From NCBI RefSeq assembly GCF_030285665.1, contig NZ_CP127295.1, forward strand, positions 2,542,001 through 2,606,000: a stretch of DNA of 64,000 nucleotides. The letters run 5' to 3'. This stretch comes from Amycolatopsis mongoliensis. GTDB lineage: Bacteria > Actinomycetota > Actinomycetes > Mycobacteriales > Pseudonocardiaceae. Position numbers and translations under genes: made by a program. The notes under the pieces were generated by a model. That model ran no database searches, was not told where the DNA came from, and saw only the letters and a program-made list of their open reading frames with translations. Positions 1-64,000 of the stretch are shown here, one piece after another. The number at the start of each line of letters is the position of its first letter. Position 1 is the stretch's first letter.

Positions 1-755
1 ACCGGGCCGAGGTCCAGCGGCGAGAGCGTGCGCAGGTCGATGACCTCGAGCGACTTGCCCTCGTCCTCCGCCGCGGCCGCCGCGTCGAGCGCGACCTTCA
101 CCGACGGGCCGTACGCGACGACCGTCGCCGTCGTGCCTTCGCGGACGACCTGCGAGGAGAACATCTGCTGCGGCGTGCCCGCGACGTCGATCTCCGCGCG
201 CAGCGCACCCGAGTGGTACAGCCGCTTCGGCTCGAAGAACAGGATCGGGTCGTCCGACTTGATCGCCTGCTGGATGCCCCAGTAGGCATCGACGGCGTTC
301 GAGATGGACACGACCTTGAGGCCCGGGATGTGCGCGAACAGCGACTCGGGCGACTCCGAGTGGTGCTCGACCGCGCCGATCCCGCCGCCGAACGGCACCC
401 GGATCACGACGGGCATCTTGATCTTGCCCTGCGTTCGGTAGTGCAGCTTCGCCAGCTGCGAGGAGATCTGGTCGAAGCCCGGGAAGATGAAGCCCTCGAA
501 CTGGATCTCGCACACCGGCCGGAACCCGCGCACGGCCAGGCCGACCGCGGTGCCGATGATGCCGGACTCCGCGAGCGGCGTGTCCAGCACGCGCTGCTCG
601 CCGAAGTCCTTCTGCAGGCCGTCGGTGATCCGGAAGACGCCGCCGAGCTTGCCGACGTCCTCGCCCATGATCAGGACCTTGGGGTCCTCTTCCATCGCGC
701 GGCGCAGGCCGAGGTTGAGCGCCTTGCCGATGGTGAGTTTCTGGAGGTCGGTCAT
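1..755 (-). CDS. 2-oxoacid dehydrogenase E1 component, beta subunit (3' end beyond window)
   Basis: Beta subunit of the thiamine-diphosphate E1 enzyme of a branched-chain 2-oxoacid or pyruvate dehydrogenase complex. With the alpha subunit it decarboxylates the 2-oxoacid and loads the acyl group on lipoyl-E2. The frame stays open to the left edge, so about 251 N-terminal residues of a usual 325-350 are visible. Readable family segments include GEDVGKLGGVFRIT and GIGAVEHHSESPES. Its ATG shares one base with the stop of the alpha gene (TGATG), so the two are translationally coupled. An E2 gene would be expected next, outside the window. Substrate preference (branched-chain versus pyruvate) cannot be decided from what is visible. 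Confidence 0.93.
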   Translation of the reverse strand, partial: MTDLQKLTIGKALNLGLRRAMEEDPKVLIMGEDVGKLGGVFRITDGLQKDFGEQRVLDTPLAESGIIGTAVGLAVRGFRPVCEIQFEGFIFPGFDQISSQLAKLHYRTQGKIKMPVVIRVPFGGGIGAVEHHSESPESLFAHIPGLKVVSISNAVDAYWGIQQAIKSDDPILFFEPKRLYHSGALRAEIDVAGTPQQMFSSQVVREGTTATVVAYGPSVKVALDAAAAAEDEGKSLEVIDLRTLSPLDLGP

Positions 756-1960
756 CAGTGCTCACCCGCCGATACGAAGCCGTCGAGGTAGGACAGGAAC
801 TCTTCGCGCTGCGCTTCGAGGACGGGGTTGCCCTCGGCGTAGACGTTGCTGAAGATCCGCTCCGGCGGCGGCTCGGGCATGTTGAACGTGTACTCGCGCA
901 GGTCGGCGGCGAAGGCGTCGGCCTCGGCCTGGACCTGGTCGAAGAAGTCGTGGTCGGCGCCGCCCTTGCGGGCCAGGAACGCCCGGACGCGCTCGATCGG
1001 GTCCTTGAGCTTCCACTCTTCGAGCTCGTCGGACAGCCGGTAGCGCGACGGGTCGTCGGTCGTCGTGTGCGCGTCCATCCGGTAGGTGAACGCCTCGATC
1101 AGGACCGGTCCGTTGCCGTGGCGGCACTCGTCGAGCGCCCAGCGGGACACCGCGAGGCAGGCCAGGACGTCGTTGCCGTCGACGCGGATGCCGGGGAAGC
1201 CGTACCCGCGGGCGCGCTGGTAGAGCGGCAGGCGCGACTGGCGCTCGGTCGGCTCGGAGATCGCCCACTGGTTGTTCTGGCAGAAGAACACGAGCGGCGC
1301 GTCGTAGACCGCGGCCCAGACGAATCCTTCGTGGACGTCGCCCTGCGAAGTCGCGCCGTCACCGAAGTAGCAGATCGTGGCTTCGCCGTCGTCGTCGCCG
1401 ACCTTGCCCTCGAACTTCTGGCCCATCGCGTAGCCGGCGGCGTTGAGCACCTGGTTGCCGATCACGATGGTGTACGGGTGGAAGCCCGTCCCCTGGTAGT
1501 CCCAGCCACTGTGGTCGGTGCAGCGGAAGATGCCCAGCAGGTCCTTCATGTCGACCCCGCGCGCGTACGCGACGCCGTGCTCGCGGTAGCTGGGGAACGC
1601 CATGTCGTTCTTCTTCAGCGCGCGGCCCGACCCGATCTGCGCGGCCTCCTGGCCGAGCAGCGGGACCCAGATGCCGAGCTGGCCCTGGCGCTGCATCGCG
1701 TTGGCCTCGCGGTCCGCGCGGCGGACGAGCACCATGTCGCGGTACAGGCCGCGCAGGGCTTCGTCGTCGACGTCGTCGACGTACTTGTCGAACTGGGGCG
1801 ACGGGACCCGCTCGCCTTCGGGGGTGAGCAGCTGAGTCAGCTCAGCGCCACCTTCGCTGGTCGCTCGCAATCCGGCGATCACCTGCTCGGGGGACGGCTG
1901 GGCCGCGACGGCGGCCGGCCCATCTCCAGGCTCCGGGTGCGTCCACTGTTCGGACGGCAT
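755..1960 (-). CDS. 2-oxoacid dehydrogenase E1 component, alpha subunit
   Basis: Alpha subunit of the same E1 decarboxylase (401 aa). It carries the thiamine-diphosphate/Mg motif beginning GDGATSQGD and closing about 30 residues later with QNNQWAIS. The family phosphorylation-loop region RMDAHTTTDDPSRYR is also present. I start at the ATG preceded by GAGGAG with an 8-base spacer; an upstream in-frame start would add 17 Arg/His-rich residues without a ribosome site. Organisation resembles the mycobacterial Rv2497c-Rv2496c-Rv2495c branched-chain complex, which supports a role in Val/Leu/Ile degradation or branched fatty-acid primer supply (inference). Confidence 0.95.
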   Translation of the reverse strand: MPSEQWTHPEPGDGPAAVAAQPSPEQVIAGLRATSEGGAELTQLLTPEGERVPSPQFDKYVDDVDDEALRGLYRDMVLVRRADREANAMQRQGQLGIWVPLLGQEAAQIGSGRALKKNDMAFPSYREHGVAYARGVDMKDLLGIFRCTDHSGWDYQGTGFHPYTIVIGNQVLNAAGYAMGQKFEGKVGDDDGEATICYFGDGATSQGDVHEGFVWAAVYDAPLVFFCQNNQWAISEPTERQSRLPLYQRARGYGFPGIRVDGNDVLACLAVSRWALDECRHGNGPVLIEAFTYRMDAHTTTDDPSRYRLSDELEEWKLKDPIERVRAFLARKGGADHDFFDQVQAEADAFAADLREYTFNMPEPPPERIFSNVYAEGNPVLEAQREEFLSYLDGFVSAGEH

Positions 1961-2230
1961 GGGCGTTGCTCCTCGGTGTCGGTGCCTCTGGCGGCCGCTT
2001 GTGGCGACCACAGCGACTGCACCGGCGGGGACCAGCGCATCGGGTCTCCGAAGCGCTCGGTCACCGTCGGCGTTGACGGTTCACGCCGCCATCCTGGCAC
2101 GAAGGTCGGCGCTTTGGTCAGACGCGGTTGCTGATTTGTTGCTGAGAAAGGGGTCCTGAACAGGGAAAACGCTTGGAAGCCCGAGCATCGGACCTACGAG
2201 AGTAGGGAATCGACGCGCGCGCTCACCAGG
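1961..2230. other. intergenic region upstream of the E1 operon
   Basis: Probable promoter region of the leftward E1 genes. The only structure I see is an 8-bp direct repeat, GTTGCTGA at 2127-2134 and 2138-2145, with an 11-bp period (one helical turn). It could be a regulator site, but no family is assigned. No gene is apparent. Confidence 0.35.
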
Positions 2231-2276
2231 CTCGTGAGTGGTTAGGGCGGTTAGAACCGCCCTAACCACTCACGAG
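2231..2276. repeat. 46-bp palindrome with 22-bp perfect arms
   Basis: Positions 2231-2252 are the exact reverse complement of 2255-2276, separated only by AG. It lies between the divergent E1 and M20 genes, so it is not an ordinary 3'-end terminator for either. It could stop antisense transcription, act as a cruciform/repeat element, or insulate the two promoters. Arms start CTCGTGAGTGG and end GGGCGGTT. Confidence 0.85.
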
Positions 2277-2333
2277 GGGTGAGGCGACCTTGTGATGTGC
2301 CGCACGCCGGGTCGTGCGTGGCACGATGGCGAA

Positions 2334-3755
2334 GTGGAACAGAAATCCGTTCGTGAATCCGTCGTGGCGTCGTGGACCGACGACGTCATCCCGAGTCTGT
2401 CCGGGCTGGTGGCCATCCCCGCCTTGTCCCCGGCCTTCGACGCCGAGTGGGCGACGACCGGTCACCTGGCCGCAGCCGTCGACCACGTCCGCGAGTGGAT
2501 CGCCGCGCGCGACCTGCCCGGGGCGACCCTCGACGTCGTGCAGCTCGAAGGCCGCACCCCCTTGCTGCTCGTCGACGTCCCGGCGACCCCGGGCGCGGCG
2601 AACCAGGGCACCGTCCTGATGTACGGCCACCTCGACAAGCAGCCCCCGGTCGGCGGCTGGTCCGAGGGCCTCGACCCGTGGACCCCGGTGATCCGCGACG
2701 GCCGGCTGTACGGCCGCGGGTCCGTCGACGACGGCTACTCCGGCTACGCGGCGACGACGGCGATCGAAGCCGTCCACGCCGCCGGCGGCGAGCACGCCCG
2801 GATCGTGGTGCTCCTGGAGACCGGTGAGGAGTCCGGCAGCCCGGACCTGCCCGCGTACGTCGAGCACCTGGCCGACCGGATCGGCGAGGTTTCGCTGGTG
2901 ATCTGCCTCGACGCCGGCGGCAGCGACTACGAGCGGTTGTGGCTGGTCACGAGCCTGCGCGGGATGCTGCACCTCGACGTCACGGTGCAGCTGCTGGACT
3001 CGGCGCAGCACTCGGGCATCGCGAGCGGTGTCGTCGCCAGCTCGTTCCGCGTGCTGCGGCGGCTGATCGAGCGGCTCGAGGACAGTGAGACCGGCGAGCT
3101 ACTGCTCGACGAGCTCAAGGTCGACGTCCCGGCGAACCGGCTGGCGGAGCTCAAGGCCGTCTCGCAGGACTTCCCCGAGGCGTTGTCGACGGCGTTCCCG
3201 CTGGTCGAGGGCGGTCGCGTGATCACGGAGGACGCGCTGGAGCTGATGCTCAACAACGCGTGGCGGCCGACGCTGTCGGTGATCGGCGCCGACGGCTTCC
3301 CGAAGCCCGCCGAAGCCGGGAACGTCCTGCGGGAAAGCACCACGTTGACGCTGAGCTTCCGCCTCCCGCCGACGGCCGACGCCGCGAAGGGGCTCGAAGC
3401 CGTGAAGAAGGCCCTGACCACCGACGTCCCGTACGGCGCGAAGGTCACCTTCAGCGCCACCCCGCAGGCGGAGAACGGCTGGAACGCGCCGACTGAGGCC
3501 CCGTGGCTGGCGACCGCCCTGCGCACGGTCAGCGACGAGGTCTTCGGGCAGCCGCACCGCGCGACCGGCATGGGCGGCTCGATCCCGTTCATGGGCCTGC
3601 TCTCGCGCAAGTACCCGGAGGCGCAGTTCCTGGTCACCGGTGCCTGCGGCGCCGACTCGAACATCCACGTGCCGGACGAGTGGCTGCACCTGGACTACGC
3701 GCAGCGGGTCACCGAGGCCGTAGCGCACATCCTGGACGCCCACGCCCGCGGCTGA
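2334..3755 (+). CDS. M20 family metallopeptidase (dipeptidase-like)
   Basis: Cytoplasmic co-catalytic zinc peptidase of the M20 family (473 aa from the chosen start). Visible metal and catalytic elements are YGHLDKQP (first His and Asp), GRGSVDDGYSG (bridging Asp), LLETGEESGS (catalytic Glu-Glu), CLDAGGSD (Asp) and a C-terminal His in CGADSNIHVPDEW. Length and motif order match bacterial carnosinase/dipeptidase-like members such as Actinobacterial M20 dipeptidases; the substrate is not predictable. The start is uncertain: GTG 2334 matches the family N-terminus best, but GTG 2292 is also in frame and neither has a clear ribosome site. A CACGAT box six bases upstream would fit a leaderless mRNA. 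Confidence 0.93.
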   Translation: MEQKSVRESVVASWTDDVIPSLSGLVAIPALSPAFDAEWATTGHLAAAVDHVREWIAARDLPGATLDVVQLEGRTPLLLVDVPATPGAANQGTVLMYGHLDKQPPVGGWSEGLDPWTPVIRDGRLYGRGSVDDGYSGYAATTAIEAVHAAGGEHARIVVLLETGEESGSPDLPAYVEHLADRIGEVSLVICLDAGGSDYERLWLVTSLRGMLHLDVTVQLLDSAQHSGIASGVVASSFRVLRRLIERLEDSETGELLLDELKVDVPANRLAELKAVSQDFPEALSTAFPLVEGGRVITEDALELMLNNAWRPTLSVIGADGFPKPAEAGNVLRESTTLTLSFRLPPTADAAKGLEAVKKALTTDVPYGAKVTFSATPQAENGWNAPTEAPWLATALRTVSDEVFGQPHRATGMGGSIPFMGLLSRKYPEAQFLVTGACGADSNIHVPDEWLHLDYAQRVTEAVAHILDAHARG

Positions 3756-3761
3756 CCCAAG

Positions 3762-3828
3762 CCGCACTTTCGCTACGAAAGTGATCCGGAGGATGCCCCT
3801 CCACGTCACTTTCGTAGCGAAAGTGCGG
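3762..3828. terminator. nested palindrome, probable bidirectional terminator
   Basis: Positions 3762-3784 and 3806-3828 are perfect 23-bp inverted repeats around a 21-base loop that itself contains GGAGG/CCTCC. Each arm is also a palindrome (CACTTTCG-CTA-CGAAAGTG), so CACTTTCG occurs four times in alternating orientation. It sits between the convergent M20 and transglutaminase-like genes, where a shared terminator is expected. No T-tract follows. Confidence 0.75.
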
Positions 3829-3839
3829 TATACGGAGAG

Positions 3840-4682
3840 TTACGCCAGCCGGGTCAGGTGGACCGAGACGTCCAAGGTGGACTGCCCGCCCCCGGTGAAG
3901 ATCCCCTTCAACGGCGCGACGTCGGCGTAGTCCCGGCCCATCGCCACCCACACGTGCCGCGGGCCGACCGGGATCGCGTTCGTCGGGTCGTACGCCCACC
4001 AGCCGCCGGTCCAGACGTCGACCCAGGCGTGCGACTCGCCCTCGACCACCTCGCCGAGCTTCGCGTCCGGCTTCGTGTGCAGGTAGCCCGACACGTACCG
4101 GGCCGGGACGCCGATCGCGCGCAGCATCACCAGCGTCACGTGGGCGAAGTCCTGGCAGACGCCTTCGCGGGCCTGCCAGGCGTCCGTCGCCGTCGAGTGG
4201 ACGCCCGTCGTGCCCGGCTGGTACTTCAGCTGCTTGTTCACCCACTCGCACACCGCCAGCACCGCCTCCGCCGGATCCAACCCGGTCCGCAGCGCACGGG
4301 CCTCGCGCGCCAAGGTGGCGTCGCGCGGGGTGTAGGCGGTCGGGGTCAGGTACTCCGTGCGGTGGTCGACCACCGTCTCGCTGCGCAGGTCCTTCCACGA
4401 CGCCGTGCGGATCGGCTCGGCTTCGTCCGCCGTCTCGACCACCGACGTCGCCAGCACCGTGAACTCCGTGTGCGGCGCGTGCAGGTCGAACGACGTCACG
4501 ACCGTGCCCCAGTAGTCCGTGTACCGGTAGGCGCGGGTCGCGGGGGTCGTCTCGATGCGCGTCGCGACCGTCGTCTGGCGCCGGTCCGAGCGCGGGGTCA
4601 GCCGCGCCTCGTTGTACGACTGGGTCGCCGGCGTCGCGTACCGGTACCCCGTCCGGTGCGCCACCCGCAGCTGCCACGTCAC
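3840..4682 (-). CDS. transglutaminase-like cysteine peptidase family protein
   Basis: 280-aa cytoplasmic protein (no signal peptide) with an N-terminal beta-rich domain starting VTWQLRVAHRTGYRYATPA and a C-terminal papain-like transglutaminase core. The catalytic triad is visible: Cys in REGVCQDFAHV, His in GESHAWVDVW and Asp in WWAYDPTN. It starts at a GTG with GGAGG seven bases upstream, and this GTG overlaps the alpha-E stop by four bases. Members of this family next to alpha-E and circularly permuted ATP-grasp proteins are thought to hydrolyse or transfer amide bonds in an uncharacterised peptide-modifying pathway; the substrate is unknown. Confidence 0.92.
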   Translation of the reverse strand: MTWQLRVAHRTGYRYATPATQSYNEARLTPRSDRRQTTVATRIETTPATRAYRYTDYWGTVVTSFDLHAPHTEFTVLATSVVETADEAEPIRTASWKDLRSETVVDHRTEYLTPTAYTPRDATLAREARALRTGLDPAEAVLAVCEWVNKQLKYQPGTTGVHSTATDAWQAREGVCQDFAHVTLVMLRAIGVPARYVSGYLHTKPDAKLGEVVEGESHAWVDVWTGGWWAYDPTNAIPVGPRHVWVAMGRDYADVAPLKGIFTGGGQSTLDVSVHLTRLA

Positions 4683-5626
4683 AGCGAAACCTCCGCACCG
4701 CTCCACGCCACCCACGGCGACGTGCTGAAGTACTGCAACGACACCGCTTCCCCGATCTCCCGGATCGACGTCTGCAACGCCCCGAGCCGCCGCGGCAGGT
4801 CGGTCAGCAGCTCCGACGGGCGGAGGAACTCCAGCTCGCTGCGGGCCCGGCCGAGCTCGCGCAACGCCTCGGACTTCTCGTTGCTGCGCGCGCCGCCGCC
4901 CGGGTCGAGCCGCTGCAGGCACTCCTCCGCCTGCCGCAGCGCGTGGAACACCGAACGCGGGAACAGCGTGTCCCGCAACAGGAACTGCACGACGCGGCCG
5001 GCGTCCAGCGCGCCCCGGTAGGTCCTCAGGTAGGTGTCCTGCGCGCCGGCCGAGCGCAGCACCGTGATCCAGCCCGGCGACGACGCGCGGTCCGCCACCC
5101 GCGACAGCAGCAGCCGGACCACCATGTCGGCGCGTTCGATCGAGCGGCCGAGGACCATGAACAGCCAGCCGTCGTCGCGGCTCATCGTCGAGTCGGCGAG
5201 CCCGGCGAACATCGCCGCGCGTTCCTCCACGAACGACAGGAACGCGTGCGGCCCGGCGCGCCGGGCGTAGCGCTGGCGGTCCGGGACCGCGTTCCACGTC
5301 GCGTTCAGGCATTCCCACAGCTCGGTCGAGACGACTTCGCGGGCGCCTCGGGTGTTCTCGCGCGCCGAGTTGATCGAGCCGACGATCGACGCCGGGTTGT
5401 CCTTCGCGTACGCCACCAGCTCGGTCAGCTTCCAGACGTCGAGGGCTTCCCCGTCGGGCGTGTCGATGCCCAGGACGGCCAGGAGCTGGCGGCTCGCGTG
5501 GTCGGGGTCGACCGTGGCGTCCTCCAGCAGCTGGTGGACCGAGACGTTGAGGATCCGGGAGGTGTCGTCGGCGCGTTCTACGTAGCGGCCGATCCAGTAC
5601 AGCGACTCCGCGTTGCGGGCCAGCAT
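4679..5626 (-). CDS. alpha-E domain-containing protein
   Basis: 315-aa all-helical alpha-E (DUF403) protein, starting MLARNAESLYWIGRYVERAD, the diagnostic N-terminus of the family. Its biochemical role is unknown. It occurs almost always beside a circularly permuted ATP-grasp enzyme and a transglutaminase-like protein, as here. GGAGG lies immediately upstream, right after the ATP-grasp stop (10-base gap), and the 3' end overlaps the transglutaminase gene by four bases, so the three are one operon. Confidence 0.93.
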   Translation of the reverse strand: MLARNAESLYWIGRYVERADDTSRILNVSVHQLLEDATVDPDHASRQLLAVLGIDTPDGEALDVWKLTELVAYAKDNPASIVGSINSARENTRGAREVVSTELWECLNATWNAVPDRQRYARRAGPHAFLSFVEERAAMFAGLADSTMSRDDGWLFMVLGRSIERADMVVRLLLSRVADRASSPGWITVLRSAGAQDTYLRTYRGALDAGRVVQFLLRDTLFPRSVFHALRQAEECLQRLDPGGGARSNEKSEALRELGRARSELEFLRPSELLTDLPRRLGALQTSIREIGEAVSLQYFSTSPWVAWSGAEVSL

Positions 5627-5636
5627 CGGAACCTCC

Positions 5637-7283
5637 CTAGCTCTGCTGTTGCTGCTGTTGCTGGGACGAGGTCAGCTCGGGCCCCTGCTCGGCGACCATG
5701 CCGTCCACTGTGGACATGACGCCGAGCGCGGGTTGCTCCAGTTCGCGCTCGGCGGTCGACGTCCGGGAGGTGAGCACCCACGTGTCCTTCGACCCGCCGC
5801 CCTGCGAGGAGTTCACGACCAGGCTGCCCTCCGGCAGCGCCACCCGCGTCAGCCCGCCGGGCAGGACGAAGATGTCCTTGCCGTCGTTGACGGCGAACGG
5901 CCGCAGGTCGACGTGCCGCGGCGCGAGCCGGTCCTCCACCTTGGCCGGCACGGTCGAGAGCTGGACGACCGGCTGCGCGATCCAGCCGCGCCGGTTCGCG
6001 CGCACCTTCCGCCGCAGGGTCGCCAGTTCCGCCGGGGTCGCCTCGGGCCCGAAGACGATCCCGTAGCCGCCGGAGCCTTCGACCGGCTTGACGACCAGCT
6101 CGTCGAGGTGCGCCATGACGTGGTCGAACTCGTCCGGCAGCCAGCACCGGAACGTGTCCACGTTGGGCAGCAGCGGCTTCTCGTTCAGGTAGTACTTCAC
6201 CATCTCGGGCACGTAGGTGTAGACGAGCTTGTCGTCGCCGACGCCGTTGCCGACGGCGTTCGCGACGACGACGTTTCCCGCGCGCGCCGCGTTGAGGACG
6301 CCGGCGATGCCGAGCACCGAGTCCGGCCGGTAGTGCACCGGATCGAGGAACTCGTCGTCGATGCGCCGGTAGATGACGTCGACCTGGCGTTCGCCCTCGG
6401 TGGTCCGCAGGTAGACGACGTTGTCGCGGCAGAACATGTCGCGGCCTTCGACCAGCTCGACGCCCATCAGCCGGGCCAGCAGCGAGTGCTCGAAGTACGC
6501 CGAGTTGTGGACACCGGGGGTGAGCACGACGACCATCGGGTCGGCGACGTTCGCCGCGGCCGCCGCGCGCAGCGCCCGGAGCAGGTGGGACGCGTAGTCC
6601 CCGACCGGCCGGACCCGGTGCTGGGCGAACAGGTCCGGGAAGACCCGCGCCATCGTCCGCCGGTTCTCCATCACGTACGACACCCCGGACGGGTTGCGGA
6701 GGTTGTCCTCCAGCACCCGGAACGTGCCCTCTTCGTCGCGCACCAGGTCCACCCCGGACACGTGGATGCGCACGCCGTTCGGCGGGTTGATGCCGAACGC
6801 CTCCCGCTGGAAGTGCTCGCAGGAGGTGATCAGCCGCCGCGGCAGCACGCCGTCGCGCAGGATCTGCCGGTCGCCGTAGATGTCGGCGAGGAACGCTTCG
6901 AGCGCCCGGACCCGCTGGGCGACGCCGCGTTCGAGCTTCGCCCACTCGGTCGCCTGGATCACCCGTGGCACCAGGTCCAGCGGGAACGGCCGCTCCTGCC
7001 CGGACAGGGAGAACGTGATGCCCTGGTCGACCATCGCCCGGTCCAGCGCGAGCGACCGCGAGTTGAGGTCGTGCGCGTCGAGCGCCGCGATCGACTCGTA
7101 GAGCGCGCGGTAGGGACCGCGGACCGTGCCGTCGGCGGCGAACATCTCGTCGTACGCGCCGGCGTGCGGCCGTTCCGGCGAGAGGTACCCGTCGAACCGG
7201 GCCCCCGGCCGGGTGATCCGGCGGGTCGTCGCCTTCCGCGCACGTCGACCGGAGGGGGGCAGCCGGGGCGGGGTCGCGTTCAT
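5637..7283 (-). CDS. circularly permuted type 2 ATP-grasp protein
   Basis: 548-aa ATP-grasp-type ligase (DUF404/DUF407). The core contains GVRIHVSGVDLVRDEEG, RVLEDNLRNPSGVSYV, LTPGVHNSAYFEHSLLA and VVKPVEGSGGYGIVFGP, the last an ATP-grasp lysine/glycine loop. It is predicted to form an amide bond, with amine and acid substrates unknown. First gene of the three-gene cassette. The C-terminus is unusual: residues 539-548 read SSQQQQQQQS, encoded by mixed CAG/CAA codons just before the stop. I choose ATG 7283 because GTGAGG is nine bases upstream; in-frame GTG 7298 and ATG 7292 are alternatives. Basic N-terminal 30 residues. Confidence 0.92.
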   Translation of the reverse strand: MNATPPRLPPSGRRARKATTRRITRPGARFDGYLSPERPHAGAYDEMFAADGTVRGPYRALYESIAALDAHDLNSRSLALDRAMVDQGITFSLSGQERPFPLDLVPRVIQATEWAKLERGVAQRVRALEAFLADIYGDRQILRDGVLPRRLITSCEHFQREAFGINPPNGVRIHVSGVDLVRDEEGTFRVLEDNLRNPSGVSYVMENRRTMARVFPDLFAQHRVRPVGDYASHLLRALRAAAAANVADPMVVVLTPGVHNSAYFEHSLLARLMGVELVEGRDMFCRDNVVYLRTTEGERQVDVIYRRIDDEFLDPVHYRPDSVLGIAGVLNAARAGNVVVANAVGNGVGDDKLVYTYVPEMVKYYLNEKPLLPNVDTFRCWLPDEFDHVMAHLDELVVKPVEGSGGYGIVFGPEATPAELATLRRKVRANRRGWIAQPVVQLSTVPAKVEDRLAPRHVDLRPFAVNDGKDIFVLPGGLTRVALPEGSLVVNSSQGGGSKDTWVLTSRTSTAERELEQPALGVMSTVDGMVAEQGPELTSSQQQQQQQS

Positions 7284-7440
7284 GAACGACATCCTCACCT
7301 ACGTGCCCCTTCGTGCGCGACACTCCCGCGCAGGTGGGCGCGGTGCGAAACGTCGCCGTAACTCGACAGTGCTGTGCTTTGGTATGGATGAGTGGCAATA
7401 TGCGTGCTCTCACGAACTGAGAACTACGAGGAGTGACGAC

Positions 7441-8265
7441 GTGGCCCGAGGACCCCAACTCAAGGCGCTCGCCCTGATCCCGGCGCTCGCCCTGGCGGCC
7501 GCCGCCCTGACCGCGTGCGGGGGCGACGGAGGCGGCACGGCGGCCGGCGGTGTCCAGCTGATCGCGTCCGGCAAGCTCACGACCTGCACGCACCTGCCCT
7601 ACCAGCCGTTCCAGGTCAAGCAGGGTGACAAGATCGTCGGCTTCGACGTCGACCTCGTGGACCTGGTTGCGAAGAAGCTGGGTGTCCAGCAGAACATCGT
7701 CGACATCGCGTTCGAGAACATCGAGTCGGGCGAGGCCATGAACAGCGGCCAGTGCGACCTGGCCGCGGCGGGCATGACGATCACCGACAAGCGCAAGCAG
7801 AAGTTCGACTTCTCGGAGCCCTACTTCGAGGCCACCCAGGCGCTGCTGGTCAAGGCCGGCTCGCCGATCAAGGACTTCAGCAACGTCGCCGGCAAGAAGA
7901 TCGGCGTCCAGTCGGCCACGACCGGCGCCGACTACGCCAAGGAGAACGCGAAGGGTGCCGAGATCGTCACGTTCGACGACCTCGCCCTGGAAGAGCAGGC
8001 CGTGAAGAACGGCACCGTGGACGCGGGCGTCAACGACAACGGCGTGCTCTACGACTTCGTCAAGACGAACCCGGACACCGCGGTGGTGAAGGAGTTCAAG
8101 ACGAACGAGTTCTACGGCATCGGCGTCAAGCAGGGTAACTCCGCCCTGGTCACGGCGATCAACGACACGTTGAAGGCCGCCGTCTCCGACGGCACCTACG
8201 CCTCGATCTACCAGAAGTGGTTCGGCAAGGCCCCGACCTGGCTGCCAGGTAACCCCACTCAGTAA
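7441..8265 (+). CDS. polar amino-acid ABC transporter, substrate-binding lipoprotein
   Basis: Extracellular solute-binding protein, family 3 (274 aa), of a polar amino-acid importer. The N-terminus has a signal peptide ending in the lipobox LTAC, so the mature protein should be anchored by lipid on its Cys followed by a Gly/Asp linker. SBP_bac_3 core segments include DKIVGFDVDLVDLVAKKLGV, AAAGMTITDKRKQKFDFSEPY and GIGVKQGNSALV. GTG start with GAGGAG seven bases upstream. Forms an operon with the permease and ATPase. The ligand (Glu, Gln, Asp or another amino acid) cannot be fixed. Confidence 0.94.
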   Translation: MARGPQLKALALIPALALAAAALTACGGDGGGTAAGGVQLIASGKLTTCTHLPYQPFQVKQGDKIVGFDVDLVDLVAKKLGVQQNIVDIAFENIESGEAMNSGQCDLAAAGMTITDKRKQKFDFSEPYFEATQALLVKAGSPIKDFSNVAGKKIGVQSATTGADYAKENAKGAEIVTFDDLALEEQAVKNGTVDAGVNDNGVLYDFVKTNPDTAVVKEFKTNEFYGIGVKQGNSALVTAINDTLKAAVSDGTYASIYQKWFGKAPTWLPGNPTQ

Positions 8266-8275
8266 GACCCCCCGC

Positions 8276-8305
8276 CTGTGGCCGGTGCTTCGGCACCGGC
8301 CACAG
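8276..8305 (+). terminator. strong hairpin inside ABC-transporter operon
   Basis: A perfect 13-bp stem (8276-8288 with 8293-8305) closed by a TTCG tetraloop lies 10 bases after the binding-protein stop and 42 before the permease start. No T-tract follows. It probably terminates most transcripts or protects the upstream mRNA 3' end, giving more binding protein than permease. Confidence 0.7.
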
Positions 8306-8347
8306 CGGTGTTTCCGATGCCCGTTCCGGGCTTGCCTGAGGAGTGAA

Positions 8348-9154
8348 ATGGCACTAGGCCGACGCCAGCGACGATCGGCGTTCCGGGGTGCACAGTACGT
8401 CCTGCTGCTCGTGATCGTGGTCGTCTTCGCGTTCCTGGCCAACTGGGGCCAGATCGGGCGGGCGTTCTTCGATCTCGACGTCGCGGCACAGCAGTTCCCC
8501 GACGTGATCACCGTCGCGCTCAAGAACACCATCATCTTCACCGCGCTCGGTTTCGCGCTGGGCCTGGGCCTGGGCCTCGTGCTCGCGCTGATGCGGCTCT
8601 CCTCGGTGGGGCCGTACCGGTGGTTCGCGCGCGGGTACATCGAGTTCTTCCGCGGGCTGCCCGCGCTGCTGATCTTCCTCGCGGTCGGGGTCGGCGTCCC
8701 CATCGCCTTCCCGGACACGCACCTGCCCCGCAACGTGTCCATCATGGTCGCGCTGGGCATCGTGTCCTCGGCCTACATGGCCGAGACGATCCGGGCCGGC
8801 ATCCAGGCCGTGCCGCGCGGGCAGGTCGAGGCCGCCCGCTCGCTCGGCATGTCGCCGACGCGGGCGATGATCACGATCGTCATCCCGCAGGCGTTCCGGA
8901 TCGTGCTGCCGCCGCTGGCCAACGAGCTCATCATGCTGACGAAGGACTCGTCGCTGGCGTTCCTGCTCGGGACCACGCCGGCGCAGCAGGAGCTCGCGCA
9001 GTTCAGCCGCCAGGCACTGCTGGAGGCGAAGGGCCTGACCCCGATCGTCGTCGCGGGCCTCTGCTATCTCGTCATCACCATCCCGCTGTCGATCCTGCAG
9101 CAGCGGCTGGAAAAGAAATACGGCGCCGGGGTGTCCGGCGGAGGTGCCACATGA
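8348..9154 (+). CDS. polar amino-acid ABC transporter, permease
   Basis: 268-aa inner-membrane permease of the His/Glu/Gln/Arg (HEQRo) type. Predicted helices include [18 protein letters not shown] near residue 16, [20 protein letters not shown] near 60, and [15 protein letters not shown] near 105. The ATPase-coupling EAA loop reads [26 protein letters not shown] preceded by GAGGAG. The 3' end overlaps the ATPase start (ATGA). A single permease gene implies a homodimer. Confidence 0.94.
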
Positions 9155-9912
9155 CCGACGTCATCGTCGAAATCTCCGGTCTGCACAAGGCGTTCGGCTC
9201 GCTCGAGGTGCTCAAGGGCATCGACCTGCAGGTCGAGCGCGGCCAGGTGGTCTGCATCATCGGGCCGTCCGGGTCGGGGAAGTCCACGCTGCTGCGCTGC
9301 GTGAACCTCCTGGAGGAGCCGCAGCAGGGCAAGATCGTGGTGAACGGCAACGAGATCACCCACGAGGACGTCGACATCGACGCGGCCCGGCGCAAGATCG
9401 GCATGGTCTTCCAGGGGTTCAACCTCTTCGCGCACCTGACCGTGCTGGAGAACCTCACCGTCGCCCAGCGGAAGGTTCTCAAGCGGGGCAAGGAAGAGGC
9501 GGAGCGGATCGCGCGGGAGAACCTCGAGAAGGTCGGCCTGGGCGAGAAGGAGACTTCGCTGCCCGGGCAGCTTTCCGGCGGCCAGCAGCAGCGCGTCGCG
9601 ATCGCGCGGGCGCTGTCGATGAACCCGGACGTCATGCTGTTCGACGAGCCGACGTCCGCGCTGGACCCGGAGCTCGTCGGCGACGTGCTCGCCGTGATGC
9701 GCCAGCTGGCCGAAGAGGGCATGACGATGCTGGTCGTCACGCACGAGATGCAGTTCGCCCGCGAAGTGGCGGACAGCGTGCTGTTCATGGACGGCGGCGT
9801 CGTCGTCGAACAGGGCCCGCCGAGCCAGGTGATCGGCGACCCGCAGCACGACCGCACGAAGTCGTTCCTCGAACGGGTGCTCAACCCCACGCACAAAGCG
9901 GGGCTCGACTAG
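9151..9912 (+). CDS. polar amino-acid ABC transporter, ATP-binding protein
   Basis: 253-aa GlnQ/HisP-type ATPase that powers the importer. Walker [11 protein letters not shown]-loop VFQGFNLF, signature [12 protein letters not shown], Walker [13 protein letters not shown] and H-loop VVTHEM are all intact. GGAGG lies six bases upstream of the ATG, which overlaps the permease stop by four bases. Last gene of the operon. Confidence 0.96.
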
Positions 9913-10008
9913 GAGCCGCTGGCGGGAATTCAGCCGTTCATCCGCGAAACGCCTGCGAATATCGTTCGCGTTCGCTACTTTGAGGGCGGGTGAGGGGGAG
10001 GTAGTGCC

Positions 10009-12324
10009 ATGACGACCGAAAGCGCGCTGCCGCCCCTCGACCCGTTCGCGGGCATCCCCGACCGCAGGTACGAGGTCAAGGCCTCCGAGCTGCTGAAACC
10101 CGGCAACGGTGGCCTGCTGCGCTGGCGGCGGCAGGCCACCAACGCGCCGATCGTCTACGTCGAGGACGCCTACATCACCGGCACGCTGGACCTGCGCGCC
10201 GCGGACCTCAAGTACCTCTTCCGGTTCGAGCGCTGCCGGTTCGAGCACCCGCCGGACGTGCGCGAGGCGAACCTGCTCGGCCTGGTCTTCCGCAAGTGCT
10301 GGCTGCCCGGGCTCAAGGCCCGCAACATGCGCAGCCGCAACGACGTCCGGCTGATCCGCAGCGTCGTGCAGGTCGACGGCGACGACCGCGAAATCGAGGA
10401 GACCACCGTCCAGCGCGGCGACGACCGCGAGCGCGGGATGCCGAACGCCGCGGTCAACCTGACCGACGCCGTGATCGAGGGGTCGATGGTGCTCACCCGC
10501 ACCGTCATCTCCCACCCGCACGGCAAGGCGATCCAGGCCGACCGGCTCGTGCTCACCGGCGCGCTGCTGGCGTACCGGATGGTCGCGAACGGCGAAGTCC
10601 GGCTCCCCGGCCTGCGGACCGGCGGTAACGTCAACTTCTCCGGCGCCACGCTGAACAACCCGGACGGCTTCGCGCTCAACGGCAACGGCCTGCACATCGG
10701 CGGCAGCCTGCTCTGCGAGGTCGACAACTACGGGCCCGCCAGCCAGCGGAAACGCTTCTCCGCCACCGGGATCATGTACCTGCCGAGCGCCACGGTGGAC
10801 AGCGACATCGTGTTGCGCGAGGCGAAGCTGACCGTGTCCCAGCAGGGGCCGATCGCCGTCGACGCGTGGAAGTCCAACGACCCGTACCTCGACCCCCGGC
10901 CGGCGCTGGTCGCCGACCGGATGCGCGTCGACGGCAACGTCGAGCTGTCGGACGGCCTGCAGGCGCTCGGCACGCTGCGCATGGTCAACGCCCGGATCGG
11001 CGGCTCGCTGCGGCTGGCCGGCGCCGAGGTCACCGTGGTGCGCGGGAAGTCGCAGCCGTACTACGACCGTGCGCTGCACCTGGACGGCACCGAGATCGGC
11101 GGCGACATCGAGGCGACGAGCCTGCGCGTCCCGGCCGGCCAGCTGCGGCTGGCGGACGTCACCGTGGGTGGCAACTTCCTGGCCTGGAACTCGATGTTCC
11201 GCCACCCCGGCCGGGACGTCTTCTCCGCGCGCCGGTCGAAGATCGCGGGCAACTTCCAGCTCACGGACGCGTCGATCCGCGGCACGCTGCGGCTGCAGGG
11301 CGTCGAGGTGGGCGGCTCGATCAACCTGGCCGGGACCCAGCTGACGGAGCCGGGCCTGCGCGCGACCAGCAGTTTTTCCCTCGACGTCCGCACCGGCCGG
11401 ATCGGCCGCGACCTGACGCTGCGGGACAACAACGGCCGCCCGTTCGTCGCGGAGGGCGGCGTCAACCTCGACGGCGCGCAGGTCGCCCGCCGCGTCGACC
11501 TGCGCGGGTCGCAGCTGGGGTCGCTGTCCCCTTTCCTGGTGGCGCTCGACGCGGGCGACGTCGCGGCGGACGAGTTCACGCTGACGCCGGGCCTTCCGCC
11601 GGCCGGCCGGGTGGTGCTGCGCCGCGCGCACTGCGGAACGCTGACCGACAACGAGGTGTTCTGGGCCGCGTCCGGCGGCATCGAGCTGGAGGACTTCCGC
11701 TACGACGCACTGGGCAAGAGCATCCCGCTGGCCGACGACAAGGCGCTGGACCACCGCATCGAGCTGTTGAGCAAGGCGATGCGCGGGTACCGGCCGGGCC
11801 CGTACGACCAGCTGGCCCACATGCTCCGCGCGGCGGGGAACGAGGAACACGCGTCGACGGTGGCGCTGCGCAAGCAGCAGTTCCGCTACGAAGCGCTGGC
11901 CCAGGGCTTCAAGTTCTTCGGGCCGGGGGTGCGGCTGTGGAGCTGGCTGCAGAGGTCGATGGTCGGGTACGGCTACCGGCCGGTGCGGGCGCTGGGCTGG
12001 CTGTTCACGCTGCTGGTGCTGGGGAGCCTGTGGTTCGGCCTGGGCTCGGACGACTGCGTGACGTGGAAGTCGTCGGACCCGGCGCACGAGATCATCGCGA
12101 ACGGACCGCGGTGCGTGGTGAACCAGCAGGACACGGGGTTGCAGTGGAACCCGGTGATCTACACGGCGGACCTGCTGGTGCCGATCGTGGACTTCGGCAA
12201 CAAGAGCCGCTGGTACATGCACGGGCCGGACAACTGGGTGGCGGCCGGGTTCACGGCGTCAGGCTGGATCCTGGCGACCACGGTGGCGGCGGGTGTGAGC
12301 CGGATGCTGCGCCGCGAAAGTTGA
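10009..12324 (+). CDS. large repeat membrane protein, beta-helix-like, unknown function
   Basis: 771-aa protein that I cannot assign to a characterised family. Residues ~40-560 are a run of short beta-strand units with recurrent Gly-Gly-hydrophobic steps (GGSLLCEVDNYG, GGSLRLAGAEV, GGDIEATSLRV, GGNFLAWNS, GGSINLAGTQL), the pattern of a right-handed beta-helix or pentapeptide-like solenoid. Residues ~565-650 are mixed and Arg-rich. Two hydrophobic helices follow (about 660-680 and 742-764), separated by a loop with two cysteines (SDDCVTW, GPRCVVNQ). No signal peptide, so the solenoid is probably cytoplasmic and tethered through its C-terminus. GGAGG lies seven bases upstream of the ATG. Stand-alone transcription unit. 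Confidence 0.85.
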   Translation: MTTESALPPLDPFAGIPDRRYEVKASELLKPGNGGLLRWRRQATNAPIVYVEDAYITGTLDLRAADLKYLFRFERCRFEHPPDVREANLLGLVFRKCWLPGLKARNMRSRNDVRLIRSVVQVDGDDREIEETTVQRGDDRERGMPNAAVNLTDAVIEGSMVLTRTVISHPHGKAIQADRLVLTGALLAYRMVANGEVRLPGLRTGGNVNFSGATLNNPDGFALNGNGLHIGGSLLCEVDNYGPASQRKRFSATGIMYLPSATVDSDIVLREAKLTVSQQGPIAVDAWKSNDPYLDPRPALVADRMRVDGNVELSDGLQALGTLRMVNARIGGSLRLAGAEVTVVRGKSQPYYDRALHLDGTEIGGDIEATSLRVPAGQLRLADVTVGGNFLAWNSMFRHPGRDVFSARRSKIAGNFQLTDASIRGTLRLQGVEVGGSINLAGTQLTEPGLRATSSFSLDVRTGRIGRDLTLRDNNGRPFVAEGGVNLDGAQVARRVDLRGSQLGSLSPFLVALDAGDVAADEFTLTPGLPPAGRVVLRRAHCGTLTDNEVFWAASGGIELEDFRYDALGKSIPLADDKALDHRIELLSKAMRGYRPGPYDQLAHMLRAAGNEEHASTVALRKQQFRYEALAQGFKFFGPGVRLWSWLQRSMVGYGYRPVRALGWLFTLLVLGSLWFGLGSDDCVTWKSSDPAHEIIANGPRCVVNQQDTGLQWNPVIYTADLLVPIVDFGNKSRWYMHGPDNWVAAGFTASGWILATTVAAGVSRMLRRES

Positions 12325-12401
12325 GCTCTCTCCGGCTTTCTAGTGTTGATCCGATACAGCCCCAGAATCAGCAAGTCAGGCTTCACCTAACCGCGGTCTC
12401 T

Positions 12402-12420
12402 GACATACCCTCGGTATGTC
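12402..12420. promoter_or_regulatory. candidate operator, 8-bp inverted repeat
   Basis: GACATACC-CTC-GGTATGTC lies 20 bases before the SRPBCC start codon, overlapping the expected transcription start. The size and symmetry fit a TetR- or PadR-like dimeric repressor. No candidate regulator gene is adjacent. Confidence 0.5.
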
Positions 12421-12439
12421 CCCTCGACGTGGAGGTCCC

Positions 12440-12910
12440 ATGACTGCGCCCGACGCCACCGGCCGGATCGAGATCGGTGTTGCTCCCGAAGTCGTCTACG
12501 CCCTGGTCAGTGACCCCGGCAAGCTGGCCGAAGTGGCCGAGGAGTACGCCGGGCACCGGTGGGTCGGCGGTTTCGACGGGCCCGCGGTCGGGGCGAAGTT
12601 CCGGGGGCGCAACCGCCGCGGCTTCCGGCGGTGGAGCACCCTCTCCACCATCACCGACGCCGATCCCGGGCGGCGGTTCGGCTTCGAGGTGACCTCGGTG
12701 GCCGGGTTGCCCGTCTCGCGCTGGCAGTACGACTTCGAGCCCGCCGGCGAGGGCTGCGTCGTCGTCGAAAGCATGTGGGAGCGGCGGCCGGCCTGGTTCA
12801 AGGTGCCGACCTCGACCGTCACCGGCGTGTGGAACCGGAATGCGGCCAACGCCGAGAACATCGCCGCCACGCTCGCCCGGCTGAAGCGGGCCGCCGAGGT
12901 CAGTCGATGA
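12440..12910 (+). CDS. SRPBCC family protein
   Basis: 156-aa START/Bet v1-like (SRPBCC) protein with a hydrophobic ligand pocket; such proteins are cyclases, carriers or stress proteins and the ligand here is unknown. Typical segments: RIEIGVAPEVVYALVSDPGK at the N-terminus, a central GRNRRGFRRWSTLSTITDAD strand pair and a long C-terminal helix (ENIAATLARLKRAAEV). ATG chosen because GGAGG is four bases upstream. The 3' end overlaps the convergent SUKH gene by 11 bases. Confidence 0.88.
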   Translation: MTAPDATGRIEIGVAPEVVYALVSDPGKLAEVAEEYAGHRWVGGFDGPAVGAKFRGRNRRGFRRWSTLSTITDADPGRRFGFEVTSVAGLPVSRWQYDFEPAGEGCVVVESMWERRPAWFKVPTSTVTGVWNRNAANAENIAATLARLKRAAEVSR

Positions 12911-13475
12911 AGCGGGACCAGAACGGTATGTACCTCGGCCCGTCCGGTGGGGCCGTGCTGATGCCGCCCGTCGCGAACTCGCGGTGCAGGTAGTCCCGCA
13001 GGTCACAGCCGTAAACGATGATGTCCGTCTGGTACACCGACAGCACCGGGTAGCCCGCCGTGCCCGGGAAGCCCGGCAGGTACCGGTGCCCGCACACCGG
13101 CACCAGCTGCGGCACGTCGGCCAGGCGGCGGCGGGCTTCGCGGACCGCGTCCTCCGGGCCGACCGGGCGCGTGCCCCAGTCCGGCAGCCAGAAGCCGTTG
13201 TGCTCGACGTCGTACAGCACGCCGTCGACCGGCCAGGCCAAACGTTTGCGCAGCTGCTCGGGGTTGCCGCAGCGCCAGTCCGGCCAGCGGTCGCCGATCG
13301 GGACGCCGGCGGACAGGAACGTGCGGTGGTCCAGGGCGAAGCGGAACCCGAACCGGCGCTCGACGTCGTCGAGCTCGGGTCCGGTCAGCCCGGGGCGCAC
13401 CGGTTCCCGGAGGTTCTCCTGCAGGTGCCGTGCCTCCTCCAAGGTGAGGGCGCCGGCCGGCTGGACGGGGGTCAT
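12900..13475 (-). CDS. SMI1/KNR4 (SUKH)-like protein
   Basis: 191-aa protein whose N-terminal half (TGPELDDVERRFGFRFALDHRTFL) fits the SUKH fold. In bacteria this fold is common among immunity proteins for polymorphic nuclease toxins, but no toxin gene is adjacent, so function is open. The C-terminal half contains a conserved-looking YLPGFPGTAGYPVLSVYQTD segment. ATG start; a TAGGCT box six bases upstream suggests a leaderless transcript. Confidence 0.68.
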   Translation of the reverse strand: MTPVQPAGALTLEEARHLQENLREPVRPGLTGPELDDVERRFGFRFALDHRTFLSAGVPIGDRWPDWRCGNPEQLRKRLAWPVDGVLYDVEHNGFWLPDWGTRPVGPEDAVREARRRLADVPQLVPVCGHRYLPGFPGTAGYPVLSVYQTDIIVYGCDLRDYLHREFATGGISTAPPDGPRYIPFWSRFID

Positions 13476-13481
13476 GTCCCG

Positions 13482-13487
13482 AGCCTA
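13482..13487 (-). promoter_or_regulatory. -10 box of probable leaderless SUKH transcript
   Basis: TAGGCT ends six bases before the ATG and no Shine-Dalgarno sequence is present, the layout of a leaderless actinobacterial mRNA. No convincing -35 box. Confidence 0.4.
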
Positions 13488-13612
13488 AGCGGCGGCTCAC
13501 CCCGCCGCGCGTTCTTTTCCGCCGTCTTCACGGAGACCCCCGTGGGGTGAGTTTGTTCTCTCATCGGCTGAACTCCGGAACAGAGCGTGAGCGCATGTAG
13601 TTCACTCTTGCC

Positions 13613-15460
13613 GTGACTTCACCCCGACCGCAGGCCCGCGTGCGCGCTCCCGAGCTGCGCGGCGACGTCTGGCTGAACACCGGTGGACGCCCGCTGACCC
13701 TCGCCGAGCTGCGCGGGCGCATCGTCCTGCTGGACTTCTGGACCAGCGGCTGCATCAACTGCCTCCACGTGCTCGACGAGCTGCGTCCCCTCGAAGCCGA
13801 GTTCGCGGACGTGCTCGTCACGATCGGCGTCCACTCGCCGAAGTTCCTGCACGAGGGCGAGCGCGCGTCCATCGAAGCCGCGGTCCGGCGCTACGAGGTG
13901 CACCACCCCGTGGTCAACGACCCGAAGATGGAGCTGTGGTCGCAGTACGCGGTCCGCGCGTGGCCGACGCTGGCGGTCGTCGACCCCGAGGGGTACGTCG
14001 TGCACGTCGCCGCGGGCGAAGGGCACGAAGAGGCGCTTCGCCGTGTCATCGCGGACCTCGTGACGAAGCACGAAGCGAAGGGGACGCTTCGCCGCGGCGG
14101 CAGCCCGTATGTCCCGGTCGAGGAGCAGGTCAGCGAGCTGCGTTTCCCGAGCAAGGCCGTCGCGACGGCCGAGGGGCGCGTCCTCGTCGCGGACACCGGG
14201 CACCACTCCGTCGTCGAGTTCGCATCGGACGGCGAGACGGTCATCCGGCGCTTCGGCAGCGGTGAGCGCGGTGGCCAGGACGGGCCGTTCGACATCGCGA
14301 CGTTCGCCGAGCCGTCCGGCATCGCGCTGCTGCCGTACGACGTCGCCGAGCGCGCCGGCTACCACGCCGTGGTCGCCGACACCGCCGGGCACCGGCTGCG
14401 CGGGCTCGACCTGATCACCGGCGAGGTGACCACGGTCGCCGGCACCGGGGCGCAGTGGCGCACCGGACCGGACTCCGGCAAGGGCGTCGAGGTCGACCTC
14501 ACGAGCCCGTGGGACGTCGCCTGGTACGGCGCGGCCGGCGGGGTCGTCGTCGCGATGGCGGGCAACCACACGCTGAGCGTGTTCGACCCGGTTTCCGGCA
14601 CCATCCGCCGCTTCGCCGGGACGACCGTCGAAGGCCTCCGAGACGGTGACGTCGGTGAAGCGTTCTTCGCGCAGACGTCCGGCCTCGCCACCGACGGCGA
14701 CAAGCTGTGGCTCGCCGACGCGGAGACGTCGGCGCTGCGCTGGATCGAGCCCGACGGCGAGTCGTTCACCGTGCACACGGCGATCGGGGTCGACCTCTTC
14801 TCCTTCGGCCACACCGACGGCCCGGCCGACAAGGCGCTGCTGCAGCACCCGCTGGGCCTCGCCGTGCTGCCCGGCGACAAGATCGCGATCGCGGACACCT
14901 ACAACGGCGCCGTACGCCGCTTCGACGTCTTCACGCGCGAAGTGACGACGATCGCCACCGGCCTTTCGGAGCCACAGGGACTGCTGCTGCACGACGGCGA
15001 GCTGCTGGTCGTCGAGTCGGCGGGCAACCGGATCGGCCCGCTGCCCGCGAGCGAACCGACGCTCGTGACCGGCGACGCGCACGCCGTACGCAGGCCGCCG
15101 ACGGTGCTCGCACCGGGTGAGATCGACTTTTCGGTGGTGTTCACGGCGCCGCCGGGCGAGAAGCTGGACGACCGCTTCGGCCCGTCGACCCGGCTGGAGA
15201 TCAGCGCGTCGCCGCCTTCGCTGCTGGCCGAGGGCGACGGCACCGGCACCGACCTGAAGCGCAAGATCCGGCTCGCTTCGGGGGTCACCGAGGGTGTGCT
15301 GCAGGTCGTCGCACAGGCCGCGAGCTGCGACAGTGACGACAGCGGCAACGAGCACCCGGCGTGCCGGATCACCCGGCAGGACTGGGGCGTGCCGGTGCGG
15401 CTGGCGGCGGACGGGGCGCGGGAGCTGAGCCTGGTCATGGCGGGCGAGCCCGCCGGGTAG
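13613..15460 (+). CDS. thioredoxin-like / NHL-repeat protein
   Basis: 615-aa fusion. Residues ~1-155 form a TlpA-like thioredoxin domain with the redox pair in SGCINCLHV (Cys ~46 and ~49). Residues ~170-480 form an NHL-type beta-propeller (VLVADTGHHSVVEF, AVVADTAGHRLRG, IAIADTYNGAVRRFD). A C-terminal beta domain follows. The same domain order occurs in animal NHLRC2; the bacterial role is not established. No signal peptide, so it acts in the cytoplasm. GTG start without a clear ribosome site. The stop is one base from the GroES-like gene, suggesting one operon. Confidence 0.9.
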   Translation: MTSPRPQARVRAPELRGDVWLNTGGRPLTLAELRGRIVLLDFWTSGCINCLHVLDELRPLEAEFADVLVTIGVHSPKFLHEGERASIEAAVRRYEVHHPVVNDPKMELWSQYAVRAWPTLAVVDPEGYVVHVAAGEGHEEALRRVIADLVTKHEAKGTLRRGGSPYVPVEEQVSELRFPSKAVATAEGRVLVADTGHHSVVEFASDGETVIRRFGSGERGGQDGPFDIATFAEPSGIALLPYDVAERAGYHAVVADTAGHRLRGLDLITGEVTTVAGTGAQWRTGPDSGKGVEVDLTSPWDVAWYGAAGGVVVAMAGNHTLSVFDPVSGTIRRFAGTTVEGLRDGDVGEAFFAQTSGLATDGDKLWLADAETSALRWIEPDGESFTVHTAIGVDLFSFGHTDGPADKALLQHPLGLAVLPGDKIAIADTYNGAVRRFDVFTREVTTIATGLSEPQGLLLHDGELLVVESAGNRIGPLPASEPTLVTGDAHAVRRPPTVLAPGEIDFSVVFTAPPGEKLDDRFGPSTRLEISASPPSLLAEGDGTGTDLKRKIRLASGVTEGVLQVVAQAASCDSDDSGNEHPACRITRQDWGVPVRLAADGARELSLVMAGEPAG

Positions 15461-15461
15461 C

Positions 15462-15794
15462 ATGCGAACCGTGTCTGACGGGGCGAAACTCGAGATCCAG
15501 ATGCTGCACGACCGCGTGCTGGTGCGGCTGTCCCCGGAAGAGGGCGAGCGCCGCAGCAGCGGCGGCATCGTGATCCCCGCCACGGCGCAGGTCGCGCGCC
15601 GGCTCGCGTGGGGTGATGTACTGGGCGTCGGGAACAGTGTGCGGAACGTCAAGACCGGCGACCGCGTGCTCTTCAACCCGGAGGACCAGCTCGAGGTCGA
15701 GATCCAGGGCGAGGGGCACCTGGTGATGCGCGAACGCGACATCCACGCCGTGGCGACCGAGCGGACTGAACACGGGACGGGGCTCTACCTGTAG
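15462..15794 (+). CDS. GroES-like co-chaperonin family protein
   Basis: 110-aa Cpn10-fold protein. LHDRVLVRLSPEEGERRSSGGIVIP matches the GroES N-terminal strand and mobile loop, and TGDRVLFNPEDQLEVEIQG the C-terminal barrel. It is not next to a groEL gene and the mobile-loop IVI motif reads GIVIPA, so it may be a divergent paralogue rather than the main co-chaperonin. Start is ATG 15462 or GTG 15471; neither has a good ribosome site, consistent with coupling to the upstream gene. Confidence 0.82.
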   Translation: MRTVSDGAKLEIQMLHDRVLVRLSPEEGERRSSGGIVIPATAQVARRLAWGDVLGVGNSVRNVKTGDRVLFNPEDQLEVEIQGEGHLVMRERDIHAVATERTEHGTGLYL

Positions 15795-15819
15795 GTCGGG
15801 TCCCGCGGAGGACGAGGGC

Positions 15820-18150
15820 GTGGCAGACGACAACGCGCACGAGCGCGCCGAGGTGCGGGAGCTCGAGCCTGCGACCACGGAGTCGGCTGCCGAGGCTGCG
15901 CCCGCTGCGGAGTCGGCCGCGGGCGCTGGGCCTGCCGGATCGCTTGTCGAGGCTGCGTCTGCTGTGGAGTCAGCCGCTGGGGGCACGCTCGCCGAGGCTG
16001 GGCCTGCTGTGGAGGTGGCCGCCGCTGGGGCTTCGCCTACGCGATCGCTCGCCGAAGCGGGGCCCGCCGTGGAGCCCACCGAGCCGGCACCTCTTGCCGC
16101 TGAGCCGCCCGCGCCGGCCGACAGCGCGACTGAGCCTGCGGCCGCGGAGCCGCGCGCCGCCGCAGCCGACAGCGTGGCTGAACCTGCGGCCGCGGATTTG
16201 TCCACAACGGCCGAAGCCGTCGCCGAGGCCCCGGCCGGAGAGCCGCCGCCTGTAGCCGAGCCTGCGGAGCCGCCCGCCGTGGCCGGGCTTCTGTCTGCCG
16301 ATGCGCCTCCTGCCGCTCCTGATCGGGCGCCGGCTGTCGATGGGGCCGCCGGGACCGCCGATCTCTTCGCCGATGACCTCCTCGGTGAACTCCTCGAAAT
16401 CCCCACCCCGCCGCCGGCGCCCGAGACTCCGGCGCGGCGGCTTCGCAAGGGCCTTGCCCGCACCATGATGTCCATCGGGATCGCGCTCGGGCTCTTCGTG
16501 ATCCTCTACGCCATCGACCTCATCGCCAGCGCCGGTGACGTTCCGCGTGGGGTGACCGTCGCCGGCATCGAGGTCGGCGGCCTGACCCATGCCGAGGCGG
16601 AAGCCAAGCTGCGCAAGGAACTCGAGCCGCGGCTCACCCGGCCCGTCGTCATCCACGGGGGCGATGTCCAGGCCGAGCTCGTGCCCTCGCGGTCCGGGCT
16701 CGGGCTCGACTGGCCGAACACCCTCGGGCTCGCCGGGCACCAGCCGCTGAGCCCGATCACGCGGATCATGTCCTTCTTCACCAGCCGCGAAGTCGGCGTC
16801 GCCACGCAGACCGATCCGAACCAGATCGGCCAGGCCGTGCGCGAGCTGGCCGAGAGCAGGCTGAACCACCCGGCCACCGAAGGCGCGGTCGGGTTCATGG
16901 CGGTCGACGGCAGCGACGGCGGCGTCACGCCGTATCCGATCCTGCCGCGGCAGGGCCAGGAGCTGACCGACCTCGCCGGCGCCGTGCACACCGTCACCGA
17001 TCACTGGCTCGACCCCGGCGGCGTCAAGCTCGGCATGACGATCACGCCCGTGAAGGCGACCGCGGCCGGCGTGCAGGCCGCCTACCAGCAGATCGTCGTG
17101 CCCGCCGTCGCGAAACCGGTCGTCGTGCACGGACAGGGCAAGGACGTCCCGCTCACGCCGGCGACGATCGCGTCTTCGTTCCAGTTCGCCGCGGTCGAGG
17201 GCGGGGCCGTCGAGGTCCGCATCGACCAGGGCAAGCTGCAGGCCGCGCTCAAGGACGGGCTCGCGAGCACCGAGACCGACGGTAAGGACGCCCAGATCGT
17301 CTTCACCGGCGACCAGCCGGCCGTCGAGCCCTCCGAGGACGCCCGGAAGGTCAACTGGGAGAAGACCTTCCTGCCGCTCATCGACGTGCTCAAGAAGACC
17401 GACGGCCGGGACCTGCTCGTCGTCTACAGTGCGTCGAAGCCCGGCGTGACCACCGACGCCGCCAGCGCGCTCGGCATCAAGGAGGTCGTCGGCGAGTTCA
17501 CCACCGGCGGCCTGGCCGGCCCGGCCGCGACGAACAACCGGACGCTCGCCGCCCGCGTGTCCGGCACGATCGTCAAGCCCGGCGAGACCTTCAGCCTCGG
17601 CGCCCGCTCCGGCCCGCGCACCGCCGACAACGGCTACGTGCCCGCCCCGGCCGAGGAAGACGGCACCGGCGCGACCGTCATCGGCGGCGGCGTCTCGCAG
17701 CTCGCGTCCACTTTGTACAACGCGGGCTACCTCGCGGGCCTGACCGACGGCGGTCACCTCGAGCACGACCACTACCTCGACCGCTACCCCGTCGGCCGCG
17801 ACGCCAAGGCCGTCAACGCCGACGGCAGCCCCGTCGAGCTCAAGCTGACCAACGACTCGCCGACCGGGATCGCCGTCCAGGCCACGGTTTCCGGCGACTC
17901 CGTGACGGTCCGGATCTGGGGCACCCGCCACTACCGCGTCGAGAGCCAGACCGGCGCGCAGACCCCCGGAGATCCCCCTCCGGTCCAGTTCGGCGGAGGT
18001 GGCGGCACCGGCCCGTGCCAGCCGTCGATCGGCACGCCCGGCTTCAGCGTCACCGATACCCGCGTGCTCTACGACGTCTCGTCCGGCGCCGAAGTCCGCC
18101 GGACGTCGCACACGGCGACCTACGGTCCGCGTCCGACCGTTCTCTGTTGA
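15820..18150 (+). CDS. VanW family protein with peptidoglycan-binding-4 domains
   Basis: 776-aa membrane-anchored cell-wall protein. Residues 1-~205 are a low-complexity Ala/Glu/Pro-rich cytoplasmic tail. One membrane helix follows at ~215-236, then an extracytoplasmic region with two PG_binding_4-like units (each around a GxxV..G..VGGLTHAEAE pattern) and a VanW domain at ~560-705 (GETFSLGARSGPRT, VIGGGVSQLASTLYN). The C-terminal Gly/Cys segment (GGGTGPCQPS to the final Cys) could form a disulphide. VanW is linked to glycopeptide resistance clusters, but this domain combination is widespread in actinobacteria and its activity is unknown. GTG start with GGAGG eight bases upstream. Confidence 0.9.
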   Translation: MADDNAHERAEVRELEPATTESAAEAAPAAESAAGAGPAGSLVEAASAVESAAGGTLAEAGPAVEVAAAGASPTRSLAEAGPAVEPTEPAPLAAEPPAPADSATEPAAAEPRAAAADSVAEPAAADLSTTAEAVAEAPAGEPPPVAEPAEPPAVAGLLSADAPPAAPDRAPAVDGAAGTADLFADDLLGELLEIPTPPPAPETPARRLRKGLARTMMSIGIALGLFVILYAIDLIASAGDVPRGVTVAGIEVGGLTHAEAEAKLRKELEPRLTRPVVIHGGDVQAELVPSRSGLGLDWPNTLGLAGHQPLSPITRIMSFFTSREVGVATQTDPNQIGQAVRELAESRLNHPATEGAVGFMAVDGSDGGVTPYPILPRQGQELTDLAGAVHTVTDHWLDPGGVKLGMTITPVKATAAGVQAAYQQIVVPAVAKPVVVHGQGKDVPLTPATIASSFQFAAVEGGAVEVRIDQGKLQAALKDGLASTETDGKDAQIVFTGDQPAVEPSEDARKVNWEKTFLPLIDVLKKTDGRDLLVVYSASKPGVTTDAASALGIKEVVGEFTTGGLAGPAATNNRTLAARVSGTIVKPGETFSLGARSGPRTADNGYVPAPAEEDGTGATVIGGGVSQLASTLYNAGYLAGLTDGGHLEHDHYLDRYPVGRDAKAVNADGSPVELKLTNDSPTGIAVQATVSGDSVTVRIWGTRHYRVESQTGAQTPGDPPPVQFGGGGGTGPCQPSIGTPGFSVTDTRVLYDVSSGAEVRRTSHTATYGPRPTVLC

Positions 18151-18154
18151 GTTG

Positions 18155-18862
18155 TCAGCGAAGGACCATGCACCCCGCCTCCTCGAAGTCGCGCAGCCAC
18201 GCCGGCTCCCGGAAGTGCTTGTTCCACCGCAGATCCAGCTTGTCCAGTTTGGACAGTTGAGCCACGGACGCCGGCAACGTCGTCAGCGCGTTCTCCCGCA
18301 GGTCGAGCTGCCGCAGCTCGGCCAGCGAGCCGATCGAGTCCGGCAGCGAGGTGAGCCGGTTGCCCCGCAGGTGCAGCTCCCGCAACGCCCCGAGAGCACC
18401 GATCGACTCCGGCAGCTCGGTCAGCGAGTTGCGGTACAACCGGAGCTCACGCAGCGAAGAGAACCCGGAAAGGTCCGGCGGCAGCACCGAAATCCTGTTG
18501 TCGGTGCAGCCCAGGTAGCGCAACCGGCCCAGGCGGCACCACGCCGGAGGGAACTCGGTCAGCCGGTTGTCGCTGACGTACAGGTACTCCGTGAGCCCGG
18601 CCAGGTCGCCCAGCTCGTCCGGTAGCGAGCCGAACTCGTTGTGGCCCAGGTCCAGCGTGTGCAACGACGTCAGCGCCGAGATCCCCGGCGGCAGCGAGGA
18701 CAGCCGGTTCGCCGCCAGGTTGAGCACCTCCAGCCCGGTGCACTCCCACAGCGCCGCCGGCACCGACGAGAGCTCGTTCCGGTAGAGGTCGAGCCGGGTG
18801 ACGTCGGGCGGAACCGAAGGCAGCGAACTCAGCCCCCGGCCGTTCAAGTCCAGCAGGGTCAT
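18155..18862 (-). CDS. leucine-rich repeat protein
   Basis: 235 aa made of about nine 23-residue leucine-rich repeats with the bacterial pattern L..L.L..N.L..LP..I (for example LRELHLRGNRLTSLPDSIGS). No signal peptide, membrane helix or enzymatic domain, so probably a cytoplasmic protein-binding solenoid. The ATG overlaps the stop of the upstream XRE regulator by four bases (ATGA), so the two are translated together. The 3' end lies four bases from the convergent VanW gene. Confidence 0.9.
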   Translation of the reverse strand: MTLLDLNGRGLSSLPSVPPDVTRLDLYRNELSSVPAALWECTGLEVLNLAANRLSSLPPGISALTSLHTLDLGHNEFGSLPDELGDLAGLTEYLYVSDNRLTEFPPAWCRLGRLRYLGCTDNRISVLPPDLSGFSSLRELRLYRNSLTELPESIGALGALRELHLRGNRLTSLPDSIGSLAELRQLDLRENALTTLPASVAQLSKLDKLDLRWNKHFREPAWLRDFEEAGCMVLR

Positions 18863-19701
18863 GCCCGCTCCCGCCGGGTCAGGGGCAGCGACGCCCAGCT
18901 CCGTGCGTCGTCCGGAGTGGACACCTGGATCCGCAGTCCCGGCACCTCCGCCACCGCCAGCTCGGTCAGCCGGAGGTTCATCCGGCCGGCCTGCGGGTGG
19001 TTCAGCCGCCGCAGCCGTGCCTGGGGTTCGGCGACCTCGTGCCGTGCCCACAGCCCGGCGAACTCCGGGCTCAGTGCCGACAGGCGGCGGATGTCCTCTT
19101 CCCAGGACGGGTCGCCGACGTGCCTGCCGTACTCGGCGCGCATCCGCGCGACCATGTAAGGGACCTCCTCTTCGTAGTTCAGGAAGAACCGCCGTGCGTT
19201 CGGCTCGGTCACGCAGCACCACAGCAAGTTCTTGTGCAGGCACGGGAGGCTGTGCCACTCCCAGAACATCTCCTCCTGGGCCGCGTTCGACTCCAGGATG
19301 TCGAACCGGCCGTTGACCACCGTGGCGGGCAGCGGATCGAGCGCGCGCAGCACTTCGCGCACCGTGTCCGGCACCACCTCGGCCGACGACGGCGACCGTG
19401 CCGGCGTCAGCTCCGCCAGCCGGTACAGGTGTTCCCGCTCCGGGTGGTCCATCCGCAGCGTGCGCGCCACCGCGTCGAGCACCTGCGAGCTCGCGTTGAT
19501 CGGCCGCCCTTGCTCCAGCCACGTGTACCAAGTGATGCCGACGCCGGCGAGCAGCGCCACCTCCTCGCGGCGCAACCCGCTGAGCCGACGGCGTGGGCCG
19601 GGCGCGAGCCCGACCTCCTCCGGGCCGATCCGCGCCCGGCACGCCTTGAGGAACTGGCCGAGTTCCTCCCGGCGGCTCGCGTAGACCTGCGTCTGGGTCA
19701 T
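18859..19701 (-). CDS. XRE-family regulator with MmyB-like ligand-binding domain
   Basis: 280-aa regulator. The N-terminal helix-turn-helix (residues ~10-75, GLRREEVALLAGVGITWYTWLEQGR) is joined to a C-terminal MmyB/MLTR-type ligand-binding domain (PATVVNGRFDILESNAAQ onward). Such proteins commonly repress a divergent exporter or oxidoreductase and respond to a fatty-acid-like or drug ligand. Here the divergent gene is a DHA2 exporter, with a palindrome between them. Coupled to the LRR gene downstream. Confidence 0.9.
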   Translation of the reverse strand: MTQTQVYASRREELGQFLKACRARIGPEEVGLAPGPRRRLSGLRREEVALLAGVGITWYTWLEQGRPINASSQVLDAVARTLRMDHPEREHLYRLAELTPARSPSSAEVVPDTVREVLRALDPLPATVVNGRFDILESNAAQEEMFWEWHSLPCLHKNLLWCCVTEPNARRFFLNYEEEVPYMVARMRAEYGRHVGDPSWEEDIRRLSALSPEFAGLWARHEVAEPQARLRRLNHPQAGRMNLRLTELAVAEVPGLRIQVSTPDDARSWASLPLTRRERA

Positions 19702-19790
19702 GCGGACATGGTGCCCGAGGGGTACGACAGTTTTCGGCGAAGCTGTGCCGTCCGGGGCTCCGCCACCACCGCACCCCGAAGAGAAGCAGG

Positions 19791-19807
19791 TGCTGGGAGT
19801 ACCAGCA
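19791..19807. promoter_or_regulatory. candidate operator between XRE regulator and MFS exporter
   Basis: TGCTGG-GAGTA-CCAGCA is a perfect 6-bp inverted repeat with a 5-base spacer, 49 bases before the exporter ATG and 90 from the regulator start. Position and symmetry fit the binding site of the divergent XRE regulator. Confidence 0.5.
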
Positions 19808-19855
19808 TCCCCAGGCTCTCTCCGCCCGGAACCGAAGCGCCCCAAGGTCAGGGGC

Positions 19856-21259
19856 ATGACACTGACCACCTCTGCCCCGGCCACCCCGGACCGGGCCGCC
19901 CGGCCGGACCGGCGGCCGTGGTTCATGCTGGCCGTCCTGCTGCTCGGCCAGTTCATGGCGCTGCTCGACGTCACCGTCGTGAACGTCGCCATGACCGACA
20001 TCCGCGGCGACCTGCACGCGTCCGGCGCCGCGCTGCAGCTCGTCGTTTCCGGCTACACCGTGGGCTACGCGATGCTGCTGATCACCGGCGCCCGGCTCGG
20101 CGAGCTGTTCGGGCGGCGCCGGCTGTTCGTCACCGGCACGATCGCCTTCACCGTCTGCTCGCTGCTCTGCGGCCTCGCGCCGGACCCGGTGACGCTGATC
20201 GCCGCGCGGATCGCGCAGGGCGCGGGAGCCGCGTTGATGATGCCGCAGGTCATCAGCCTCATCCAGGCGCAGTTCAGCGGCGCCGCGCGGGCCAAGGCGC
20301 TCAGCGCGTACACCGCCGTCATCTCCGTCGCGTTCGTGGCCGGCCAGGTGCTCGGCGGCGTGCTCGTCGGCGCGAACCTGTTCGGCACGGGCTGGCGGCC
20401 GATCTTCCTGGTGAACGTGCCGATCGGCGTGCTGGTGGCCCTGCTGGCACTGCGCCTGGTGCCCGGCGGCGTGGCGAAGGCGGGGCGCCGCCTCGACCTC
20501 GCCGGGCTCGCGATCGCCGTGCCGGCCGTGGTGCTCGTCGTGCTGCCGCTGGTGCTCGGCCACGAGGTCGGCTGGCCCGGGTGGACGTTCGGTTCGATCG
20601 CCGCGGGTGTGCTGCTGGCCGTGCTGTTCGTGGTCGTGGAACGGCGGGTCCGCGATCCGCTCGTCGACCTCGGCGTGCTGCGCATCCGCGGGGTCGCGCC
20701 GGGCCTGGCGACGCTGGCCGCGGGCGTCGCGTCCTACGGCGGGTTCCTCTTCTGCGTATCGCTGCACCTGCAGTCGGGCCTCGGGAAGACGGCGATGGCG
20801 GCCGGCCTGGCGATGGCGCCCGGCGGCATCGTGTTCGGCCTCTGCGGGTTCTTCTGGAACCGGCTGCCCCAGCGCGTGCACGCCTGGCTGACCCCGTGCG
20901 GGTACGTAGGTTCCGCGGTCGCCTACGCCCTGCTCGCCCTGGACGGCGACGGCGGGACGTTGTTCTTCGTGGCGCTGCTGCTGTTCGGCCTGTCGATGGG
21001 GCCGGCGTTCGGTTCCCTGATGGCGCAGGCGCTGACGCACGTCCCGGTCGAACGCGCCTCGGACGTCAGCGGCCTCCTCACCACGACGTTGCAGCTGGGC
21101 CAGGTCATCGGCGTGGCGACGTTCGGCAGCGTGTTCCTGACGCTCGCCACGGCGTCGTCCGCGCACGCCATCACCACGACGATGACCTGGGCCGCCGTGC
21201 TCCTGCTGGCCGGTTCCGGGTTCGCCGTGGTGCTGGCGTGCGCGTCGGTCAGGCGGTAG
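19856..21259 (+). CDS. MFS transporter, DHA2-like drug exporter
   Basis: 467-aa major-facilitator exporter. Helix 1 carries LLLGQFMALLDVTVVNVAM, the DHA2 N-terminal signature, and loop 2-3 carries GARLGELFGRRRLF (motif A). About 14 hydrophobic segments are apparent. Likely a proton-driven drug/metabolite efflux pump; substrate unknown. The ATG was chosen from the family N-terminus; no good ribosome site. The 3' end overlaps the convergent GlsB gene by 11 bases. Probably regulated by the divergent XRE protein. Confidence 0.93.
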   Translation: MTLTTSAPATPDRAARPDRRPWFMLAVLLLGQFMALLDVTVVNVAMTDIRGDLHASGAALQLVVSGYTVGYAMLLITGARLGELFGRRRLFVTGTIAFTVCSLLCGLAPDPVTLIAARIAQGAGAALMMPQVISLIQAQFSGAARAKALSAYTAVISVAFVAGQVLGGVLVGANLFGTGWRPIFLVNVPIGVLVALLALRLVPGGVAKAGRRLDLAGLAIAVPAVVLVVLPLVLGHEVGWPGWTFGSIAAGVLLAVLFVVVERRVRDPLVDLGVLRIRGVAPGLATLAAGVASYGGFLFCVSLHLQSGLGKTAMAAGLAMAPGGIVFGLCGFFWNRLPQRVHAWLTPCGYVGSAVAYALLALDGDGGTLFFVALLLFGLSMGPAFGSLMAQALTHVPVERASDVSGLLTTTLQLGQVIGVATFGSVFLTLATASSAHAITTTMTWAAVLLLAGSGFAVVLACASVRR

Positions 21260-21542
21260 TGCGGCTGCCGCCCTTGACCCTGGCGTAGATCGCCGAGGCC
21301 GCGATGACGCCGACGACGGCGGCGACGATCTGGAAGATGTGCCGGATCCAGTCGATCCCGTTCGTGTTCCGGACGCCGAACACCCCGGCGAGCCAGTTGC
21401 CGATGAACGCGGCCACGATGCCGACGACGATCGTCAGCCAGATCGGGATCTTCTGGTCGCCCGGCGCGAACAGCCGGCCGAGCACGCCCAGGATCAGGCC
21501 CACGATGATCGTCGAGATGATGCCCCAAAGTCCGCCGAGCAC
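21249..21542 (-). CDS. GlsB/YeaQ/YmgE family membrane protein (copy 1)
   Basis: 97-aa protein of three membrane helices (transglycosylase-associated family). Core VGLILGVLGRLFAPGDQKIPIWLTIVVG plus an extracytoplasmic NTNGIDWIRH segment. The family is associated with general stress; molecular function unknown. GTG chosen because GAGGAGG lies five bases upstream. A second copy follows in the same orientation upstream. Confidence 0.9.
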   Translation of the reverse strand: MLGGLWGIISTIIVGLILGVLGRLFAPGDQKIPIWLTIVVGIVAAFIGNWLAGVFGVRNTNGIDWIRHIFQIVAAVVGVIAASAIYARVKGGSRTTA

Positions 21543-21633
21543 AGCTGCCTCCTCGGATAGCGCAATAAGCGCCACGGTGGCACCGATCCCGGCGCCCCGC
21601 CCGTGCAGACCCCCGATGGAGTGAGACACGAAA

Positions 21634-21674
21634 GGCCCGGTCCGGTCCGCTTCGACAGCGGACCGGACCGGGCC
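21634..21674 (-). terminator. terminator after GlsB copy 2
   Basis: Perfect 17-bp stem (21634-21650 with 21658-21674) and 7-base loop, 15 bases past the stop of the second GlsB gene; flanking GAGAC/GTCTC can extend it. It separates the two GlsB genes, which are therefore probably transcribed independently. Confidence 0.75.
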
Positions 21675-21689
21675 GGGTCTCGAAAGCCG

Positions 21690-21965
21690 CTACCTCGTCA
21701 CGCCGCGGCGGCCGTAGAGCCCCGCTGCCACACTGACGCCGATCGCGGCGAGGACGACCTGGGTGAGGATCTCCAGCCAGTCGATGCCGTTGGTGTCCGC
21801 GTACCCGAGACCGCGGGCGATGGCCGTGCCGATGAACGCGGCGATGATGCCGATCAGGATGGTCAGCCAGATCGGGATGCTCTGCTTGCCGGGGGCGACC
21901 AGCCGGCCGAGAACACCGATGATCAGCCCGACGATGAGTGCGCTGACGATGCCGGCGACAGTCAT
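21690..21965 (-). CDS. GlsB/YeaQ/YmgE family membrane protein (copy 2)
   Basis: 91-aa paralogue of the neighbouring gene with the same layout (VGLIIGVLGRLVAPGKQSIP, then NGIDWLEI). ATG 21965 has AGGAG six bases upstream; the GTG directly before it is too close to that site. Three predicted membrane helices. The tandem but separately terminated copies suggest duplication with different regulation. Confidence 0.9.
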   Translation of the reverse strand: MTVAGIVSALIVGLIIGVLGRLVAPGKQSIPIWLTILIGIIAAFIGTAIARGLGYADTNGIDWLEILTQVVLAAIGVSVAAGLYGRRGVTR

Positions 21966-22055
21966 CACTTTCTCCTCTCAAGGATCCGCGAACCCGGCCA
22001 CTCGGGTCCGTCGGACTCGGTGAGCGGAGTGCCCGGCCCGTGGGGCCCCGAAACG

Positions 22056-22093
22056 CGAAAAGGGCCCTCCTCACGCGAGGAGAGCCCTTTTCG
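22056..22093. terminator. bidirectional terminator downstream of fadE5
   Basis: Stem of 10 + 6 bp with one C/A mismatch and ACGC loop (CGAAAAGGGC ... GCCCTTTTCG). It lies just past the fadE5 stop and has A/T-rich outer ends on both sides. Confidence 0.8.
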
Positions 22094-22099
22094 TGACCA

Positions 22100-23935
22100 T
22101 CAGAATGCGGCTTCGTCCAGCTCCATCAGCGCGTTGTCGGCGGCTTCGACGATCGCGCGGCGGGAGGTCAGCTCCGGCAGCACCTGCTTCGAGAAGAACG
22201 ACGCCACGGCGATCTTGCCCTCGTAGAACGGGACGTCCTTGGCGGACGCGCCCGCGTCGAGCTTCGCGATGGCGACCTCGGCGTGCTTGAGCAGCTGCCA
22301 GCCGATGAGCAGGTCGCCGACCGACATCAGCAGGCGGACCGTGTGCTGGCCGACCTTGTTGATGCTCTGCGGGTCCTCCTGCGACGCCGTCAGGTAGCCG
22401 ATCAGCGAGCCCAGCATGCCCTGGGTGTCCTCGAGGGCCTGCTTGAGCAGCCCGCGCTCGTTCTTGAGCCGGCCGTTGCCCGCCTCGGACTCGATGAACT
22501 TCGTGATCTCGCCGGCGACGAAGGCCAGGGACGCGCCCTTGTCGCGGACGATCTTGCGGAAGAAGAAGTCCAGCGACTGGATCGCCGTGGTGCCCTCGTA
22601 CAGCGAGTCGATCTTGGCGTCGCGGATGTACTGCTCGATCGGGTAGTCCTGCAGGAAGCCGGAACCGCCCAGCGTCTGCAGCGACTGCACGAGCTGCTCG
22701 GTGGCGCGCTCGGAGCCGACGCCCTTGACGATCGGCAGCAGCAGGTCGTTGACGCCGTGCGCGACCTTCTGGTCACCCTCGCCGGTCCACAGCTGGTCCT
22801 GGAACGACGCCGTGTACAGGTACACCGCGCGGAGGCCCTCGGCGTACGCCTTCTGGAGCATCAGCGAGCGGCGGACGTCCGGGTGGTGCGTGATGGTGAC
22901 GCGCGGCGCGGCCTTGTTCAGCATGTTCGGCAGGTCGGCGCCCTGGACGCGCTCCTTGGCGTACTCGAGCGCGTTGAGGTACCCCGTCGACAGCGTCGCG
23001 ATGGCCTTGGTGCCGACCATCATCCGGGCGTACTCGATGACCTGGAACATCTGCGCGATGCCGTCGTGGACCTCGCCGAGCAGCCAGCCCTTGGCCGGGG
23101 TGCCGTGCTGGCCGAAGGTCAGCTCGCACGTCGTCGAGGCCTTGATGCCCATCTTGTGCTCGACGTTCGTGACGAAGGCGCCGTTGCGCTCGCCCAGCTC
23201 ACCGGTCTTCGAGTCGAAGTGGAACTTCGGCACGAGGAACAGCGACAGGCCCTTGGTGCCCGGCTTGGTCTCGATGCCGGGACCCTCGGGGCGGGCCAGC
23301 ACGAGGTGCATGATGTTTTCGCTCATGTCGTGCTCGGCCGAGGTGATGAACCGCTTCACGCCGTCGATGTGCCAGGAGCCGTCCTCCTGCTGGGTGGCCT
23401 TGGTGCGGCCCGCGCCGACGTCGGAGCCGGCGTCCGGCTCGGTCAGCACCATCGTGGCGCCCCAGGCCCGGTCGATCATGAGCTGGGCCCAGTGCTTCTG
23501 CTCTTCGGTGCCGTTCTTGTTCACGATCATCGCGAAGTTCGGGCCAGCCATGTACATGAACAGCGGGGCGTTGGCGCCGAGGATGAGCTCGGACGCGGCC
23601 CACTGCACGGTCGGGGGCAGGCCGAAGCCGCCGAGGTCGTTGGTGAGGCCGAGGCGCCACCACTCGCCGTCGAGGAGCTGCTGGTAGCTCTTCTTGAACG
23701 ACTCGGGGATCTTGACGCTGAAGGTCTTCGGGTCGTACACGGGCGGGTTGCGGTCGGCGTCGGCGAAGGACTCGGCGAGCGGGCCGGTCGCGAGCTTGTT
23801 CAGCTCGGACAGCACCCCGCGGGCGGTCTCTTCGTCGGACTCGGCGAGCACACCCTTGCCCAGGCGCTCCTGCACGCCCAAGACCTCGAAGAGGTTGAAC
23901 TCCAAGTCTCGGACGTTGCTCTTGTAGTGGCCCAT
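22100..23935 (-). CDS. fadE5: acyl-CoA dehydrogenase, FadE5 type
   Basis: 611-aa FAD-dependent acyl-CoA dehydrogenase, catalysing the first step of fatty-acid beta-oxidation and reducing ETF. Length and sequence closely match mycobacterial FadE5 as I remember it (N-terminus [56 protein letters not shown]-terminal [11 protein letters not shown]). The Glu of YEGT is the expected catalytic base. FadE5 enzymes have a broad chain-length range. GGAG seven bases before the ATG. The 85 bases upstream contain two copies of a palindrome shared with etfD. Single-gene unit with its own terminator. Confidence 0.94.
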
Positions 23936-23982
23936 GTCGTCACTCCAATGTGTTCGGCTCCCCGGCCGGGCACATGTTCGCC

Positions 23983-23996
23983 TTACTCGCCGGTAA
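23983..23996. promoter_or_regulatory. TTAC-N6-GTAA palindrome, fadE5 site 1
   Basis: TTACTCGCCGGTAA, 48 bases before the fadE5 ATG, in the expected core-promoter region. Four perfect outer base pairs. It differs from the downstream-hydrolase site (28791) at only two spacer bases. Confidence 0.6.
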
Positions 23997-24006
23997 CTTC
24001 AGGATA

Positions 24007-24020
24007 TTACCTGCGGGTAA
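24007..24020. promoter_or_regulatory. TTAC-N6-GTAA palindrome, fadE5 site 2
   Basis: TTACCTGCGGGTAA, five perfect base pairs per arm, centred exactly 24 bp from site 1, so two dimers could bind side by side. Probable TetR-family operator for beta-oxidation genes (inference). Confidence 0.6.
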
Positions 24021-24084
24021 CTGGAGCAAGCAGATCCGCACTTCCGAGTATCGGAAATCCGGCCATCTTTCTGGGAAAGCGGGG

Positions 24085-24870
24085 TCAGCGCTGCCCCGGG
24101 AGCGCCGTTGTGTCGGCAGTCACCGGCATGTGCCCGTCCTCCGCACGGGCGACCAAGATCCCGCCGCGGAAGGCGATCGTCACCGCGTGCGTCCGGTCCC
24201 GTGCGGAGAGCTTGCGCAGGATGCTCTTGACGTGGGTCCGGACCGTCTCGACGGACAGGAACAGCAGTTTCGCGATCGCGGAGTTCTCGAGACCCTCGGC
24301 GACCAGCTGGAGCACCTGGTACTCGCGCCGGGACAGCGGCATCCCGCCGCGCGGCGACGGCGGGCTGTCGTGGGCGAGGTCGCCCTTCGGCACGGTCGAC
24401 CGCTTCGGCCGTGCGGTGAGCGTGGCCAGCACCGGGTCGATGTAGCGGCGCTCGGTGTGGGCTCGCCGGATCGCTTCGGCGAGCCGTCGCGAATCGATCG
24501 ACCGCGGCACGATCGCGTGCGTGCCCGCGGCGATCGCGGCCGCGAGGTACTGCTGCGTGCGATTCGTGTCACGGATCAGCGTGACCAGGATCAGCGCCGG
24601 GTCGCCGGCGTTGAGCAGCTTCGTCAGGTGGCAGTTCGGGTCGAGTGCGGAGTCGAGCACGACGACGTCCGGTTTGACCTGCTCGCACAGCTGCAGCGCG
24701 GCGTGGTGGCTGGCCGCCTGGCCGGCCCAGTGCAGCCCCTGGCTGCGGTGGACGAGCGCGGCGAGGCCGTCGCGGAAGATCGGGACCGGGTCGACGACCG
24801 CCACGCCGAGACTTCGCCCGCCGGGTCCGATCGGCCCGGTGGGCCTGCGGGTGGGCTCGATGCCGTGCAT
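24085..24870 (-). CDS. LuxR-family response-regulator-like protein
   Basis: 261-aa NarL/FixJ-type regulator. The receiver-like domain is at ~25-145: VAVVDPVPIFRDGL opens it and the putative phospho-acceptor Asp lies in VVVLDSAL. The usual conserved Lys near the end of the receiver is replaced (HAIVPRSID), and only one acidic residue is visible in the first cluster, so phosphorylation is doubtful. The DNA-binding domain at ~185-245 is typical (LSRREYQVLQLVAEGL, ETVRTHVKSILRKL). No sensor kinase is adjacent. ATG with GGAGG six bases upstream. Confidence 0.9.
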   Translation of the reverse strand: MHGIEPTRRPTGPIGPGGRSLGVAVVDPVPIFRDGLAALVHRSQGLHWAGQAASHHAALQLCEQVKPDVVVLDSALDPNCHLTKLLNAGDPALILVTLIRDTNRTQQYLAAAIAAGTHAIVPRSIDSRRLAEAIRRAHTERRYIDPVLATLTARPKRSTVPKGDLAHDSPPSPRGGMPLSRREYQVLQLVAEGLENSAIAKLLFLSVETVRTHVKSILRKLSARDRTHAVTIAFRGGILVARAEDGHMPVTADTTALPGQR

Positions 24871-25155
24871 CGTGGGCCTCCGTCTCTGCGCCGTCGCTCC
24901 TGGGACGCCGGGCGCGTCCCCTCGGTTCACGCGTCCGGCACCGTCCGGTTCCCCCTGCCGGGACCGGCCAAAAGTGACTCCTCCTGCTTGGTACGAGTCG
25001 CGATTGCGCAGCTCATGACGCCATCTCCCCCTCATGGCCTAATCGCCCGGTCACAGCAAACTCTGGGTAGAAATCCACTGGGAGAAGTCGGCTCGACCGG
25101 GCTGGGAAGGACCTGATGGGGCGGCTGGCGCTACTGAGGGTTGCCCGCTCCTTGT

Positions 25156-25716
25156 TCAACGATTTCGACGACGCTCGGATGCGGTTCGCAGCTCCGCGAA
25201 CTCCGCCGCGAGCCCGGCCGGCGTCCAGTGCGCGTTGAGACCGCTCGGATTCGGCAGCACCCACACGCAGGTGTCCCCGATCCGGTGCTCCTGGCGGCCG
25301 ACGCGCGCCTTCGGGAAGCCGAAGGCGGTCCGGTAGGCGGTGATCCCGACGACGGCGAGCCACCGAGGCTGGTACTCGAGCACCTTCGCTTCCAGGAGCT
25401 TCCCGCCTTCGCGCAGCTCGTCGTCGGTGAGCTCGTCGGCGCGGGCGGTGGTCCTGGCGACGACGTTCGTGATGCCGAGCTTCAGGTCGAGCAGCTGCTC
25501 CTGCTCGTCGGGTCTGTAGAGGCGAGGCGTGAACCCGCCCTCGTGGAGGGCCGGCCAGAAGCGGTTGCCGGGGCGGGCGAAGTGCTGTTTCAGCGCGCCC
25601 GAGTAGAGGCCGGGGTTGATGCCGCAGAAGAGAACGTCGAGGCCGGGCGCGATGACGTCCGGGATGGTCGCGTTGTGCGCGGCGGCCAGCTGGTCCTTCG
25701 TGGGTCGGGTGCTCAC
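25156..25716 (-). CDS. mug: G/U mismatch-specific DNA glycosylase
   Basis: 186-aa Mug/TDG-type uracil-DNA glycosylase that removes U or T opposite G, initiating base-excision repair. Motif LFCGINPGLYSG carries the catalytic Asn, and LPNPSGLNAHW is the second active-site motif. GTG start, 27 bases from the divergent methyltransferase gene, so the two promoters must overlap. It replaces neither UDG nor MutY and is typical of GC-rich genomes. Confidence 0.93.
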   Translation of the reverse strand: MSTRPTKDQLAAAHNATIPDVIAPGLDVLFCGINPGLYSGALKQHFARPGNRFWPALHEGGFTPRLYRPDEQEQLLDLKLGITNVVARTTARADELTDDELREGGKLLEAKVLEYQPRWLAVVGITAYRTAFGFPKARVGRQEHRIGDTCVWVLPNPSGLNAHWTPAGLAAEFAELRTASERRRNR

Positions 25717-25743
25717 GCCTTCAGTTTCCGGCACGATCGCGGG

Positions 25744-26409
25744 ATGGAGGTCACCGCGGACGGATGTTCGGTCGAGGTCTACCTGCGGTTGCCGGCCGCC
25801 GGCGAGCCGGAGATCGTGCACGCGGCGTTGCCGGCGGGGGCGTCGATCCTCGAGCTGGGGTGCGGGACCGGGCGGGTCACCCACCCGCTGGTGGAGCTGG
25901 GGCATCCCGTGGTCGCCGTGGACGACTCGCCGGCGATGCTGGCCCACGTCCGGGCCGAGACGGTGTGCGCGCGGATCGGGGACCTGGATCTCGGGCGGAC
26001 GTTCGACGCGGTGCTGCTCGGGAGTCACCTGGTCAACACGGCGCTGGATCCGGACCGGCATGCGCTGCTCGCTGCCGCTCGGCGGCACCTGTCGCCTTCG
26101 GGGCGGCTGATCGTCGAGTGGCACCCGCCGGAGTGGTTCGACACCGTCGCTTCCGGCCAGGGTGGGCGGCTCGGGGAGGTGGACGTCGAGCTGGCGGACG
26201 TGGTCCGGGGCGGGGACCTGCTGTCGGCGACCGTGCGGTATTCGGCCGGCGGGCGGCGGTGGGATCAGGAGTTCACCTGTCGCCGCCTGGCTCTCGACGA
26301 CGTGCTGACCTCGGCGGACCTGGTCTTCGATGGCTGGCTCACCGAGGACCGCAACTGGTTCGCCGCCCGGGTCGCCGAGAGTTCACCGGGAACCCGTCGC
26401 GGGGGGTAG
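25744..26409 (+). CDS. class I SAM-dependent methyltransferase
   Basis: 221-aa methyltransferase. SAM motif I is ILELGCGTGRVTHPL, followed by VVAVDDSPAML (acidic strand-2 end) and the SPSGRLIVEWHPPEWF post-II region. Substrate unknown. Start at ATG 25744; no clear ribosome site, and the short divergent spacer to mug leaves little room for a leader. Confidence 0.87.
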   Translation: MEVTADGCSVEVYLRLPAAGEPEIVHAALPAGASILELGCGTGRVTHPLVELGHPVVAVDDSPAMLAHVRAETVCARIGDLDLGRTFDAVLLGSHLVNTALDPDRHALLAAARRHLSPSGRLIVEWHPPEWFDTVASGQGGRLGEVDVELADVVRGGDLLSATVRYSAGGRRWDQEFTCRRLALDDVLTSADLVFDGWLTEDRNWFAARVAESSPGTRRGG

Positions 26410-26475
26410 CGAATTCACCACGGACCTGCGTACTCTGTGTGATCTCCCGCACAGCGCCGTACCGAGGAGGATTTC

Positions 26476-26652
26476 GTGCAGCTTCCGCTCGTCCTCGGGC
26501 TCGTCGCGCTGGTCTTGGCCGTCGCCGCTCTCGTCGTCGTTCTCGAGGATCGCCGGGCCGCCAAGCGGGCCGCCCTGCAGCGGAAGGCCCGGTTAGCGCG
26601 TCTCGGCGAAGTGGACCCGCTCGCCCCGGGCCGGCTGCACGCCGACCGGTGA
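26476..26652 (+). CDS. 58-aa single-pass membrane protein containing a TTA codon
   Basis: Small open frame with GGAGG five bases before a GTG start. Residues 2-23 form one hydrophobic helix (QLPLVLGLVALVLAVAALVV) followed by a basic tail (EDRRAAKRAALQRKARLARL) predicted to stay in the cytoplasm. Codon 40 is TTA, the rarest codon in such genomes; its three bases are also the TAA stop of the convergent VanZ gene, with which it overlaps by 60 bp. No family recognised. The strong ribosome site and clean membrane helix support it; the antisense overlap lowers confidence. Confidence 0.55.
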   Translation: MQLPLVLGLVALVLAVAALVVVLEDRRAAKRAALQRKARLARLGEVDPLAPGRLHADR

Positions 26653-27228
26653 ACGCAGGAGCGCCAGCAGCAGCGCCCCGAACACCCAGCCGACTCCCGC
26701 GCCGAACGTGTTGTTCATGAGGTCGTCCACGTCGAAGATGCGGTAGACGTACGGCGCCGTCCCGAAGTTCGCCGTGACCTGCGTGAACTCGATCAGCAAA
26801 GAGGCCGCGAAGCCGATCAGGACCGTGCCGATGAGGCCGCGGCGCCACAGCACCCGTGCGAACACGCCCAGCGGGACGAACAGCAGCACGTTCATGCACG
26901 CCTGCTGGAACGTCTGCGTCATGAACCACTGCGACAGCGGCTCGCCGTGCTTCAGCAGCTCCGTGTGGATGTCGGTGATCCACTGGAACGGGTGCAGCTG
27001 CACCGTCTGGCTCAGCCGGCGCGTGCCGGGCCCGGGCAGCGGCAGGAAGACGACCGCGAGGGTCATGCAGCCGTACAGCAGCACCGCACCGGTGGTCACG
27101 ATGCCGCGCAGGCGCAGGCCGCCGTGCCGGGCCAGCTGCGTGATCAGCTGCGGCACCAGCACCACGGTCCACAGCGCCAGGAAGCCGATGAAGCCGTACT
27201 GCAGGGCCGTGACCTGTGCGTTCGTCAT
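26593..27228 (-). CDS. VanZ-like family membrane protein
   Basis: 211-aa protein with about five membrane helices and the VanZ-like core (FQQACMNVLLFVPLGVFARVLW, LIGFAASLLIEFTQ, DVDDLMNNTFGAGVGW). VanZ homologues can lower teicoplanin susceptibility, but most actinobacterial copies have no known role. I start at ATG 27228; an earlier in-frame start would add a charged, unlikely N-terminus. Confidence 0.9.
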   Translation of the reverse strand: MTNAQVTALQYGFIGFLALWTVVLVPQLITQLARHGGLRLRGIVTTGAVLLYGCMTLAVVFLPLPGPGTRRLSQTVQLHPFQWITDIHTELLKHGEPLSQWFMTQTFQQACMNVLLFVPLGVFARVLWRRGLIGTVLIGFAASLLIEFTQVTANFGTAPYVYRIFDVDDLMNNTFGAGVGWVFGALLLALLRSPVGVQPARGERVHFAETR

Positions 27229-27321
27229 GTCACCGACGTTATGGATCTTGCCTCGGGAGCCGCTTCGGTCGAAGAGCCGGACCCCATCGGCCACTCGGCC
27301 GACCGCTGCCGGGCCGATCGG

Positions 27322-27432
27322 TCAGTCGTCCTCGCGTTCCTCCGAGCGCTCGGCCCGCCAAGCGCTGAACACCGTGCCGCCGATCAGCAGCACGACGACG
27401 GCCAGCACCACGAGTACGACCTCGATGCCCAT
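27322..27432 (-). CDS. 36-aa small membrane protein
   Basis: Short frame MGIEVVLVVLAVVVLLIGGT followed by FSAWRAERSEEREDD: one hydrophobic helix with a charged cytoplasmic tail. A GGGGGA ribosome-site-like run is four bases upstream of the ATG. It lies between the VanZ gene and an oxidoreductase without overlap. Family unknown; the composition resembles the many tiny bitopic proteins of actinobacteria. Confidence 0.5.
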   Translation of the reverse strand: MGIEVVLVVLAVVVLLIGGTVFSAWRAERSEEREDD

Positions 27433-27672
27433 TTTTCCCCCAGTTGCCGGATCGTTCGCCTCATCGCGCCCGCGTCAAGGGGTGTTACCGAACCCTCCGT
27501 GCGTGCGAGCCTGCCCGGATGGTCCAGGTGCGACTCGGCTTCGTCCTCACCGGCGAGTCCGAAGTCATAGCCGGAAAAGCGAGACGTAACCGGATGCGGC
27601 TTGCGCTGACCCGGGAATGACCACGACGCTCGGCACGTCGAAGTCTTGTGCAGGGCAACGAAAGGAAAGCTC

Positions 27673-28752
27673 ATGGCACCGGTCCGGGTCGGCATCGTCG
27701 GGCTCAGCGCGAACGGCGGCTGGGCCGCCACCGCGCACGTGCCCGCGCTGGCCGCGGTGGACGGCTACGAGCTCCGCGCGCTGAGCGGGAGCAGCGCCGA
27801 GTCGGCGCGGGTGGCCGGGGAGAAGTACGGCGTGCCGCTGACCTTCGGCGACGCCGGGGAGCTGGCGCGGCACCCGGAGGTCGACCTGGTCGTCGTCGCG
27901 GTGAAGGTGAGCGAGCACCGGGCGCTGATCGAGCCGGCGCTGGCCGCGGGCAAGCAGGTGCTGAGCGAGTGGCCGCTCGGCGTGAGCCTGGCCGAAACCG
28001 AGGCACTGGCCGAAGAGGCGAAGGACGCCAAGACGGCGGTCGGCCTGCAGGGGCGGTCCGCGCCCGCGTTGCGCTACCTGCGTGACCTCATCAAGGACGG
28101 GTACGTCGGCCGCGTGCTCTCGACGTCGTTGATCGGCTCGGGCGGGAACTGGGGGCCTTCGGTCCGCGCCGGGCGCACCTACCAGCTGCACCCCGAAGGC
28201 GGGGCGACCATGCTGACGATCCCGTTCGCACACACCGTCGACGCGTTCGACATGGTGCTCGGCCGGTTCTCCGAGCTCTCGGCGACGATGGCGACCGTCC
28301 GGCCGCGGGTGCGCGACGAGGTCACCGGCGAGTCCGTCCCGATGACCGCGCCGGACCAGATCGCCGTCAGCGGCGTGCTGACCGGCGGTGCCGTCGCGTC
28401 GCTGCACCTGCGCGGCGGGTCGTCGCCCGCCACGGACTTCCGCTGGGAGATCAACGGCACCGAGGGCACCCTGGTCGTCACCGCCGCGGACCCGCTGTTC
28501 TGGATCGCGAAGCTGACGCTGCGCGGCAGCCGGACCGGCGTGCTGGAGAAGCTCACCGTGCCCACCCGGTACGAGCTCCCGCAGCTGGCCGGGCGCAGCG
28601 CCGAGCCGTCGTACAACGTCGCGCACGCCTACGCGCGGCACCTGAAGGGCGATCTGCCGGACTTCGCGCACGCGGTGCGCGTGCACCGCGTGCTCGACGC
28701 CGTCCAGCGGTCGGCCGACACCGGGACGCGGATTCACCCGGACGCAGAGTAA
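27673..28752 (+). CDS. Gfo/Idh/MocA family oxidoreductase
   Basis: 359-aa NAD(P)-dependent dehydrogenase. The N-terminal Rossmann fold starts VRVGIVGLSANGG and the QVLSEWPLGVSL segment corresponds to the family EKP motif with Trp in place of Lys, an unusual substitution in the catalytic motif. The C-terminal alpha/beta domain contains HTVDAFDMVLG. Sugar or inositol-like substrates are typical of the family; not predictable here. GGAAAG three bases upstream of the ATG. Confidence 0.9.
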   Translation: MAPVRVGIVGLSANGGWAATAHVPALAAVDGYELRALSGSSAESARVAGEKYGVPLTFGDAGELARHPEVDLVVVAVKVSEHRALIEPALAAGKQVLSEWPLGVSLAETEALAEEAKDAKTAVGLQGRSAPALRYLRDLIKDGYVGRVLSTSLIGSGGNWGPSVRAGRTYQLHPEGGATMLTIPFAHTVDAFDMVLGRFSELSATMATVRPRVRDEVTGESVPMTAPDQIAVSGVLTGGAVASLHLRGGSSPATDFRWEINGTEGTLVVTAADPLFWIAKLTLRGSRTGVLEKLTVPTRYELPQLAGRSAEPSYNVAHAYARHLKGDLPDFAHAVRVHRVLDAVQRSADTGTRIHPDAE

Positions 28753-28790
28753 CTGTTACCGGCGGTTGTAGCTTTTCCGCTAACTCCGCC

Positions 28791-28804
28791 TTACTCTCGG
28801 GTAA
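28791..28804. promoter_or_regulatory. TTAC-N6-GTAA palindrome at hydrolase start
   Basis: TTACTCTCGGGTAA; its last A is the first base of the hydrolase ATG. Same core as the fadE5 and etfD sites. Repressor bound here would cover the start codon and the expected transcription start of a short-leader mRNA. Confidence 0.5.
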
Positions 28805-29583
28805 TGGACGACGTTGTCTATGACCGCGAGGGCCGGGGCGAGCCGCTGGTGCTGATCCACGGCATCGGCCACCGCCGTCAGGCGTGGGCGCCGGTGTTCC
28901 CGCTGCTCACGCCCCATCGAGACGTCATCGCCGTGGACCTGCCGGGCTTCGGCGACTCGCCCGAGCCGTCCGGCGGGTACGGCGTCGAGCCCGCGCTGGT
29001 CATGTTCAAGGAGCTCTTCACCGAGCTGGGCCTCGGCCGGCCGCACGTCGCGGGCAACTCGCTCGGCGGCCTGCTGTCGCTGGCACTCGGCCAGGCCGGG
29101 CTCGTCCGCAGCGTCACGGCGTTGTCGCCGGCCGGGCTGTGGAACCGGACGCAGAAGATGTACGCGATCGCCACGCTCAAGGCCCATCGCGCGCTCGCTC
29201 AGCGCACACCACCGCACGTCGTGCGCCGCATCGCCGCGACCCCGGCCGGGCGCAAGGCGCTGACCGGGATGATCGTCGGAAAGCCGGGCCGGCTGAGTCC
29301 GGACGCCGTCGTCGAGGACGCCCACGCGCTCGCGACCGCGCCGGGCTTCGAGCCCACCGCCGCGCAGTCCCGCGGCGACTTCCGCTTCACCGGCCCGGTC
29401 ACCGGCGTCCCGGTGACCGTCGCCTGGGCCGAGCACGACCGGATCCTCGCCCGGCCGCGCGTCGCCGACCTGCGGAAGGTCGCTCCCGAAGGGACGTTCC
29501 GGCTGTTGCCCGGCTGCGGGCACGTGCCGATGAACGACGACCCGGAACTCGTCGCGCGGGTGCTGCTCCAGGGAAGCCGTTAG
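28804..29583 (+). CDS. alpha/beta hydrolase
   Basis: 259-aa alpha/beta-hydrolase-fold protein. Oxyanion segment LVLIHGIGHRRQAW, nucleophile elbow GNSLGG, acid AEHDRI and His in GCGHVPM form a complete triad. No signal peptide. Esterase or lipase-like activity on a lipophilic substrate is plausible; the upstream palindrome shared with fadE5 and etfD hints at a lipid-catabolic role (inference). Confidence 0.9.
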   Translation: MDDVVYDREGRGEPLVLIHGIGHRRQAWAPVFPLLTPHRDVIAVDLPGFGDSPEPSGGYGVEPALVMFKELFTELGLGRPHVAGNSLGGLLSLALGQAGLVRSVTALSPAGLWNRTQKMYAIATLKAHRALAQRTPPHVVRRIAATPAGRKALTGMIVGKPGRLSPDAVVEDAHALATAPGFEPTAAQSRGDFRFTGPVTGVPVTVAWAEHDRILARPRVADLRKVAPEGTFRLLPGCGHVPMNDDPELVARVLLQGSR

Positions 29584-29696
29584 GTGACATTCGCTTTACG
29601 TCCGTCTTTTGACCCTGGTAGCCGACTGCTCCGCGAGGCAGAATCCTCCGCCGTGCGCCCGTAAGGGGACCTGGGCGCGAATCGGAGGAAACACGC

Positions 29697-31388
29697 ATGA
29701 GGCTTTCAACCCGGCTCGTGGTGCTCGCCGCGGCCGCGCTGGCGACGACGGCGGTGACCACCGCACCCGCGTCCGCGGGCCAGCGCCCGGACCCCACCAC
29801 CGACGTCCGGATCATCGGGTTCAACGACCTGCACGGCAACCTCGAGCCGCCGTCCGGCTCCAGCGGGCGCGTCGTGCAGTCGGACGGGACCACTGTGGAC
29901 GCCGGTGGCGCGGCTTACCTGGCCACGCACGTGAAGCAGCTGCGGTCGCAGGTACGCAACTCGTTCGTCGTGTCCGCCGGCGACAACATCGGCGCGTCGC
30001 CGCTGACCTCGGCGCTGTTCCACGACGAGCCGACCATCGACTTCCTGAACATGCTGGGCGTCAACGCCTCCGTCGTCGGGAACCACGAGTTCGACGAGGG
30101 CTTCAAGGAGCTGCAGCGCATGCAGTTCGGCGGCTGCCACCCGACGGACGGCTGCCAGTTCGAAAAGACCTTCGACGGTGCGAAGTTCCCGTTCCTCGGG
30201 TCCAATGTGTACTTCACCAACGGGCTGCCCGCGTTGTTGCCGTTCACCGTCAAGTTCGAGGGCGGCGTGCCGGTCGGCGTCATCGGCGCCACGCTGAAGG
30301 ACCTGCCTTCCGTCGTCACGCCGGAGGCGATCAAGGGCCTGAAGTTCGGCGACGAGGTCGAAGCGATCAACCGGACTTCGAACCTGCTCGACCACTTCGG
30401 CGTCAAGGCCCAGGTCGTGCTGATGCACCAGGGTGACGGCACCGAGGTCGAGGGCCCGAACGACTGCAAGCTGCGGCCCGGCCCCGCCGCCGCGATCGCG
30501 GCCGCGGTGACCCCGAACGTCGACGCGTTCTTCACCGGGCACAGCCACCAGCAGTACAACTGCGTGATCAACGACCCGGCGGGCCAGCCGCGGCCGGTCA
30601 TCCAGGGTTCGTCCTTCGGCCGTCTGCTTTCGGTGATGGACCTCAAGATCAGCTTCAGGACGCGGGACGTCGTCCGGTCGCAGACGAAGGCGTTCAACGA
30701 GATCGTCACGCGGACCGTCACGCCGGACCCGGCCGTCGCGGCGCTGGTCGCGGACGCCAAGGCGAAGTCCGGCCCGATCGCGAACAAGCAGGTCGGCACC
30801 ATCACCGCGGACCTGCCGGCGGCGGGCAACGCGGCCGGCGAGTCGCCGCTCGGCGACGTCATCGCCGACGCGCAGCTCGCGGGCACGCAGTCGAACAACG
30901 CGGTCGTCGCGATCACCAACCCGGGCGGCATCCGCGCCGACCTGACCTACAAGTCGTCCCCGAACGGCGAGGGCGACGGCGTGGTGACCTACGGCGAGGC
31001 GTTCACCGTCCAGCCGTTCTCGAACATCATGCAGACGATCACGCTGACCGGCGCGAACCTGAAGAACGTGCTGGAGCAGCAGTGGCAGGGCACGACCACG
31101 CGGATCCTGCAGATCTCGAGCTCGCTGCACTACAGCTACTCGGCGTCCGCGCCGCAGGGCTCGCGGGTCTCGAACATCACGGTGAACGGCACGCCGGTCG
31201 ACCCGGCGGCGACGTTCCGCGTGTCGGTGAACAACTTCCTCGCCGCCGGCGGGGACGGCTTCACCGAGTTCACCAAGGGCACGAACCTGGCCGGCGGCCC
31301 GGTGGACCTCGACGCGCTGGTCGCGTACCTGGGCGCCCACCCGAACCTGGCCCCGCCCGCGGCGGACCGGATCACGCAGCTGCCGTAG
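29697..31388 (+). CDS. secreted bifunctional metallophosphatase/5'-nucleotidase
   Basis: 563-aa secreted UshA-type enzyme that hydrolyses nucleotides or 2',3'-cyclic nucleotides outside the cell. Signal peptide MRLSTRLVVLAAAALATTAV with an Ala-X-Ala site near residue 28. Dinuclear metal motifs: GFNDLHGNLEP, SAGDNIGASPL, VVGNHEFDEG and FTGHSHQQYNC. The C-terminal substrate domain has NPGGIRADL and GEAFTVQPFSN. GGAGG lies eight bases before the ATG; a small GCGCCC/GGGCGC hairpin (29655-29678) sits just upstream in the leader. Likely phosphate or nucleoside scavenging. Confidence 0.95.
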   Translation: MRLSTRLVVLAAAALATTAVTTAPASAGQRPDPTTDVRIIGFNDLHGNLEPPSGSSGRVVQSDGTTVDAGGAAYLATHVKQLRSQVRNSFVVSAGDNIGASPLTSALFHDEPTIDFLNMLGVNASVVGNHEFDEGFKELQRMQFGGCHPTDGCQFEKTFDGAKFPFLGSNVYFTNGLPALLPFTVKFEGGVPVGVIGATLKDLPSVVTPEAIKGLKFGDEVEAINRTSNLLDHFGVKAQVVLMHQGDGTEVEGPNDCKLRPGPAAAIAAAVTPNVDAFFTGHSHQQYNCVINDPAGQPRPVIQGSSFGRLLSVMDLKISFRTRDVVRSQTKAFNEIVTRTVTPDPAVAALVADAKAKSGPIANKQVGTITADLPAAGNAAGESPLGDVIADAQLAGTQSNNAVVAITNPGGIRADLTYKSSPNGEGDGVVTYGEAFTVQPFSNIMQTITLTGANLKNVLEQQWQGTTTRILQISSSLHYSYSASAPQGSRVSNITVNGTPVDPAATFRVSVNNFLAAGGDGFTEFTKGTNLAGGPVDLDALVAYLGAHPNLAPPAADRITQLP

Positions 31389-31425
31389 TCCGGTTTTTCC
31401 AAGACACCGGGTCGACAATGGATCC

Positions 31426-31752
31426 ATGACGACCTGGGCAGAAGTCGTGCGCCTGGCCTCGGAACTTCCCGAGGTCGAGGCGTCGACCTGGTACCGCACG
31501 CCCGCGCTGAAGGTGGCGGGCAAGGGTTTCGCGCGGCTGCGCACCGAGGCCGAAGGCGGCCTGGTCGTGATGTGCGGGCTCGACGAGAAGGCCGCGTTGC
31601 TGGATTCCGGCGACGCGGCCTTCTTCACGACCGCGCACTACGACGGACACGGCTCGATCATCGTCGACCTCGAGAAGGTCGACGTCGATCAGCTGCGTGA
31701 GCTGCTCGAAGAGGCGTGGCGGCGGAAGGCGCCACGGCGGCTCCTCACCTGA
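31426..31752 (+). CDS. MmcQ/YjbR family protein
   Basis: 108-aa single-domain protein of the MmcQ/YjbR (CyaY-like, double-wing) family, often listed as DNA-binding. Typical N-terminus WAEVVRLASELPEVEAST and C-terminal helix VDQLRELLEEAWRRKAP. Specific role unknown. The 3' end overlaps the convergent acetyltransferase by eight bases. Confidence 0.88.
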   Translation: MTTWAEVVRLASELPEVEASTWYRTPALKVAGKGFARLRTEAEGGLVVMCGLDEKAALLDSGDAAFFTTAHYDGHGSIIVDLEKVDVDQLRELLEEAWRRKAPRRLLT

Positions 31753-32275
31753 GTTCGCCCTTGAGCATGCTCATCAGGATCATGTCGTAGCGGTCGCCGT
31801 CCGCGCCGACGAACGCCTCGCGGTGGCGGCCGTCCTCGGAGAACCCGACCTTGCGGTAGACGTGCCGGGCGCGCTCGTTCTCGGCGACCACCCAGAGCGT
31901 GATCATGTGCAGCCGCATGGAGTTGAAGCCGTAGCGGCACATCAGCCGCAGCGCTTCGGTGCCGTACCCGCCGCCGCCCCGGTACCCGGCGTCGCCGATG
32001 TAGATGTCCAGCTCGGCATTGCCGATCTCGGGCTCTGCGTCACGCAGGTCGATGACGCCGATGAGCTTGTCCTCGGCCTTGGCCTCGATCCCCAGGACGA
32101 CCAGCTCGTAGCTGTTGACCGGGCGTTCCTCGGCGCGCTTGCGGATCTGGGCCAGCGACTGGGGGTGGCTGTTGGTCATCCACCGGCCGACCTCGGGATC
32201 GTGCACCCACGGGTGGATCTTCTCGGCGTCCTCCGGTTCGAGCGCGCGCAACCGGACGAGCTCCCCCTCGAGCAT
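31745..32275 (-). CDS. GNAT N-acetyltransferase, RimJ/RimL-like
   Basis: 176-aa acetyl-CoA-dependent acetyltransferase. The acetyl-CoA loop reads GDAGYRGGGGYGTEALRL, followed by the RHVYRKVGFSEDGRHREA motif characteristic of RimJ/RimL-type enzymes that modify protein N-termini or small amines. The 5' end lies eight bases upstream of the flavin-dependent reductase gene's stop; both are leftward. Acceptor unknown. Confidence 0.9.
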   Translation of the reverse strand: MLEGELVRLRALEPEDAEKIHPWVHDPEVGRWMTNSHPQSLAQIRKRAEERPVNSYELVVLGIEAKAEDKLIGVIDLRDAEPEIGNAELDIYIGDAGYRGGGGYGTEALRLMCRYGFNSMRLHMITLWVVAENERARHVYRKVGFSEDGRHREAFVGADGDRYDMILMSMLKGELR

Positions 32276-32283
32276 TTCTCCCC

Positions 32284-32661
32284 CTAGTCCCGCTTGAGCA
32301 GCAGGAAGTCGTCGACGTTCAGCAGGCCGAGGAACTGCCGGACGGGGATCGGCATGGCCTGCCGCGACTCATCATGCACGAGCTCGGGCGAGTGCACGCG
32401 GTAATTACGCCGCCGGGTGACCACGGTGCAACTCCCCGCGGCCAGCACGTTCTTCACCCAGTCGGTGTCGGGCCCGTAGGTGAGCGCGACGACGAAGCCG
32501 TCGTTCGTGCGGAAGACGTTCAGTGGCGTCCGGTACTCCTTGCCGGACTTGCGTCCTTTGTGGATCAGCATGCCGAAGCCCGGAGCCCAGTTCACGACGT
32601 ACTTGTTGATCCGGTTGGTCACCACGCGGTTGAAGCGGGCGAGTCCCTTGGGCAGCACCAT
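32284..32661 (-). CDS. deazaflavin (F420)-dependent nitroreductase family protein
   Basis: 125-aa Ddn-type split-barrel protein. RKSGKEYRTPLNVFRTNDGFVVALTYG matches the F420-binding core; Ddn homologues reduce quinones or nitro compounds using F420H2. ATG 32661 chosen from the family N-terminus and from the promoter: TATACT lies seven bases upstream with no ribosome site. Confidence 0.87.
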   Translation of the reverse strand: MVLPKGLARFNRVVTNRINKYVVNWAPGFGMLIHKGRKSGKEYRTPLNVFRTNDGFVVALTYGPDTDWVKNVLAAGSCTVVTRRRNYRVHSPELVHDESRQAMPIPVRQFLGLLNVDDFLLLKRD

Positions 32662-32668
32662 GCGCCCG

Positions 32669-32674
32669 AGTATA
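32669..32674 (-). promoter_or_regulatory. -10 box of leaderless Ddn-type gene
   Basis: Consensus-like TATACT followed by seven bases and the ATG, in an unusually A/T-rich stretch (32671-32700) for this genome. The -35 region is not clear. Confidence 0.55.
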
Positions 32675-32749
32675 TCAACAAGCGATGAATTAATCGATCG
32701 GGTGACCCCGGCTCCCGGCGCGCGCCGCGCCGATGGTGGGATATGGCGC

Positions 32750-33400
32750 ATGTCGACCGAATGGCCGCTGCGCCAGGACCCGGAAGCGCCGGTGATCATC
32801 GCCCTGGCCCTGGTCAACGATCCGGACGCGCTGGGCTTCGTCGTCCTGGACGACGAGGACGACTGGTTCATCAGCGACGGCACCGAGCTGTCCGACGACG
32901 TGCTCGTCAACCGCGAGAGCTTCGGCAAGATGTCGGTGCGCGAAGCCCTCGAGCTGGTCCCGCAGCTGGCCGCGCTGGCCGGCCTGCCGACGGGCATGGC
33001 CGCCGACTGGGACCCGGAGCGCCGCACGTGGCTGCTCTCTTCGGTGACCGGTTCCGACGACGAGGACGAAGACATCCGGCTGCTCGGCCAGCGCCGTGCC
33101 GCGTGGAAATTCGAAGGCTCGCCGGACGACGAAGCGCAGATCAGCAGCGGTCTGACGGAGATCCCGACCGGTCCGGGCGCCCCGGTGCGTGCGGTCCGGC
33201 AGGTCGTCCGCGAGCAGGACGGCACCTGGCTGTTCGTCGGTTTCGAGGTTCCCGAGGCCGAGGACTTCGAGGTCGAGGGCCTGGAGCTGGAGCACGTCGC
33301 GAACCTGTACCCGGACGTTCGCACCGTGCTGAAGGCGGCACCGGGCCAGGTGTACGACCGCGCCACGCCGAACGGCGAGTGGGAGCTCGTCGAGGGCTAG
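32750..33400 (+). CDS. acidic conserved hypothetical protein
   Basis: 216-aa acidic protein I do not recognise. No signal peptide or membrane helix. It is rich in Asp/Glu (VVLDDEDDWFISDG, SDDEDEDIRLL, EVPEAEDFEVEGLELEH) and has regular alpha/beta-looking segments. ATG chosen at MSTEWPLRQDPEAP. It is divergent from the Ddn-type gene with an 88-base intergenic region. Confidence 0.78.
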   Translation: MSTEWPLRQDPEAPVIIALALVNDPDALGFVVLDDEDDWFISDGTELSDDVLVNRESFGKMSVREALELVPQLAALAGLPTGMAADWDPERRTWLLSSVTGSDDEDEDIRLLGQRRAAWKFEGSPDDEAQISSGLTEIPTGPGAPVRAVRQVVREQDGTWLFVGFEVPEAEDFEVEGLELEHVANLYPDVRTVLKAAPGQVYDRATPNGEWELVEG

Positions 33401-33497
33401 AGAAAGTCCGGCGCGGTTGTCCATGCGACGTCCACGCCGTTCGTCCTTACAGTGAAAGCCGGCGGTCAGCGCCGGTCAGGACCTGTGAGGAGCAGTC

Positions 33498-33848
33498 ATG
33501 CCCCAGTACGCCGCGATCATCTTCGCCTCCGACGTCGACCCGACCAAGCCCGAGGCCGCGGACATGATGAAGGACTACCACGAGTTCCACGACGGCGCCC
33601 AGGCCGTGATCCGCGGCGGCGCGGCGCTGTACCCGACGGCGACCGCGACGACGGTCCGCGTCACCGGCGGCAAGGGCGGCGACATCGTCACCAGCGACGG
33701 CCCGTACGCGGAGACGAAGGAAGCGCTCACCGGCTTCTACCTGCTCGAATGCGCCGACCTCGACGAAGCCGTCAAGGTCGCGGCGCGCATCCCGGGCGCC
33801 TGGGACGGCGCGATCGAGGTCCGGCCGGTCGTCGACTTCGGGCAGTGA
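33498..33848 (+). CDS. YCII/DGPF-domain protein
   Basis: 116-aa YCII-family (DGPF) protein: MPQYAAIIF opens it, and the diagnostic segment reads VTSDGPYAETKEALTGFYLL. Such proteins are the constant genomic partner of ECF42 sigma factors; enzyme activity is unproven. GAGGAG precedes the ATG. The stop overlaps the sigma-factor GTG by four bases. Confidence 0.93.
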   Translation: MPQYAAIIFASDVDPTKPEAADMMKDYHEFHDGAQAVIRGGAALYPTATATTVRVTGGKGGDIVTSDGPYAETKEALTGFYLLECADLDEAVKVAARIPGAWDGAIEVRPVVDFGQ

Positions 33849-35074
33849 CCCACGCCGGGGACGCGGTCGCGCGGCTGGTCCGGGACGAGGGCACCCGGGT
33901 ACTGGCCACGCTGGTCCGCGTCACCGGCAGCGTCGACCTGGCCGAGGACGCGGTCCAGGACGCCGTCGTGCGCGCACTGGAGACGTGGCCGCGCGACGGC
34001 GTCCCGGGCAACCCGCGCGGCTGGCTCCTGGTGGCGGCCCGCCGTCGCGCGGTGGACGTGGTCCGCCGCGAAGCGAAGCGGCTCGGGAAGGAGGCGGACG
34101 CGATGCCGGCCGTCGACCCGTTCCCGGACCCGGTTTCGGTCCGCGACGACCTGCTGAGGTTGGTCTTCACGTGCTGCCACCCGGCGTTGTCGCTGGACGC
34201 GCAAGTCGCTTTGGCGCTCCGGACGTTGGGCGGTTTGTCGACGTTGGAGGTCGCGCGCGCCCTGCTGGTCCCCGAGGCGACGATGGCGAAGCGCCTGACG
34301 CGGGCGAAGCAGAAGATCGCCCAGGCGCACATCCCGTACCGCGTGCCGTCCGCGGAAGAGCTCCCCGCACGGCTGTCGGGTGTGGCGTCGACGGTGTACC
34401 TGATCTTCAACGAGGGGTACACGGGCCGCGGTCAGCTCCTCGCCGAAGCGGTCCGCCTGGCCCGGCTGCTGGCGGAGCTGATGCCGGACGAACCGACGGC
34501 GCTGGGGTTGCTGGCGTTGGTCCTGCTTCAGGACGCCCGCCGTTCTTCCCGGTTCGACGCGTCCGGGTTGCCGGTGTTGCTTGCTGAGCAGGACCGGTCG
34601 GCGTGGGATTTCGAGCTGATCAAGGAGGGTGTCGCCCTGGTGGGGGCCGGCCTGCGTCGCACGCCGTCGGTGCCGAACGCGTACGTGGTCCAAGCGGCGA
34701 TCGCGGCCTGCCACGACCTGGCGCCGTCGTATTCGGAGACGAACTGGGACGCGGTGATCTCCTGGTACGACGTGCTGCTGTCGATCCAGGACACGGCGGT
34801 GATCCGCCTGAACCGCGCGGCGGCGGTGGCGGAAAGGGACAGCCCCGCTGCGGGGCTGGCGCTGGTGGATGCGTTGCGGGGCTTGGAAGAGTACCCGTGG
34901 TGGCACGCGTCGCGGGCGGAGTTGTTGCACCGCTTGGGATCGCCTTCGGCAGCCGGGGCTCTGGAGCGTGCGGTGGAAACCGGTTTGCCCGCCGCTCATG
35001 CGGCTCACTTGCGTGCCCGAATACAAAAAGAAAACCCCGGAGAAAATGTCCGGGGTTTCACCGAGAGCGGATGA
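33845..35074 (+). CDS. RNA polymerase sigma factor, ECF42 type
   Basis: 409-aa ECF sigma factor with region 2 (DLAEDAVQDAVVRALETWP, RGWLLVAARRRAVDVVRRE) and region 4 (LSTLEVARALLVPEATMAKR). A ~230-residue C-terminal TPR-like extension replaces an anti-sigma factor; it includes YLIFNEGYTGRG, RLNRAAAVAE and WWHASRAELLHRLG. No anti-sigma gene is adjacent, as expected for ECF42. The last ~14 codons run through the terminator of the opposite-strand tRNA gene, and the TGA lies inside the tRNA 3' end. Confidence 0.93.
   Translation: MTHAGDAVARLVRDEGTRVLATLVRVTGSVDLAEDAVQDAVVRALETWPRDGVPGNPRGWLLVAARRRAVDVVRREAKRLGKEADAMPAVDPFPDPVSVRDDLLRLVFTCCHPALSLDAQVALALRTLGGLSTLEVARALLVPEATMAKRLTRAKQKIAQAHIPYRVPSAEELPARLSGVASTVYLIFNEGYTGRGQLLAEAVRLARLLAELMPDEPTALGLLALVLLQDARRSSRFDASGLPVLLAEQDRSAWDFELIKEGVALVGAGLRRTPSVPNAYVVQAAIAACHDLAPSYSETNWDAVISWYDVLLSIQDTAVIRLNRAAAVAERDSPAAGLALVDALRGLEEYPWWHASRAELLHRLGSPSAAGALERAVETGLPAAHAAHLRARIQKENPGENVRGFTESG
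35032..35058 (-). terminator. rho-independent terminator of tRNA-Gly
   Basis: 10-bp stem (35032-35041 with 35049-35058). Read leftward it is followed by a T-rich tract (TTTTCTTTTTGTATT), a canonical intrinsic terminator seven bases after the tRNA. It lies wholly inside the sigma-factor coding sequence. Confidence 0.88.
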
Positions 35075-35136
35075 CGGGAATCGAACCCGCGTATTCAGCT
35101 TGGGAAGCTGATGTTCTACCATTGAACTACATCCGC
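35066..35136 (-). tRNA. tRNA-Gly (anticodon CCC)
   Basis: 71-nt cloverleaf: acceptor GCGGATG pairs with CATCCGC, discriminator T, anticodon arm TCAGC-TTCCCAA-GCTGA giving CCC, and T-arm GCGGGTTCGATTCCCGT. CCA is not encoded. It reads GGG codons. Confidence 0.97.
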
Positions 35137-35211
35137 AGTGCGTCGCCAGCATACACGGCGGCGTGATCCCTCTGTCCAGACCCCTCCTTCCTTGACGTTC
35201 GCGCTTCAAGT

Positions 35212-35227
35212 GACAACACTTGTTGTC
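35212..35227. promoter_or_regulatory. candidate operator upstream of MpaB-like gene
   Basis: GACAAC-ACTT-GTTGTC is a perfect 6-bp inverted repeat ending 19 bases before the ATG and just upstream of the GGAGG site, a usual place for a TetR-type repressor. No regulator gene is adjacent. Confidence 0.5.
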
Positions 35228-35246
35228 GACCTCGGAGGTGAGTGCC

Positions 35247-36440
35247 ATGGATGAGCCCGAGCTGTTCCGGCAAGGCGGGTTCCGGCTGGCCCAACGGCTG
35301 TTCATCGAAGGGGACATCCGGGGAGACGAGCGGCAGGTCGCGCGGCTTCGGGAGTTCGCCCAGGTCGAGGACCAGCGCGCCGACGACGTCGTCGCCTGGA
35401 TGGCGCAGCAGCCGAAAGGGCAGGGGCGAAGGCTCTTCGAGGACGCCTTGAAGAACGGCGTCGAGACCCCCGGGCCGCTCAAGGCCTTCTTCGACGAGGT
35501 CAACGCGAAGCCCTACTGGGTCGACGACGAACGGCTCGAGCGTGGGGCCAAGGCCATCACCCGGGCCGGTCTGCTCGGCCTCTTCCCGCTCGGCGACATG
35601 TCGCTGATGGGCGGCTATCTCGCGTCCCGCGCCACGAAGTCCCTGGTCGGGACCGGAGAGATCGAGTACAAGGCCACGCGGCGGCTCGTCGAGACCGCCA
35701 CCTGGTGGATCGACGTCACCACGCCCGGTGCCCTGAAGCACGGCGAGCAGGGCTACGCCTCCGCCCTTCGGATCCGGCTCGTGCACGCCCACGTGCGCGC
35801 CGCCATGAACCGGCGGGACGACTGGGACTACGACGCCTGGGACCGGCCCGTCAACCAGGTCCAGACCGCCGGCACGCTCCTGCTCTTCTCCCTCGTCTAC
35901 GTCTTCGGCACGCAGCTGCTCGGCCTCCGCTACTCCGCCCGCGAGCGCGGCGACATCCTGCACCTCTGGCGCTACATCGGCTGGCTCATGGGCGTCGACG
36001 ACGAGCTGCTGCCCACCTCCGAAGAGGACGCCTGGCGGCTGCTCTGGCTGCTCGCCGCCACCGAGTTCATCCCGGACGACGACTCGAAGCGCCTCGCCAA
36101 GGCGCTCATCGAGGCCAACGGCGCCGTCGGTGAGGGGCGCGGCGCCGTCGGGAAGGTGCTGTCCCACGTCTCCGTCGCCGTGCACTCGTCGATCAGCCGG
36201 CTCGTGCTCGGGAAGACCAACGCCGACTTCCTGGGGCTGCCGAACGACCCCGTCGCGCAGGCCGCGATCGTCGCCGTCGCGGGGGTCAACTTCGCCGCCG
36301 AGACGGTGCGGCGGTTCATCCCCGGTGCCACCGCGCTGCAGGAACGGATCGGTGAGGCCGGGCGCCGCGGGTACGTGAAGCGGCTCGAGAAGATCTTTGC
36401 GCCCGACACCAGCTACGCGCAGCACATGCGGGCCGCCTGA
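35247..36440 (+). CDS. oxygenase MpaB family protein (DUF2236)
   Basis: 397-aa protein of the MpaB/latex-clearing-protein-related DUF2236 family. Fungal MpaB is a membrane-associated oxygenase cleaving a farnesyl chain; Lcp members are haem proteins acting on rubber. Typical segments: [31 protein letters not shown] and [20 protein letters not shown]. No secretion signal. Substrate unknown. GGAGG eight bases upstream of the ATG. Confidence 0.88.
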
Positions 36441-36450
36441 ACCCACCGGA

Positions 36451-36456
36451 TAGGCT
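36451..36456 (+). promoter_or_regulatory. -10 box of leaderless dcd transcript
   Basis: TAGGCT, then seven bases, then the GTG start of dcd. There is no ribosome site, so a leaderless mRNA is likely. Confidence 0.5.
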
Positions 36457-36463
36457 TCGCGGC

Positions 36464-37045
36464 GTGCTGCTCAGTGACCGTGACCTCCGCAAAGAGCTCG
36501 ACGCCGGCCGGCTCGGCATCGACCCCTTCGATCCCGCCATGGTCCAGCCGTCCAGCATCGACGTCCGGCTCGACCGGTTCTTCCGGGTCTTCGACAACAG
36601 CAAGTACACCCACATCGACCCGCAGCTGCAGCAGGACGAGCTGACCTCGCTGGTCGAGAAGGAGGGCGAAGAACCCTTCGTGCTGCACCCGGGTGAGTTC
36701 GTGCTCGGCTCGACGTTCGAGCTCGTCACCCTCGCCGACGACCTCGCCGGCCGTCTCGAAGGCAAGTCGTCGCTCGGCCGGCTCGGGCTGCTCACGCACT
36801 CGACCGCCGGCTTCATCGACCCGGGCTTCTCCGGGCACATCACGCTCGAGCTGTCGAACGTCGCGAACCTGCCGATCACGCTCTGGCCGGGCATGAAGAT
36901 CGGTCAGCTGTGTATCTTCCGGCTCTCCAGCGCGGCCGAGTTCCCGTACGGCTCGAGTGAGGCCGGGTCCCGCTACCAGGGACAACGCGGCCCGACCCCG
37001 AGCCGGGCGTACAAGAACTTCCACCGCGTCGACACCTGGCGCTAG
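36464..37045 (+). CDS. dcd: dCTP deaminase (probably bifunctional deaminase/dUTPase)
   Basis: 193-aa Dcd. It converts dCTP towards dUMP for thymidylate synthesis. Sequence ([72 protein letters not shown]-like [14 protein letters not shown]) is very close to mycobacterial Dcd, which has both deaminase and dUTPase activity; the Glu in HITLEL is the catalytic residue. GTG start. The last four bases form CTAG, giving stop codons to both dcd and the convergent monooxygenase gene. Confidence 0.96.
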
Positions 37046-38238
37046 GCCGCGATCTTCTCGGTCCAGTCGATGTGGTGCTGCCACATGAAGGCGTTCGGGT
37101 CCTCGTCGAACGGCTTCGAGAACACCCGCTTGATGAAGAAGTCGCGGACGACGCGCCCGACCGGCCCGATGACCTTCTGGTCGCCGTTGCGCTTCCCGGC
37201 CGCGACCACGGCCTCGACGCGCTCGCGCCGCAGGCCTTCGTAGGTGGCGAGTGCCTGCTGGACGTCCGGCACGTCGCGCAGGCATTTGCCCAGCGTGACG
37301 GCGTCTTCGATGGCCATCGACGCGCCCTGGCCCGCCGCCGGTGACGTCGCGTGCGCCGCGTCGCCGATGATCACCATGCGGCCGCGGTGCCAGACCGGGA
37401 CCGTCGGAAAGTCGAACGTCGGCCACGCCGGGTAGATCTCGCGGGTCGCGCGGATGATCTCCGCCGCGGGCGTCCGGTCGCGCGACACCAGGTGCAGCAG
37501 CTCCGCCCGCAGCTTCTCCCCGGCGAGCGTGGCCAGCTCGGACGCGGTGGGCTCGGTCTTGCGGGCCGGGTTCGCGAACCACCAGACGCGCCCGTCCTTC
37601 GGGCTGACCACGTGGCAGAAGAACACGCGCTTGCCGAAGACCATGTTCAGCACGCCCGGCTCGTCTTGCAGGGTCAGGCCTTCGGCGAACCCGCCGGTGT
37701 TGAGCAGCGGCACGTACCGCGGCGCCGGCGCGTCCGGGTCGATGATCGTGCGGACGCGCGAACGGAGACCGTCGGCGCCGACCAGCAGGTCGCCCTCGGC
37801 GTGCGAGCCGTCCGAGAAGTCCGCTCTGACCTGGGAAGCCGTCTGGCTCGCGCCGATCAGGCGGTTGCCGTACTCGGCGTGGATCCCGCGCCGGGCGGCC
37901 TCGTCGCGCAGGGCGACGTAGAGGTCGGAGCGCAGCACGGTCTGGGTCACGGTGCCGTCGGGAAGCGTGCCGCCCAGTGTGAACTCGGTCAGCCGGGTGC
38001 CGTTGCCGAGCCCGATCGACATCCGCGGCGAGTCGAAGCCGGTGCCCTTGACCACGTCTTTCAGGCCGAGCGGGAGCAGGGCGTCCAGGCCGTTGATCGC
38101 CAGCGTGAGGAACGCGCCGACGCCCTCGGCGCCCCGGTCGTACGCCTCGAACAGCACCGGTTCGTGCCCGGCTTCGTGCAGGGCGATGGCCGTGATCGTG
38201 CCCGCGATGCCGCCCCCGATGATCAGTGCTCGTGTCAT
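37042..38238 (-). CDS. FAD-dependent monooxygenase (PHBH type)
   Basis: 398-aa class A flavin monooxygenase. The FAD-binding GxGxxG is [18 protein letters not shown], the DG motif lies in [14 protein letters not shown], and the GD motif is [20 protein letters not shown]. Aromatic hydroxylation or antibiotic modification (TetX-like) are possible; substrate unknown. GAGAGGG lies eight bases before the ATG. It is divergent from a MarR regulator that probably controls it through the palindrome in the 73-base spacer. Confidence 0.93.
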
Positions 38239-38268
38239 CTCGTTCGCCCTCTCGAATCTCTTAGAAAC

Positions 38269-38288
38269 TAATTCGTTCTGTCGAACTA
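38269..38288. promoter_or_regulatory. candidate MarR operator
   Basis: TAATTCG-TTCTGT-CGAACTA, six of seven positions symmetric, lies between the divergent monooxygenase and marR genes and overlaps the marR -35 region. Fits autoregulation and co-regulation of the monooxygenase. Confidence 0.6.
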
Positions 38289-38304
38289 AAGAGTGGGCTA
38301 GGCT
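38276..38304 (+). promoter_or_regulatory. marR promoter, leaderless
   Basis: TTCTGT (38276-38281), 17-base spacer, TAGGCT (38299-38304), then seven bases to the GTG. The -35 lies inside the candidate operator. Confidence 0.5.
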
Positions 38305-38311
38305 GGGGCCC

Positions 38312-38782
38312 GTGTCAAGCGAGCGAGCGCACCTGGTCGAAGAAGTCCTGCTCAGGTCCCGGGAGCTGTCGACGGAGACGGTCATGTTCCACACCGCGAT
38401 CTCCGAGACGCGGGGGCTGTCGGCGGTCGACAGCAAGGTCCTGGACTACCTGGCGCGGTTCGGGCCGCAGACGCCGAAGGACCTGGCGCGGCTCTCCGGC
38501 CTGGCGCCCGCGTCGGTGACCGCGATGATCGACCGGCTGGAGCGCAAGGGCATCGTCGGCCGCCGGCCGCACCCGGACGACCGCCGCCGCGTCCTCATCG
38601 CGCTGGACGAACAGGCGATCGCGAGTGGCGTGCACCTGTGGGACAACCTCGTCAAGCGCATGTACGAGCTGTGCGACCGCTACACCGACGACGAGCTCCG
38701 CACGGTGATCGGGTTCGTCGAGGGGGCCACCGCACTCACCCACGAATCGACGGCGAAGCTGACCGGATTCACGGACGGGTGA
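38312..38782 (+). CDS. MarR family transcriptional regulator
   Basis: 156-aa winged-helix regulator. Recognition region TPKDLARLSGLAPASVTAMI and wing GRRPHPDDRRRVLIAL are typical MarR. GTG start, seven bases after a TAGGCT box. Probable repressor of the divergent flavin monooxygenase and of itself, released by a small aromatic ligand (inference from arrangement). Confidence 0.93.
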   Translation: MSSERAHLVEEVLLRSRELSTETVMFHTAISETRGLSAVDSKVLDYLARFGPQTPKDLARLSGLAPASVTAMIDRLERKGIVGRRPHPDDRRRVLIALDEQAIASGVHLWDNLVKRMYELCDRYTDDELRTVIGFVEGATALTHESTAKLTGFTDG

Positions 38783-38851
38783 GATTCGGCGCGCGAAGCC
38801 TTCTCCCGTGCCAGGCTCCCTAGGTCGTCTCGACCCCGGAGGTGGCGAGGA

Positions 38852-41800
38852 GTGCCGTTGCCCGAAAGACCGCTTCGCCTGGTTCTCGTTCTGGCACTGG
38901 TCTTCTTGGCCTCGGCGCTCGTGCCGGCGGCCGGTGCGGCCGACGCCCCGCCGTTCGCGGTGGGCTACGACGACGTCGTCTACGGCGACTTCCTGTACGC
39001 GGGCAACGGCGTCCTGCGCTGCCCGGTCGCTGCCGACCACGCGCCGACCGCCGGCCCGGTCGACACACCCGCGGCGTGCGCGAACACCGCGGACCGCAAG
39101 GACACCCTGGTCAACGACGACTTCTTCATGCAGTGGGCCGACGTCGACGCCGACCCCGGCACGTTCGACTCCGCGAGCGCGTCCGTGAGCATTCCGCCCG
39201 GCGCCCGGATCGTCTTCGCCCGCCTGAACTGGGCGGGCAACACCACGGGGACGACGTGCGGTCTTCGCGAGGGCGTTCCCGCCGTGCCTCCGCCCGGGAA
39301 CCCCGCCACGCAGGTCGTCCGGCTTTCGGTGGGCAGCGCGAAGTCCGTCGACGTGAAACCGTCGTCCTTCGCCGAAGACGGCCCGTACTACTCCGCGCAC
39401 GCCGACGTGACCGGCCAGTTCGCGGGCGCGCCGACCGGCTCCGCGCTCGACGTGACCGTCGGCAACGTCTGGGCTCCGCGGGGGTTCGACTGCGTCGGCG
39501 GCTGGTCGATTGCCCTGGTCTACGCGTATCCGTCACGCAATCCCGACTTCGCGCCGAACAAGCGCAAGGTCGTCGTCTACGACGGGCACGTTCGCCAGGC
39601 CTCCGACGTCCCCGCGGAAACGACGATCACCGGCTTTCGCGCGGCGGCCGCCGACGCACACATCGGCGTCACCGCCTACGACGGCGATTGGGGCGGCTCC
39701 GGCGACCAGTTCCTGGTCGACGGCACCCCGGCCGCCGAGCCCGCGACCGGCGGGACGTCGAACTTCTTCGTCTCCAACGCCGACAACGCGGCCGCGCCGG
39801 GGGTGAAGAACAACTTCAGCGTGGACGCGAAGGCGTTCAACGTCGACACCATCCCCGCGGGCGCGACCAGCGCGCGGCTCGGCTTCGTCACCAGCGGGGA
39901 CACTTATCTCGCGCAGAACATGGCGTTTTCCGTGCCGGTGCCCGAACTCCAGGTCGCCCTGCGCGCGACGCGGCCCAAGGCGCACGCCGGTGAGCCCGTG
40001 ACGTTCGCCGTCGCCGTGACCAACCCGGGCGGCGTCGCGGCGTCCGGGGTCCAGGTCGCCGACGAGGGCTTTCCGGCCTGCGCCAAGCCACTCGGCACCC
40101 TCGCCCCGGGGCAGACGGTCACCTACGACTGCACCGGCCCCGCCCCCGCCGACGGCTTCACGAACACGGTGAAGGCGACCGGCGCGAGCGCGCTCGGTGA
40201 CGCGCTCGAGGGCACTGCGACTGCCGCCGTCGACGTCGTGCACCCGTCTTTGGCCATGACGAAGACGGCGGACAAGCCCGCCTACCGGGTCGGCGACACC
40301 GCGACCTTCACGATCAAGGTCACGAACACCGGCGACACCGGGCTTTCCGGCCTGCAGGTCACCGACGCGAAGGCGCCTTCGTGCGCCCTCGCCGGGGCTC
40401 TTGCCCCCGGTGAAAGCCGCACGACGACGTGCACGGCCAAGGCCCCGATCGCCGACGGCGTCAACACCGCGAGCGCGGCCGGCACCGACGAGCTCGGCAA
40501 GCAGGTCACGGCCACTGCGGACGCTCCCGCGCCGACGATCGCGCCCGCCGTCGAGATCACCAAGACCGCGGACCCGCCGGTGATCCACGCGGGCGACGCC
40601 GTGATGTTCTCCGTCGCGGTCAAGAACACCGGCGACAGCCCGCTCGCACCGGTGAAGGTCACCGACGACACGACGACGTCGTGCTCCCGCACGTTCGACG
40701 GCCTGGCCGCGGGCGCGACGCAGACGTACACGTGCACGGCGAACCCGTCCACGACGACGACGTCGCACGTCACCGCCACCGGCACCGACCTCTCGGGACA
40801 GCCGGTGGCCGCCACCGCGTCGGCGACCGTCACGGTGATCACGCCGGCCCTGACGCTCGCGAAGGACGCGGCGCCCGGCGTCGTGCGCGCCGGCGACCCG
40901 ATCACGTTCACGATCAGCGTCGCCAACGCCGGTGACGTGCCGCTGACCGAGGTCGCCGTCACCGACGACCGCACACCGGCGTGCGCCAAGGCGATCGGTG
41001 CGCTGCCGCCGCAGGGCAGGCAGACGTACACCTGCACGGCGCCGGCCCCGCCGGACGGCTTCACCAACACGGCGGCCGCGTCGGGGAAGGACCAGCTCGG
41101 CCGCACGGTGAAGGTCACCGACGACGCCGTGGTCGACGTGATCCACCCAGGGGTGGCACTCGCCGCGCAGGCTTCGCCCGCGGCGGTCCGCGAAGGCGAC
41201 ACGGTGACGTGGACGATCACCGCCACCAACACCGGCGACGTGCCGCTGACCGGCGTGACGGTCGCGGACGACCAGGTCGCGGGGTGCGCGAAGCCGCTCG
41301 GAACGCTCCAGCCGCAAGCGACTTCGGCGTACACGTGCACGTCGGTCGCGGGCGCGACCGGCTTCACGAACAAGCCTGCGGTGACGGGCGTGGACCCGAC
41401 GGCCCGGCCGGTGACGGCGAGCGCGGAGGCCGCGTTCGCCGTGCAGCACCCGGGCGTGGCGGTCACCGCGGAGGTCACGGGCGGGCCGTTCCGCGAAGGC
41501 GACGCGGTGCCGCTGCGGATCACGGTGCGCAACACGGGTGACGTGCCGCTGACCGGCTTGCGGGTCACGGACGCGCAGGCGCTCGGCAAGCTCGCCACGA
41601 GCACCGGCGCCACCGGCCCGCAGGCGCGAGCCACCGGCTGCGCCCAAGTCCTCGACGGCGCCCTCGAACCCGGCGCCACCAGGGACTTCGGATGCACCCT
41701 CACCGCACCGGCCGACGACGTCACCGCCGCCGTCCGGGTCACCGGCACCCCACCGGTCGGCCCGCTGGTCACCGCCGAGGGCAGCGCGCACGTCGACGTC

Positions 41801-43315
41801 GTCCATCCGGCCGTCACGATCGCCAGGACCGTCGAGCCGAAGGTCGTTCGCCCGGGCGACACCATCACCTCGGCGATCACCGTCACCAACACCGGCGACA
41901 GCGTGCTGCGCGACGTCTCCGTGGCCGATCCCGGCGCACCGGCATGCGCCAAATCCCTGGGTTCACTCGAACCGCGAGCCACGCAGGACTACAGCTGCAC
42001 TCAAGTTGCCGGCGAAGCCGACTTCACGGCCACCGCGGCCGTCACCGCCACCGACGCCACGAACCGTCCCGTGACCGCCACCGCCGGGGAACCGGTCGAT
42101 GTCATCCACCCGGCGGTCACCATCACGAACGACGCCACGCCCGCGCAGGTCCGGCAAGGCGACACCGTCACGTTCACCCTCGTCGTCACGAACACCGGCG
42201 ATGTCCCGCTGACCGACGTGTCCATTGCGGACAGTCGCACTCCGGCGTGCGCTCAGTCCATCGGCACCCTCCCTCCCGGCGCTCTCCAGCACCACTCCTG
42301 CACGGTAAACGCCGGCACCGACAGTTTCGTGAGCTCCGCCACCGCAACCGGCACCGATCCGACGAACCGCCAGGTCAGCGCGACCGACGAGGCCGCCTAC
42401 ACCGTCCTGCACCCCGCACTCTCCGTCACACACGACACGAAGGGCCCCTTCCGCCAAGGCGACACCGTGCCGTTCACGGTCACCGTCACCAACACCGGCG
42501 ACGTCCCGCTGACCGCCGTGACCCTCACCGACGGCCAAGCCCCCACCTGCGCGAGGACGTTCGACAAGCTGGAAGCCGGGCAAGCGCAGAAGTACGACTG
42601 CACCATGACGGCGCCGAACGACGACGTCGTGAGCACCGTCGAAGCCAAGGCGACCGCGCCGGTCGGCCCGCCGATCACGGCCGGCGCGCCCGCGAAAGTC
42701 GACGTCATCCACCCGGAAGTGCAGCTCACGAAGAACGCGAAGCCCGGCACCGTCCGGGTGGGCGACGAGGTCACGTTCACCATCGACGTCCGCAACACCG
42801 GCGATGTCCCGCTGACCAGCGTGTCCATTGTGGATGACGACTGCGCCGCAAAGTTCGACAAGCTCGACGTCGCGGCCACCCAGACCTACACCTGCACCCG
42901 CAAAGCGCCGGACGACGACTTCACCGCCACCGCCGAAGTAACGGGAACGGACCCGACCCATCGCTCCGTGCAGTCGAAGGCCGAAGCGAAAGTCGACGTC
43001 GTCCACCCCGAGATCGCCCTGATGAAAGACGCGGCGCCGTACCAAGTCCACCCGGGCGACACCGTCACGTTTTCGATTCTGGTCAAGAACACCGGCGACG
43101 TGCCGCTCACCGCCGTGTCCGTCGTGGACGATCACACGACGTCGTGCGCGCACACCACGCCGGACCTGACTGTCGACGGCGAAATCACCTACACCTGCAC
43201 GACGATCGCGGGCAAGGAGGGCTTCACCGGCAAGGCGACCGTCACCGGCCAAGATCCGACCGGCCGCCCCGTGACGGCGTCCGGCGAGGCCACCTTCACC
43301 GTCCGAAGCGGCTGA
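38852..43315 (+). CDS. giant secreted protein with eleven DUF11-like tandem repeats
   Basis: 1,487-aa exported protein. Signal peptide PLPERPLRLVLVLALVFLAS ending near AGA-ADA at ~30. Residues ~30-360 form a unique N-terminal domain (GYDDVVYGDFLYAGNGVLRC, LNWAGNTTGTTCG, GFDCVGGWSIALVYAYPS). Then eleven ~100-aa repeats follow, starting at 39941 and spaced 300, 300, 300, 303, 303, 357, 303, 303, 300 and 294 bp. Each carries GD.V.F.I.V.NTGDVPLT, a C-terminal C...C pair and a closing VDVIHP. This is the DUF11/CARDB-like Ig fold of adhesins and S-layer proteins. No LPXTG, sorting helix or catalytic domain is seen, so it is probably released or held non-covalently. Start may be GTG 38852 or TTG 38858. 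Confidence 0.93.
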   Translation: MPLPERPLRLVLVLALVFLASALVPAAGAADAPPFAVGYDDVVYGDFLYAGNGVLRCPVAADHAPTAGPVDTPAACANTADRKDTLVNDDFFMQWADVDADPGTFDSASASVSIPPGARIVFARLNWAGNTTGTTCGLREGVPAVPPPGNPATQVVRLSVGSAKSVDVKPSSFAEDGPYYSAHADVTGQFAGAPTGSALDVTVGNVWAPRGFDCVGGWSIALVYAYPSRNPDFAPNKRKVVVYDGHVRQASDVPAETTITGFRAAAADAHIGVTAYDGDWGGSGDQFLVDGTPAAEPATGGTSNFFVSNADNAAAPGVKNNFSVDAKAFNVDTIPAGATSARLGFVTSGDTYLAQNMAFSVPVPELQVALRATRPKAHAGEPVTFAVAVTNPGGVAASGVQVADEGFPACAKPLGTLAPGQTVTYDCTGPAPADGFTNTVKATGASALGDALEGTATAAVDVVHPSLAMTKTADKPAYRVGDTATFTIKVTNTGDTGLSGLQVTDAKAPSCALAGALAPGESRTTTCTAKAPIADGVNTASAAGTDELGKQVTATADAPAPTIAPAVEITKTADPPVIHAGDAVMFSVAVKNTGDSPLAPVKVTDDTTTSCSRTFDGLAAGATQTYTCTANPSTTTTSHVTATGTDLSGQPVAATASATVTVITPALTLAKDAAPGVVRAGDPITFTISVANAGDVPLTEVAVTDDRTPACAKAIGALPPQGRQTYTCTAPAPPDGFTNTAAASGKDQLGRTVKVTDDAVVDVIHPGVALAAQASPAAVREGDTVTWTITATNTGDVPLTGVTVADDQVAGCAKPLGTLQPQATSAYTCTSVAGATGFTNKPAVTGVDPTARPVTASAEAAFAVQHPGVAVTAEVTGGPFREGDAVPLRITVRNTGDVPLTGLRVTDAQALGKLATSTGATGPQARATGCAQVLDGALEPGATRDFGCTLTAPADDVTAAVRVTGTPPVGPLVTAEGSAHVDVVHPAVTIARTVEPKVVRPGDTITSAITVTNTGDSVLRDVSVADPGAPACAKSLGSLEPRATQDYSCTQVAGEADFTATAAVTATDATNRPVTATAGEPVDVIHPAVTITNDATPAQVRQGDTVTFTLVVTNTGDVPLTDVSIADSRTPACAQSIGTLPPGALQHHSCTVNAGTDSFVSSATATGTDPTNRQVSATDEAAYTVLHPALSVTHDTKGPFRQGDTVPFTVTVTNTGDVPLTAVTLTDGQAPTCARTFDKLEAGQAQKYDCTMTAPNDDVVSTVEAKATAPVGPPITAGAPAKVDVIHPEVQLTKNAKPGTVRVGDEVTFTIDVRNTGDVPLTSVSIVDDDCAAKFDKLDVAATQTYTCTRKAPDDDFTATAEVTGTDPTHRSVQSKAEAKVDVVHPEIALMKDAAPYQVHPGDTVTFSILVKNTGDVPLTAVSVVDDHTTSCAHTTPDLTVDGEITYTCTTIAGKEGFTGKATVTGQDPTGRPVTASGEATFTVRSG
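39941..43312 (+). repeat. eleven ~300-bp in-frame tandem repeats
   Basis: Repeat boundaries at about 39941, 40241, 40541, 40841, 41144, 41447, 41804, 42107, 42410, 42710 and 43004. All differences are multiples of three. Repeat six carries an insertion rich in Thr/Gly (GKLATSTGATGPQARATG). Repeats differ throughout, so they are old rather than recently amplified. Confidence 0.9.
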
Positions 43316-43442
43316 ACGGAGTAACGCCGAAGCGTCCGATTGCCGCGGAATTCGTGTCGGTCGTCGAATGCCCGGCGAAGAAATGTGACCAGTGCGTTCG
43401 CAGGGTTCTCGCTGTAATCGTTCCGTGATACGTTCTCGCGCC

Positions 43443-44159
43443 GTGTCCCCCATTGGTGAACGTGCTCGCGTGGTGATGGTGTCACTCAGTGTGCTGCTCG
43501 GCGTTTTCTCCGCCGCGACAGGCACCTGGATGGCGACCGCCGAAGGAAACACCGCTGAGCTCGGCGCCGCGGCCCTGGTGCTGCCCGACGCCCCGGCCGG
43601 CTCCGGGGGCGGCAGCGGCACCGACCTGGAGGGCGGCAAGGCGCCGGCCCCGAAGCAGGCCACGACCGACGCCCCCGCGTCGACGACGTCCAGCGCGGCA
43701 CCGGCTCCGACCGAGACGTCCGAAGCGCCGCAGCCGACGACGTCCGAAGCGGCTCCGCCGCCGAGCACCAAGCCCGTGGCCCGCGTCGCGTCCTCGACCG
43801 TCGAGCAGGTGATCTCCCTCGTCAACGACGAGCGCTCGCAGGCGGGCTGCAAGCCGCTGGCCGAGGAACCGCACCTGACCGAGGCTGCGCAGGACTACAG
43901 CGACGACATGTCGGCCCGGAACTTCTTCGCCCACACCAACCCCGAAGGCGTGACGTTCGACCAGCGCATCAAGAACGCCGGCTATTCGAAGCCGGGCGCG
44001 GAGAACATCGCGAAGGGGCAGACGTCCGCGTCGCAGGTCATGACCGCGTGGATGAACTCCGAGGGCCACCGCGCGAACATCCTGAACTGCTCGCTCACCA
44101 AGATCGGCGTCGGCTTCACCAAGGCCGGCAACTACTGGGTCCAGGACTTCGGGTACTGA
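43443..44159 (+). CDS. CAP/SCP-domain secreted or membrane-anchored protein
   Basis: 238-aa protein from GTG 43443: an N-terminal signal-anchor helix (VVMVSLSVLLGVFSAATG), a ~75-residue Ala/Pro/Thr/Ser-rich linker and a C-terminal CAP (YkwD-type) domain. CAP residues are visible in FFAHTNPEG, AENIAKG and NSEGHRANILNC, and QDFGY ends the protein. Bacterial YkwD proteins have no settled activity. In-frame GTG 43425 or ATG 43476 could also be the start. Follows the giant repeat protein on the same strand, 127 bases away. Confidence 0.9.
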   Translation: MSPIGERARVVMVSLSVLLGVFSAATGTWMATAEGNTAELGAAALVLPDAPAGSGGGSGTDLEGGKAPAPKQATTDAPASTTSSAAPAPTETSEAPQPTTSEAAPPPSTKPVARVASSTVEQVISLVNDERSQAGCKPLAEEPHLTEAAQDYSDDMSARNFFAHTNPEGVTFDQRIKNAGYSKPGAENIAKGQTSASQVMTAWMNSEGHRANILNCSLTKIGVGFTKAGNYWVQDFGY

Positions 44160-44165
44160 GCGCCG

Positions 44166-45170
44166 CTAAGCCGGCTTGTTCCACCGCTCCGCGATGTCGC
44201 CGTAGCGGGCCAGCACGGTCGCGCGCAGGTCGGGATCCGTCCGCGGCACCGGCTCGATGAACACCTCGGTGACGTCGTTGAACGAGTCGGTCAGCTCGGC
44301 CGCGATCCGGACGCAGGCGCGTTCGACCTCCCCGGCGCCGAGGGAGTCGTCGAAGTCGACGCGGGTGCAGACCAGCACCTGGTCGGTGCCCATCAGCATG
44401 GTCTGCAGGTCCACGACGGCCTCGATCTCCGGCGCGGCCGAGAGGTGGTCGCGGACGCCGCGGACGATTTCCGGGTTGGCCTGGCGGCCGATGAGCAGGC
44501 CGCGGTTGGTCCGCCCGAGCAGGTAGGCGACGAAGGCGAGCAGCACGCCGATGACGATCGACGCGGCGCCGTCCCAGACCTCCGAGCCGGTGAGCTGGTG
44601 CAGCCCGATGCCGCCGAAGGCGACCAGCAGGCCGATCAGCGCGGCCGAGTCTTCGAAGAGCACGGTCTTCGGCGTCGGGTCGTCGATCAGGCGGAGGTAT
44701 GCCCAGAATGACCGGTTCTCGGCACGGGACTCCCGGACGGTCTGGCGCACCGCCTGCACCCACGAAGTGCCTTCGAGCAGGAACGCCACCGCCAGCACGA
44801 TGTAGCTGAGGATCGACGTGCTCTGCGCCTCGCCGTGCCCGAACAGCGTCGAAACGCCCTCGTAGAGCGCGAACATCGAGCCCGACGCGAAAATCGACAC
44901 CGCCGCGAGCAGCGACCAGAAGTAGCGCTCCTTGCCGTAGCCGAAGGGGTGCACGCGGTCGGCCGGCCGGTCGGAGCGTTTCAACGCCGTCAGCAGCAGG
45001 ACTTCGGTGAAGGTGTCCGCGACCGAGTGCGCCGCTTCGGAGAGCATCGCGCCCGAGCCGGTGATGATGCCCGCGATCAGCTTCATGATGGCGATCGCCA
45101 GGTTCACCCCGCCGGCGAGCAGGACGGTCAGCGTGCTTTCGCCGCCGGAGTTTTCGGGTTCCTCGCTCAC
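44166..45170 (-). CDS. cation diffusion facilitator family transporter
   Basis: 334-aa CDF antiporter exporting a divalent metal. Six helices; the transport site is formed by SEAAHSVADTF on helix 2 (His and Asp) and FEDSAALIGLL on helix 5 (Glu and Asp). A C-terminal cytoplasmic regulatory domain follows. Metal not determined. GTG 45170 is the only start consistent with the first helix; it sits inside an 18-bp palindrome (CGCTCACC-CT-GGTGAGCG). Confidence 0.92.
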   Translation of the reverse strand: MSEEPENSGGESTLTVLLAGGVNLAIAIMKLIAGIITGSGAMLSEAAHSVADTFTEVLLLTALKRSDRPADRVHPFGYGKERYFWSLLAAVSIFASGSMFALYEGVSTLFGHGEAQSTSILSYIVLAVAFLLEGTSWVQAVRQTVRESRAENRSFWAYLRLIDDPTPKTVLFEDSAALIGLLVAFGGIGLHQLTGSEVWDGAASIVIGVLLAFVAYLLGRTNRGLLIGRQANPEIVRGVRDHLSAAPEIEAVVDLQTMLMGTDQVLVCTRVDFDDSLGAGEVERACVRIAAELTDSFNDVTEVFIEPVPRTDPDLRATVLARYGDIAERWNKPA

Positions 45171-45181
45171 CCTGGTGAGCG
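45164..45181. promoter_or_regulatory. 18-bp palindrome over the CDF start codon
   Basis: CGCTCACC-CT-GGTGAGCG, perfect 8-bp arms. It covers the GTG of the CDF gene and is 7 bases from the DUF742 stop. In mRNA it could hide the start codon; in DNA it could bind a metal-responsive repressor. Neither is proven. Confidence 0.4.
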
Positions 45182-45187
45182 TAATGG

Positions 45188-45646
45188 TCAGAGGCGGCGC
45201 AGGCCGTGCAGCACGCGTTCCATGAGCGCCACCGCCGGACGGCCGTCGGTGTTCACCCGGTTGTCGTGGATCGTGATCAGGCCCTGTTCCGCCATGTCGT
45301 CGAGCAGCACCCGGGCGACGCCGAGCGGCACGCTGAGCCTGGCGGCGACCTCGGCGACCGAGCGCGGGTGGTGGCACAGGGTGCGCACCGAGCGGAACTC
45401 GCCGCTCAGCCGGGCGCCGTTCCAGTGCGAGCCGGTCCGGGTCGAGACCATCGCCTCGATCGCCAGGTGCCGCCGCGACTGCGTCCGGCCGCGCGTGAGG
45501 ACGTAGGGGCGCACGAGGGTCCGCTGCATGGGGAGCTGGCCGGCCGGCTCCATGCGGAGCTCGCCGACGGGCGGGATATCGCGGAGGGCGTGCCGGCCGG
45601 TGGCTTCCCCGAACCCGGTTGCCGTGGTCCGCAGGTCCTCGCCCAT
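45188..45646 (-). CDS. DUF742 protein (conservon-type, orphan)
   Basis: 152-aa DUF742 winged-helix-like protein: RPYVLTRGRT, LAIEAMVSTR, EFRSVRTLCHHPRSVAEVAA and GLITIHDN are the family landmarks. DUF742 normally sits in actinobacterial conservons with a sensor histidine kinase, a roadblock protein and a small GTPase. None of those flank this copy, so it is an orphan whose partners must lie elsewhere. Followed 17 bases later by the CDF gene. Confidence 0.88.
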   Translation of the reverse strand: MGEDLRTTATGFGEATGRHALRDIPPVGELRMEPAGQLPMQRTLVRPYVLTRGRTQSRRHLAIEAMVSTRTGSHWNGARLSGEFRSVRTLCHHPRSVAEVAARLSVPLGVARVLLDDMAEQGLITIHDNRVNTDGRPAVALMERVLHGLRRL

Positions 45647-46031
45647 CCGCGCTGCCCCCTGATTCCGTGATCGTCGACATGGCCTCGCTGGCAGCGATGG
45701 CGGCGAGGAAAAGCCAGGATACGCCGGATGACGGGGCTTTTGGCCAAGGTTTCTTCTTGGCCTGATGGGCCATTTCGGTGAATATCGTGAACATTATTCG
45801 GGTAATCGATTGCCGTTACGAAATCCCAGCTAGTGGACGTGTTCGGCGGCTGGTGACAACCCGTAGCCCGACGGCTACGAGAATGAGAACGGACTGCTCG
45901 ATTATCGCCGTTGTCCCGTGGGAATGGTCGAATTCATGCCGACCTGGCAATAAGTCAGCAATGCGCCCGCGGCCAGCGGGAACGTGGGCGGGCGAAGCCG
46001 GAGGACGACAACCACGGCAGGCTGGTGGCCG
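45647..46031. other. gene-free stretch between DUF742 and etfD
   Basis: About 385 bases with no convincing coding frame. Segment 45770-45835 is A/T-rich for this genome and probably contains the leftward DUF742 promoter. A small hairpin CGTAGCC-CGAC-GGCTACG lies at 45862-45879. Nothing else recognised. Confidence 0.4.
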
Positions 46032-46067
46032 ACGGCCCGGCCAGGACATCCGTCGTGGCCGGGCCGT
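46032..46067 (-). terminator. terminator downstream of etfD
   Basis: Perfect 12-bp GC-rich stem (46032-46043 with 46056-46067), eight bases past the etfD stop. No T-tract. Confidence 0.65.
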
Positions 46068-46074
46068 GAGTGCG

Positions 46075-48303
46075 TCAGGCTTCTTCGGAGGCCGTCTCCG
46101 CCAGTGACGGCGCGCCGAGGGCGATCGGCTTCGGCTCCGGCTTGCGCTTGACCGACTCCAGCAGCATCTGCGCGACGTCGACGATCTCGACCTTCTCGCT
46201 CGCGGTGCCGTCGGCCTGCCGCGCGGTGAGGCCGTCGTTCAGCATCACCTTGCAGAACGGGCAGCCGGTCGCGATCTTCGACGGCGCGGTGCCGAGGGCC
46301 TCGTCGACGCGCTCGACGTTGATCCGCTTGCCGATCTTCTCTTCCATCCACATGCGGGCGCCGCCGGCACCGCAGCACATCGATTTGTCGCCGTGCCGCG
46401 GCATCTCGCGCAGCTGCGCGCCGGTCGCGCCGACGAGCTCGCGCGGTGCCTCGTACACCTTGTTGTGGCGGCCGAGGTAGCACGGGTCGTGGTAGGTGAC
46501 GTCCTCGGCGACCGGCGCCACCGGCACCAGCTGCTTCTCCCGCACCAGCCGGTTCAGCAGCTGCGTGTGGTGCACGACGTCGAACTGGCCGCCCAGCTCC
46601 GGGTACTCGTTGGCGAGGGTGTTGAAGCAGTGCGCGCAGGTCACGACGACCTTGCGTGTCTTGCGCTCCCGGCCCTCGAACACCGAGTTCAGGATCTCGA
46701 CGTTCTGCTGGGCCAGCATCTGGAAGAGGAACTCGTTGCCCGCGCGGCGGGCCGGGTCACCGGTGCAGGACTCCTCCGAGCCGAGCACCTTGTACTTCAC
46801 GTCGGCCATGTGCAGCAGCTCGGCGACCGCGCGCGTCGTCTTCTTCGCGCGGTCCTCGAACGCGCCGGCGCAGCCGACCCAGAACAGGTACTCGGCGTCG
46901 CCCATGTCGCCGTCGAACACCGGGACCTCGAAGTCCAGGTCCTCGGTCCAGGCCAGCCGGTCCTTGGCGTTCTGGCCCCACGGGTTGCCCTTGTTCTCCA
47001 GGTTCTTGAACATGCCGTTCAGCTCGCTGGGGAACGACGACTCGATCATCACCTGGTAGCGGCGCATGTCGACGATGTGGTCGACGTGCTCGATGTCGAC
47101 CGGGCACTGCTCGACGCAGGCGCCGCAGCTGGTGCAGGACCACAGGACGTCGGGGTCGATGACGCCGCCGTCGTCGCCGATCAGGGCTTTCTGGGACTCC
47201 GCGATGGCAAGGACGTCGATGCCCGCGTACATGTTGTCGCCGGACAGGCCGACCTCGTCGCCCGCCATGTCGCGCTTGCCGCCGGCCAGCAGGTACGGCG
47301 CCTTCGCGTAGGCGTGGTCACGCAGCTGCGTGATCAGCAGCTTCGGCGACAGCGGCTTGCCGGTGTTCCACGCGGGGCACTGCTCCTGGCAGCGGCCGCA
47401 CTCGGTGCAGGTGGAGAAGTCCAGCCAGCCCTTCCAGCTGAAGTCCTCGATCTTGCCGACGCCGAAGGTGTCCTCGTCCGGGTCGGCTTCCTCGAGGTCG
47501 AGGACCTGGCCGCCGCTCATCATCGGCTTGAGCGCGCCGAGGGCGACGCCGCCGTCCTGCTCGCGCTTGAAGTAGATGTTGAAGAACGCGCTGAAGCGGT
47601 GCCAGGCGATGCCCATGGTCATCGTGCGCGCGACGACGATCAGCCACACGGTGGCGCTCATCAGCTTGACGAACGCGAAGACCGTGACCAGGTTCGGGCT
47701 GGCCGGCAGCAGCTCGCCGATCGGGTTCGAGACGAAGGCGGCCCAGGTCGGCGTCTCGTGCGCGCCGAGCGCGGCCTTCGCGGCGCGGACGCCGATGATG
47801 CCGATGCCCTCGATCAGGACGACGGCCTCGATGAAGTACGCCCACTTGAAGTTCGAGCCCTGGAAGCGGCTCTGGCGGTCGGCGCGGCGCGGGTGGTTGC
47901 GCTGGCGGATCGCCATCAGCACCAGGATGCCGACGATCGTCCCGACCCCGAGCAGCTCCATGAGCAGCTGGAACGGCGGGAAGTCGTCGAGGACCGGCCA
48001 GCCCCAGCTCGGGACGAAGACCTCGCCGTAGGCCTCGAACAGGGCGAGCGAGCCGAGCAGGAAGCCCCACATGACGAGCCAGTGCGCGGGGCCGACGCTG
48101 CGCTTGCGGTTCATCCGCGTGTGCGCGGCGAACTCCTTGATCAGCGTCTTCATGCGCGGCACGAACGGCCCGTTGCGCGTCGAGTCGGGCTGCCCGAGGC
48201 GGATCACCCGCACGAAACGGGCGATCGTCGCGGCGAACATGCCCCAGGCGACGAGGCCGAGCACGACGGAGATCCCGCCGAGCGTCAGTTGCAGAGCGCC
48301 CAT
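46075..48303 (-). CDS. etfD: membrane Fe-S oxidoreductase, EtfD type
   Basis: 742-aa membrane protein matching mycobacterial Rv0338c (EtfD), which takes electrons from electron-transfer flavoprotein into the quinone pool during beta-oxidation. About five N-terminal membrane helices (residues ~1-240, haem-type gamma-subunit-like) are followed by two [4Fe-4S] ferredoxin motifs, CTECGRCQEQCP (~300) and CTSCGACVEQCP (~390). Two cysteine-rich CCG domains then follow (CAHCFNTLANEYPELGG, DPCYLGRHNKVYEAPRELVG, KSMCCGAGGARMW, GCPFCKVMLNDG). A palindrome shared with fadE5 lies 58 bases upstream. Single-gene unit. Confidence 0.92.
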   Translation of the reverse strand: MGALQLTLGGISVVLGLVAWGMFAATIARFVRVIRLGQPDSTRNGPFVPRMKTLIKEFAAHTRMNRKRSVGPAHWLVMWGFLLGSLALFEAYGEVFVPSWGWPVLDDFPPFQLLMELLGVGTIVGILVLMAIRQRNHPRRADRQSRFQGSNFKWAYFIEAVVLIEGIGIIGVRAAKAALGAHETPTWAAFVSNPIGELLPASPNLVTVFAFVKLMSATVWLIVVARTMTMGIAWHRFSAFFNIYFKREQDGGVALGALKPMMSGGQVLDLEEADPDEDTFGVGKIEDFSWKGWLDFSTCTECGRCQEQCPAWNTGKPLSPKLLITQLRDHAYAKAPYLLAGGKRDMAGDEVGLSGDNMYAGIDVLAIAESQKALIGDDGGVIDPDVLWSCTSCGACVEQCPVDIEHVDHIVDMRRYQVMIESSFPSELNGMFKNLENKGNPWGQNAKDRLAWTEDLDFEVPVFDGDMGDAEYLFWVGCAGAFEDRAKKTTRAVAELLHMADVKYKVLGSEESCTGDPARRAGNEFLFQMLAQQNVEILNSVFEGRERKTRKVVVTCAHCFNTLANEYPELGGQFDVVHHTQLLNRLVREKQLVPVAPVAEDVTYHDPCYLGRHNKVYEAPRELVGATGAQLREMPRHGDKSMCCGAGGARMWMEEKIGKRINVERVDEALGTAPSKIATGCPFCKVMLNDGLTARQADGTASEKVEIVDVAQMLLESVKRKPEPKPIALGAPSLAETASEEA

Positions 48304-48360
48304 CGTTCGGGTGCCTTTCGTCCGGATAAAACTGTGGTGGTGCGGGGAGACTAACCTTTC

Positions 48361-48374
48361 TTACTGATGAGTAA
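48361..48374. promoter_or_regulatory. TTAC-N6-GTAA palindrome upstream of etfD
   Basis: TTACTGATGAGTAA, five perfect base pairs per arm, 58 bases before the etfD ATG. Same core and similar distance as at fadE5. Confidence 0.6.
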
Positions 48375-48420
48375 CCCGTTGAGTGGCCCTAAGTCCCACC
48401 GATGTGGTGTACGTCGCTCT

Positions 48421-48449
48421 TTGTTTCGGGACGATCGTTCAGGTAGTTT
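48421..48449 (+). promoter_or_regulatory. promoter of SMR exporter, leaderless
   Basis: TTGTTT (48421-48426), 17-base spacer, TAGTTT (48444-48449), then seven bases to the ATG, with no ribosome site. The clearest sigma-70-type promoter in the window. Confidence 0.65.
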
Positions 48450-48456
48450 TCACCCT

Positions 48457-48786
48457 ATGGGTGCGTACCTTCTCCTCGCGCTGGCGATCGCCGCCGAGGT
48501 CTCCGCGACGGTCTCGTTGAAGCTCTCCGAGGGCTTCTCCAAGCTCGGGCCGTCGATCGTCGTGGTGGCCGGGTACGCCGTCGCGTTCGTCGCGCTGTCG
48601 TACGTGCTGAAGAGGGGGTTGCCGATCGGCGTCGCGTATGCGATCTGGGCCGCGGCGGGCGTTGCCCTGGTGGCGATCGTCGGCGTCGTGTTCCTCAAGG
48701 AGCCGGTCAACGCGGCGATGATCGCGGGGCTGGCGCTGGTCATCGGCGGCGTGGTGCTGATCGAACTCGGGAGTGCATCGACGTGA
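48457..48786 (+). CDS. SMR family multidrug exporter
   Basis: 109-aa four-helix small multidrug-resistance protein (EmrE/QacE type), working as a proton-coupled dimer. Helix 1 carries the essential Glu in LALAIAAEVSATVSLKLSEG, and YAIWAAAGVALVAIVG is the helix-3 signature. Its stop overlaps the TetR gene start by four bases, so exporter and regulator are one operon. Guanidinium versus drug specificity cannot be told. Confidence 0.95.
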   Translation: MGAYLLLALAIAAEVSATVSLKLSEGFSKLGPSIVVVAGYAVAFVALSYVLKRGLPIGVAYAIWAAAGVALVAIVGVVFLKEPVNAAMIAGLALVIGGVVLIELGSAST

Positions 48787-49343
48787 AACTGCAGGTCGAC
48801 GGCCGCAAGGCGCGCGGGGACAAGCGGCGCGCGGAGATCATCGAGGCGACGCTGCGGGTGATCGAGCGAGACGGCGTCGCGGGCGTCACGCACCGGATCG
48901 TCGCGGCCGAGGCCGGGGTGCCGACGACGTCCACGACGTACCACTTCTCGTCCCTGGACGACCTGCTGATCGCGACGCTCATCTCGTGCGCCCGCGACAT
49001 GGCGACCGAGGTCTACTGGATGATCGACCGGGCCCGCTCTCGCGGCTCGCGCGGGGCCGAGGAGGTCGCCGGCCTGCTCGCGGAGGCCCTGGGGCCACGC
49101 CGCGGGCGCACGATGGCCGAGTACGAGCTGTACCTGCTGGCGGCACGGAAGCCGGAGCTGCGCCCGGCCGCGCGCCGCTGGCTGGACGTCCTGACGTCGA
49201 TGGTCCGCCACGACGACGAAGTGGCGTTCCGGGTGTTCCTCGCGGGCATCGACGGGCTGCTGATCCAGGGCCTGATCGACGACGAGCCGCCGTCGGCGGA
49301 AGAGCTGCGCCCGGTGGTGGACTACCTCATGAAACCGCGTTGA
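48783..49343 (+). CDS. TetR/AcrR family regulator
   Basis: 186-aa regulator with an N-terminal TetR helix-turn-helix (RRAEIIEATLRVIERDGVAG, VTHRIVAAEAGVPTTSTTYH, FSSLDDLL) and a helical ligand domain. GTG start overlaps the SMR stop (GTGA). Probably represses the shared promoter and is induced by the SMR substrate. Confidence 0.94.
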   Translation: MKLQVDGRKARGDKRRAEIIEATLRVIERDGVAGVTHRIVAAEAGVPTTSTTYHFSSLDDLLIATLISCARDMATEVYWMIDRARSRGSRGAEEVAGLLAEALGPRRGRTMAEYELYLLAARKPELRPAARRWLDVLTSMVRHDDEVAFRVFLAGIDGLLIQGLIDDEPPSAEELRPVVDYLMKPR

Positions 49344-49364
49344 CGCCCGGCTTATTTTCGGATC

Positions 49365-49799
49365 ATGCGGACCTTCGGTGACTACGAGCTCGACGACGAC
49401 CGGACGCGGCTCGACCTCGATGTGGTGTGGAAGTTCCTCTCGACCGAGGCCTACTGGGGCCGGTGGCGCACCCGCGAGCAGGTCGAAGCCGCGATCGGCG
49501 GTTCGTGGCGGGTCGTCGGTGCCTACCGCGGGGACGAGCTGGTCGGCTTCGCGCGCGCCTTCTCCGACGGCGTCGGGTCGGCCTACCTCGCCGACGTCTT
49601 CGTCGTCGACTCCGCCCGCGGTACCGGGCTCGGCAAGGAACTCGTGCGGGAGATGATCGACAACGGGCCCGGCGCCGGCTTCCGCTGGATGCTGCACACC
49701 GCCGACGCGCACGGGCTGTACCGGCAGTTCGGCTTCGGCGAGCACACCAAGGGCCGCTACCTGGAGCGCGAAGGCGTCAACCAGGAAGCCCTGCGCTGA
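49365..49799 (+). CDS. GNAT family N-acetyltransferase
   Basis: 144-aa GNAT enzyme. The acetyl-CoA loop is VDSARGTGLGKELVREMI, preceded by the strand AYLADVFV and followed by ADAHGLYRQFGF. Substrate unknown. ATG start 21 bases after the TetR gene. The 3' end overlaps an opposite-strand GNAT gene by 23 bases. Confidence 0.9.
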   Translation: MRTFGDYELDDDRTRLDLDVVWKFLSTEAYWGRWRTREQVEAAIGGSWRVVGAYRGDELVGFARAFSDGVGSAYLADVFVVDSARGTGLGKELVREMIDNGPGAGFRWMLHTADAHGLYRQFGFGEHTKGRYLEREGVNQEALR

Positions 49800-50124
49800 C
49801 CAGACGGCCGTCGCCGGTGAACCCGAGCCGCCGGTAGAGGCTCGCGGCATCGCGGTTGTCGGCGGCGACCTGCAGTGTCACGGGTTTCGTCCCGGCCCGG
49901 TCGAGGATCGCGCGGACCAGCGCCTCGCCGACCCCGCGCCGCCGAGTGTGCGGTGCGACCCACATCGAGCCGAGTTCGACGGTGTCGCCGCGCGGGAAGC
50001 CGGTCGCCATTCCCACGGCTCGGCCGTCGGATTCGGCGATGACGTTGTGGGTGCCTGCGAAGCGGTCTCGCCAGCGCTGCTCGGGTGCGCCGGCCCAGTC
50101 GTCCGGGCCGGCGACGCGGATCAC
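49777..50124 (-). CDS. GNAT family N-acetyltransferase, coupled to DUF397 gene
   Basis: 115-aa compact GNAT enzyme. Motif A is GSMWVAPHTRRRGVGEALVR and motif B ADNRDAASLYRRLGF. Shorter than usual (140-180) because the N-terminal strand/helix is minimal. GTG start overlaps the DUF397 stop by four bases (GTGA), placing it in an XRE-DUF397-GNAT operon. Acceptor unknown. Confidence 0.85.
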   Translation of the reverse strand: MIRVAGPDDWAGAPEQRWRDRFAGTHNVIAESDGRAVGMATGFPRGDTVELGSMWVAPHTRRRGVGEALVRAILDRAGTKPVTLQVAADNRDAASLYRRLGFTGDGRLVSAGLPG

Positions 50125-50282
50125 CGGGTCAAGCCGCGTACGAGCGCATCCCACGATCGGGTGGAGATTTCGAGCGTGCCGCCCGGGCGGTCCTTGGTGT
50201 CGCGGATCCGCACCACCGGAGCGAGTGCCACTTCCACGCATTCCGCCTCTTGCCCGCTGTAGCTCGACTTCCGCCAGATCAC
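50121..50282 (-). CDS. DUF397 domain protein
   Basis: 53-aa protein starting VIWRKSSYSGQEAECVEVAL and ending with SWDALVRGLTR, a complete DUF397 domain. GTG start one base after the XRE stop. DUF397 proteins are the constant partners of DUF5753-XRE regulators in actinobacteria, proposed to act as a toxin-antitoxin-like or developmental switch (as with BldB/AbaA-type loci). Function of this copy not known. Confidence 0.9.
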   Translation of the reverse strand: MIWRKSSYSGQEAECVEVALAPVVRIRDTKDRPGGTLEISTRSWDALVRGLTR

Positions 50283-50283
50283 G

Positions 50284-51123
50284 TCAGGCCTCCAGTTCGG
50301 CGATCACCCCCTCGATGAACGCGCGCGATCCGGCTGCGTCCAGGGCGAGGGATGCCACGGTTTTCGCGGCGGACTTGTAATCCGCCACCTGATCGTCATC
50401 GTAGATGTAGGCGCTGCCGCGATGCTGGTCCAAGAAGACGATGGCGGGCAGGTCGGAATACTCGAAGACGCTGAAGGAACCGTTGAGCCCGGGATGGAAA
50501 TCGCCGCCGAAGCGAACCACCCGCACCGCGAGCCTGCGTGGGAGATCGAGCAGGTGCCGGAGCTGGCCGATCAGCGTTTCGGTCCCGCCGATCCGCTGTC
50601 GGAGCGCAATTTCGCCGAGCAGGATGGAACATTCCGGCGCGGGATGCTCGCGCAGAGCGGCCTGGCGGATCATGCGCACCCGCATCCGCTGCTCGACCAG
50701 GTGCGTGGGAGAACCGCCGTACGCCAGGATCGCCCGCGCGTAGTCCGGGGTCTGCAGCAGCCCGTGCACGACCATCGGCTGCCAGCTGAAGATCGAGGCC
50801 GCCGTGCGCTCGTACTCGGCCAGCGTCGTCAGGATTGCCGGCGCGTTGGGCATCTCCTTCTCGAGCCAGTTCGGCTCCCGCGCGTGCCCGGCCAGTTCGA
50901 GCAGCCGCTTCCGTTCCTCCGCCGGCACCCGCAGTTGCCCCAGCAGGACCGCGACCTCCTCGACCTTCGGCACCCGGCTGCCCAGTTCCCAGTTGGACAG
51001 ATCGGCCGGGTGCACGTCCGCGGCTCGCGCGAGTTCGCGCACGCCGTACCCGCGCGCCGTCCGCGCCTTCCGCAACCCGAACCCCAGCGCTCTCGACCGG
51101 GGTGTCGCTATCGGTGGTGGCAT
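50284..51123 (-). CDS. XRE-family regulator with DUF5753 (Scr1-type)
   Basis: 279-aa regulator. The helix-turn-helix at ~15-70 (FGLRKARTARGYGVRELARA, HPADLSNWELGSRVP) is followed by the DUF5753 domain (MVVHGLLQTPDYARAILAYG, RQRIGG, FSVFEYSDLPAIVFLD, YIYDDDQVADYKSAAKTVAS). Probable DNA-binding antitoxin-like partner of the adjacent DUF397 protein. First gene of the XRE-DUF397-GNAT operon. Confidence 0.94.
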   Translation of the reverse strand: MPPPIATPRSRALGFGLRKARTARGYGVRELARAADVHPADLSNWELGSRVPKVEEVAVLLGQLRVPAEERKRLLELAGHAREPNWLEKEMPNAPAILTTLAEYERTAASIFSWQPMVVHGLLQTPDYARAILAYGGSPTHLVEQRMRVRMIRQAALREHPAPECSILLGEIALRQRIGGTETLIGQLRHLLDLPRRLAVRVVRFGGDFHPGLNGSFSVFEYSDLPAIVFLDQHRGSAYIYDDDQVADYKSAAKTVASLALDAAGSRAFIEGVIAELEA

Positions 51124-51149
51124 GACCGCAGTGTGTCATCGGCCACCGA

Positions 51150-51203
51150 CGAAAACGGGCCCGGCACCGTTGCCGATCCGCAACAGCGCCGGGCCCGTTT
51201 TCG
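51150..51203. terminator. bidirectional-type terminator
   Basis: 16-bp perfect stem (51150-51165 with 51188-51203), outer ends CGAAAACGGG/CCCGTTTTCG, with an inner GTTGC/GCAAC hairpin. It lies four bases past the YbhB-type gene stop and before the XRE gene. Confidence 0.8.
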
Positions 51204-51206
51204 AAC

Positions 51207-51740
51207 TCAGCCCTTGTTCTCGTACACCGGTGTGATCACCGCACGAGCCAGGGTGTGCCCGAACATGTTGAAGCCCAGGAACGCCGGCGTCGCGTCCTCC
51301 GGCACGTCCAGCTTGTCGACGTCGAGCGCGTGCACCGCGAAGTAGTAGCGGTGCGGGCCGTGCCCGGGCGGGGGCGCCGCGCCGAGGAACTGCTTGACCC
51401 CGCCGTCGCCCTTCAAGGTGACCGCGCCGGCCGGGAGGCCGGAGCCGTCGCCCGCGCCGGACGCCAGCTCGGTCACCGACGGCGGGATGTTGAACACCGC
51501 CCAGTGCCAGAACCCGCTGCCGGTCGGGGCGTCCGGGTCGTAGCACGTGACCGCGAAGCTCTTCGTCTCCGCCGGGAAGCCTTCCCACGCCAGCTGCGGC
51601 GAACGGTCCTCGCCGCCGGCGCCGAAGATGCCGGAGAGGTGGGGGGTGGCGAGGGTTTCGCCGTCGGCGACGTCGGTGCTGCGGAGGGTGAAGGACGGCA
51701 CGTCGGGCAGGGATTCGTACGGGCCGGGTGCTTGCGGCAT
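51207..51740 (-). CDS. YbhB/YbcL family (Raf kinase inhibitor-like) protein
   Basis: 177-aa PEBP-fold protein. Ligand-pocket segments [35 protein letters not shown] and [13 protein letters not shown] are conserved. Role in bacteria unknown. No signal peptide, so cytoplasmic. GGAGG four bases before the ATG. Confidence 0.94.
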
Positions 51741-51914
51741 GGATCCTCCTGATCACGGAACTGGAGCCTGGCGCCAGGTTAGGCCCCCCGAGCCACCCCT
51801 GCGTGTCAGGGACGGATCTCAGGGTCTTTCGGGGGGTTACCCCCATGTGCTGCCCCCGCACGTGGCCATAACGTTTCTCACGCAGAGGAAACATCACTGA
51901 GGGGACCAACGACC

Positions 51915-52685
51915 ATGGCGCGCCCGCTTCTGGCTCTGGGTGGCATCGTCCTGATCGGCGTCGGCCTGGCGACCGCGTTCGGCTGGGGCTGGGGATCGGA
52001 CTTCGAGAACACCAAAACCCTTTCGGAGACCATCCGCAGCGTGAAGCTGGAAGGCGACTCGGGGTCGGTCAAGATCCGCACCGGCACGGGATCGTCGACG
52101 GTGCACGAAAAGGTCAATTACCACTGGCGGAGCAAGCCCGGCGACACGTTCTTCCGCGTCGACGGCGACCAGCTCGTGCTCACCGACTGCGGGAGCAACT
52201 GCTCGGTCGACTTCGAGGTGGTCGTGCCCGCGGGCGTGCCGGTCAGCGGCCGGATGGACTCGGGCGGCCTGGACGTCGCCGGGGTGGCGAGCGTGGACGT
52301 CCAGTCGGACTCCGGCCACGCGCGCGTCGAAGACGTGCCCGGCCTGGTGAAGCTGCGGCTGGAGAGCGGCGGGATCGACCTGCGGGACGTCGGCGAGGTC
52401 CAGGTGCACGCGGACTCGGGCAGCATCAAGGGCACCGGGGTGCGCGGGCCGGTCGACGTGACGTCGTCGAGCGGGAGGGTCGACTTCACGCTGGCGCAGG
52501 CGAACAACGTCAAGATCAAGGCCGACAGCGGCAGCGTCGACGTCGAGGTGCCGGGCGGGCCGTACCGGGTCGTCGGCGACAGCGACAGCGGGCACCGCAG
52601 CATCGACGTCCCGACCGACGGCTCCGCGCCGAACACGCTCGACCTCACGACCGACAGCGGCAGCGTCACGGTCCGCGCGGCCTGA
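51915..52685 (+). CDS. DUF4097 beta-strand repeat protein, membrane-anchored
   Basis: 256-aa protein: one N-terminal membrane helix (LLALGGIVLIGVGLATAFGW) and a beta-solenoid with recurrent DSGS turns (EGDSGSVKI, HADSGSIKG, KADSGSVDV, TTDSGSVTV), the DUF4097 pattern. One close cysteine pair (TDCGSNCS). Role unknown, often near envelope-stress genes. The gene is followed 28 bases later by a small secreted-protein gene. Confidence 0.88.
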   Translation: MARPLLALGGIVLIGVGLATAFGWGWGSDFENTKTLSETIRSVKLEGDSGSVKIRTGTGSSTVHEKVNYHWRSKPGDTFFRVDGDQLVLTDCGSNCSVDFEVVVPAGVPVSGRMDSGGLDVAGVASVDVQSDSGHARVEDVPGLVKLRLESGGIDLRDVGEVQVHADSGSIKGTGVRGPVDVTSSSGRVDFTLAQANNVKIKADSGSVDVEVPGGPYRVVGDSDSGHRSIDVPTDGSAPNTLDLTTDSGSVTVRAA

Positions 52686-52713
52686 CTTTTCCTTACTACG
52701 GGGGCTTTTCACC

Positions 52714-52947
52714 ATGAGCAAGATCGAACGGCGCGTGCTGGCGGCCGCGCTGCTGGGGGCCGTCGCGATGTTCGGCGTCGTGGGGTTCGCGCGGGGGGAG
52801 GAGTCCGCGGCGCCGGCGCAGGGGGTGCCGGTCGCCGCGGATTCCCACTATCGAGTGACTTCCTGGGTGGGTGCTCCGGCGGAAGTCGTTGTGCAGCAAG
52901 GAAACCCGGATTTCTTCCTGTCTTCCTGGACCGGCCGCCGCTCCTGA
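52714..52947 (+). CDS. small secreted or membrane protein, unknown
   Basis: 77-aa protein with a signal-like N-terminus (RRVLAAALLGAVAMFGVVGF) followed by a short polar region (SHYRVTSWVGAPAEVVVQQG). No family recognised. Likely co-transcribed with the DUF4097 gene. Ribosome site weak. Confidence 0.6.
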   Translation: MSKIERRVLAAALLGAVAMFGVVGFARGEESAAPAQGVPVAADSHYRVTSWVGAPAEVVVQQGNPDFFLSSWTGRRS

Positions 52948-53014
52948 ACCGTCGGTGGTCGCTGTTAGGAAGGAAGCACGCCGAAGGCCGGCGTGCAGGG
53001 GGAGGAACCAGATC

Positions 53015-54466
53015 ATGGACGTGCGCCGGGTCGTCGCGGTCGTCGCGGCGGTCGTGGTCATGGCGGCGGTACCGGCGGTCGCTTCAGCGTCTTCGCTGAC
53101 GTGGCAGCCATGTGCGACCCAGCAAGAACCGGCAGCCGAGTGTGCGACGGTCGACGTCCCGATCGACCGGGCGCGGCCGGAGCTGGGGTCGGCGCGGCTC
53201 GCGCTGGCCCGGCTGCCCGCGCTCGATCCGGGCCGGCGGATCGGCTCGCTGCTGGTGAACCCGGGTGGGCCGGGCGGCTCCGGCGTCGGGTTCGTCCAGT
53301 TCGGCGGGCTGGCATCGCCGGACCTCGCGCGGCTGCGGCAGCGGTTCGACGTCGTGGGCTTCGACCCGCGCGGCGATTGGTCCAGCACGCCACGGATCAC
53401 GTGCGGCCCGGGTTTGTGGGATCCGGCGCTGAACCGGTTCCCCTCGTCGAGGCCGGAGTTCGATGCGCTGGTGGCGCACAACCGGGCGGCGGGCGAGGAC
53501 TGCCTGGCCCGCACCGGGCCGTTGCTGGCGAACGCGGACACGCAGAGCGCGGCCGAGGACATCGAGACGATCCGCGCGGCGCTCGGCGAGCCGAAGATCT
53601 CGTGGCTGGGCCTGTCGTACGGCACCGAGCTGGGCGCGGTCTACGCGTCGAAGCACCCGGACCGGGTCCGGACGATGGTGCTCGACGGTGCCGTCGACCA
53701 CGCCCGGCCGCTGCGCCGGGCGATCCTCGAAGAGGCCGCGGCGACCGAAGACACGCTGGTCCGGTTCGCGGACTGGTGCCGCGGCTCGGCCGAGTGCACC
53801 CTGCACGGCCGGGACGTCCTCCGCTTCTACGACGACGTGGTGACGCGGGCCGCGCACGGCGCGGTGTGGGCGAGCGATCTGGGCCGCCCGGCGACGGCCG
53901 ACGAGATCTCGGCCGGCGTCTACAACCACCTCTACATCCGGGACGAGTGGCCGGCGCTCGGCAAGGCGCTGGCCGCGGCCGGCGGCGAGTTCCCCGACGC
54001 CAAGGGGCTGACCGAGCGGAACCAGTTCCTGTCCCCGCTCTACGGCGCGTACCGGGCGATCGGCTGCCACGACTTCCCGTCGCCGTTCACCGGGCCGGCG
54101 GACATGGGGATCACGGCCGGCCTGCTCCGCGCGCTGGCGCCGCACAGCTGGCGGTACTCGGAGTTCTGGGACTTCACCAGCGGCTGCACGGGCTGGCCGG
54201 TCCCGCCGAAGAACCCACCACAGCCCCACCCGGTCCACGGGGCTCCGCCGATCCTGGTGGTCGGGGGCGCCCACGACCCGGCGACGCCGTTGGCCTGGGC
54301 CCGCGGCCTGGCGGCGAGCATCGACGGCGCGGCCCTGCTGACCCGCACCGACGACGGCCACACGGGGCTGTTCAACTCCGCGTGCGCCCGCGCGGCGGAG
54401 GTGGACTACCTGGTGAGTGGGGTCACGCCCGGTCGTGGGGCGGTCTGCCGGTGGAGCGGCGAGTGA
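53015..54466 (+). CDS. secreted S33 family peptidase (tripeptidyl aminopeptidase type)
   Basis: 483-aa secreted alpha/beta hydrolase of the Slp/TAP type, releasing N-terminal tripeptides. Signal peptide DVRRVVAVVAAVVVMAAVPA with cleavage near ASA-S. Oxyanion LLVNPGGPGGSG, nucleophile GLSYGTELG, acid GGAHDPATP and His DDGHTGL complete the triad. The usual DPRGVGRS segment reads DPRGDWSS here, an odd change near the active site. GGAGG nine bases before the ATG. Confidence 0.93.
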   Translation: MDVRRVVAVVAAVVVMAAVPAVASASSLTWQPCATQQEPAAECATVDVPIDRARPELGSARLALARLPALDPGRRIGSLLVNPGGPGGSGVGFVQFGGLASPDLARLRQRFDVVGFDPRGDWSSTPRITCGPGLWDPALNRFPSSRPEFDALVAHNRAAGEDCLARTGPLLANADTQSAAEDIETIRAALGEPKISWLGLSYGTELGAVYASKHPDRVRTMVLDGAVDHARPLRRAILEEAAATEDTLVRFADWCRGSAECTLHGRDVLRFYDDVVTRAAHGAVWASDLGRPATADEISAGVYNHLYIRDEWPALGKALAAAGGEFPDAKGLTERNQFLSPLYGAYRAIGCHDFPSPFTGPADMGITAGLLRALAPHSWRYSEFWDFTSGCTGWPVPPKNPPQPHPVHGAPPILVVGGAHDPATPLAWARGLAASIDGAALLTRTDDGHTGLFNSACARAAEVDYLVSGVTPGRGAVCRWSGE

Positions 54467-54497
54467 CGCTGTCGGGTCGCCTGAGCAGCGCGAACTG

Positions 54498-54530
54498 CCT
54501 GGTGAGCGGCGTCACACCCGGTTACCGCGC
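54498..54530 (+). pseudogene. duplicated fragment of the peptidase C-terminus
   Basis: Downstream of the peptidase stop, another frame encodes CLVSGVTPGYRALH, close to YLVSGVTPGRGAVC at the peptidase C-terminus 90 bp earlier. Probably a remnant of a local duplication, or an older longer 3' end; it has no start of its own. Confidence 0.4.
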
Positions 54531-54589
54531 ACTCCACCGAGGAACCCGGGAACAAGAACCCGCACCGCCTCGTTAGGCTGGGTACGAAG

Positions 54590-54610
54590 GTTGAGTGCAC
54601 TCGGCTCAAG
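54590..54610. promoter_or_regulatory. HAIR element 1 (HspR site)
   Basis: GTTGAGT and GCTCAAG with a 7-base spacer, against the HAIR consensus CTTGAGT-N7-ACTCAAG. Upstream of the dnaK -35 box. HspR is encoded at the end of the same operon. Confidence 0.8.
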
Positions 54611-54616
54611 TCCAGC

Positions 54617-54646
54617 TTGACGAGATGCGCGAAGCCCGGATAAAAC
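54617..54646 (+). promoter_or_regulatory. dnaK promoter
   Basis: TTGACG (54617-54622), 18-base spacer, TAAAAC (54641-54646). Vegetative-type promoter flanked by the two HAIR elements, so HspR binding would block it. Confidence 0.65.
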
Positions 54647-54666
54647 TTGCCAGAGCCTCGCTCAAG
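54646..54666. promoter_or_regulatory. HAIR element 2 (HspR site)
   Basis: CTTGCCA and GCTCAAG with a 7-base spacer. It overlaps the -10/+1 region of dnaK. Weaker left arm than element 1. Confidence 0.65.
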
Positions 54667-54722
54667 GCGAGGAAGAACGTGCAGGTCACGAACATAGCAG
54701 GCTTACACAGGAGGAAAGCACC

Positions 54723-56587
<1,865 letters not shown>

Positions 56588-56591
<4 letters not shown>

Positions 56592-57295
56592 CCCACAGCT
56601 ACGACGAATCCGAGAACCAGGGCCGCGGCCCCGAGGAGCCGGTGGTCGTGCGGGATCGGCGGCGGGTGGACCCCCAGACCGGGCAGGTTCGCCCGCCCGG
56701 TCCGGCCCACGCCGCGCCGGAGCCGGAGGAAGCGCCCGTGGAGCACGCGGGCCCCTCGCTCGGGGAATCCATTGTGGACGATTCGGTGTCGGTCGTCTCC
56801 GACGTGGAGAAGGAGCTGGCCGAGCGCACCGCCGACCTCCAGCGCCTGCAGGCGGAGTACGCCAACTACCGCAAGCGGGTCGAGCGCGACCGCGAGGCGG
56901 TCGTCCTCGGTGCGAAGGCGACCGTGGTGAACGACCTGCTGCCGCTGCTCGACGACCTCGAGCGGGCCGAGCAGCACGGTGACCTCACCGGCGCGTTCAA
57001 GGCGGTCGGCGACAAGCTGATCAGCGGCCTGCAGCGCGCGGGGCTCGAGTCGTTCGGCACCGAGGGCGAGGTCTTCGACCCGAGCGTGCACGAGGCCGTG
57101 CAGCACAACACCTCGCCGGACGTGGCGGGCCCGACGGTCACCGTGGTCATGCGCCGCGGCTACCGCTTCGGGGACCGCGTGCTGCGGGCGGCGCTGGTCG
57201 GCGTGACCGACCACGAGCCCGGCGCGGCCCCGGTGGACCCGTCCGTCGGTGGCGAGCTGCCGCTCGACGGCGGACTCGATGACCAGCAGCAGTAA
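56588..57295 (+). CDS. grpE: nucleotide exchange factor GrpE
   Basis: 235-aa GrpE. Long charged N-terminal tail, a coiled-coil ([32 protein letters not shown]) and the C-terminal beta domain ([30 protein letters not shown]). Releases ADP from DnaK. GTG start overlaps the dnaK stop by four bases. Confidence 0.97.
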
Positions 57296-57331
57296 GCAGA
57301 ATCCGGTTCAAGTGGGAGGAGGAGACGCCCG

Positions 57332-58504
57332 ATGAGTGCACGGGAATGGATCGGTAAGGACTTCTACCGTGAACTGGGCGTCTCCTCCGACGCCACGGCG
57401 GACGAGATCAAGAAGGCCTACCGGAAGCTGGCCAAGGAGAACCACCCGGACGCGAACTCCGGCAACGCGCAGGCGGAGCAGAAGTTCAAGGCGGTCTCCG
57501 AGGCCTACGGCGTGCTCTCCGACGCGAGCAAGCGCAAGGAGTACGACGAGGCGCGGCGGCTGTTCGGCGGCGCCGGGGGCGGGTTCAACTTCCCCGGTGG
57601 CGGTGGCAGCGGCAGCTTCGACGTCGGCGACATCTTCGGCCAGGCCGGCGCCGGTCAGCAGGGCGGCTTCGGCGGGCTCGGCGACATCCTCGGCGGGCTG
57701 TTCGGCCGTGGCCGGACGACGGCGGGGGCGACGGCGAACCGGCCCCAGCGCGGGGCCGACGTCGAGACGGACGTCCGGATCGACTTCGTCGAAGCGGTCA
57801 AGGGCGCGACCCTGCCGCTGCGGCTGTCGAGCCCGGCGACCTGTTCGACGTGCGGCGGCAACGGCGCGAAGCCGGGCACGTCGCCGCGGACCTGCCCGAC
57901 CTGTTCCGGTTCGGGGCTGGTCAGCCGCAGCCAGGGCGCGTTCGCGTTCTCGGAGCCGTGCCGCGACTGCCGTGGGCGCGGGCAGATCATCGACGACCCG
58001 TGCCCCGAGTGCGGCGGCGAAGGCATCAGCACGCGGACCCGCACGCTGACCGTCCGGATCCCGCCGGGCGTCGACGACGACCAGCGGATCCGCCTGGCCG
58101 GCCAGGGCGAGCCGGGCCGGGGTGGCGCGCAGGCGGGCGACCTGTACGTCCGGGTGCACGTGGCCCCGCACGCGCTGTTCGGGCGCAAGGGGCTCGACCT
58201 GACGATCACCGTCCCGGTGGACTTCACCGAGCTCGCGCTCGGCACGACGATCACGGTGCCGACGCTCGAGGGCAAGGTCTCGCTCAAGGTGCCGCCGGGC
58301 ACCGCGAGCGGCCGGGTGCTGCGCGTGCGCGGCAAGGGCATCGCCAAGCGCGACGGTTCGCAGGGTGACCTGCTCGTCACCCTCCAGGCGGCGATTCCCG
58401 CCAAACTGGACGACAAGGCACGCGAGGCACTGCAGGCGTTCGCCGAGTCGATGGCCGGGCACGACCCCCGGCCCGAGATCACTGAGCTGCTCGAAGGCAG
58501 GTGA
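57332..58504 (+). CDS. dnaJ: chaperone DnaJ
   Basis: 390-aa type I J-protein. J-domain with HPD (KLAKENHPDANSG), Gly/Phe-rich linker, four zinc repeats (CSTCGGNG, CPTCSGSG, CRDCRGRG, CPECGGEG) and C-terminal substrate domains. Stimulates DnaK ATPase. Strong purine-rich ribosome site upstream of ATG. Stop overlaps hspR by four bases. Confidence 0.97.
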   Translation: MSAREWIGKDFYRELGVSSDATADEIKKAYRKLAKENHPDANSGNAQAEQKFKAVSEAYGVLSDASKRKEYDEARRLFGGAGGGFNFPGGGGSGSFDVGDIFGQAGAGQQGGFGGLGDILGGLFGRGRTTAGATANRPQRGADVETDVRIDFVEAVKGATLPLRLSSPATCSTCGGNGAKPGTSPRTCPTCSGSGLVSRSQGAFAFSEPCRDCRGRGQIIDDPCPECGGEGISTRTRTLTVRIPPGVDDDQRIRLAGQGEPGRGGAQAGDLYVRVHVAPHALFGRKGLDLTITVPVDFTELALGTTITVPTLEGKVSLKVPPGTASGRVLRVRGKGIAKRDGSQGDLLVTLQAAIPAKLDDKAREALQAFAESMAGHDPRPEITELLEGR

Positions 58505-58935
58505 GCGGGATGTTCGGCGGGATCCCCCAGGAAGGCGACGAAGAGACCCCGGTGTTCGTCATCTCGGTGGCGGCACAGCTGGCCGGGATGCACGCGCAGA
58601 CGTTGCGCACCTACGACCGGCAGGGCCTGGTGTCGCCGGGCCGCACCTCCGGCGGCGGTCGCCGCTATTCGATGCGGGACATCGCGCTGCTGCGCGAGGT
58701 CCAGCGCCTGTCACAGGAAGACGGCGTGAACCTGGCCGGGATCAAGCGCATCATCGAGCTGGAGAACCAGGTCGACGCGCTGCGGGCCCGCCTGCAGGAG
58801 CTCACCGAAGAACTGGCCGCGGCGTACGCGGCCGGGGAACAGGCCGCGGCGGCGGCGCACGCGTCCTACCGCCGGGACCTGGTCCCGCTCAACCAGCAGA
58901 CGGCAATGGTGGTCTGGCGCCCCAAGCGCCGCTGA
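58501..58935 (+). CDS. hspR: heat-shock repressor HspR
   Basis: 144-aa MerR-type regulator. Helix-turn-helix FVISVAAQLAGMHAQTLRTY, wing GRTSGGGRRYSMRDIALLRE and a C-terminal coiled-coil (ELENQVDALRARLQELTEEL). HspR needs DnaK as co-repressor and binds HAIR sites, two of which precede this operon, giving a feedback loop. GTG start inside the dnaJ stop. Confidence 0.96.
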   Translation: MSGMFGGIPQEGDEETPVFVISVAAQLAGMHAQTLRTYDRQGLVSPGRTSGGGRRYSMRDIALLREVQRLSQEDGVNLAGIKRIIELENQVDALRARLQELTEELAAAYAAGEQAAAAAHASYRRDLVPLNQQTAMVVWRPKRR

Positions 58936-58945
58936 GACCGCAAGT

Positions 58946-58996
58946 CCGTGAAGGCCTCCTTACCGGCTCTTATGGCCGGGAAGGAGGCCTTCACGG
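58946..58996. terminator. bidirectional terminator, 16-bp perfect arms
   Basis: 58946-58961 pairs with 58981-58996 (outer end CCGTGAAGGCCTCCTT), with a nested CCGGC/GCCGG stem in the loop. It lies between the convergent hspR and ABC-F genes and serves both. Confidence 0.85.
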
Positions 58997-58999
58997 CTT

Positions 59000-60559
59000 T
59001 CAGCCCCCGAGAGCCAGGCGGGGCCAGGACGCGAGATCCGTCAGCATCCGGCGGTCGTGCGTCGCCACGACCACCGCGGCCGGCGTGGCCAGCAGTGCCT
59101 CGGTCAGCTCCTCGACGAGCGTCGCCGACAGGTGGTTGGTCGGTTCGTCGAAGACGAGCACGTCGGGCCGTCCGGCCAGGCGCAGGGCCAGGTCGAGCCG
59201 TCGCTGCTGGCCCTGGGACATCCGGCCCACCGGCGTCCGCAGGGCCTCCGCGTCGAGCAGTCCCATGGCCGAAAACGGCACGGCGGCGCGTTCGAACAGC
59301 TGACGAGCGGTGAGGTCGTCCGGCCACGCCGGGACCTCCTGGCCCACCAGTGCGATCTGCGCGCCGGGAGCGTGCCGGACCGTGCCGCTCGTCGGCGTCA
59401 GTTCGCCGGCGAGGACCGACAGCAGCGTGGACTTCCCGGCGCCGTTGCCGCCGGTGACCAGCAGCCGGTCGCCGCTGTCGAGGTTCAGCGTCACCGGGCC
59501 CGCGAGGCGGCCGGCCACGCCGACGCCGTGCAGGCCGGCCAGCGACCGGCGGGCGCCCGCGCCGAGATCGGGCCACCGCAACGACAACGGCGGCTCGGGC
59601 ACGGTCACGCGGTGCGCCTCCAGCGCCGCCCGCTCCCGGTTGAGCGCCTGGACGACGCCGGGGGCGCGGGACTGGCGCTGGTGCCGTCCGGTGCCCTTGT
59701 CCGGACGCCAGCCGGTGCTGAGCCGGTCGCGTGCCTGCGTCACCGCGAGCGTGAGCTGCCGGTGCGTGTCCTGCTGCTCCTCGAACTCCTGGACCCAGCG
59801 TTCGCGGTCGCGGCGGCGGCCGTCCTGCCAGGCCGCGTAGCCGCCGGCGTAACTGCGCGGGCGGCCGTCCTGGCTGGGGTCGAGATCGAGGAACTCGGTC
59901 GCGACGTCGCTGAGCAGCGCGCGGTCGTGGCTGACCAGCGCGACGCCGCCGTCGTGGCCGCGCAGGCGGTCGGTGAGGAAAGCGAGGCCGCCCGCGTCGA
60001 GGTGGTTGCCGGGCTCGTCGAGCAGCAGGAAGTCGTGCCGCGCGCCGAGCAGGCAGGCCAGGCGCACGCGGTAGCGCTGCCCGACCGAGAGCGTGCTGAG
60101 CTCGCGGGTCCGGTCGCTGCAGGCGGCGAGGGCTTCGAGGGCGACGTCGACACGGCGTTCGGCGTCCCACGCGTCGAGCCGCGTGGCCGCGTCGAGTGCC
60201 GCGGCGTAGCGGTCTTCGGCGAAGTTCTCGGTCGCCGCATCGAGCGCTCGCAAGGCCTCGTCGGCTTCGCGCAAGGCCTCGGTGGTCAGCGTGCCGACGG
60301 TTTCGCCGGACCGGAACGGCAGCGCCTGCCGGGCGACGCCGACGGTGCCCGTCCGGTGGACGGTGCCGTGGTCGGGCGCCCGGAGCCCGGCGAGGACGTG
60401 CAGCAGCGTGGTCTTGCCGCGCCCGTTCTCGCCGACGATCGCCAGCCGGGACCGGGCCGAGACGGTGACGCTGACGTCGTGCAGGACCCGGCGGGAGCCG
60501 AGCGTGACGCCGACGCGGTCCGCGCGCAGGTGGGTGTGTTCGGGCAGGAGGGAAGTCAA
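59000..60559 (-). CDS. ABC-F family ATPase, antibiotic-resistance type
   Basis: 519-aa soluble protein with two ABC domains joined by a charged linker and no membrane helix. Domain 1: [33 protein letters not shown]. Domain 2: [33 protein letters not shown]. The linker ([20 protein letters not shown]) would reach the ribosomal exit or peptidyl-transferase site. Domain 1 departs from the usual LSGGQ and EPTNHLD. Such proteins eject macrolides, lincosamides, streptogramins or pleuromutilins from the ribosome. The upstream leader peptide and hairpins point to attenuation control. Confidence 0.93.
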
Positions 60560-60602
60560 GGGATGCTCCGCAGCTCTGGAGGGAGCCGGGCAGCACGAGA
60601 AG

Positions 60603-60667
60603 GCCGCCCGGCGAAGGCCGGAACGGCGGGCAGGGAAAAGAGCTCGGTGCGCCGCCGTCAGCGGCGG
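60603..60667 (-). promoter_or_regulatory. alternative hairpins, candidate attenuator of the ABC-F gene
   Basis: Hairpin 1 pairs CCGCCG (60667-60662) with CGGCGG (60657-60652) across the leader-peptide stop. Hairpin 2 uses another CCGCCG-containing arm (about 60629-60621) with 60609-60603. The CGGCGG of hairpin 1 can instead pair with the second CCGCCG, so the structures are mutually exclusive. No T-tract follows hairpin 2, so termination itself is uncertain. Confidence 0.45.
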
Positions 60668-60702
60668 ATCCGCAACCTCATGAAGACGGGGCGCGCGTAC
60701 AT
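60658..60702 (-). CDS. 14-aa leader peptide of the ABC-F gene
   Basis: Encodes [14 protein letters not shown] then TGA, 98 bases upstream of the ABC-F ATG. The -10 box TAGCCT ends seven bases before its ATG, so it would be translated from a leaderless mRNA. Basic C-terminal Arg run and position fit a ribosome-stalling leader of an antibiotic-inducible gene. Confidence 0.6.
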
Positions 60703-60709
60703 GATCGGA

Positions 60710-60739
60710 AGGCTAACTGCCGCACGCGGACACGGCCAA
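60710..60739 (-). promoter_or_regulatory. promoter of the ABC-F leader transcript
   Basis: Read leftward: TTGGCC (60739-60734), 18-base spacer, TAGCCT (60715-60710), then seven bases to the leader ATG. An A/T-rich TTATT sits just upstream of the -35, which would suit a WhiB7-type activator (speculative). Confidence 0.5.
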
Positions 60740-60803
60740 GCGAATAACCGCAGGCCGCGAGCAGCCGGGCAGGGGGCTGCTCGCGGTCCGCGCCGCGGGG
60801 ACG

Positions 60804-61337
60804 TCACACCTTGAAGTTCAGCAGCTGCTCGACCTCGGCCGTCCGCGACTCGATGACGCGCCGGGCCAGGTCGCGGGCCTGGGCGTTGACCCCGCCGCCC
60901 GTTCCGTTCTCCGTCTGGGCCAGCTCGACCGCTCCCTGCTGCTGGCCGGTCAGCACGTCGAGGAACTTGCGGGAGAACTCGGCGTCGGGAGCCGTCCGAA
61001 GCGCTCCGACCAGGTCCGGGGACGTCATCTTCAGACCGCCGTGGCCCGCGTGGGCCTGGGGGTTCGTGTCCATCGTCTCGGGCTGACCCCAGGCGCGCAG
61101 CCAGCTCTTCATGTCGTCGATCTCGGTGCGCTGGGTCGACTCGATCGCCGCCGCCAGCACCTTCAGGTCCGCGGGCAGCGGGCGGTCCTTCGCCAGCCGG
61201 ACGATCTCGATGCCCTGCTGGTTCTGGGGGATCAGCATCTGCAGGAACATCACGTCGGCCGCGTTGTACGCGGGCGGGGCCGCCGTCGCGCTGCAGCCGG
61301 CCAGCAGCAGCGCGACGACGGCGAGCAGCACTCTCAC
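60804..61337 (-). CDS. DUF305 lipoprotein
   Basis: 177-aa exported lipoprotein (signal VRVLLAVVALLLAGC, lipobox LAGC) with a DUF305 four-helix domain of the ferritin-like type. The usual PHHxQ motif in the first helix reads LIPQNQQGIE, so two His that normally bind metal are replaced. A second His/Met-rich segment remains (ETMDTNPQAHAGHGGLKM). GTG start overlaps the LPMO stop by four bases. DUF305 proteins are often near copper genes; a copper-handling role for the coupled LPMO is an inference. Confidence 0.88.
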   Translation of the reverse strand: MRVLLAVVALLLAGCSATAAPPAYNAADVMFLQMLIPQNQQGIEIVRLAKDRPLPADLKVLAAAIESTQRTEIDDMKSWLRAWGQPETMDTNPQAHAGHGGLKMTSPDLVGALRTAPDAEFSRKFLDVLTGQQQGAVELAQTENGTGGGVNAQARDLARRVIESRTAEVEQLLNFKV

Positions 61338-62083
61338 TGACGCTGCCAGAGGGCCGGCGTGTTCGGCGGCTCCCAGCCCGCGATCGCCGTGTGCGGCTGG
61401 AGGCAGCGGTAGCTCACGCCGTTGTAGGTCACCACGTCGCCGGCCTTGTACGCCGTTCCGGCCGCCCAGGTGCCACTCGACGGCGGCGTGGTCGGGGTCG
61501 TCGTCGGCGGGTGGGTCGTGGTCGGCGGGGGTGTCGTGGTGGTGGGCGGCGGGGTTCCGCCACCGCCGATCTGGAGGTCGACGCAGCTGTAGAACGCGTT
61601 GGTCGTGTCGGAGATGTTCCAGATCGCCAGTACCTTCACCCGGCCCGAGTAGCCGGCCAGGTTCACCGTGTGCGACACCGTCGCCGGGGGCTGCTGGTTG
61701 TTGCCGGCGATGTTCGCGACGCGCGTGTTGCCGATGTAGTACTCGTAGCTCGCGGTCGCGTGCCGGGCGGTGAACACCCAGTTGAACGTCACCGTCGTGC
61801 CGACCGACTTGGCCGGCCACGGCTTCGACTCGTCGGTCAGCTGCGAGAAGCGGGAGTTGCCGCCGTCGCAGCTGCGCAGGCCCTTCGGCCCTTCGACGCT
61901 CTGGGGTTCGTAGACGATGCTGCCGCAGTCCGGCACCTTCCCGGCCGCGCAGTTGGCCTGCCGGCTGGGTGGGTCCGAGATGTAACCGTGGGCGCTCGCG
62001 GTGGTGGCGGGGAGGACGACGACCAGCACCGGGGCGAGCAGGACACCGGCAGCGGCCGCGAAGAGCTTTCTGTTCCAGGTCAT
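61334..62083 (-). CDS. secreted lytic polysaccharide monooxygenase, AA10, with chitin-binding module
   Basis: 249-aa copper enzyme cleaving crystalline chitin or cellulose oxidatively. Signal peptide ends ASA, leaving His as the first mature residue (HGYISDPPSRQANC), which with His in TARHATASYEYY makes the copper histidine brace. A Pro/Thr linker (~195-210) leads to a C-terminal CBM5/12-like module (WAAGTAYKAGDVVTYNGVSY). GAGGAG five bases before the ATG. A DasR-type site upstream suggests induction by N-acetylglucosamine or chitin. Confidence 0.95.
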   Translation of the reverse strand: MTWNRKLFAAAAGVLLAPVLVVVLPATTASAHGYISDPPSRQANCAAGKVPDCGSIVYEPQSVEGPKGLRSCDGGNSRFSQLTDESKPWPAKSVGTTVTFNWVFTARHATASYEYYIGNTRVANIAGNNQQPPATVSHTVNLAGYSGRVKVLAIWNISDTTNAFYSCVDLQIGGGGTPPPTTTTPPPTTTHPPTTTPTTPPSSGTWAAGTAYKAGDVVTYNGVSYRCLQPHTAIAGWEPPNTPALWQRQ

Positions 62084-62148
62084 TTCGGCTCCTCGAGGGG
62101 GAACAGCGTTGTTCCGGAGGGAGGACGAACGAGCACATCCGGGGAAGA

Positions 62149-62164
62149 TGTGGTCTAGACCATA
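62149..62164. promoter_or_regulatory. DasR-responsive element (dre)-like palindrome
   Basis: TGGTCTAGACCA (62151-62162) is a perfect palindrome matching the core of the 16-bp dre consensus ACTGGTCTAGACCAGT. It lies 68 bases before the LPMO start. DasR is the GntR-family repressor of GlcNAc and chitin genes in Streptomyces. Confidence 0.75.
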
Positions 62165-62228
62165 AGATGATTCGGGCACAACGGTCAACGAACTACCGCC
62201 GTTCGGCGAAAACGCTCGCCCGCTCGGC

Positions 62229-62945
62229 TCAGTGCGAAGGTCGGGCCGGTTGCCGCAGGTGTTCGCCGAAGAACGACGTCACCCGGCGCCACGCGTCCTC
62301 GGACGCCTCGTGGTGGTAGGTGAACCCGACGACCTTGAGCAGCAGGTTCAGCGGTGCCGCGACCTCGATCTTGTTGGCGAACCCGTGGCTCGCACCGTCG
62401 TACTCCTTGACGTCGTGCGGGATTTCACGCTCGGTGAGCGCCGTCTCGAGCTTCGCCGCCGCGCCGCGCAGCGAGAAGTCCTTCTTGCCGAAGCTCGCGA
62501 CGATCGGGCACGCCTCGTCGAGCACCGACAGGTTCTTCGGCAGCTGTCCGTAGTACGGCGCCGACGCCTCGAAACCGCGTGACGCCGCGACGAGCGCGAA
62601 GCCGCCGCCCATGCAGAACCCGGCGATGCCGACCCGGCCCGAGCAGTCCGCACGGCCGGCCAGGAGCGCGCGCGACGCCTCGATGTCGTCGAACGCCCGG
62701 CCCTGGTTCGCGAACATGTCGGAGAACACGCGGCGTACGCACCGGCGCATGCCACCGCGCGAGTACAGGTCGGGGCTGAGCGCGAGGTAACCCTCGGCGG
62801 CGAAGCGGTCGGTGATGTTCTTCGTGTCCTGGCTCAGCCCGAACGCGTCGTGGATGAGCACCACGCCCGGGTGCGGTCCCTCGCCCGCGGGCTCCGCCAG
62901 GTAGCCGCCGATGGTCCCGTCCGTAACCGGAATAGTCATCTCCAT
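62229..62945 (-). CDS. dienelactone hydrolase family protein
   Basis: 238-aa alpha/beta hydrolase. Nucleophile Cys in GFCMGGGFAL, acid in GKKDFSL and His in YDGASHGFANK, as in dienelactone hydrolases; the true substrate may be another ester or lactone. ATG 62945 chosen because TATCTT lies seven bases upstream with no ribosome site, a leaderless layout; ATG 62939 is an alternative. Confidence 0.92.
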   Translation of the reverse strand: MEMTIPVTDGTIGGYLAEPAGEGPHPGVVLIHDAFGLSQDTKNITDRFAAEGYLALSPDLYSRGGMRRCVRRVFSDMFANQGRAFDDIEASRALLAGRADCSGRVGIAGFCMGGGFALVAASRGFEASAPYYGQLPKNLSVLDEACPIVASFGKKDFSLRGAAAKLETALTEREIPHDVKEYDGASHGFANKIEVAAPLNLLLKVVGFTYHHEASEDAWRRVTSFFGEHLRQPARPSH

Positions 62946-62952
62946 ATCGGTG

Positions 62953-62958
62953 AAGATA
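62953..62958 (-). promoter_or_regulatory. -10 box of leaderless dienelactone hydrolase gene
   Basis: TATCTT, then seven bases, then ATG. No clear -35 in the GC-rich upstream stretch. Confidence 0.5.
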
Positions 62959-62998
62959 GCGAGAATCCGGCTGGTGCGCGCGGGCCGCTGAGAGTTCC

Positions 62999-64000
62999 TC
63001 AGTCCAGGGTGAACGGGTCGAAACGGATTTGCTCGAGCTCGACGCCGACGCTCAGCAGCTTCGCGATCGTCGCCCGGATCATCGGGGGTGAGCCGGCGAC
63101 GAGGATGTCGTGGTCCTTCCAGGAACTGCGCTGGGTCACCGCGTGGGCGAGCGTGCCGCGGTCGCCGCCCGGTATCGCTCCTTCCTCGGTCACCGGGGTG
63201 ACCGTCAGCCACTTCGAAACCGCGGTCAGCCGCCGGAGGTCGTCCAGCGCGTACAGGTCCTCGGGTCTTCTGCCGCCGAAGAACAGGTGCACCGGGGGGT
63301 TGCGCTTCCAGTGCGCCAGATCGTCGAGGATCGAGACGAACGGGGTCACCCCGGTCCCGCCGGCGATCATCAGCAGCCGCTTCCTGGTGGCGGTCGGGCG
63401 CACGTTGAGCGTGCCCATCGCCGGTCCGAGCCGCCAGGTGTCCCCCGGCTTGGTGTGGTTGACGATGGCGCCGCTGACCCAGCCGCCGGGCACCGTGCGC
63501 ACGTGGAACGTCATCTGGCCGTCGCCGCGCGGCGCGGTCGCCGGGGAGAGGTAGCGCCACATCCGTGGCCGCTGCGGGACCTCCACGCTCACGTAGCTGC
63601 CCGCGCGAAAGGGCAGCAGCCCTTCGGTCTGCACCCGCACCATCGCGACGTCCCGGGACAGCTTGCGGTGGTCGAGCACCCGCGCCGTCCACGACGCCGG
63701 CCCGGTCTCCGCCTGCGCGGCCTCGCGCATGGTCTTGGCGATGAGTCCGTAAGCCGTCGTCCACGCGCTCTCCACCTCGGGCGTCCACTTCTGCTTGAGG
63801 AACCGCTTCAGCGCGGACAGCAGCGCGATGCCGACGGCGTCGTAGTGGCGGGAGACGACGGCGAACTTGCGGTGGTCACGGCCCAGTTGCGCGAGGAAGG
63901 TGGTGAGCTCGTCGGGCCGGTCGACCATCTGCACCACGTACACGATGGCGCGCAGCAGGCGGCTGCGCTGGTTCGCCATGGAGACCGGGAACAGGTCGCG
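62999..64000 (-). CDS. flavohemoprotein-like globin/FAD/NAD reductase (5' end beyond window)
   Basis: Visible 333 residues of a globin-reductase fusion. The first residues RDLFPVSMANQRSRLL and LGRDHRKFAVVSRHYDAVG are the C-terminal half of a globin, whose proximal His is probably in GRDH. A FAD-binding RYLS motif and NAD-binding GGTGVTP follow; the C-terminal AGSPPMI replaces the usual CGPxPM. The frame remains open at the right edge, so Met 63979 is internal and the N-terminal globin helices are missing. NO dioxygenase or related haem-reductase function is likely. Confidence 0.9.
   Translation of the reverse strand, partial: RDLFPVSMANQRSRLLRAIVYVVQMVDRPDELTTFLAQLGRDHRKFAVVSRHYDAVGIALLSALKRFLKQKWTPEVESAWTTAYGLIAKTMREAAQAETGPASWTARVLDHRKLSRDVAMVRVQTEGLLPFRAGSYVSVEVPQRPRMWRYLSPATAPRGDGQMTFHVRTVPGGWVSGAIVNHTKPGDTWRLGPAMGTLNVRPTATRKRLLMIAGGTGVTPFVSILDDLAHWKRNPPVHLFFGGRRPEDLYALDDLRRLTAVSKWLTVTPVTEEGAIPGGDRGTLAHAVTQRSSWKDHDILVAGSPPMIRATIAKLLSVGVELEQIRFDPFTLD

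Follow-up and report, generated by a model that had tools for sequence, protein, structure and literature searches.

A palindrome shared by the fadE5 and etfD promoters of Amycolatopsis mongoliensis as a putative operator of an acyl-CoA-responsive TetR regulator

A 14-bp palindrome, TTACYNNNNRGTAA, precedes fadE5 and etfD. It probably serves as an operator for a TetR dimer that responds to long-chain acyl-CoA and belongs to the FdmR/FasR group; FdmR would be the main binder in this genome (G000), keeping fadE5, etfD and other targets repressed until the ligand is present. The sites, their positions and conservation, and the presence and linkage of fdmR were read directly from the genomes.

Occurrence of the palindrome in the window and the genome

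Within the window, i.e., the whole 64,000-nucleotide stretch analyzed, TTACYNNNNRGTAA occurs at 23983-23996, 24007-24020, 28791-28804, and 48361-48374, exactly where a sequence-only reading had placed four 14-bp palindromes. Its arrangement was also as described there, with two sites 24 bp apart before fadE5, one before etfD, and one overlapping the ATG of an alpha/beta hydrolase gene by one base, and a scan bore out that no further TTAC-N6-GTAA is present in the window. One additional place matches TTACYNNNNRGTAA with one mismatch, and the pattern was found 0 times across 100 dinucleotide shuffles.

Genome-wide, 14 sites were found compared to 1 for the reversed control pattern; when one mismatch was allowed, the excess was weaker (88 versus 47). 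Thirteen of the 14 sites are located 5 to 85 bp upstream of an apparent start, and the remaining one overlaps the hydrolase start codon. The sequence-only reading had looked to such a scan for placement near starts and enrichment of lipid genes; all 14 sites are indeed at starts, mostly before lipid genes. The 130-bp stretches that precede called starts account for 10.2% of the bases of the window, and the nominal chance of such start-proximal placement is ~1e-13 for 13 loci. Genes for beta-oxidation, acyl-CoA metabolism, or envelope lipids are present at 10 of the 13 motif loci of this genome. The loci under the sites include etfD, ccr, fadA, 3HCDH, MmpA, and PgfA, and a PucR-type regulator gene (L023) has a motif site of its own. 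One site (L022), which first appeared distant from any gene, has a thiolase in another frame directly downstream.

Conservation of the sites before fadE5 and etfD

FadE5 is the entrance and EtfD the electron exit of beta-oxidation, and EtfD is thought to hand the electrons to the respiratory chain. The fadE5 gene (22100..23935, minus strand) encodes an acyl-CoA dehydrogenase of 611 amino acids matching PDB entry 6kse, labeled FadE5 (E 4.8e-271). The predicted proximal operator (23983..23996), which reads TTACCGGCGAGTAA along the fadE5 strand, is expected to lie over the transcription start. The predicted distal operator (24007..24020; fadE5-strand sequence TTACCCGCAGGTAA) fills the spacer between the -35-like element TTGCTC (24024..24029, minus strand) and, 17 bp from it and immediately past the operator, the -10-like element TATCCT (24001..24006, minus strand). 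TAnnnT was present exactly at this place in 37 of 50 fadE5 promoters and TTG exactly at its place in 28 of 50, counts that are favored by the selection, for each promoter, of the site with the best-scoring neighbors. A second site at a period of 24 to 25 bp was found in 33 of the 50 promoters. As the distal site fills the gap between the two elements, it appears commonly to occupy a repressor position in fadE5 promoters.

Upstream regions were read for 50 of the 117 fadE5-bearing genomes, with the best hit only where two copies were present. All 50, from eleven families, contained a site with at most one mismatch: 30 of the first 30 (29 of them with a strict site) and 20 of the further 20. At 30 fadE5 loci, 56 motif hits with at most one mismatch were located in 9,000 bp of upstream sequence versus 1 in 136,000 bp elsewhere. 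A wider listing comprised at least 119 loci, and 59 of those listed had no fadE5 in the stretch, including loci from Rhodococcus and Bathyarchaeota.

A similar pattern was observed for the gene at 46075..48303 (minus strand), which encodes a membrane Fe-S reductase of 742 amino acids. Its best PDB match is 9ojn (E 6e-226), labeled iron-sulfur-binding reductase, and we infer that the product is EtfD. The predicted etfD operator (48361..48374), with the sequence TTACTCATCAGTAA when read along the etfD strand, is located 57 bp 5′ of the etfD start. A site with at most one mismatch was found upstream of etfD in 29 of 30 genomes, and these loci gave 34 motif hits upstream versus 0 in 150,000 bp elsewhere. 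Shared control of fadE5 and etfD, as proposed by the sequence-only reading, is supported by the conservation of both sites, the near absence of the motif elsewhere in these loci, and the start-proximal, mostly lipid-gene placement of the 14 genomic sites. The palindrome thus has the look of a switch that turns fatty-acid degradation on and off and has been conserved over a long evolutionary range. A single switch for both genes, kept in nearly all genomes of the order that were read, suggests that beta-oxidation would not be started without an electron outlet. The accessible part of the EtfD structure paper (PMC13083937) contained nothing on the regulation of EtfD.

The hydrolase behaved differently from the linked member that had been claimed. 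Its gene (28804..29583, plus strand; 259 amino acids) has PDB relatives only at E 2.5e-17 or weaker, and the strict motif overlapping its start codon (28791..28804) is real yet present in only one of six orthologues. As the site was absent from all five other orthologues found in the 20 genomes searched, the hydrolase is unsupported as a stable member; the site is apparently private, and its membership in the regulon is doubtful.

FdmR as the likely binder

The sequence-only reading had predicted a TetR-family acyl-CoA sensor as the binder, and a suitable gene was found just outside the window: in this genome the palindrome is most likely bound by an orthologue of FdmR, a long-chain-acyl-CoA-responsive TetR protein, which is encoded at G000:C1:2531831-2532412, 32 kb from fadE5 and 10 kb outside the window. 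This protein shares 43% identity and the Pfam domain TetR_C_46 with a copy found beside fadE5 in family f7, which is taken to be Rv0238 on the basis of the Mtb gene order. FdmR orthologues were detected in 51 of 120 genomes of the order, G000 included, and the 31 placed in a tree formed a single clade (support 98/98). Among genomes with both hits on one contig, fdmR is linked to fadE5 in 12 of the 13 from f1, at a distance of 9 to 73 kb, and in 10 of 10 from f13, at 57 to 82 kb; the genes are distant in G098, at opposite ends of a 5.26-Mb contig, and in G011. The FdmR (Rv0238) regulon of Mycobacterium marinum was reportedly described by Dong in PNAS in 2021. In the accessible parts of two further papers, FdmR (Rv0238) is described as a long-chain acyl-CoA-responsive repressor of genes for fatty-acid degradation and modification (PMC12403877) and as a key regulator of fadE5 (PMC9262360).

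Upstream regions of fdmR were inspected at 30 loci, plus those of G000 and G011, from the 51 genomes. A motif with at most one mismatch was present at 20 of the 30 loci and missing at 10, and the G000 fdmR upstream region contains two sites with two mismatches each; the fdmR-promoter sites differ from the fadE5 sites in the central bases. Genomes with FdmR had the higher density of motif hits, 588 (control, 61) in 51 genomes versus 253 (control, 70) in the 69 without it. As the operator at fadE5 was retained in 26 of 26 FdmR-less genomes read, FdmR is not the sole binder across the order.

Binding, repression, and the ligand we infer from work on other species. Without fatty acids, FdmR would occupy the -35/-10 spacer and the start region of fadE5 as well as sites upstream of etfD, fadA, the 3-hydroxyacyl-CoA dehydrogenase gene, ccr, and others, and there block RNA polymerase. 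Long-chain acyl-CoA would cause FdmR to leave the DNA, and this release would jointly turn on the initial oxidation reaction, the outlet for its electrons, and the remaining steps of the cycle.

As far as the accessible literature goes, this resembles the FdmR regulon of M. marinum in that a long-chain-acyl-CoA-responsive TetR protein regulates fadE5, to which its orthologue is linked here; it differs in that the genome is Amycolatopsis-like and that FdmR-less genomes have the operator as well. Neither this motif nor an FdmR or FasR regulon outside mycobacteria was found in the literature searched, mostly titles and abstract openings, and the system looks like a regulon of a familiar type found in a new setting; whether FasR and FdmR share operators is a testable question. 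The precise operator/promoter map could also serve to engineer the use of lipids by antibiotic producers.

Other candidate binders

The strongest alternative is that the sites were ancestrally bound by FasR, another acyl-CoA-sensing TetR protein, which still acts on them, and that its paralogue FdmR came in later or took over some of them. We regard this as possible, while leaning against it. FasR-model hits (E ≤ 1e-20) were obtained in 120 of 120 genomes, those of FdmR in only 51. When the 14 TetR proteins of G090 were compared with 15 of the 16 of G031, two compact FdmR-less genomes that both have fadE5 operators, only FasR matched strongly in both directions (211 bits, against 41 for the runner-up), in a screen that covered TetR regulators only. 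According to the accessible text, the 25-bp FasR operator (PMC7382501) contains TAC-N6-GTA and TACTGGCGAGT; TAC-N6-GTA and TACYN4RGT are both present in the 25-mer, whereas the full TTACYNNNNRGTAA is absent. A random 25-mer of 65% GC has both pattern types with a probability of ~3e-4, the pattern having been chosen after viewing. The operator cores, the second being AACTCGCCAGTA, are 13 bp apart, corresponding to ~86 degrees by hand calculation, and in the crystal, as far as described in the part available, FasR dimers bound to one DNA are set at roughly 90 degrees to each other.

The fasR upstream regions, 30 loci plus four more from the 120 genomes, were divided. A one-mismatch site with a fadE5-type center was present in 14 of 14 f1 loci read (17 f1 genomes), whereas none of 16 f7 loci had a site, nor did the four loci of FasR-group TetR proteins in G090, G047, G057, and G009. 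The best FasR-model hits were weak in G009 and G089 (E about 4e-30); the G009 protein (105.6 bits) is a third paralogue, although fadE5 of G009 has a strict site. Moreover, in the accessible sources FasR is an activator of fas-acpS, and thereby of mycobacterial fatty-acid synthesis, whereas the sites here precede degradation genes in a repressor position.

A broader proposal, which we put forward only tentatively, is that TTACYNNNNRGTAA is one operator code common to FasR and FdmR, with FasR as the ancestral beta-oxidation repressor across actinomycetes and FdmR, acquired later or lost elsewhere, doubling the control. If true, sensors shared by both pathways and acting on a single DNA word would couple the making and burning of fatty acids via fadE5 and etfD. 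The conserved sites also open to experiment the question whether FasR, the FAS-I activator, controls the degradation of fatty acids in genomes that lack FdmR.

Binding by a regulator outside the TetR family is improbable: the elimination of binders was made among TetR proteins only and the PucR-type regulator gene carries a site, yet in the sources available in part a TetR protein, FdmR, is reported to control fadE5 and the FasR operator has the same core. Like FdmR and FasR, KstR, KstR2, MadR, BkaR, and MftR are TetR proteins through which mycobacteria regulate lipid or acyl-CoA metabolism. Of these, MadR (TCTGTGxxxxxxxGT) and MftR (T-N2-GGCA-N5-TGCC-N2-A) were compared and rejected since their operators, as given in the accessible texts, differ from the palindrome; Rv0158 was rejected likewise for its different operator. 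A TetR gene of G048 (L087) has a site, yet its best match to the TetR proteins compared (8 of 32 in G047, 7 of 39 in G057, 14 of 15 in G009, and 14 of 14 in G090) did not exceed 51 bits. Two truncated loci were added in the comparison that took in G031. It is very improbable that a SACE_7040-family TetR protein (G000:C1:4064634-4065173) binds the palindrome by autoregulation, and it was rejected: the divergent promoter between its gene and a GDSL lipase-accD pair has a strict site, but across other genomes the same holds for only 2 of the 30 orthologue loci (3 hits with at most one mismatch), which marks the site as lineage specific.

An SMR-efflux and TetR gene pair (48367-49343), which the sequence-only reading had left unmentioned, adjoins the etfD site. 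The statement of the sequence-only reading that the TetR regulator is not encoded beside any of the sites has to be amended in this respect, as this different TetR gene (48783-49343) lies 0.4 kb from the etfD site. The neighboring TetR protein is weakly BetI-like and not favored as the binder.

Strict sites and the genes behind them

The four TTACYNNNNRGTAA palindromes that the sequence-only reading had placed at 23983, 24007, 28791 and 48361 were all found at these positions of the 64-kb window, with none in 100 dinucleotide shuffles, and its statement that the window holds no other TTAC-N6-GTAA agreed with our scan, in which none further was found. The single 10.81-Mb contig containing the window has 14 strict sites versus 1 match to the reversed control pattern. 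With one mismatch allowed, the counts were 88 and 47; as the excess over the control shrinks in this way, the strict motif is the informative form. Across the 120 genomes of the order set, 841 strict sites were counted versus 131 control matches, and the strict count exceeded the genome's own control in 106 of them.

Start codons were assigned from ORFs, ribosome-binding sites and domain limits rather than from the annotation. Thirteen of the 14 sites lie 5 to 85 bp ahead of an apparent start codon, and the remaining one overlaps the ATG of an alpha/beta hydrolase gene (28804..29583, +). Two sites precede fadE5 (22100..23935, −; 47 and 71 bp before the start), and single sites precede etfD (46075..48303, −; 57 bp), the thiolase gene fadA (79.6% to the thiolase of locus L085; 47 bp) and the genes for a 3-hydroxyacyl-CoA dehydrogenase (17 bp), crotonyl-CoA carboxylase/reductase (44 bp), an acyl-CoA dehydrogenase divergent from a helicase gene (16 bp), an SDR/fatty-acyl-reductase-like protein (85 bp), phosphoglycerate mutase (63 bp) and a PucR-type regulator (28 bp). 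Another lies at 70/69 bp in a TetR / GDSL-lipase-accD divergon. The last two, in locus L021, belong to MmpA (position 5001, G000:C1:4508961; 43 bp before the start and 13 bp from the opposite gene) and PgfA (position 11143, G000:C1:4515103; 5 bp), by NCBIfam name envelope-lipid trafficking proteins. Contrary to a motif equally frequent inside genes or without lipid enrichment, the two outcomes that the earlier reading had set against its own claim, all 14 sites lie at starts, and lipid or acyl-CoA genes are found at 10 of the 13 loci. Since the 130-bp stretches ahead of called starts make up only about 10.2% of the bases in the window, chance is a very unlikely explanation for 13 of 13 loci. 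MmpA/PgfA-type names refer to trehalose-lipid and envelope-lipid trafficking; the genome with these sites is Amycolatopsis-like, and such lineages are not known to make mycolic acids.

Conservation and promoter layout at fadE5 and etfD

fadE5 is present in 117 of the 120 genomes, and 50 of its upstream regions, spanning eleven families, were examined. In the first 30 genomes a strict site was found in 29 and a site with at most one mismatch in all 30; the relaxed form was also found in 20 of 20 further genomes picked across other families. Comparison of motif places with fadE5 places added sites in families f3, f8 and f12. A second site follows at a spacing of 24 bp in 25 of the 50 regions and of 25 bp in 8, and is missing in 8. 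Upstream of etfD, 22 of 30 genomes have a strict site and 29 a relaxed one, G048 being the only one without. Elsewhere in the examined loci the motif occurs once in 136 kb (fadE5) and not at all in 150 kb (etfD). etfD is a conserved member of the predicted regulon. Of the proposed link between fadE5, etfD and the hydrolase, the first two members stood; the hydrolase site is missing in all five other orthologues found, including that of the closest relative, G108, and the gene is therefore not counted as a stable member. A second etfD-like copy (G000:C1:7458108-7460201, 56% identity) is present in the genome under study; a second match at E ≤ 1e-100 was found in each of the 7 congeneric genomes examined and in 0 of 23 others.

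The usual order on the fadE5 strand is TTGCnn-N3-operator (14 bp)-TAnnnT-N4-operator. When the site with the best-scoring neighbours was picked per promoter, 28 of 50 promoters had TTG and 37 of 50 had TAnnnT in exactly this position. The window promoter reads, on the fadE5 strand, TTGCTC (24029-24024), CAG, TTACCCGCAGGTAA, TATCCT (24006-24001), GAAG and TTACCGGCGAGTAA. A dimer at the first operator would fill the promoter spacer and one at the second would cover the presumed transcription start point, so that the placement, as judged from sequence, is a repressor layout.

A LuxR/response-regulator-type gene (24085-25035, −) is the immediate upstream neighbour of fadE5 and has the same orientation, and a GerE-domain gene occupies the matching place in G024 (L089). 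Divergent from etfD, with the operator between, an SMR-type small multidrug efflux gene and a weakly BetI-like TetR gene follow each other (48367-49343, +); SMR homology begins at ORF residue 31, about 48457. A tRNA gene (35066-35136, −; Rfam RF00005, 76 bits) was the only RNA family match above gathering score in the window.

FdmR and FasR as candidate binders

An acyl-CoA-released TetR repressor of beta-oxidation is a known kind of system, and for the genome under study we infer binding, ligand and expression; new here is the host lineage, and the putative operator is clear. In family f7 a TetR gene lies within the group fadE5 / thiolase / SDR / MaoC / TetR / GH3 (Pfam assignments for L167 only), whose order presumably corresponds to Rv0237-Rv0244c. 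FdmR, given as Rv0238, is described as a repressor that responds to long-chain acyl-CoA and acts on genes of fatty-acid degradation and modification (PMC12403877); fadE5 is named as a gene of which it is a key regulator (PMC9262360). Searches with the f7 protein detected FdmR orthologues in 51 of 120 genomes (f1 17/17, f7 16/16, f13 13/16, f12 4/5, f5 1/2). The copy in the genome under study (G000:C1:2531831-2532412) lies 31.7 kb from fadE5, some 10 kb beyond the left edge of the window, and shares TetR_C_46 with the f7 protein. Its closest solved structures are 3f1b (4e-40) and then 6o6p (1e-19), which we take to be FasR. With both matches on one contig, fdmR and fadE5 are 9-73 kb apart in 12 of 13 f1 genomes (exception G098), and all 10 f13 genomes have them at a distance of 57-82 kb; G011 (f12) has them widely separated. 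In the tree, the FdmR sequences group in a single clade and so do the FasR sequences (98/98 for each), with a tool warning that long branches meet. A site with at most one mismatch lies upstream of fdmR at 20 of 30 loci; the copy in the genome under study is preceded by a pair of 2-mismatch sites at a spacing of 16 bp, whose G011 counterparts are stronger. In the other 69 genomes the best match was no better than E 1.5e-28 and reached at most 35% identity where this was listed, so weak that FdmR is read as absent. As all 26 FdmR-less genomes with an examined promoter keep the fadE5 operator, FdmR alone does not fit, and the putative operator is spread wider than its known regulator.

FasR is a plausible candidate for an ancestral co-binder. 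FasR-model matches occur in 120 of 120 genomes, and between G090 (f4, 14 TetR) and G031 (f9, 15/16 TetR) the FasR orthologues are the only strong reciprocal pair (211 bits). The operator used for the FasR crystal, TACCCGTACGTAGAACTCGCCAGTA (PMC7382501), contains a pair of TAC-N6-GTA-like cores at a distance of 13 bp; read on the opposite strand, one of them is TACTGGCGAGT, which several fadE5 sites also show. The full motif is absent from this 25-mer. Both pattern types would occur in a random 25-mer with a probability of about 3e-4, by a test devised after the sequence was seen. A 1-mismatch site precedes fasR in 14 of 14 f1 loci examined, including that at 1249085 in the genome under study, but in 0 of 16 f7 loci; G090, G047 and G057 also lack one at their FasR-group loci. 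A G-rich centre is common to fadE5-type and fasR-upstream sites and missing from fdmR-upstream sites, a comparison that is not independent because the fasR set comes from one family. FasR is moreover described as an activator, and G009 has a strict fadE5 site, yet only a third paralogue (L128) was found there, perhaps because its assembly is 94% complete. This third FasR/FdmR-like group also includes L359 of G031 (71% identity to L128) and G000:C1:2159878-2160459, placed by FasR-model score alone.

The tandem pattern across named prokaryote genomes

The tandem pattern (TTACYNNNNRGTAR, 10 bp, TTACYNNNNRGTAA) was scanned over about 85,000 named prokaryote genomes and matched at least 119 loci. 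Among the 119 listed, 59 have no fadE5 in the stretch. These matches include many Bathyarchaeota contigs (L239, L242, L247, L249 and others) without a nearby fadE5, reflecting either AT-rich chance or an unrelated repeat, and several Rhodococcus contigs (L274, L285, L288, L296-L298) with no fadE5 in the stretch, where the sites may have another target. In the other 60 listed loci, among them some of Streptomyces sp. G-G2, Kineosporia and Nanopelagicales, a fadE5 relative lies 9-186 bp downstream; the one in L252 is only 32% identical. FadE5 proteins 98-99% identical, together with the tandem operator, were found among the matches listed in Amycolatopsis sp. NBRC 101858, A. vancoresmycina and A. 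eburnea.
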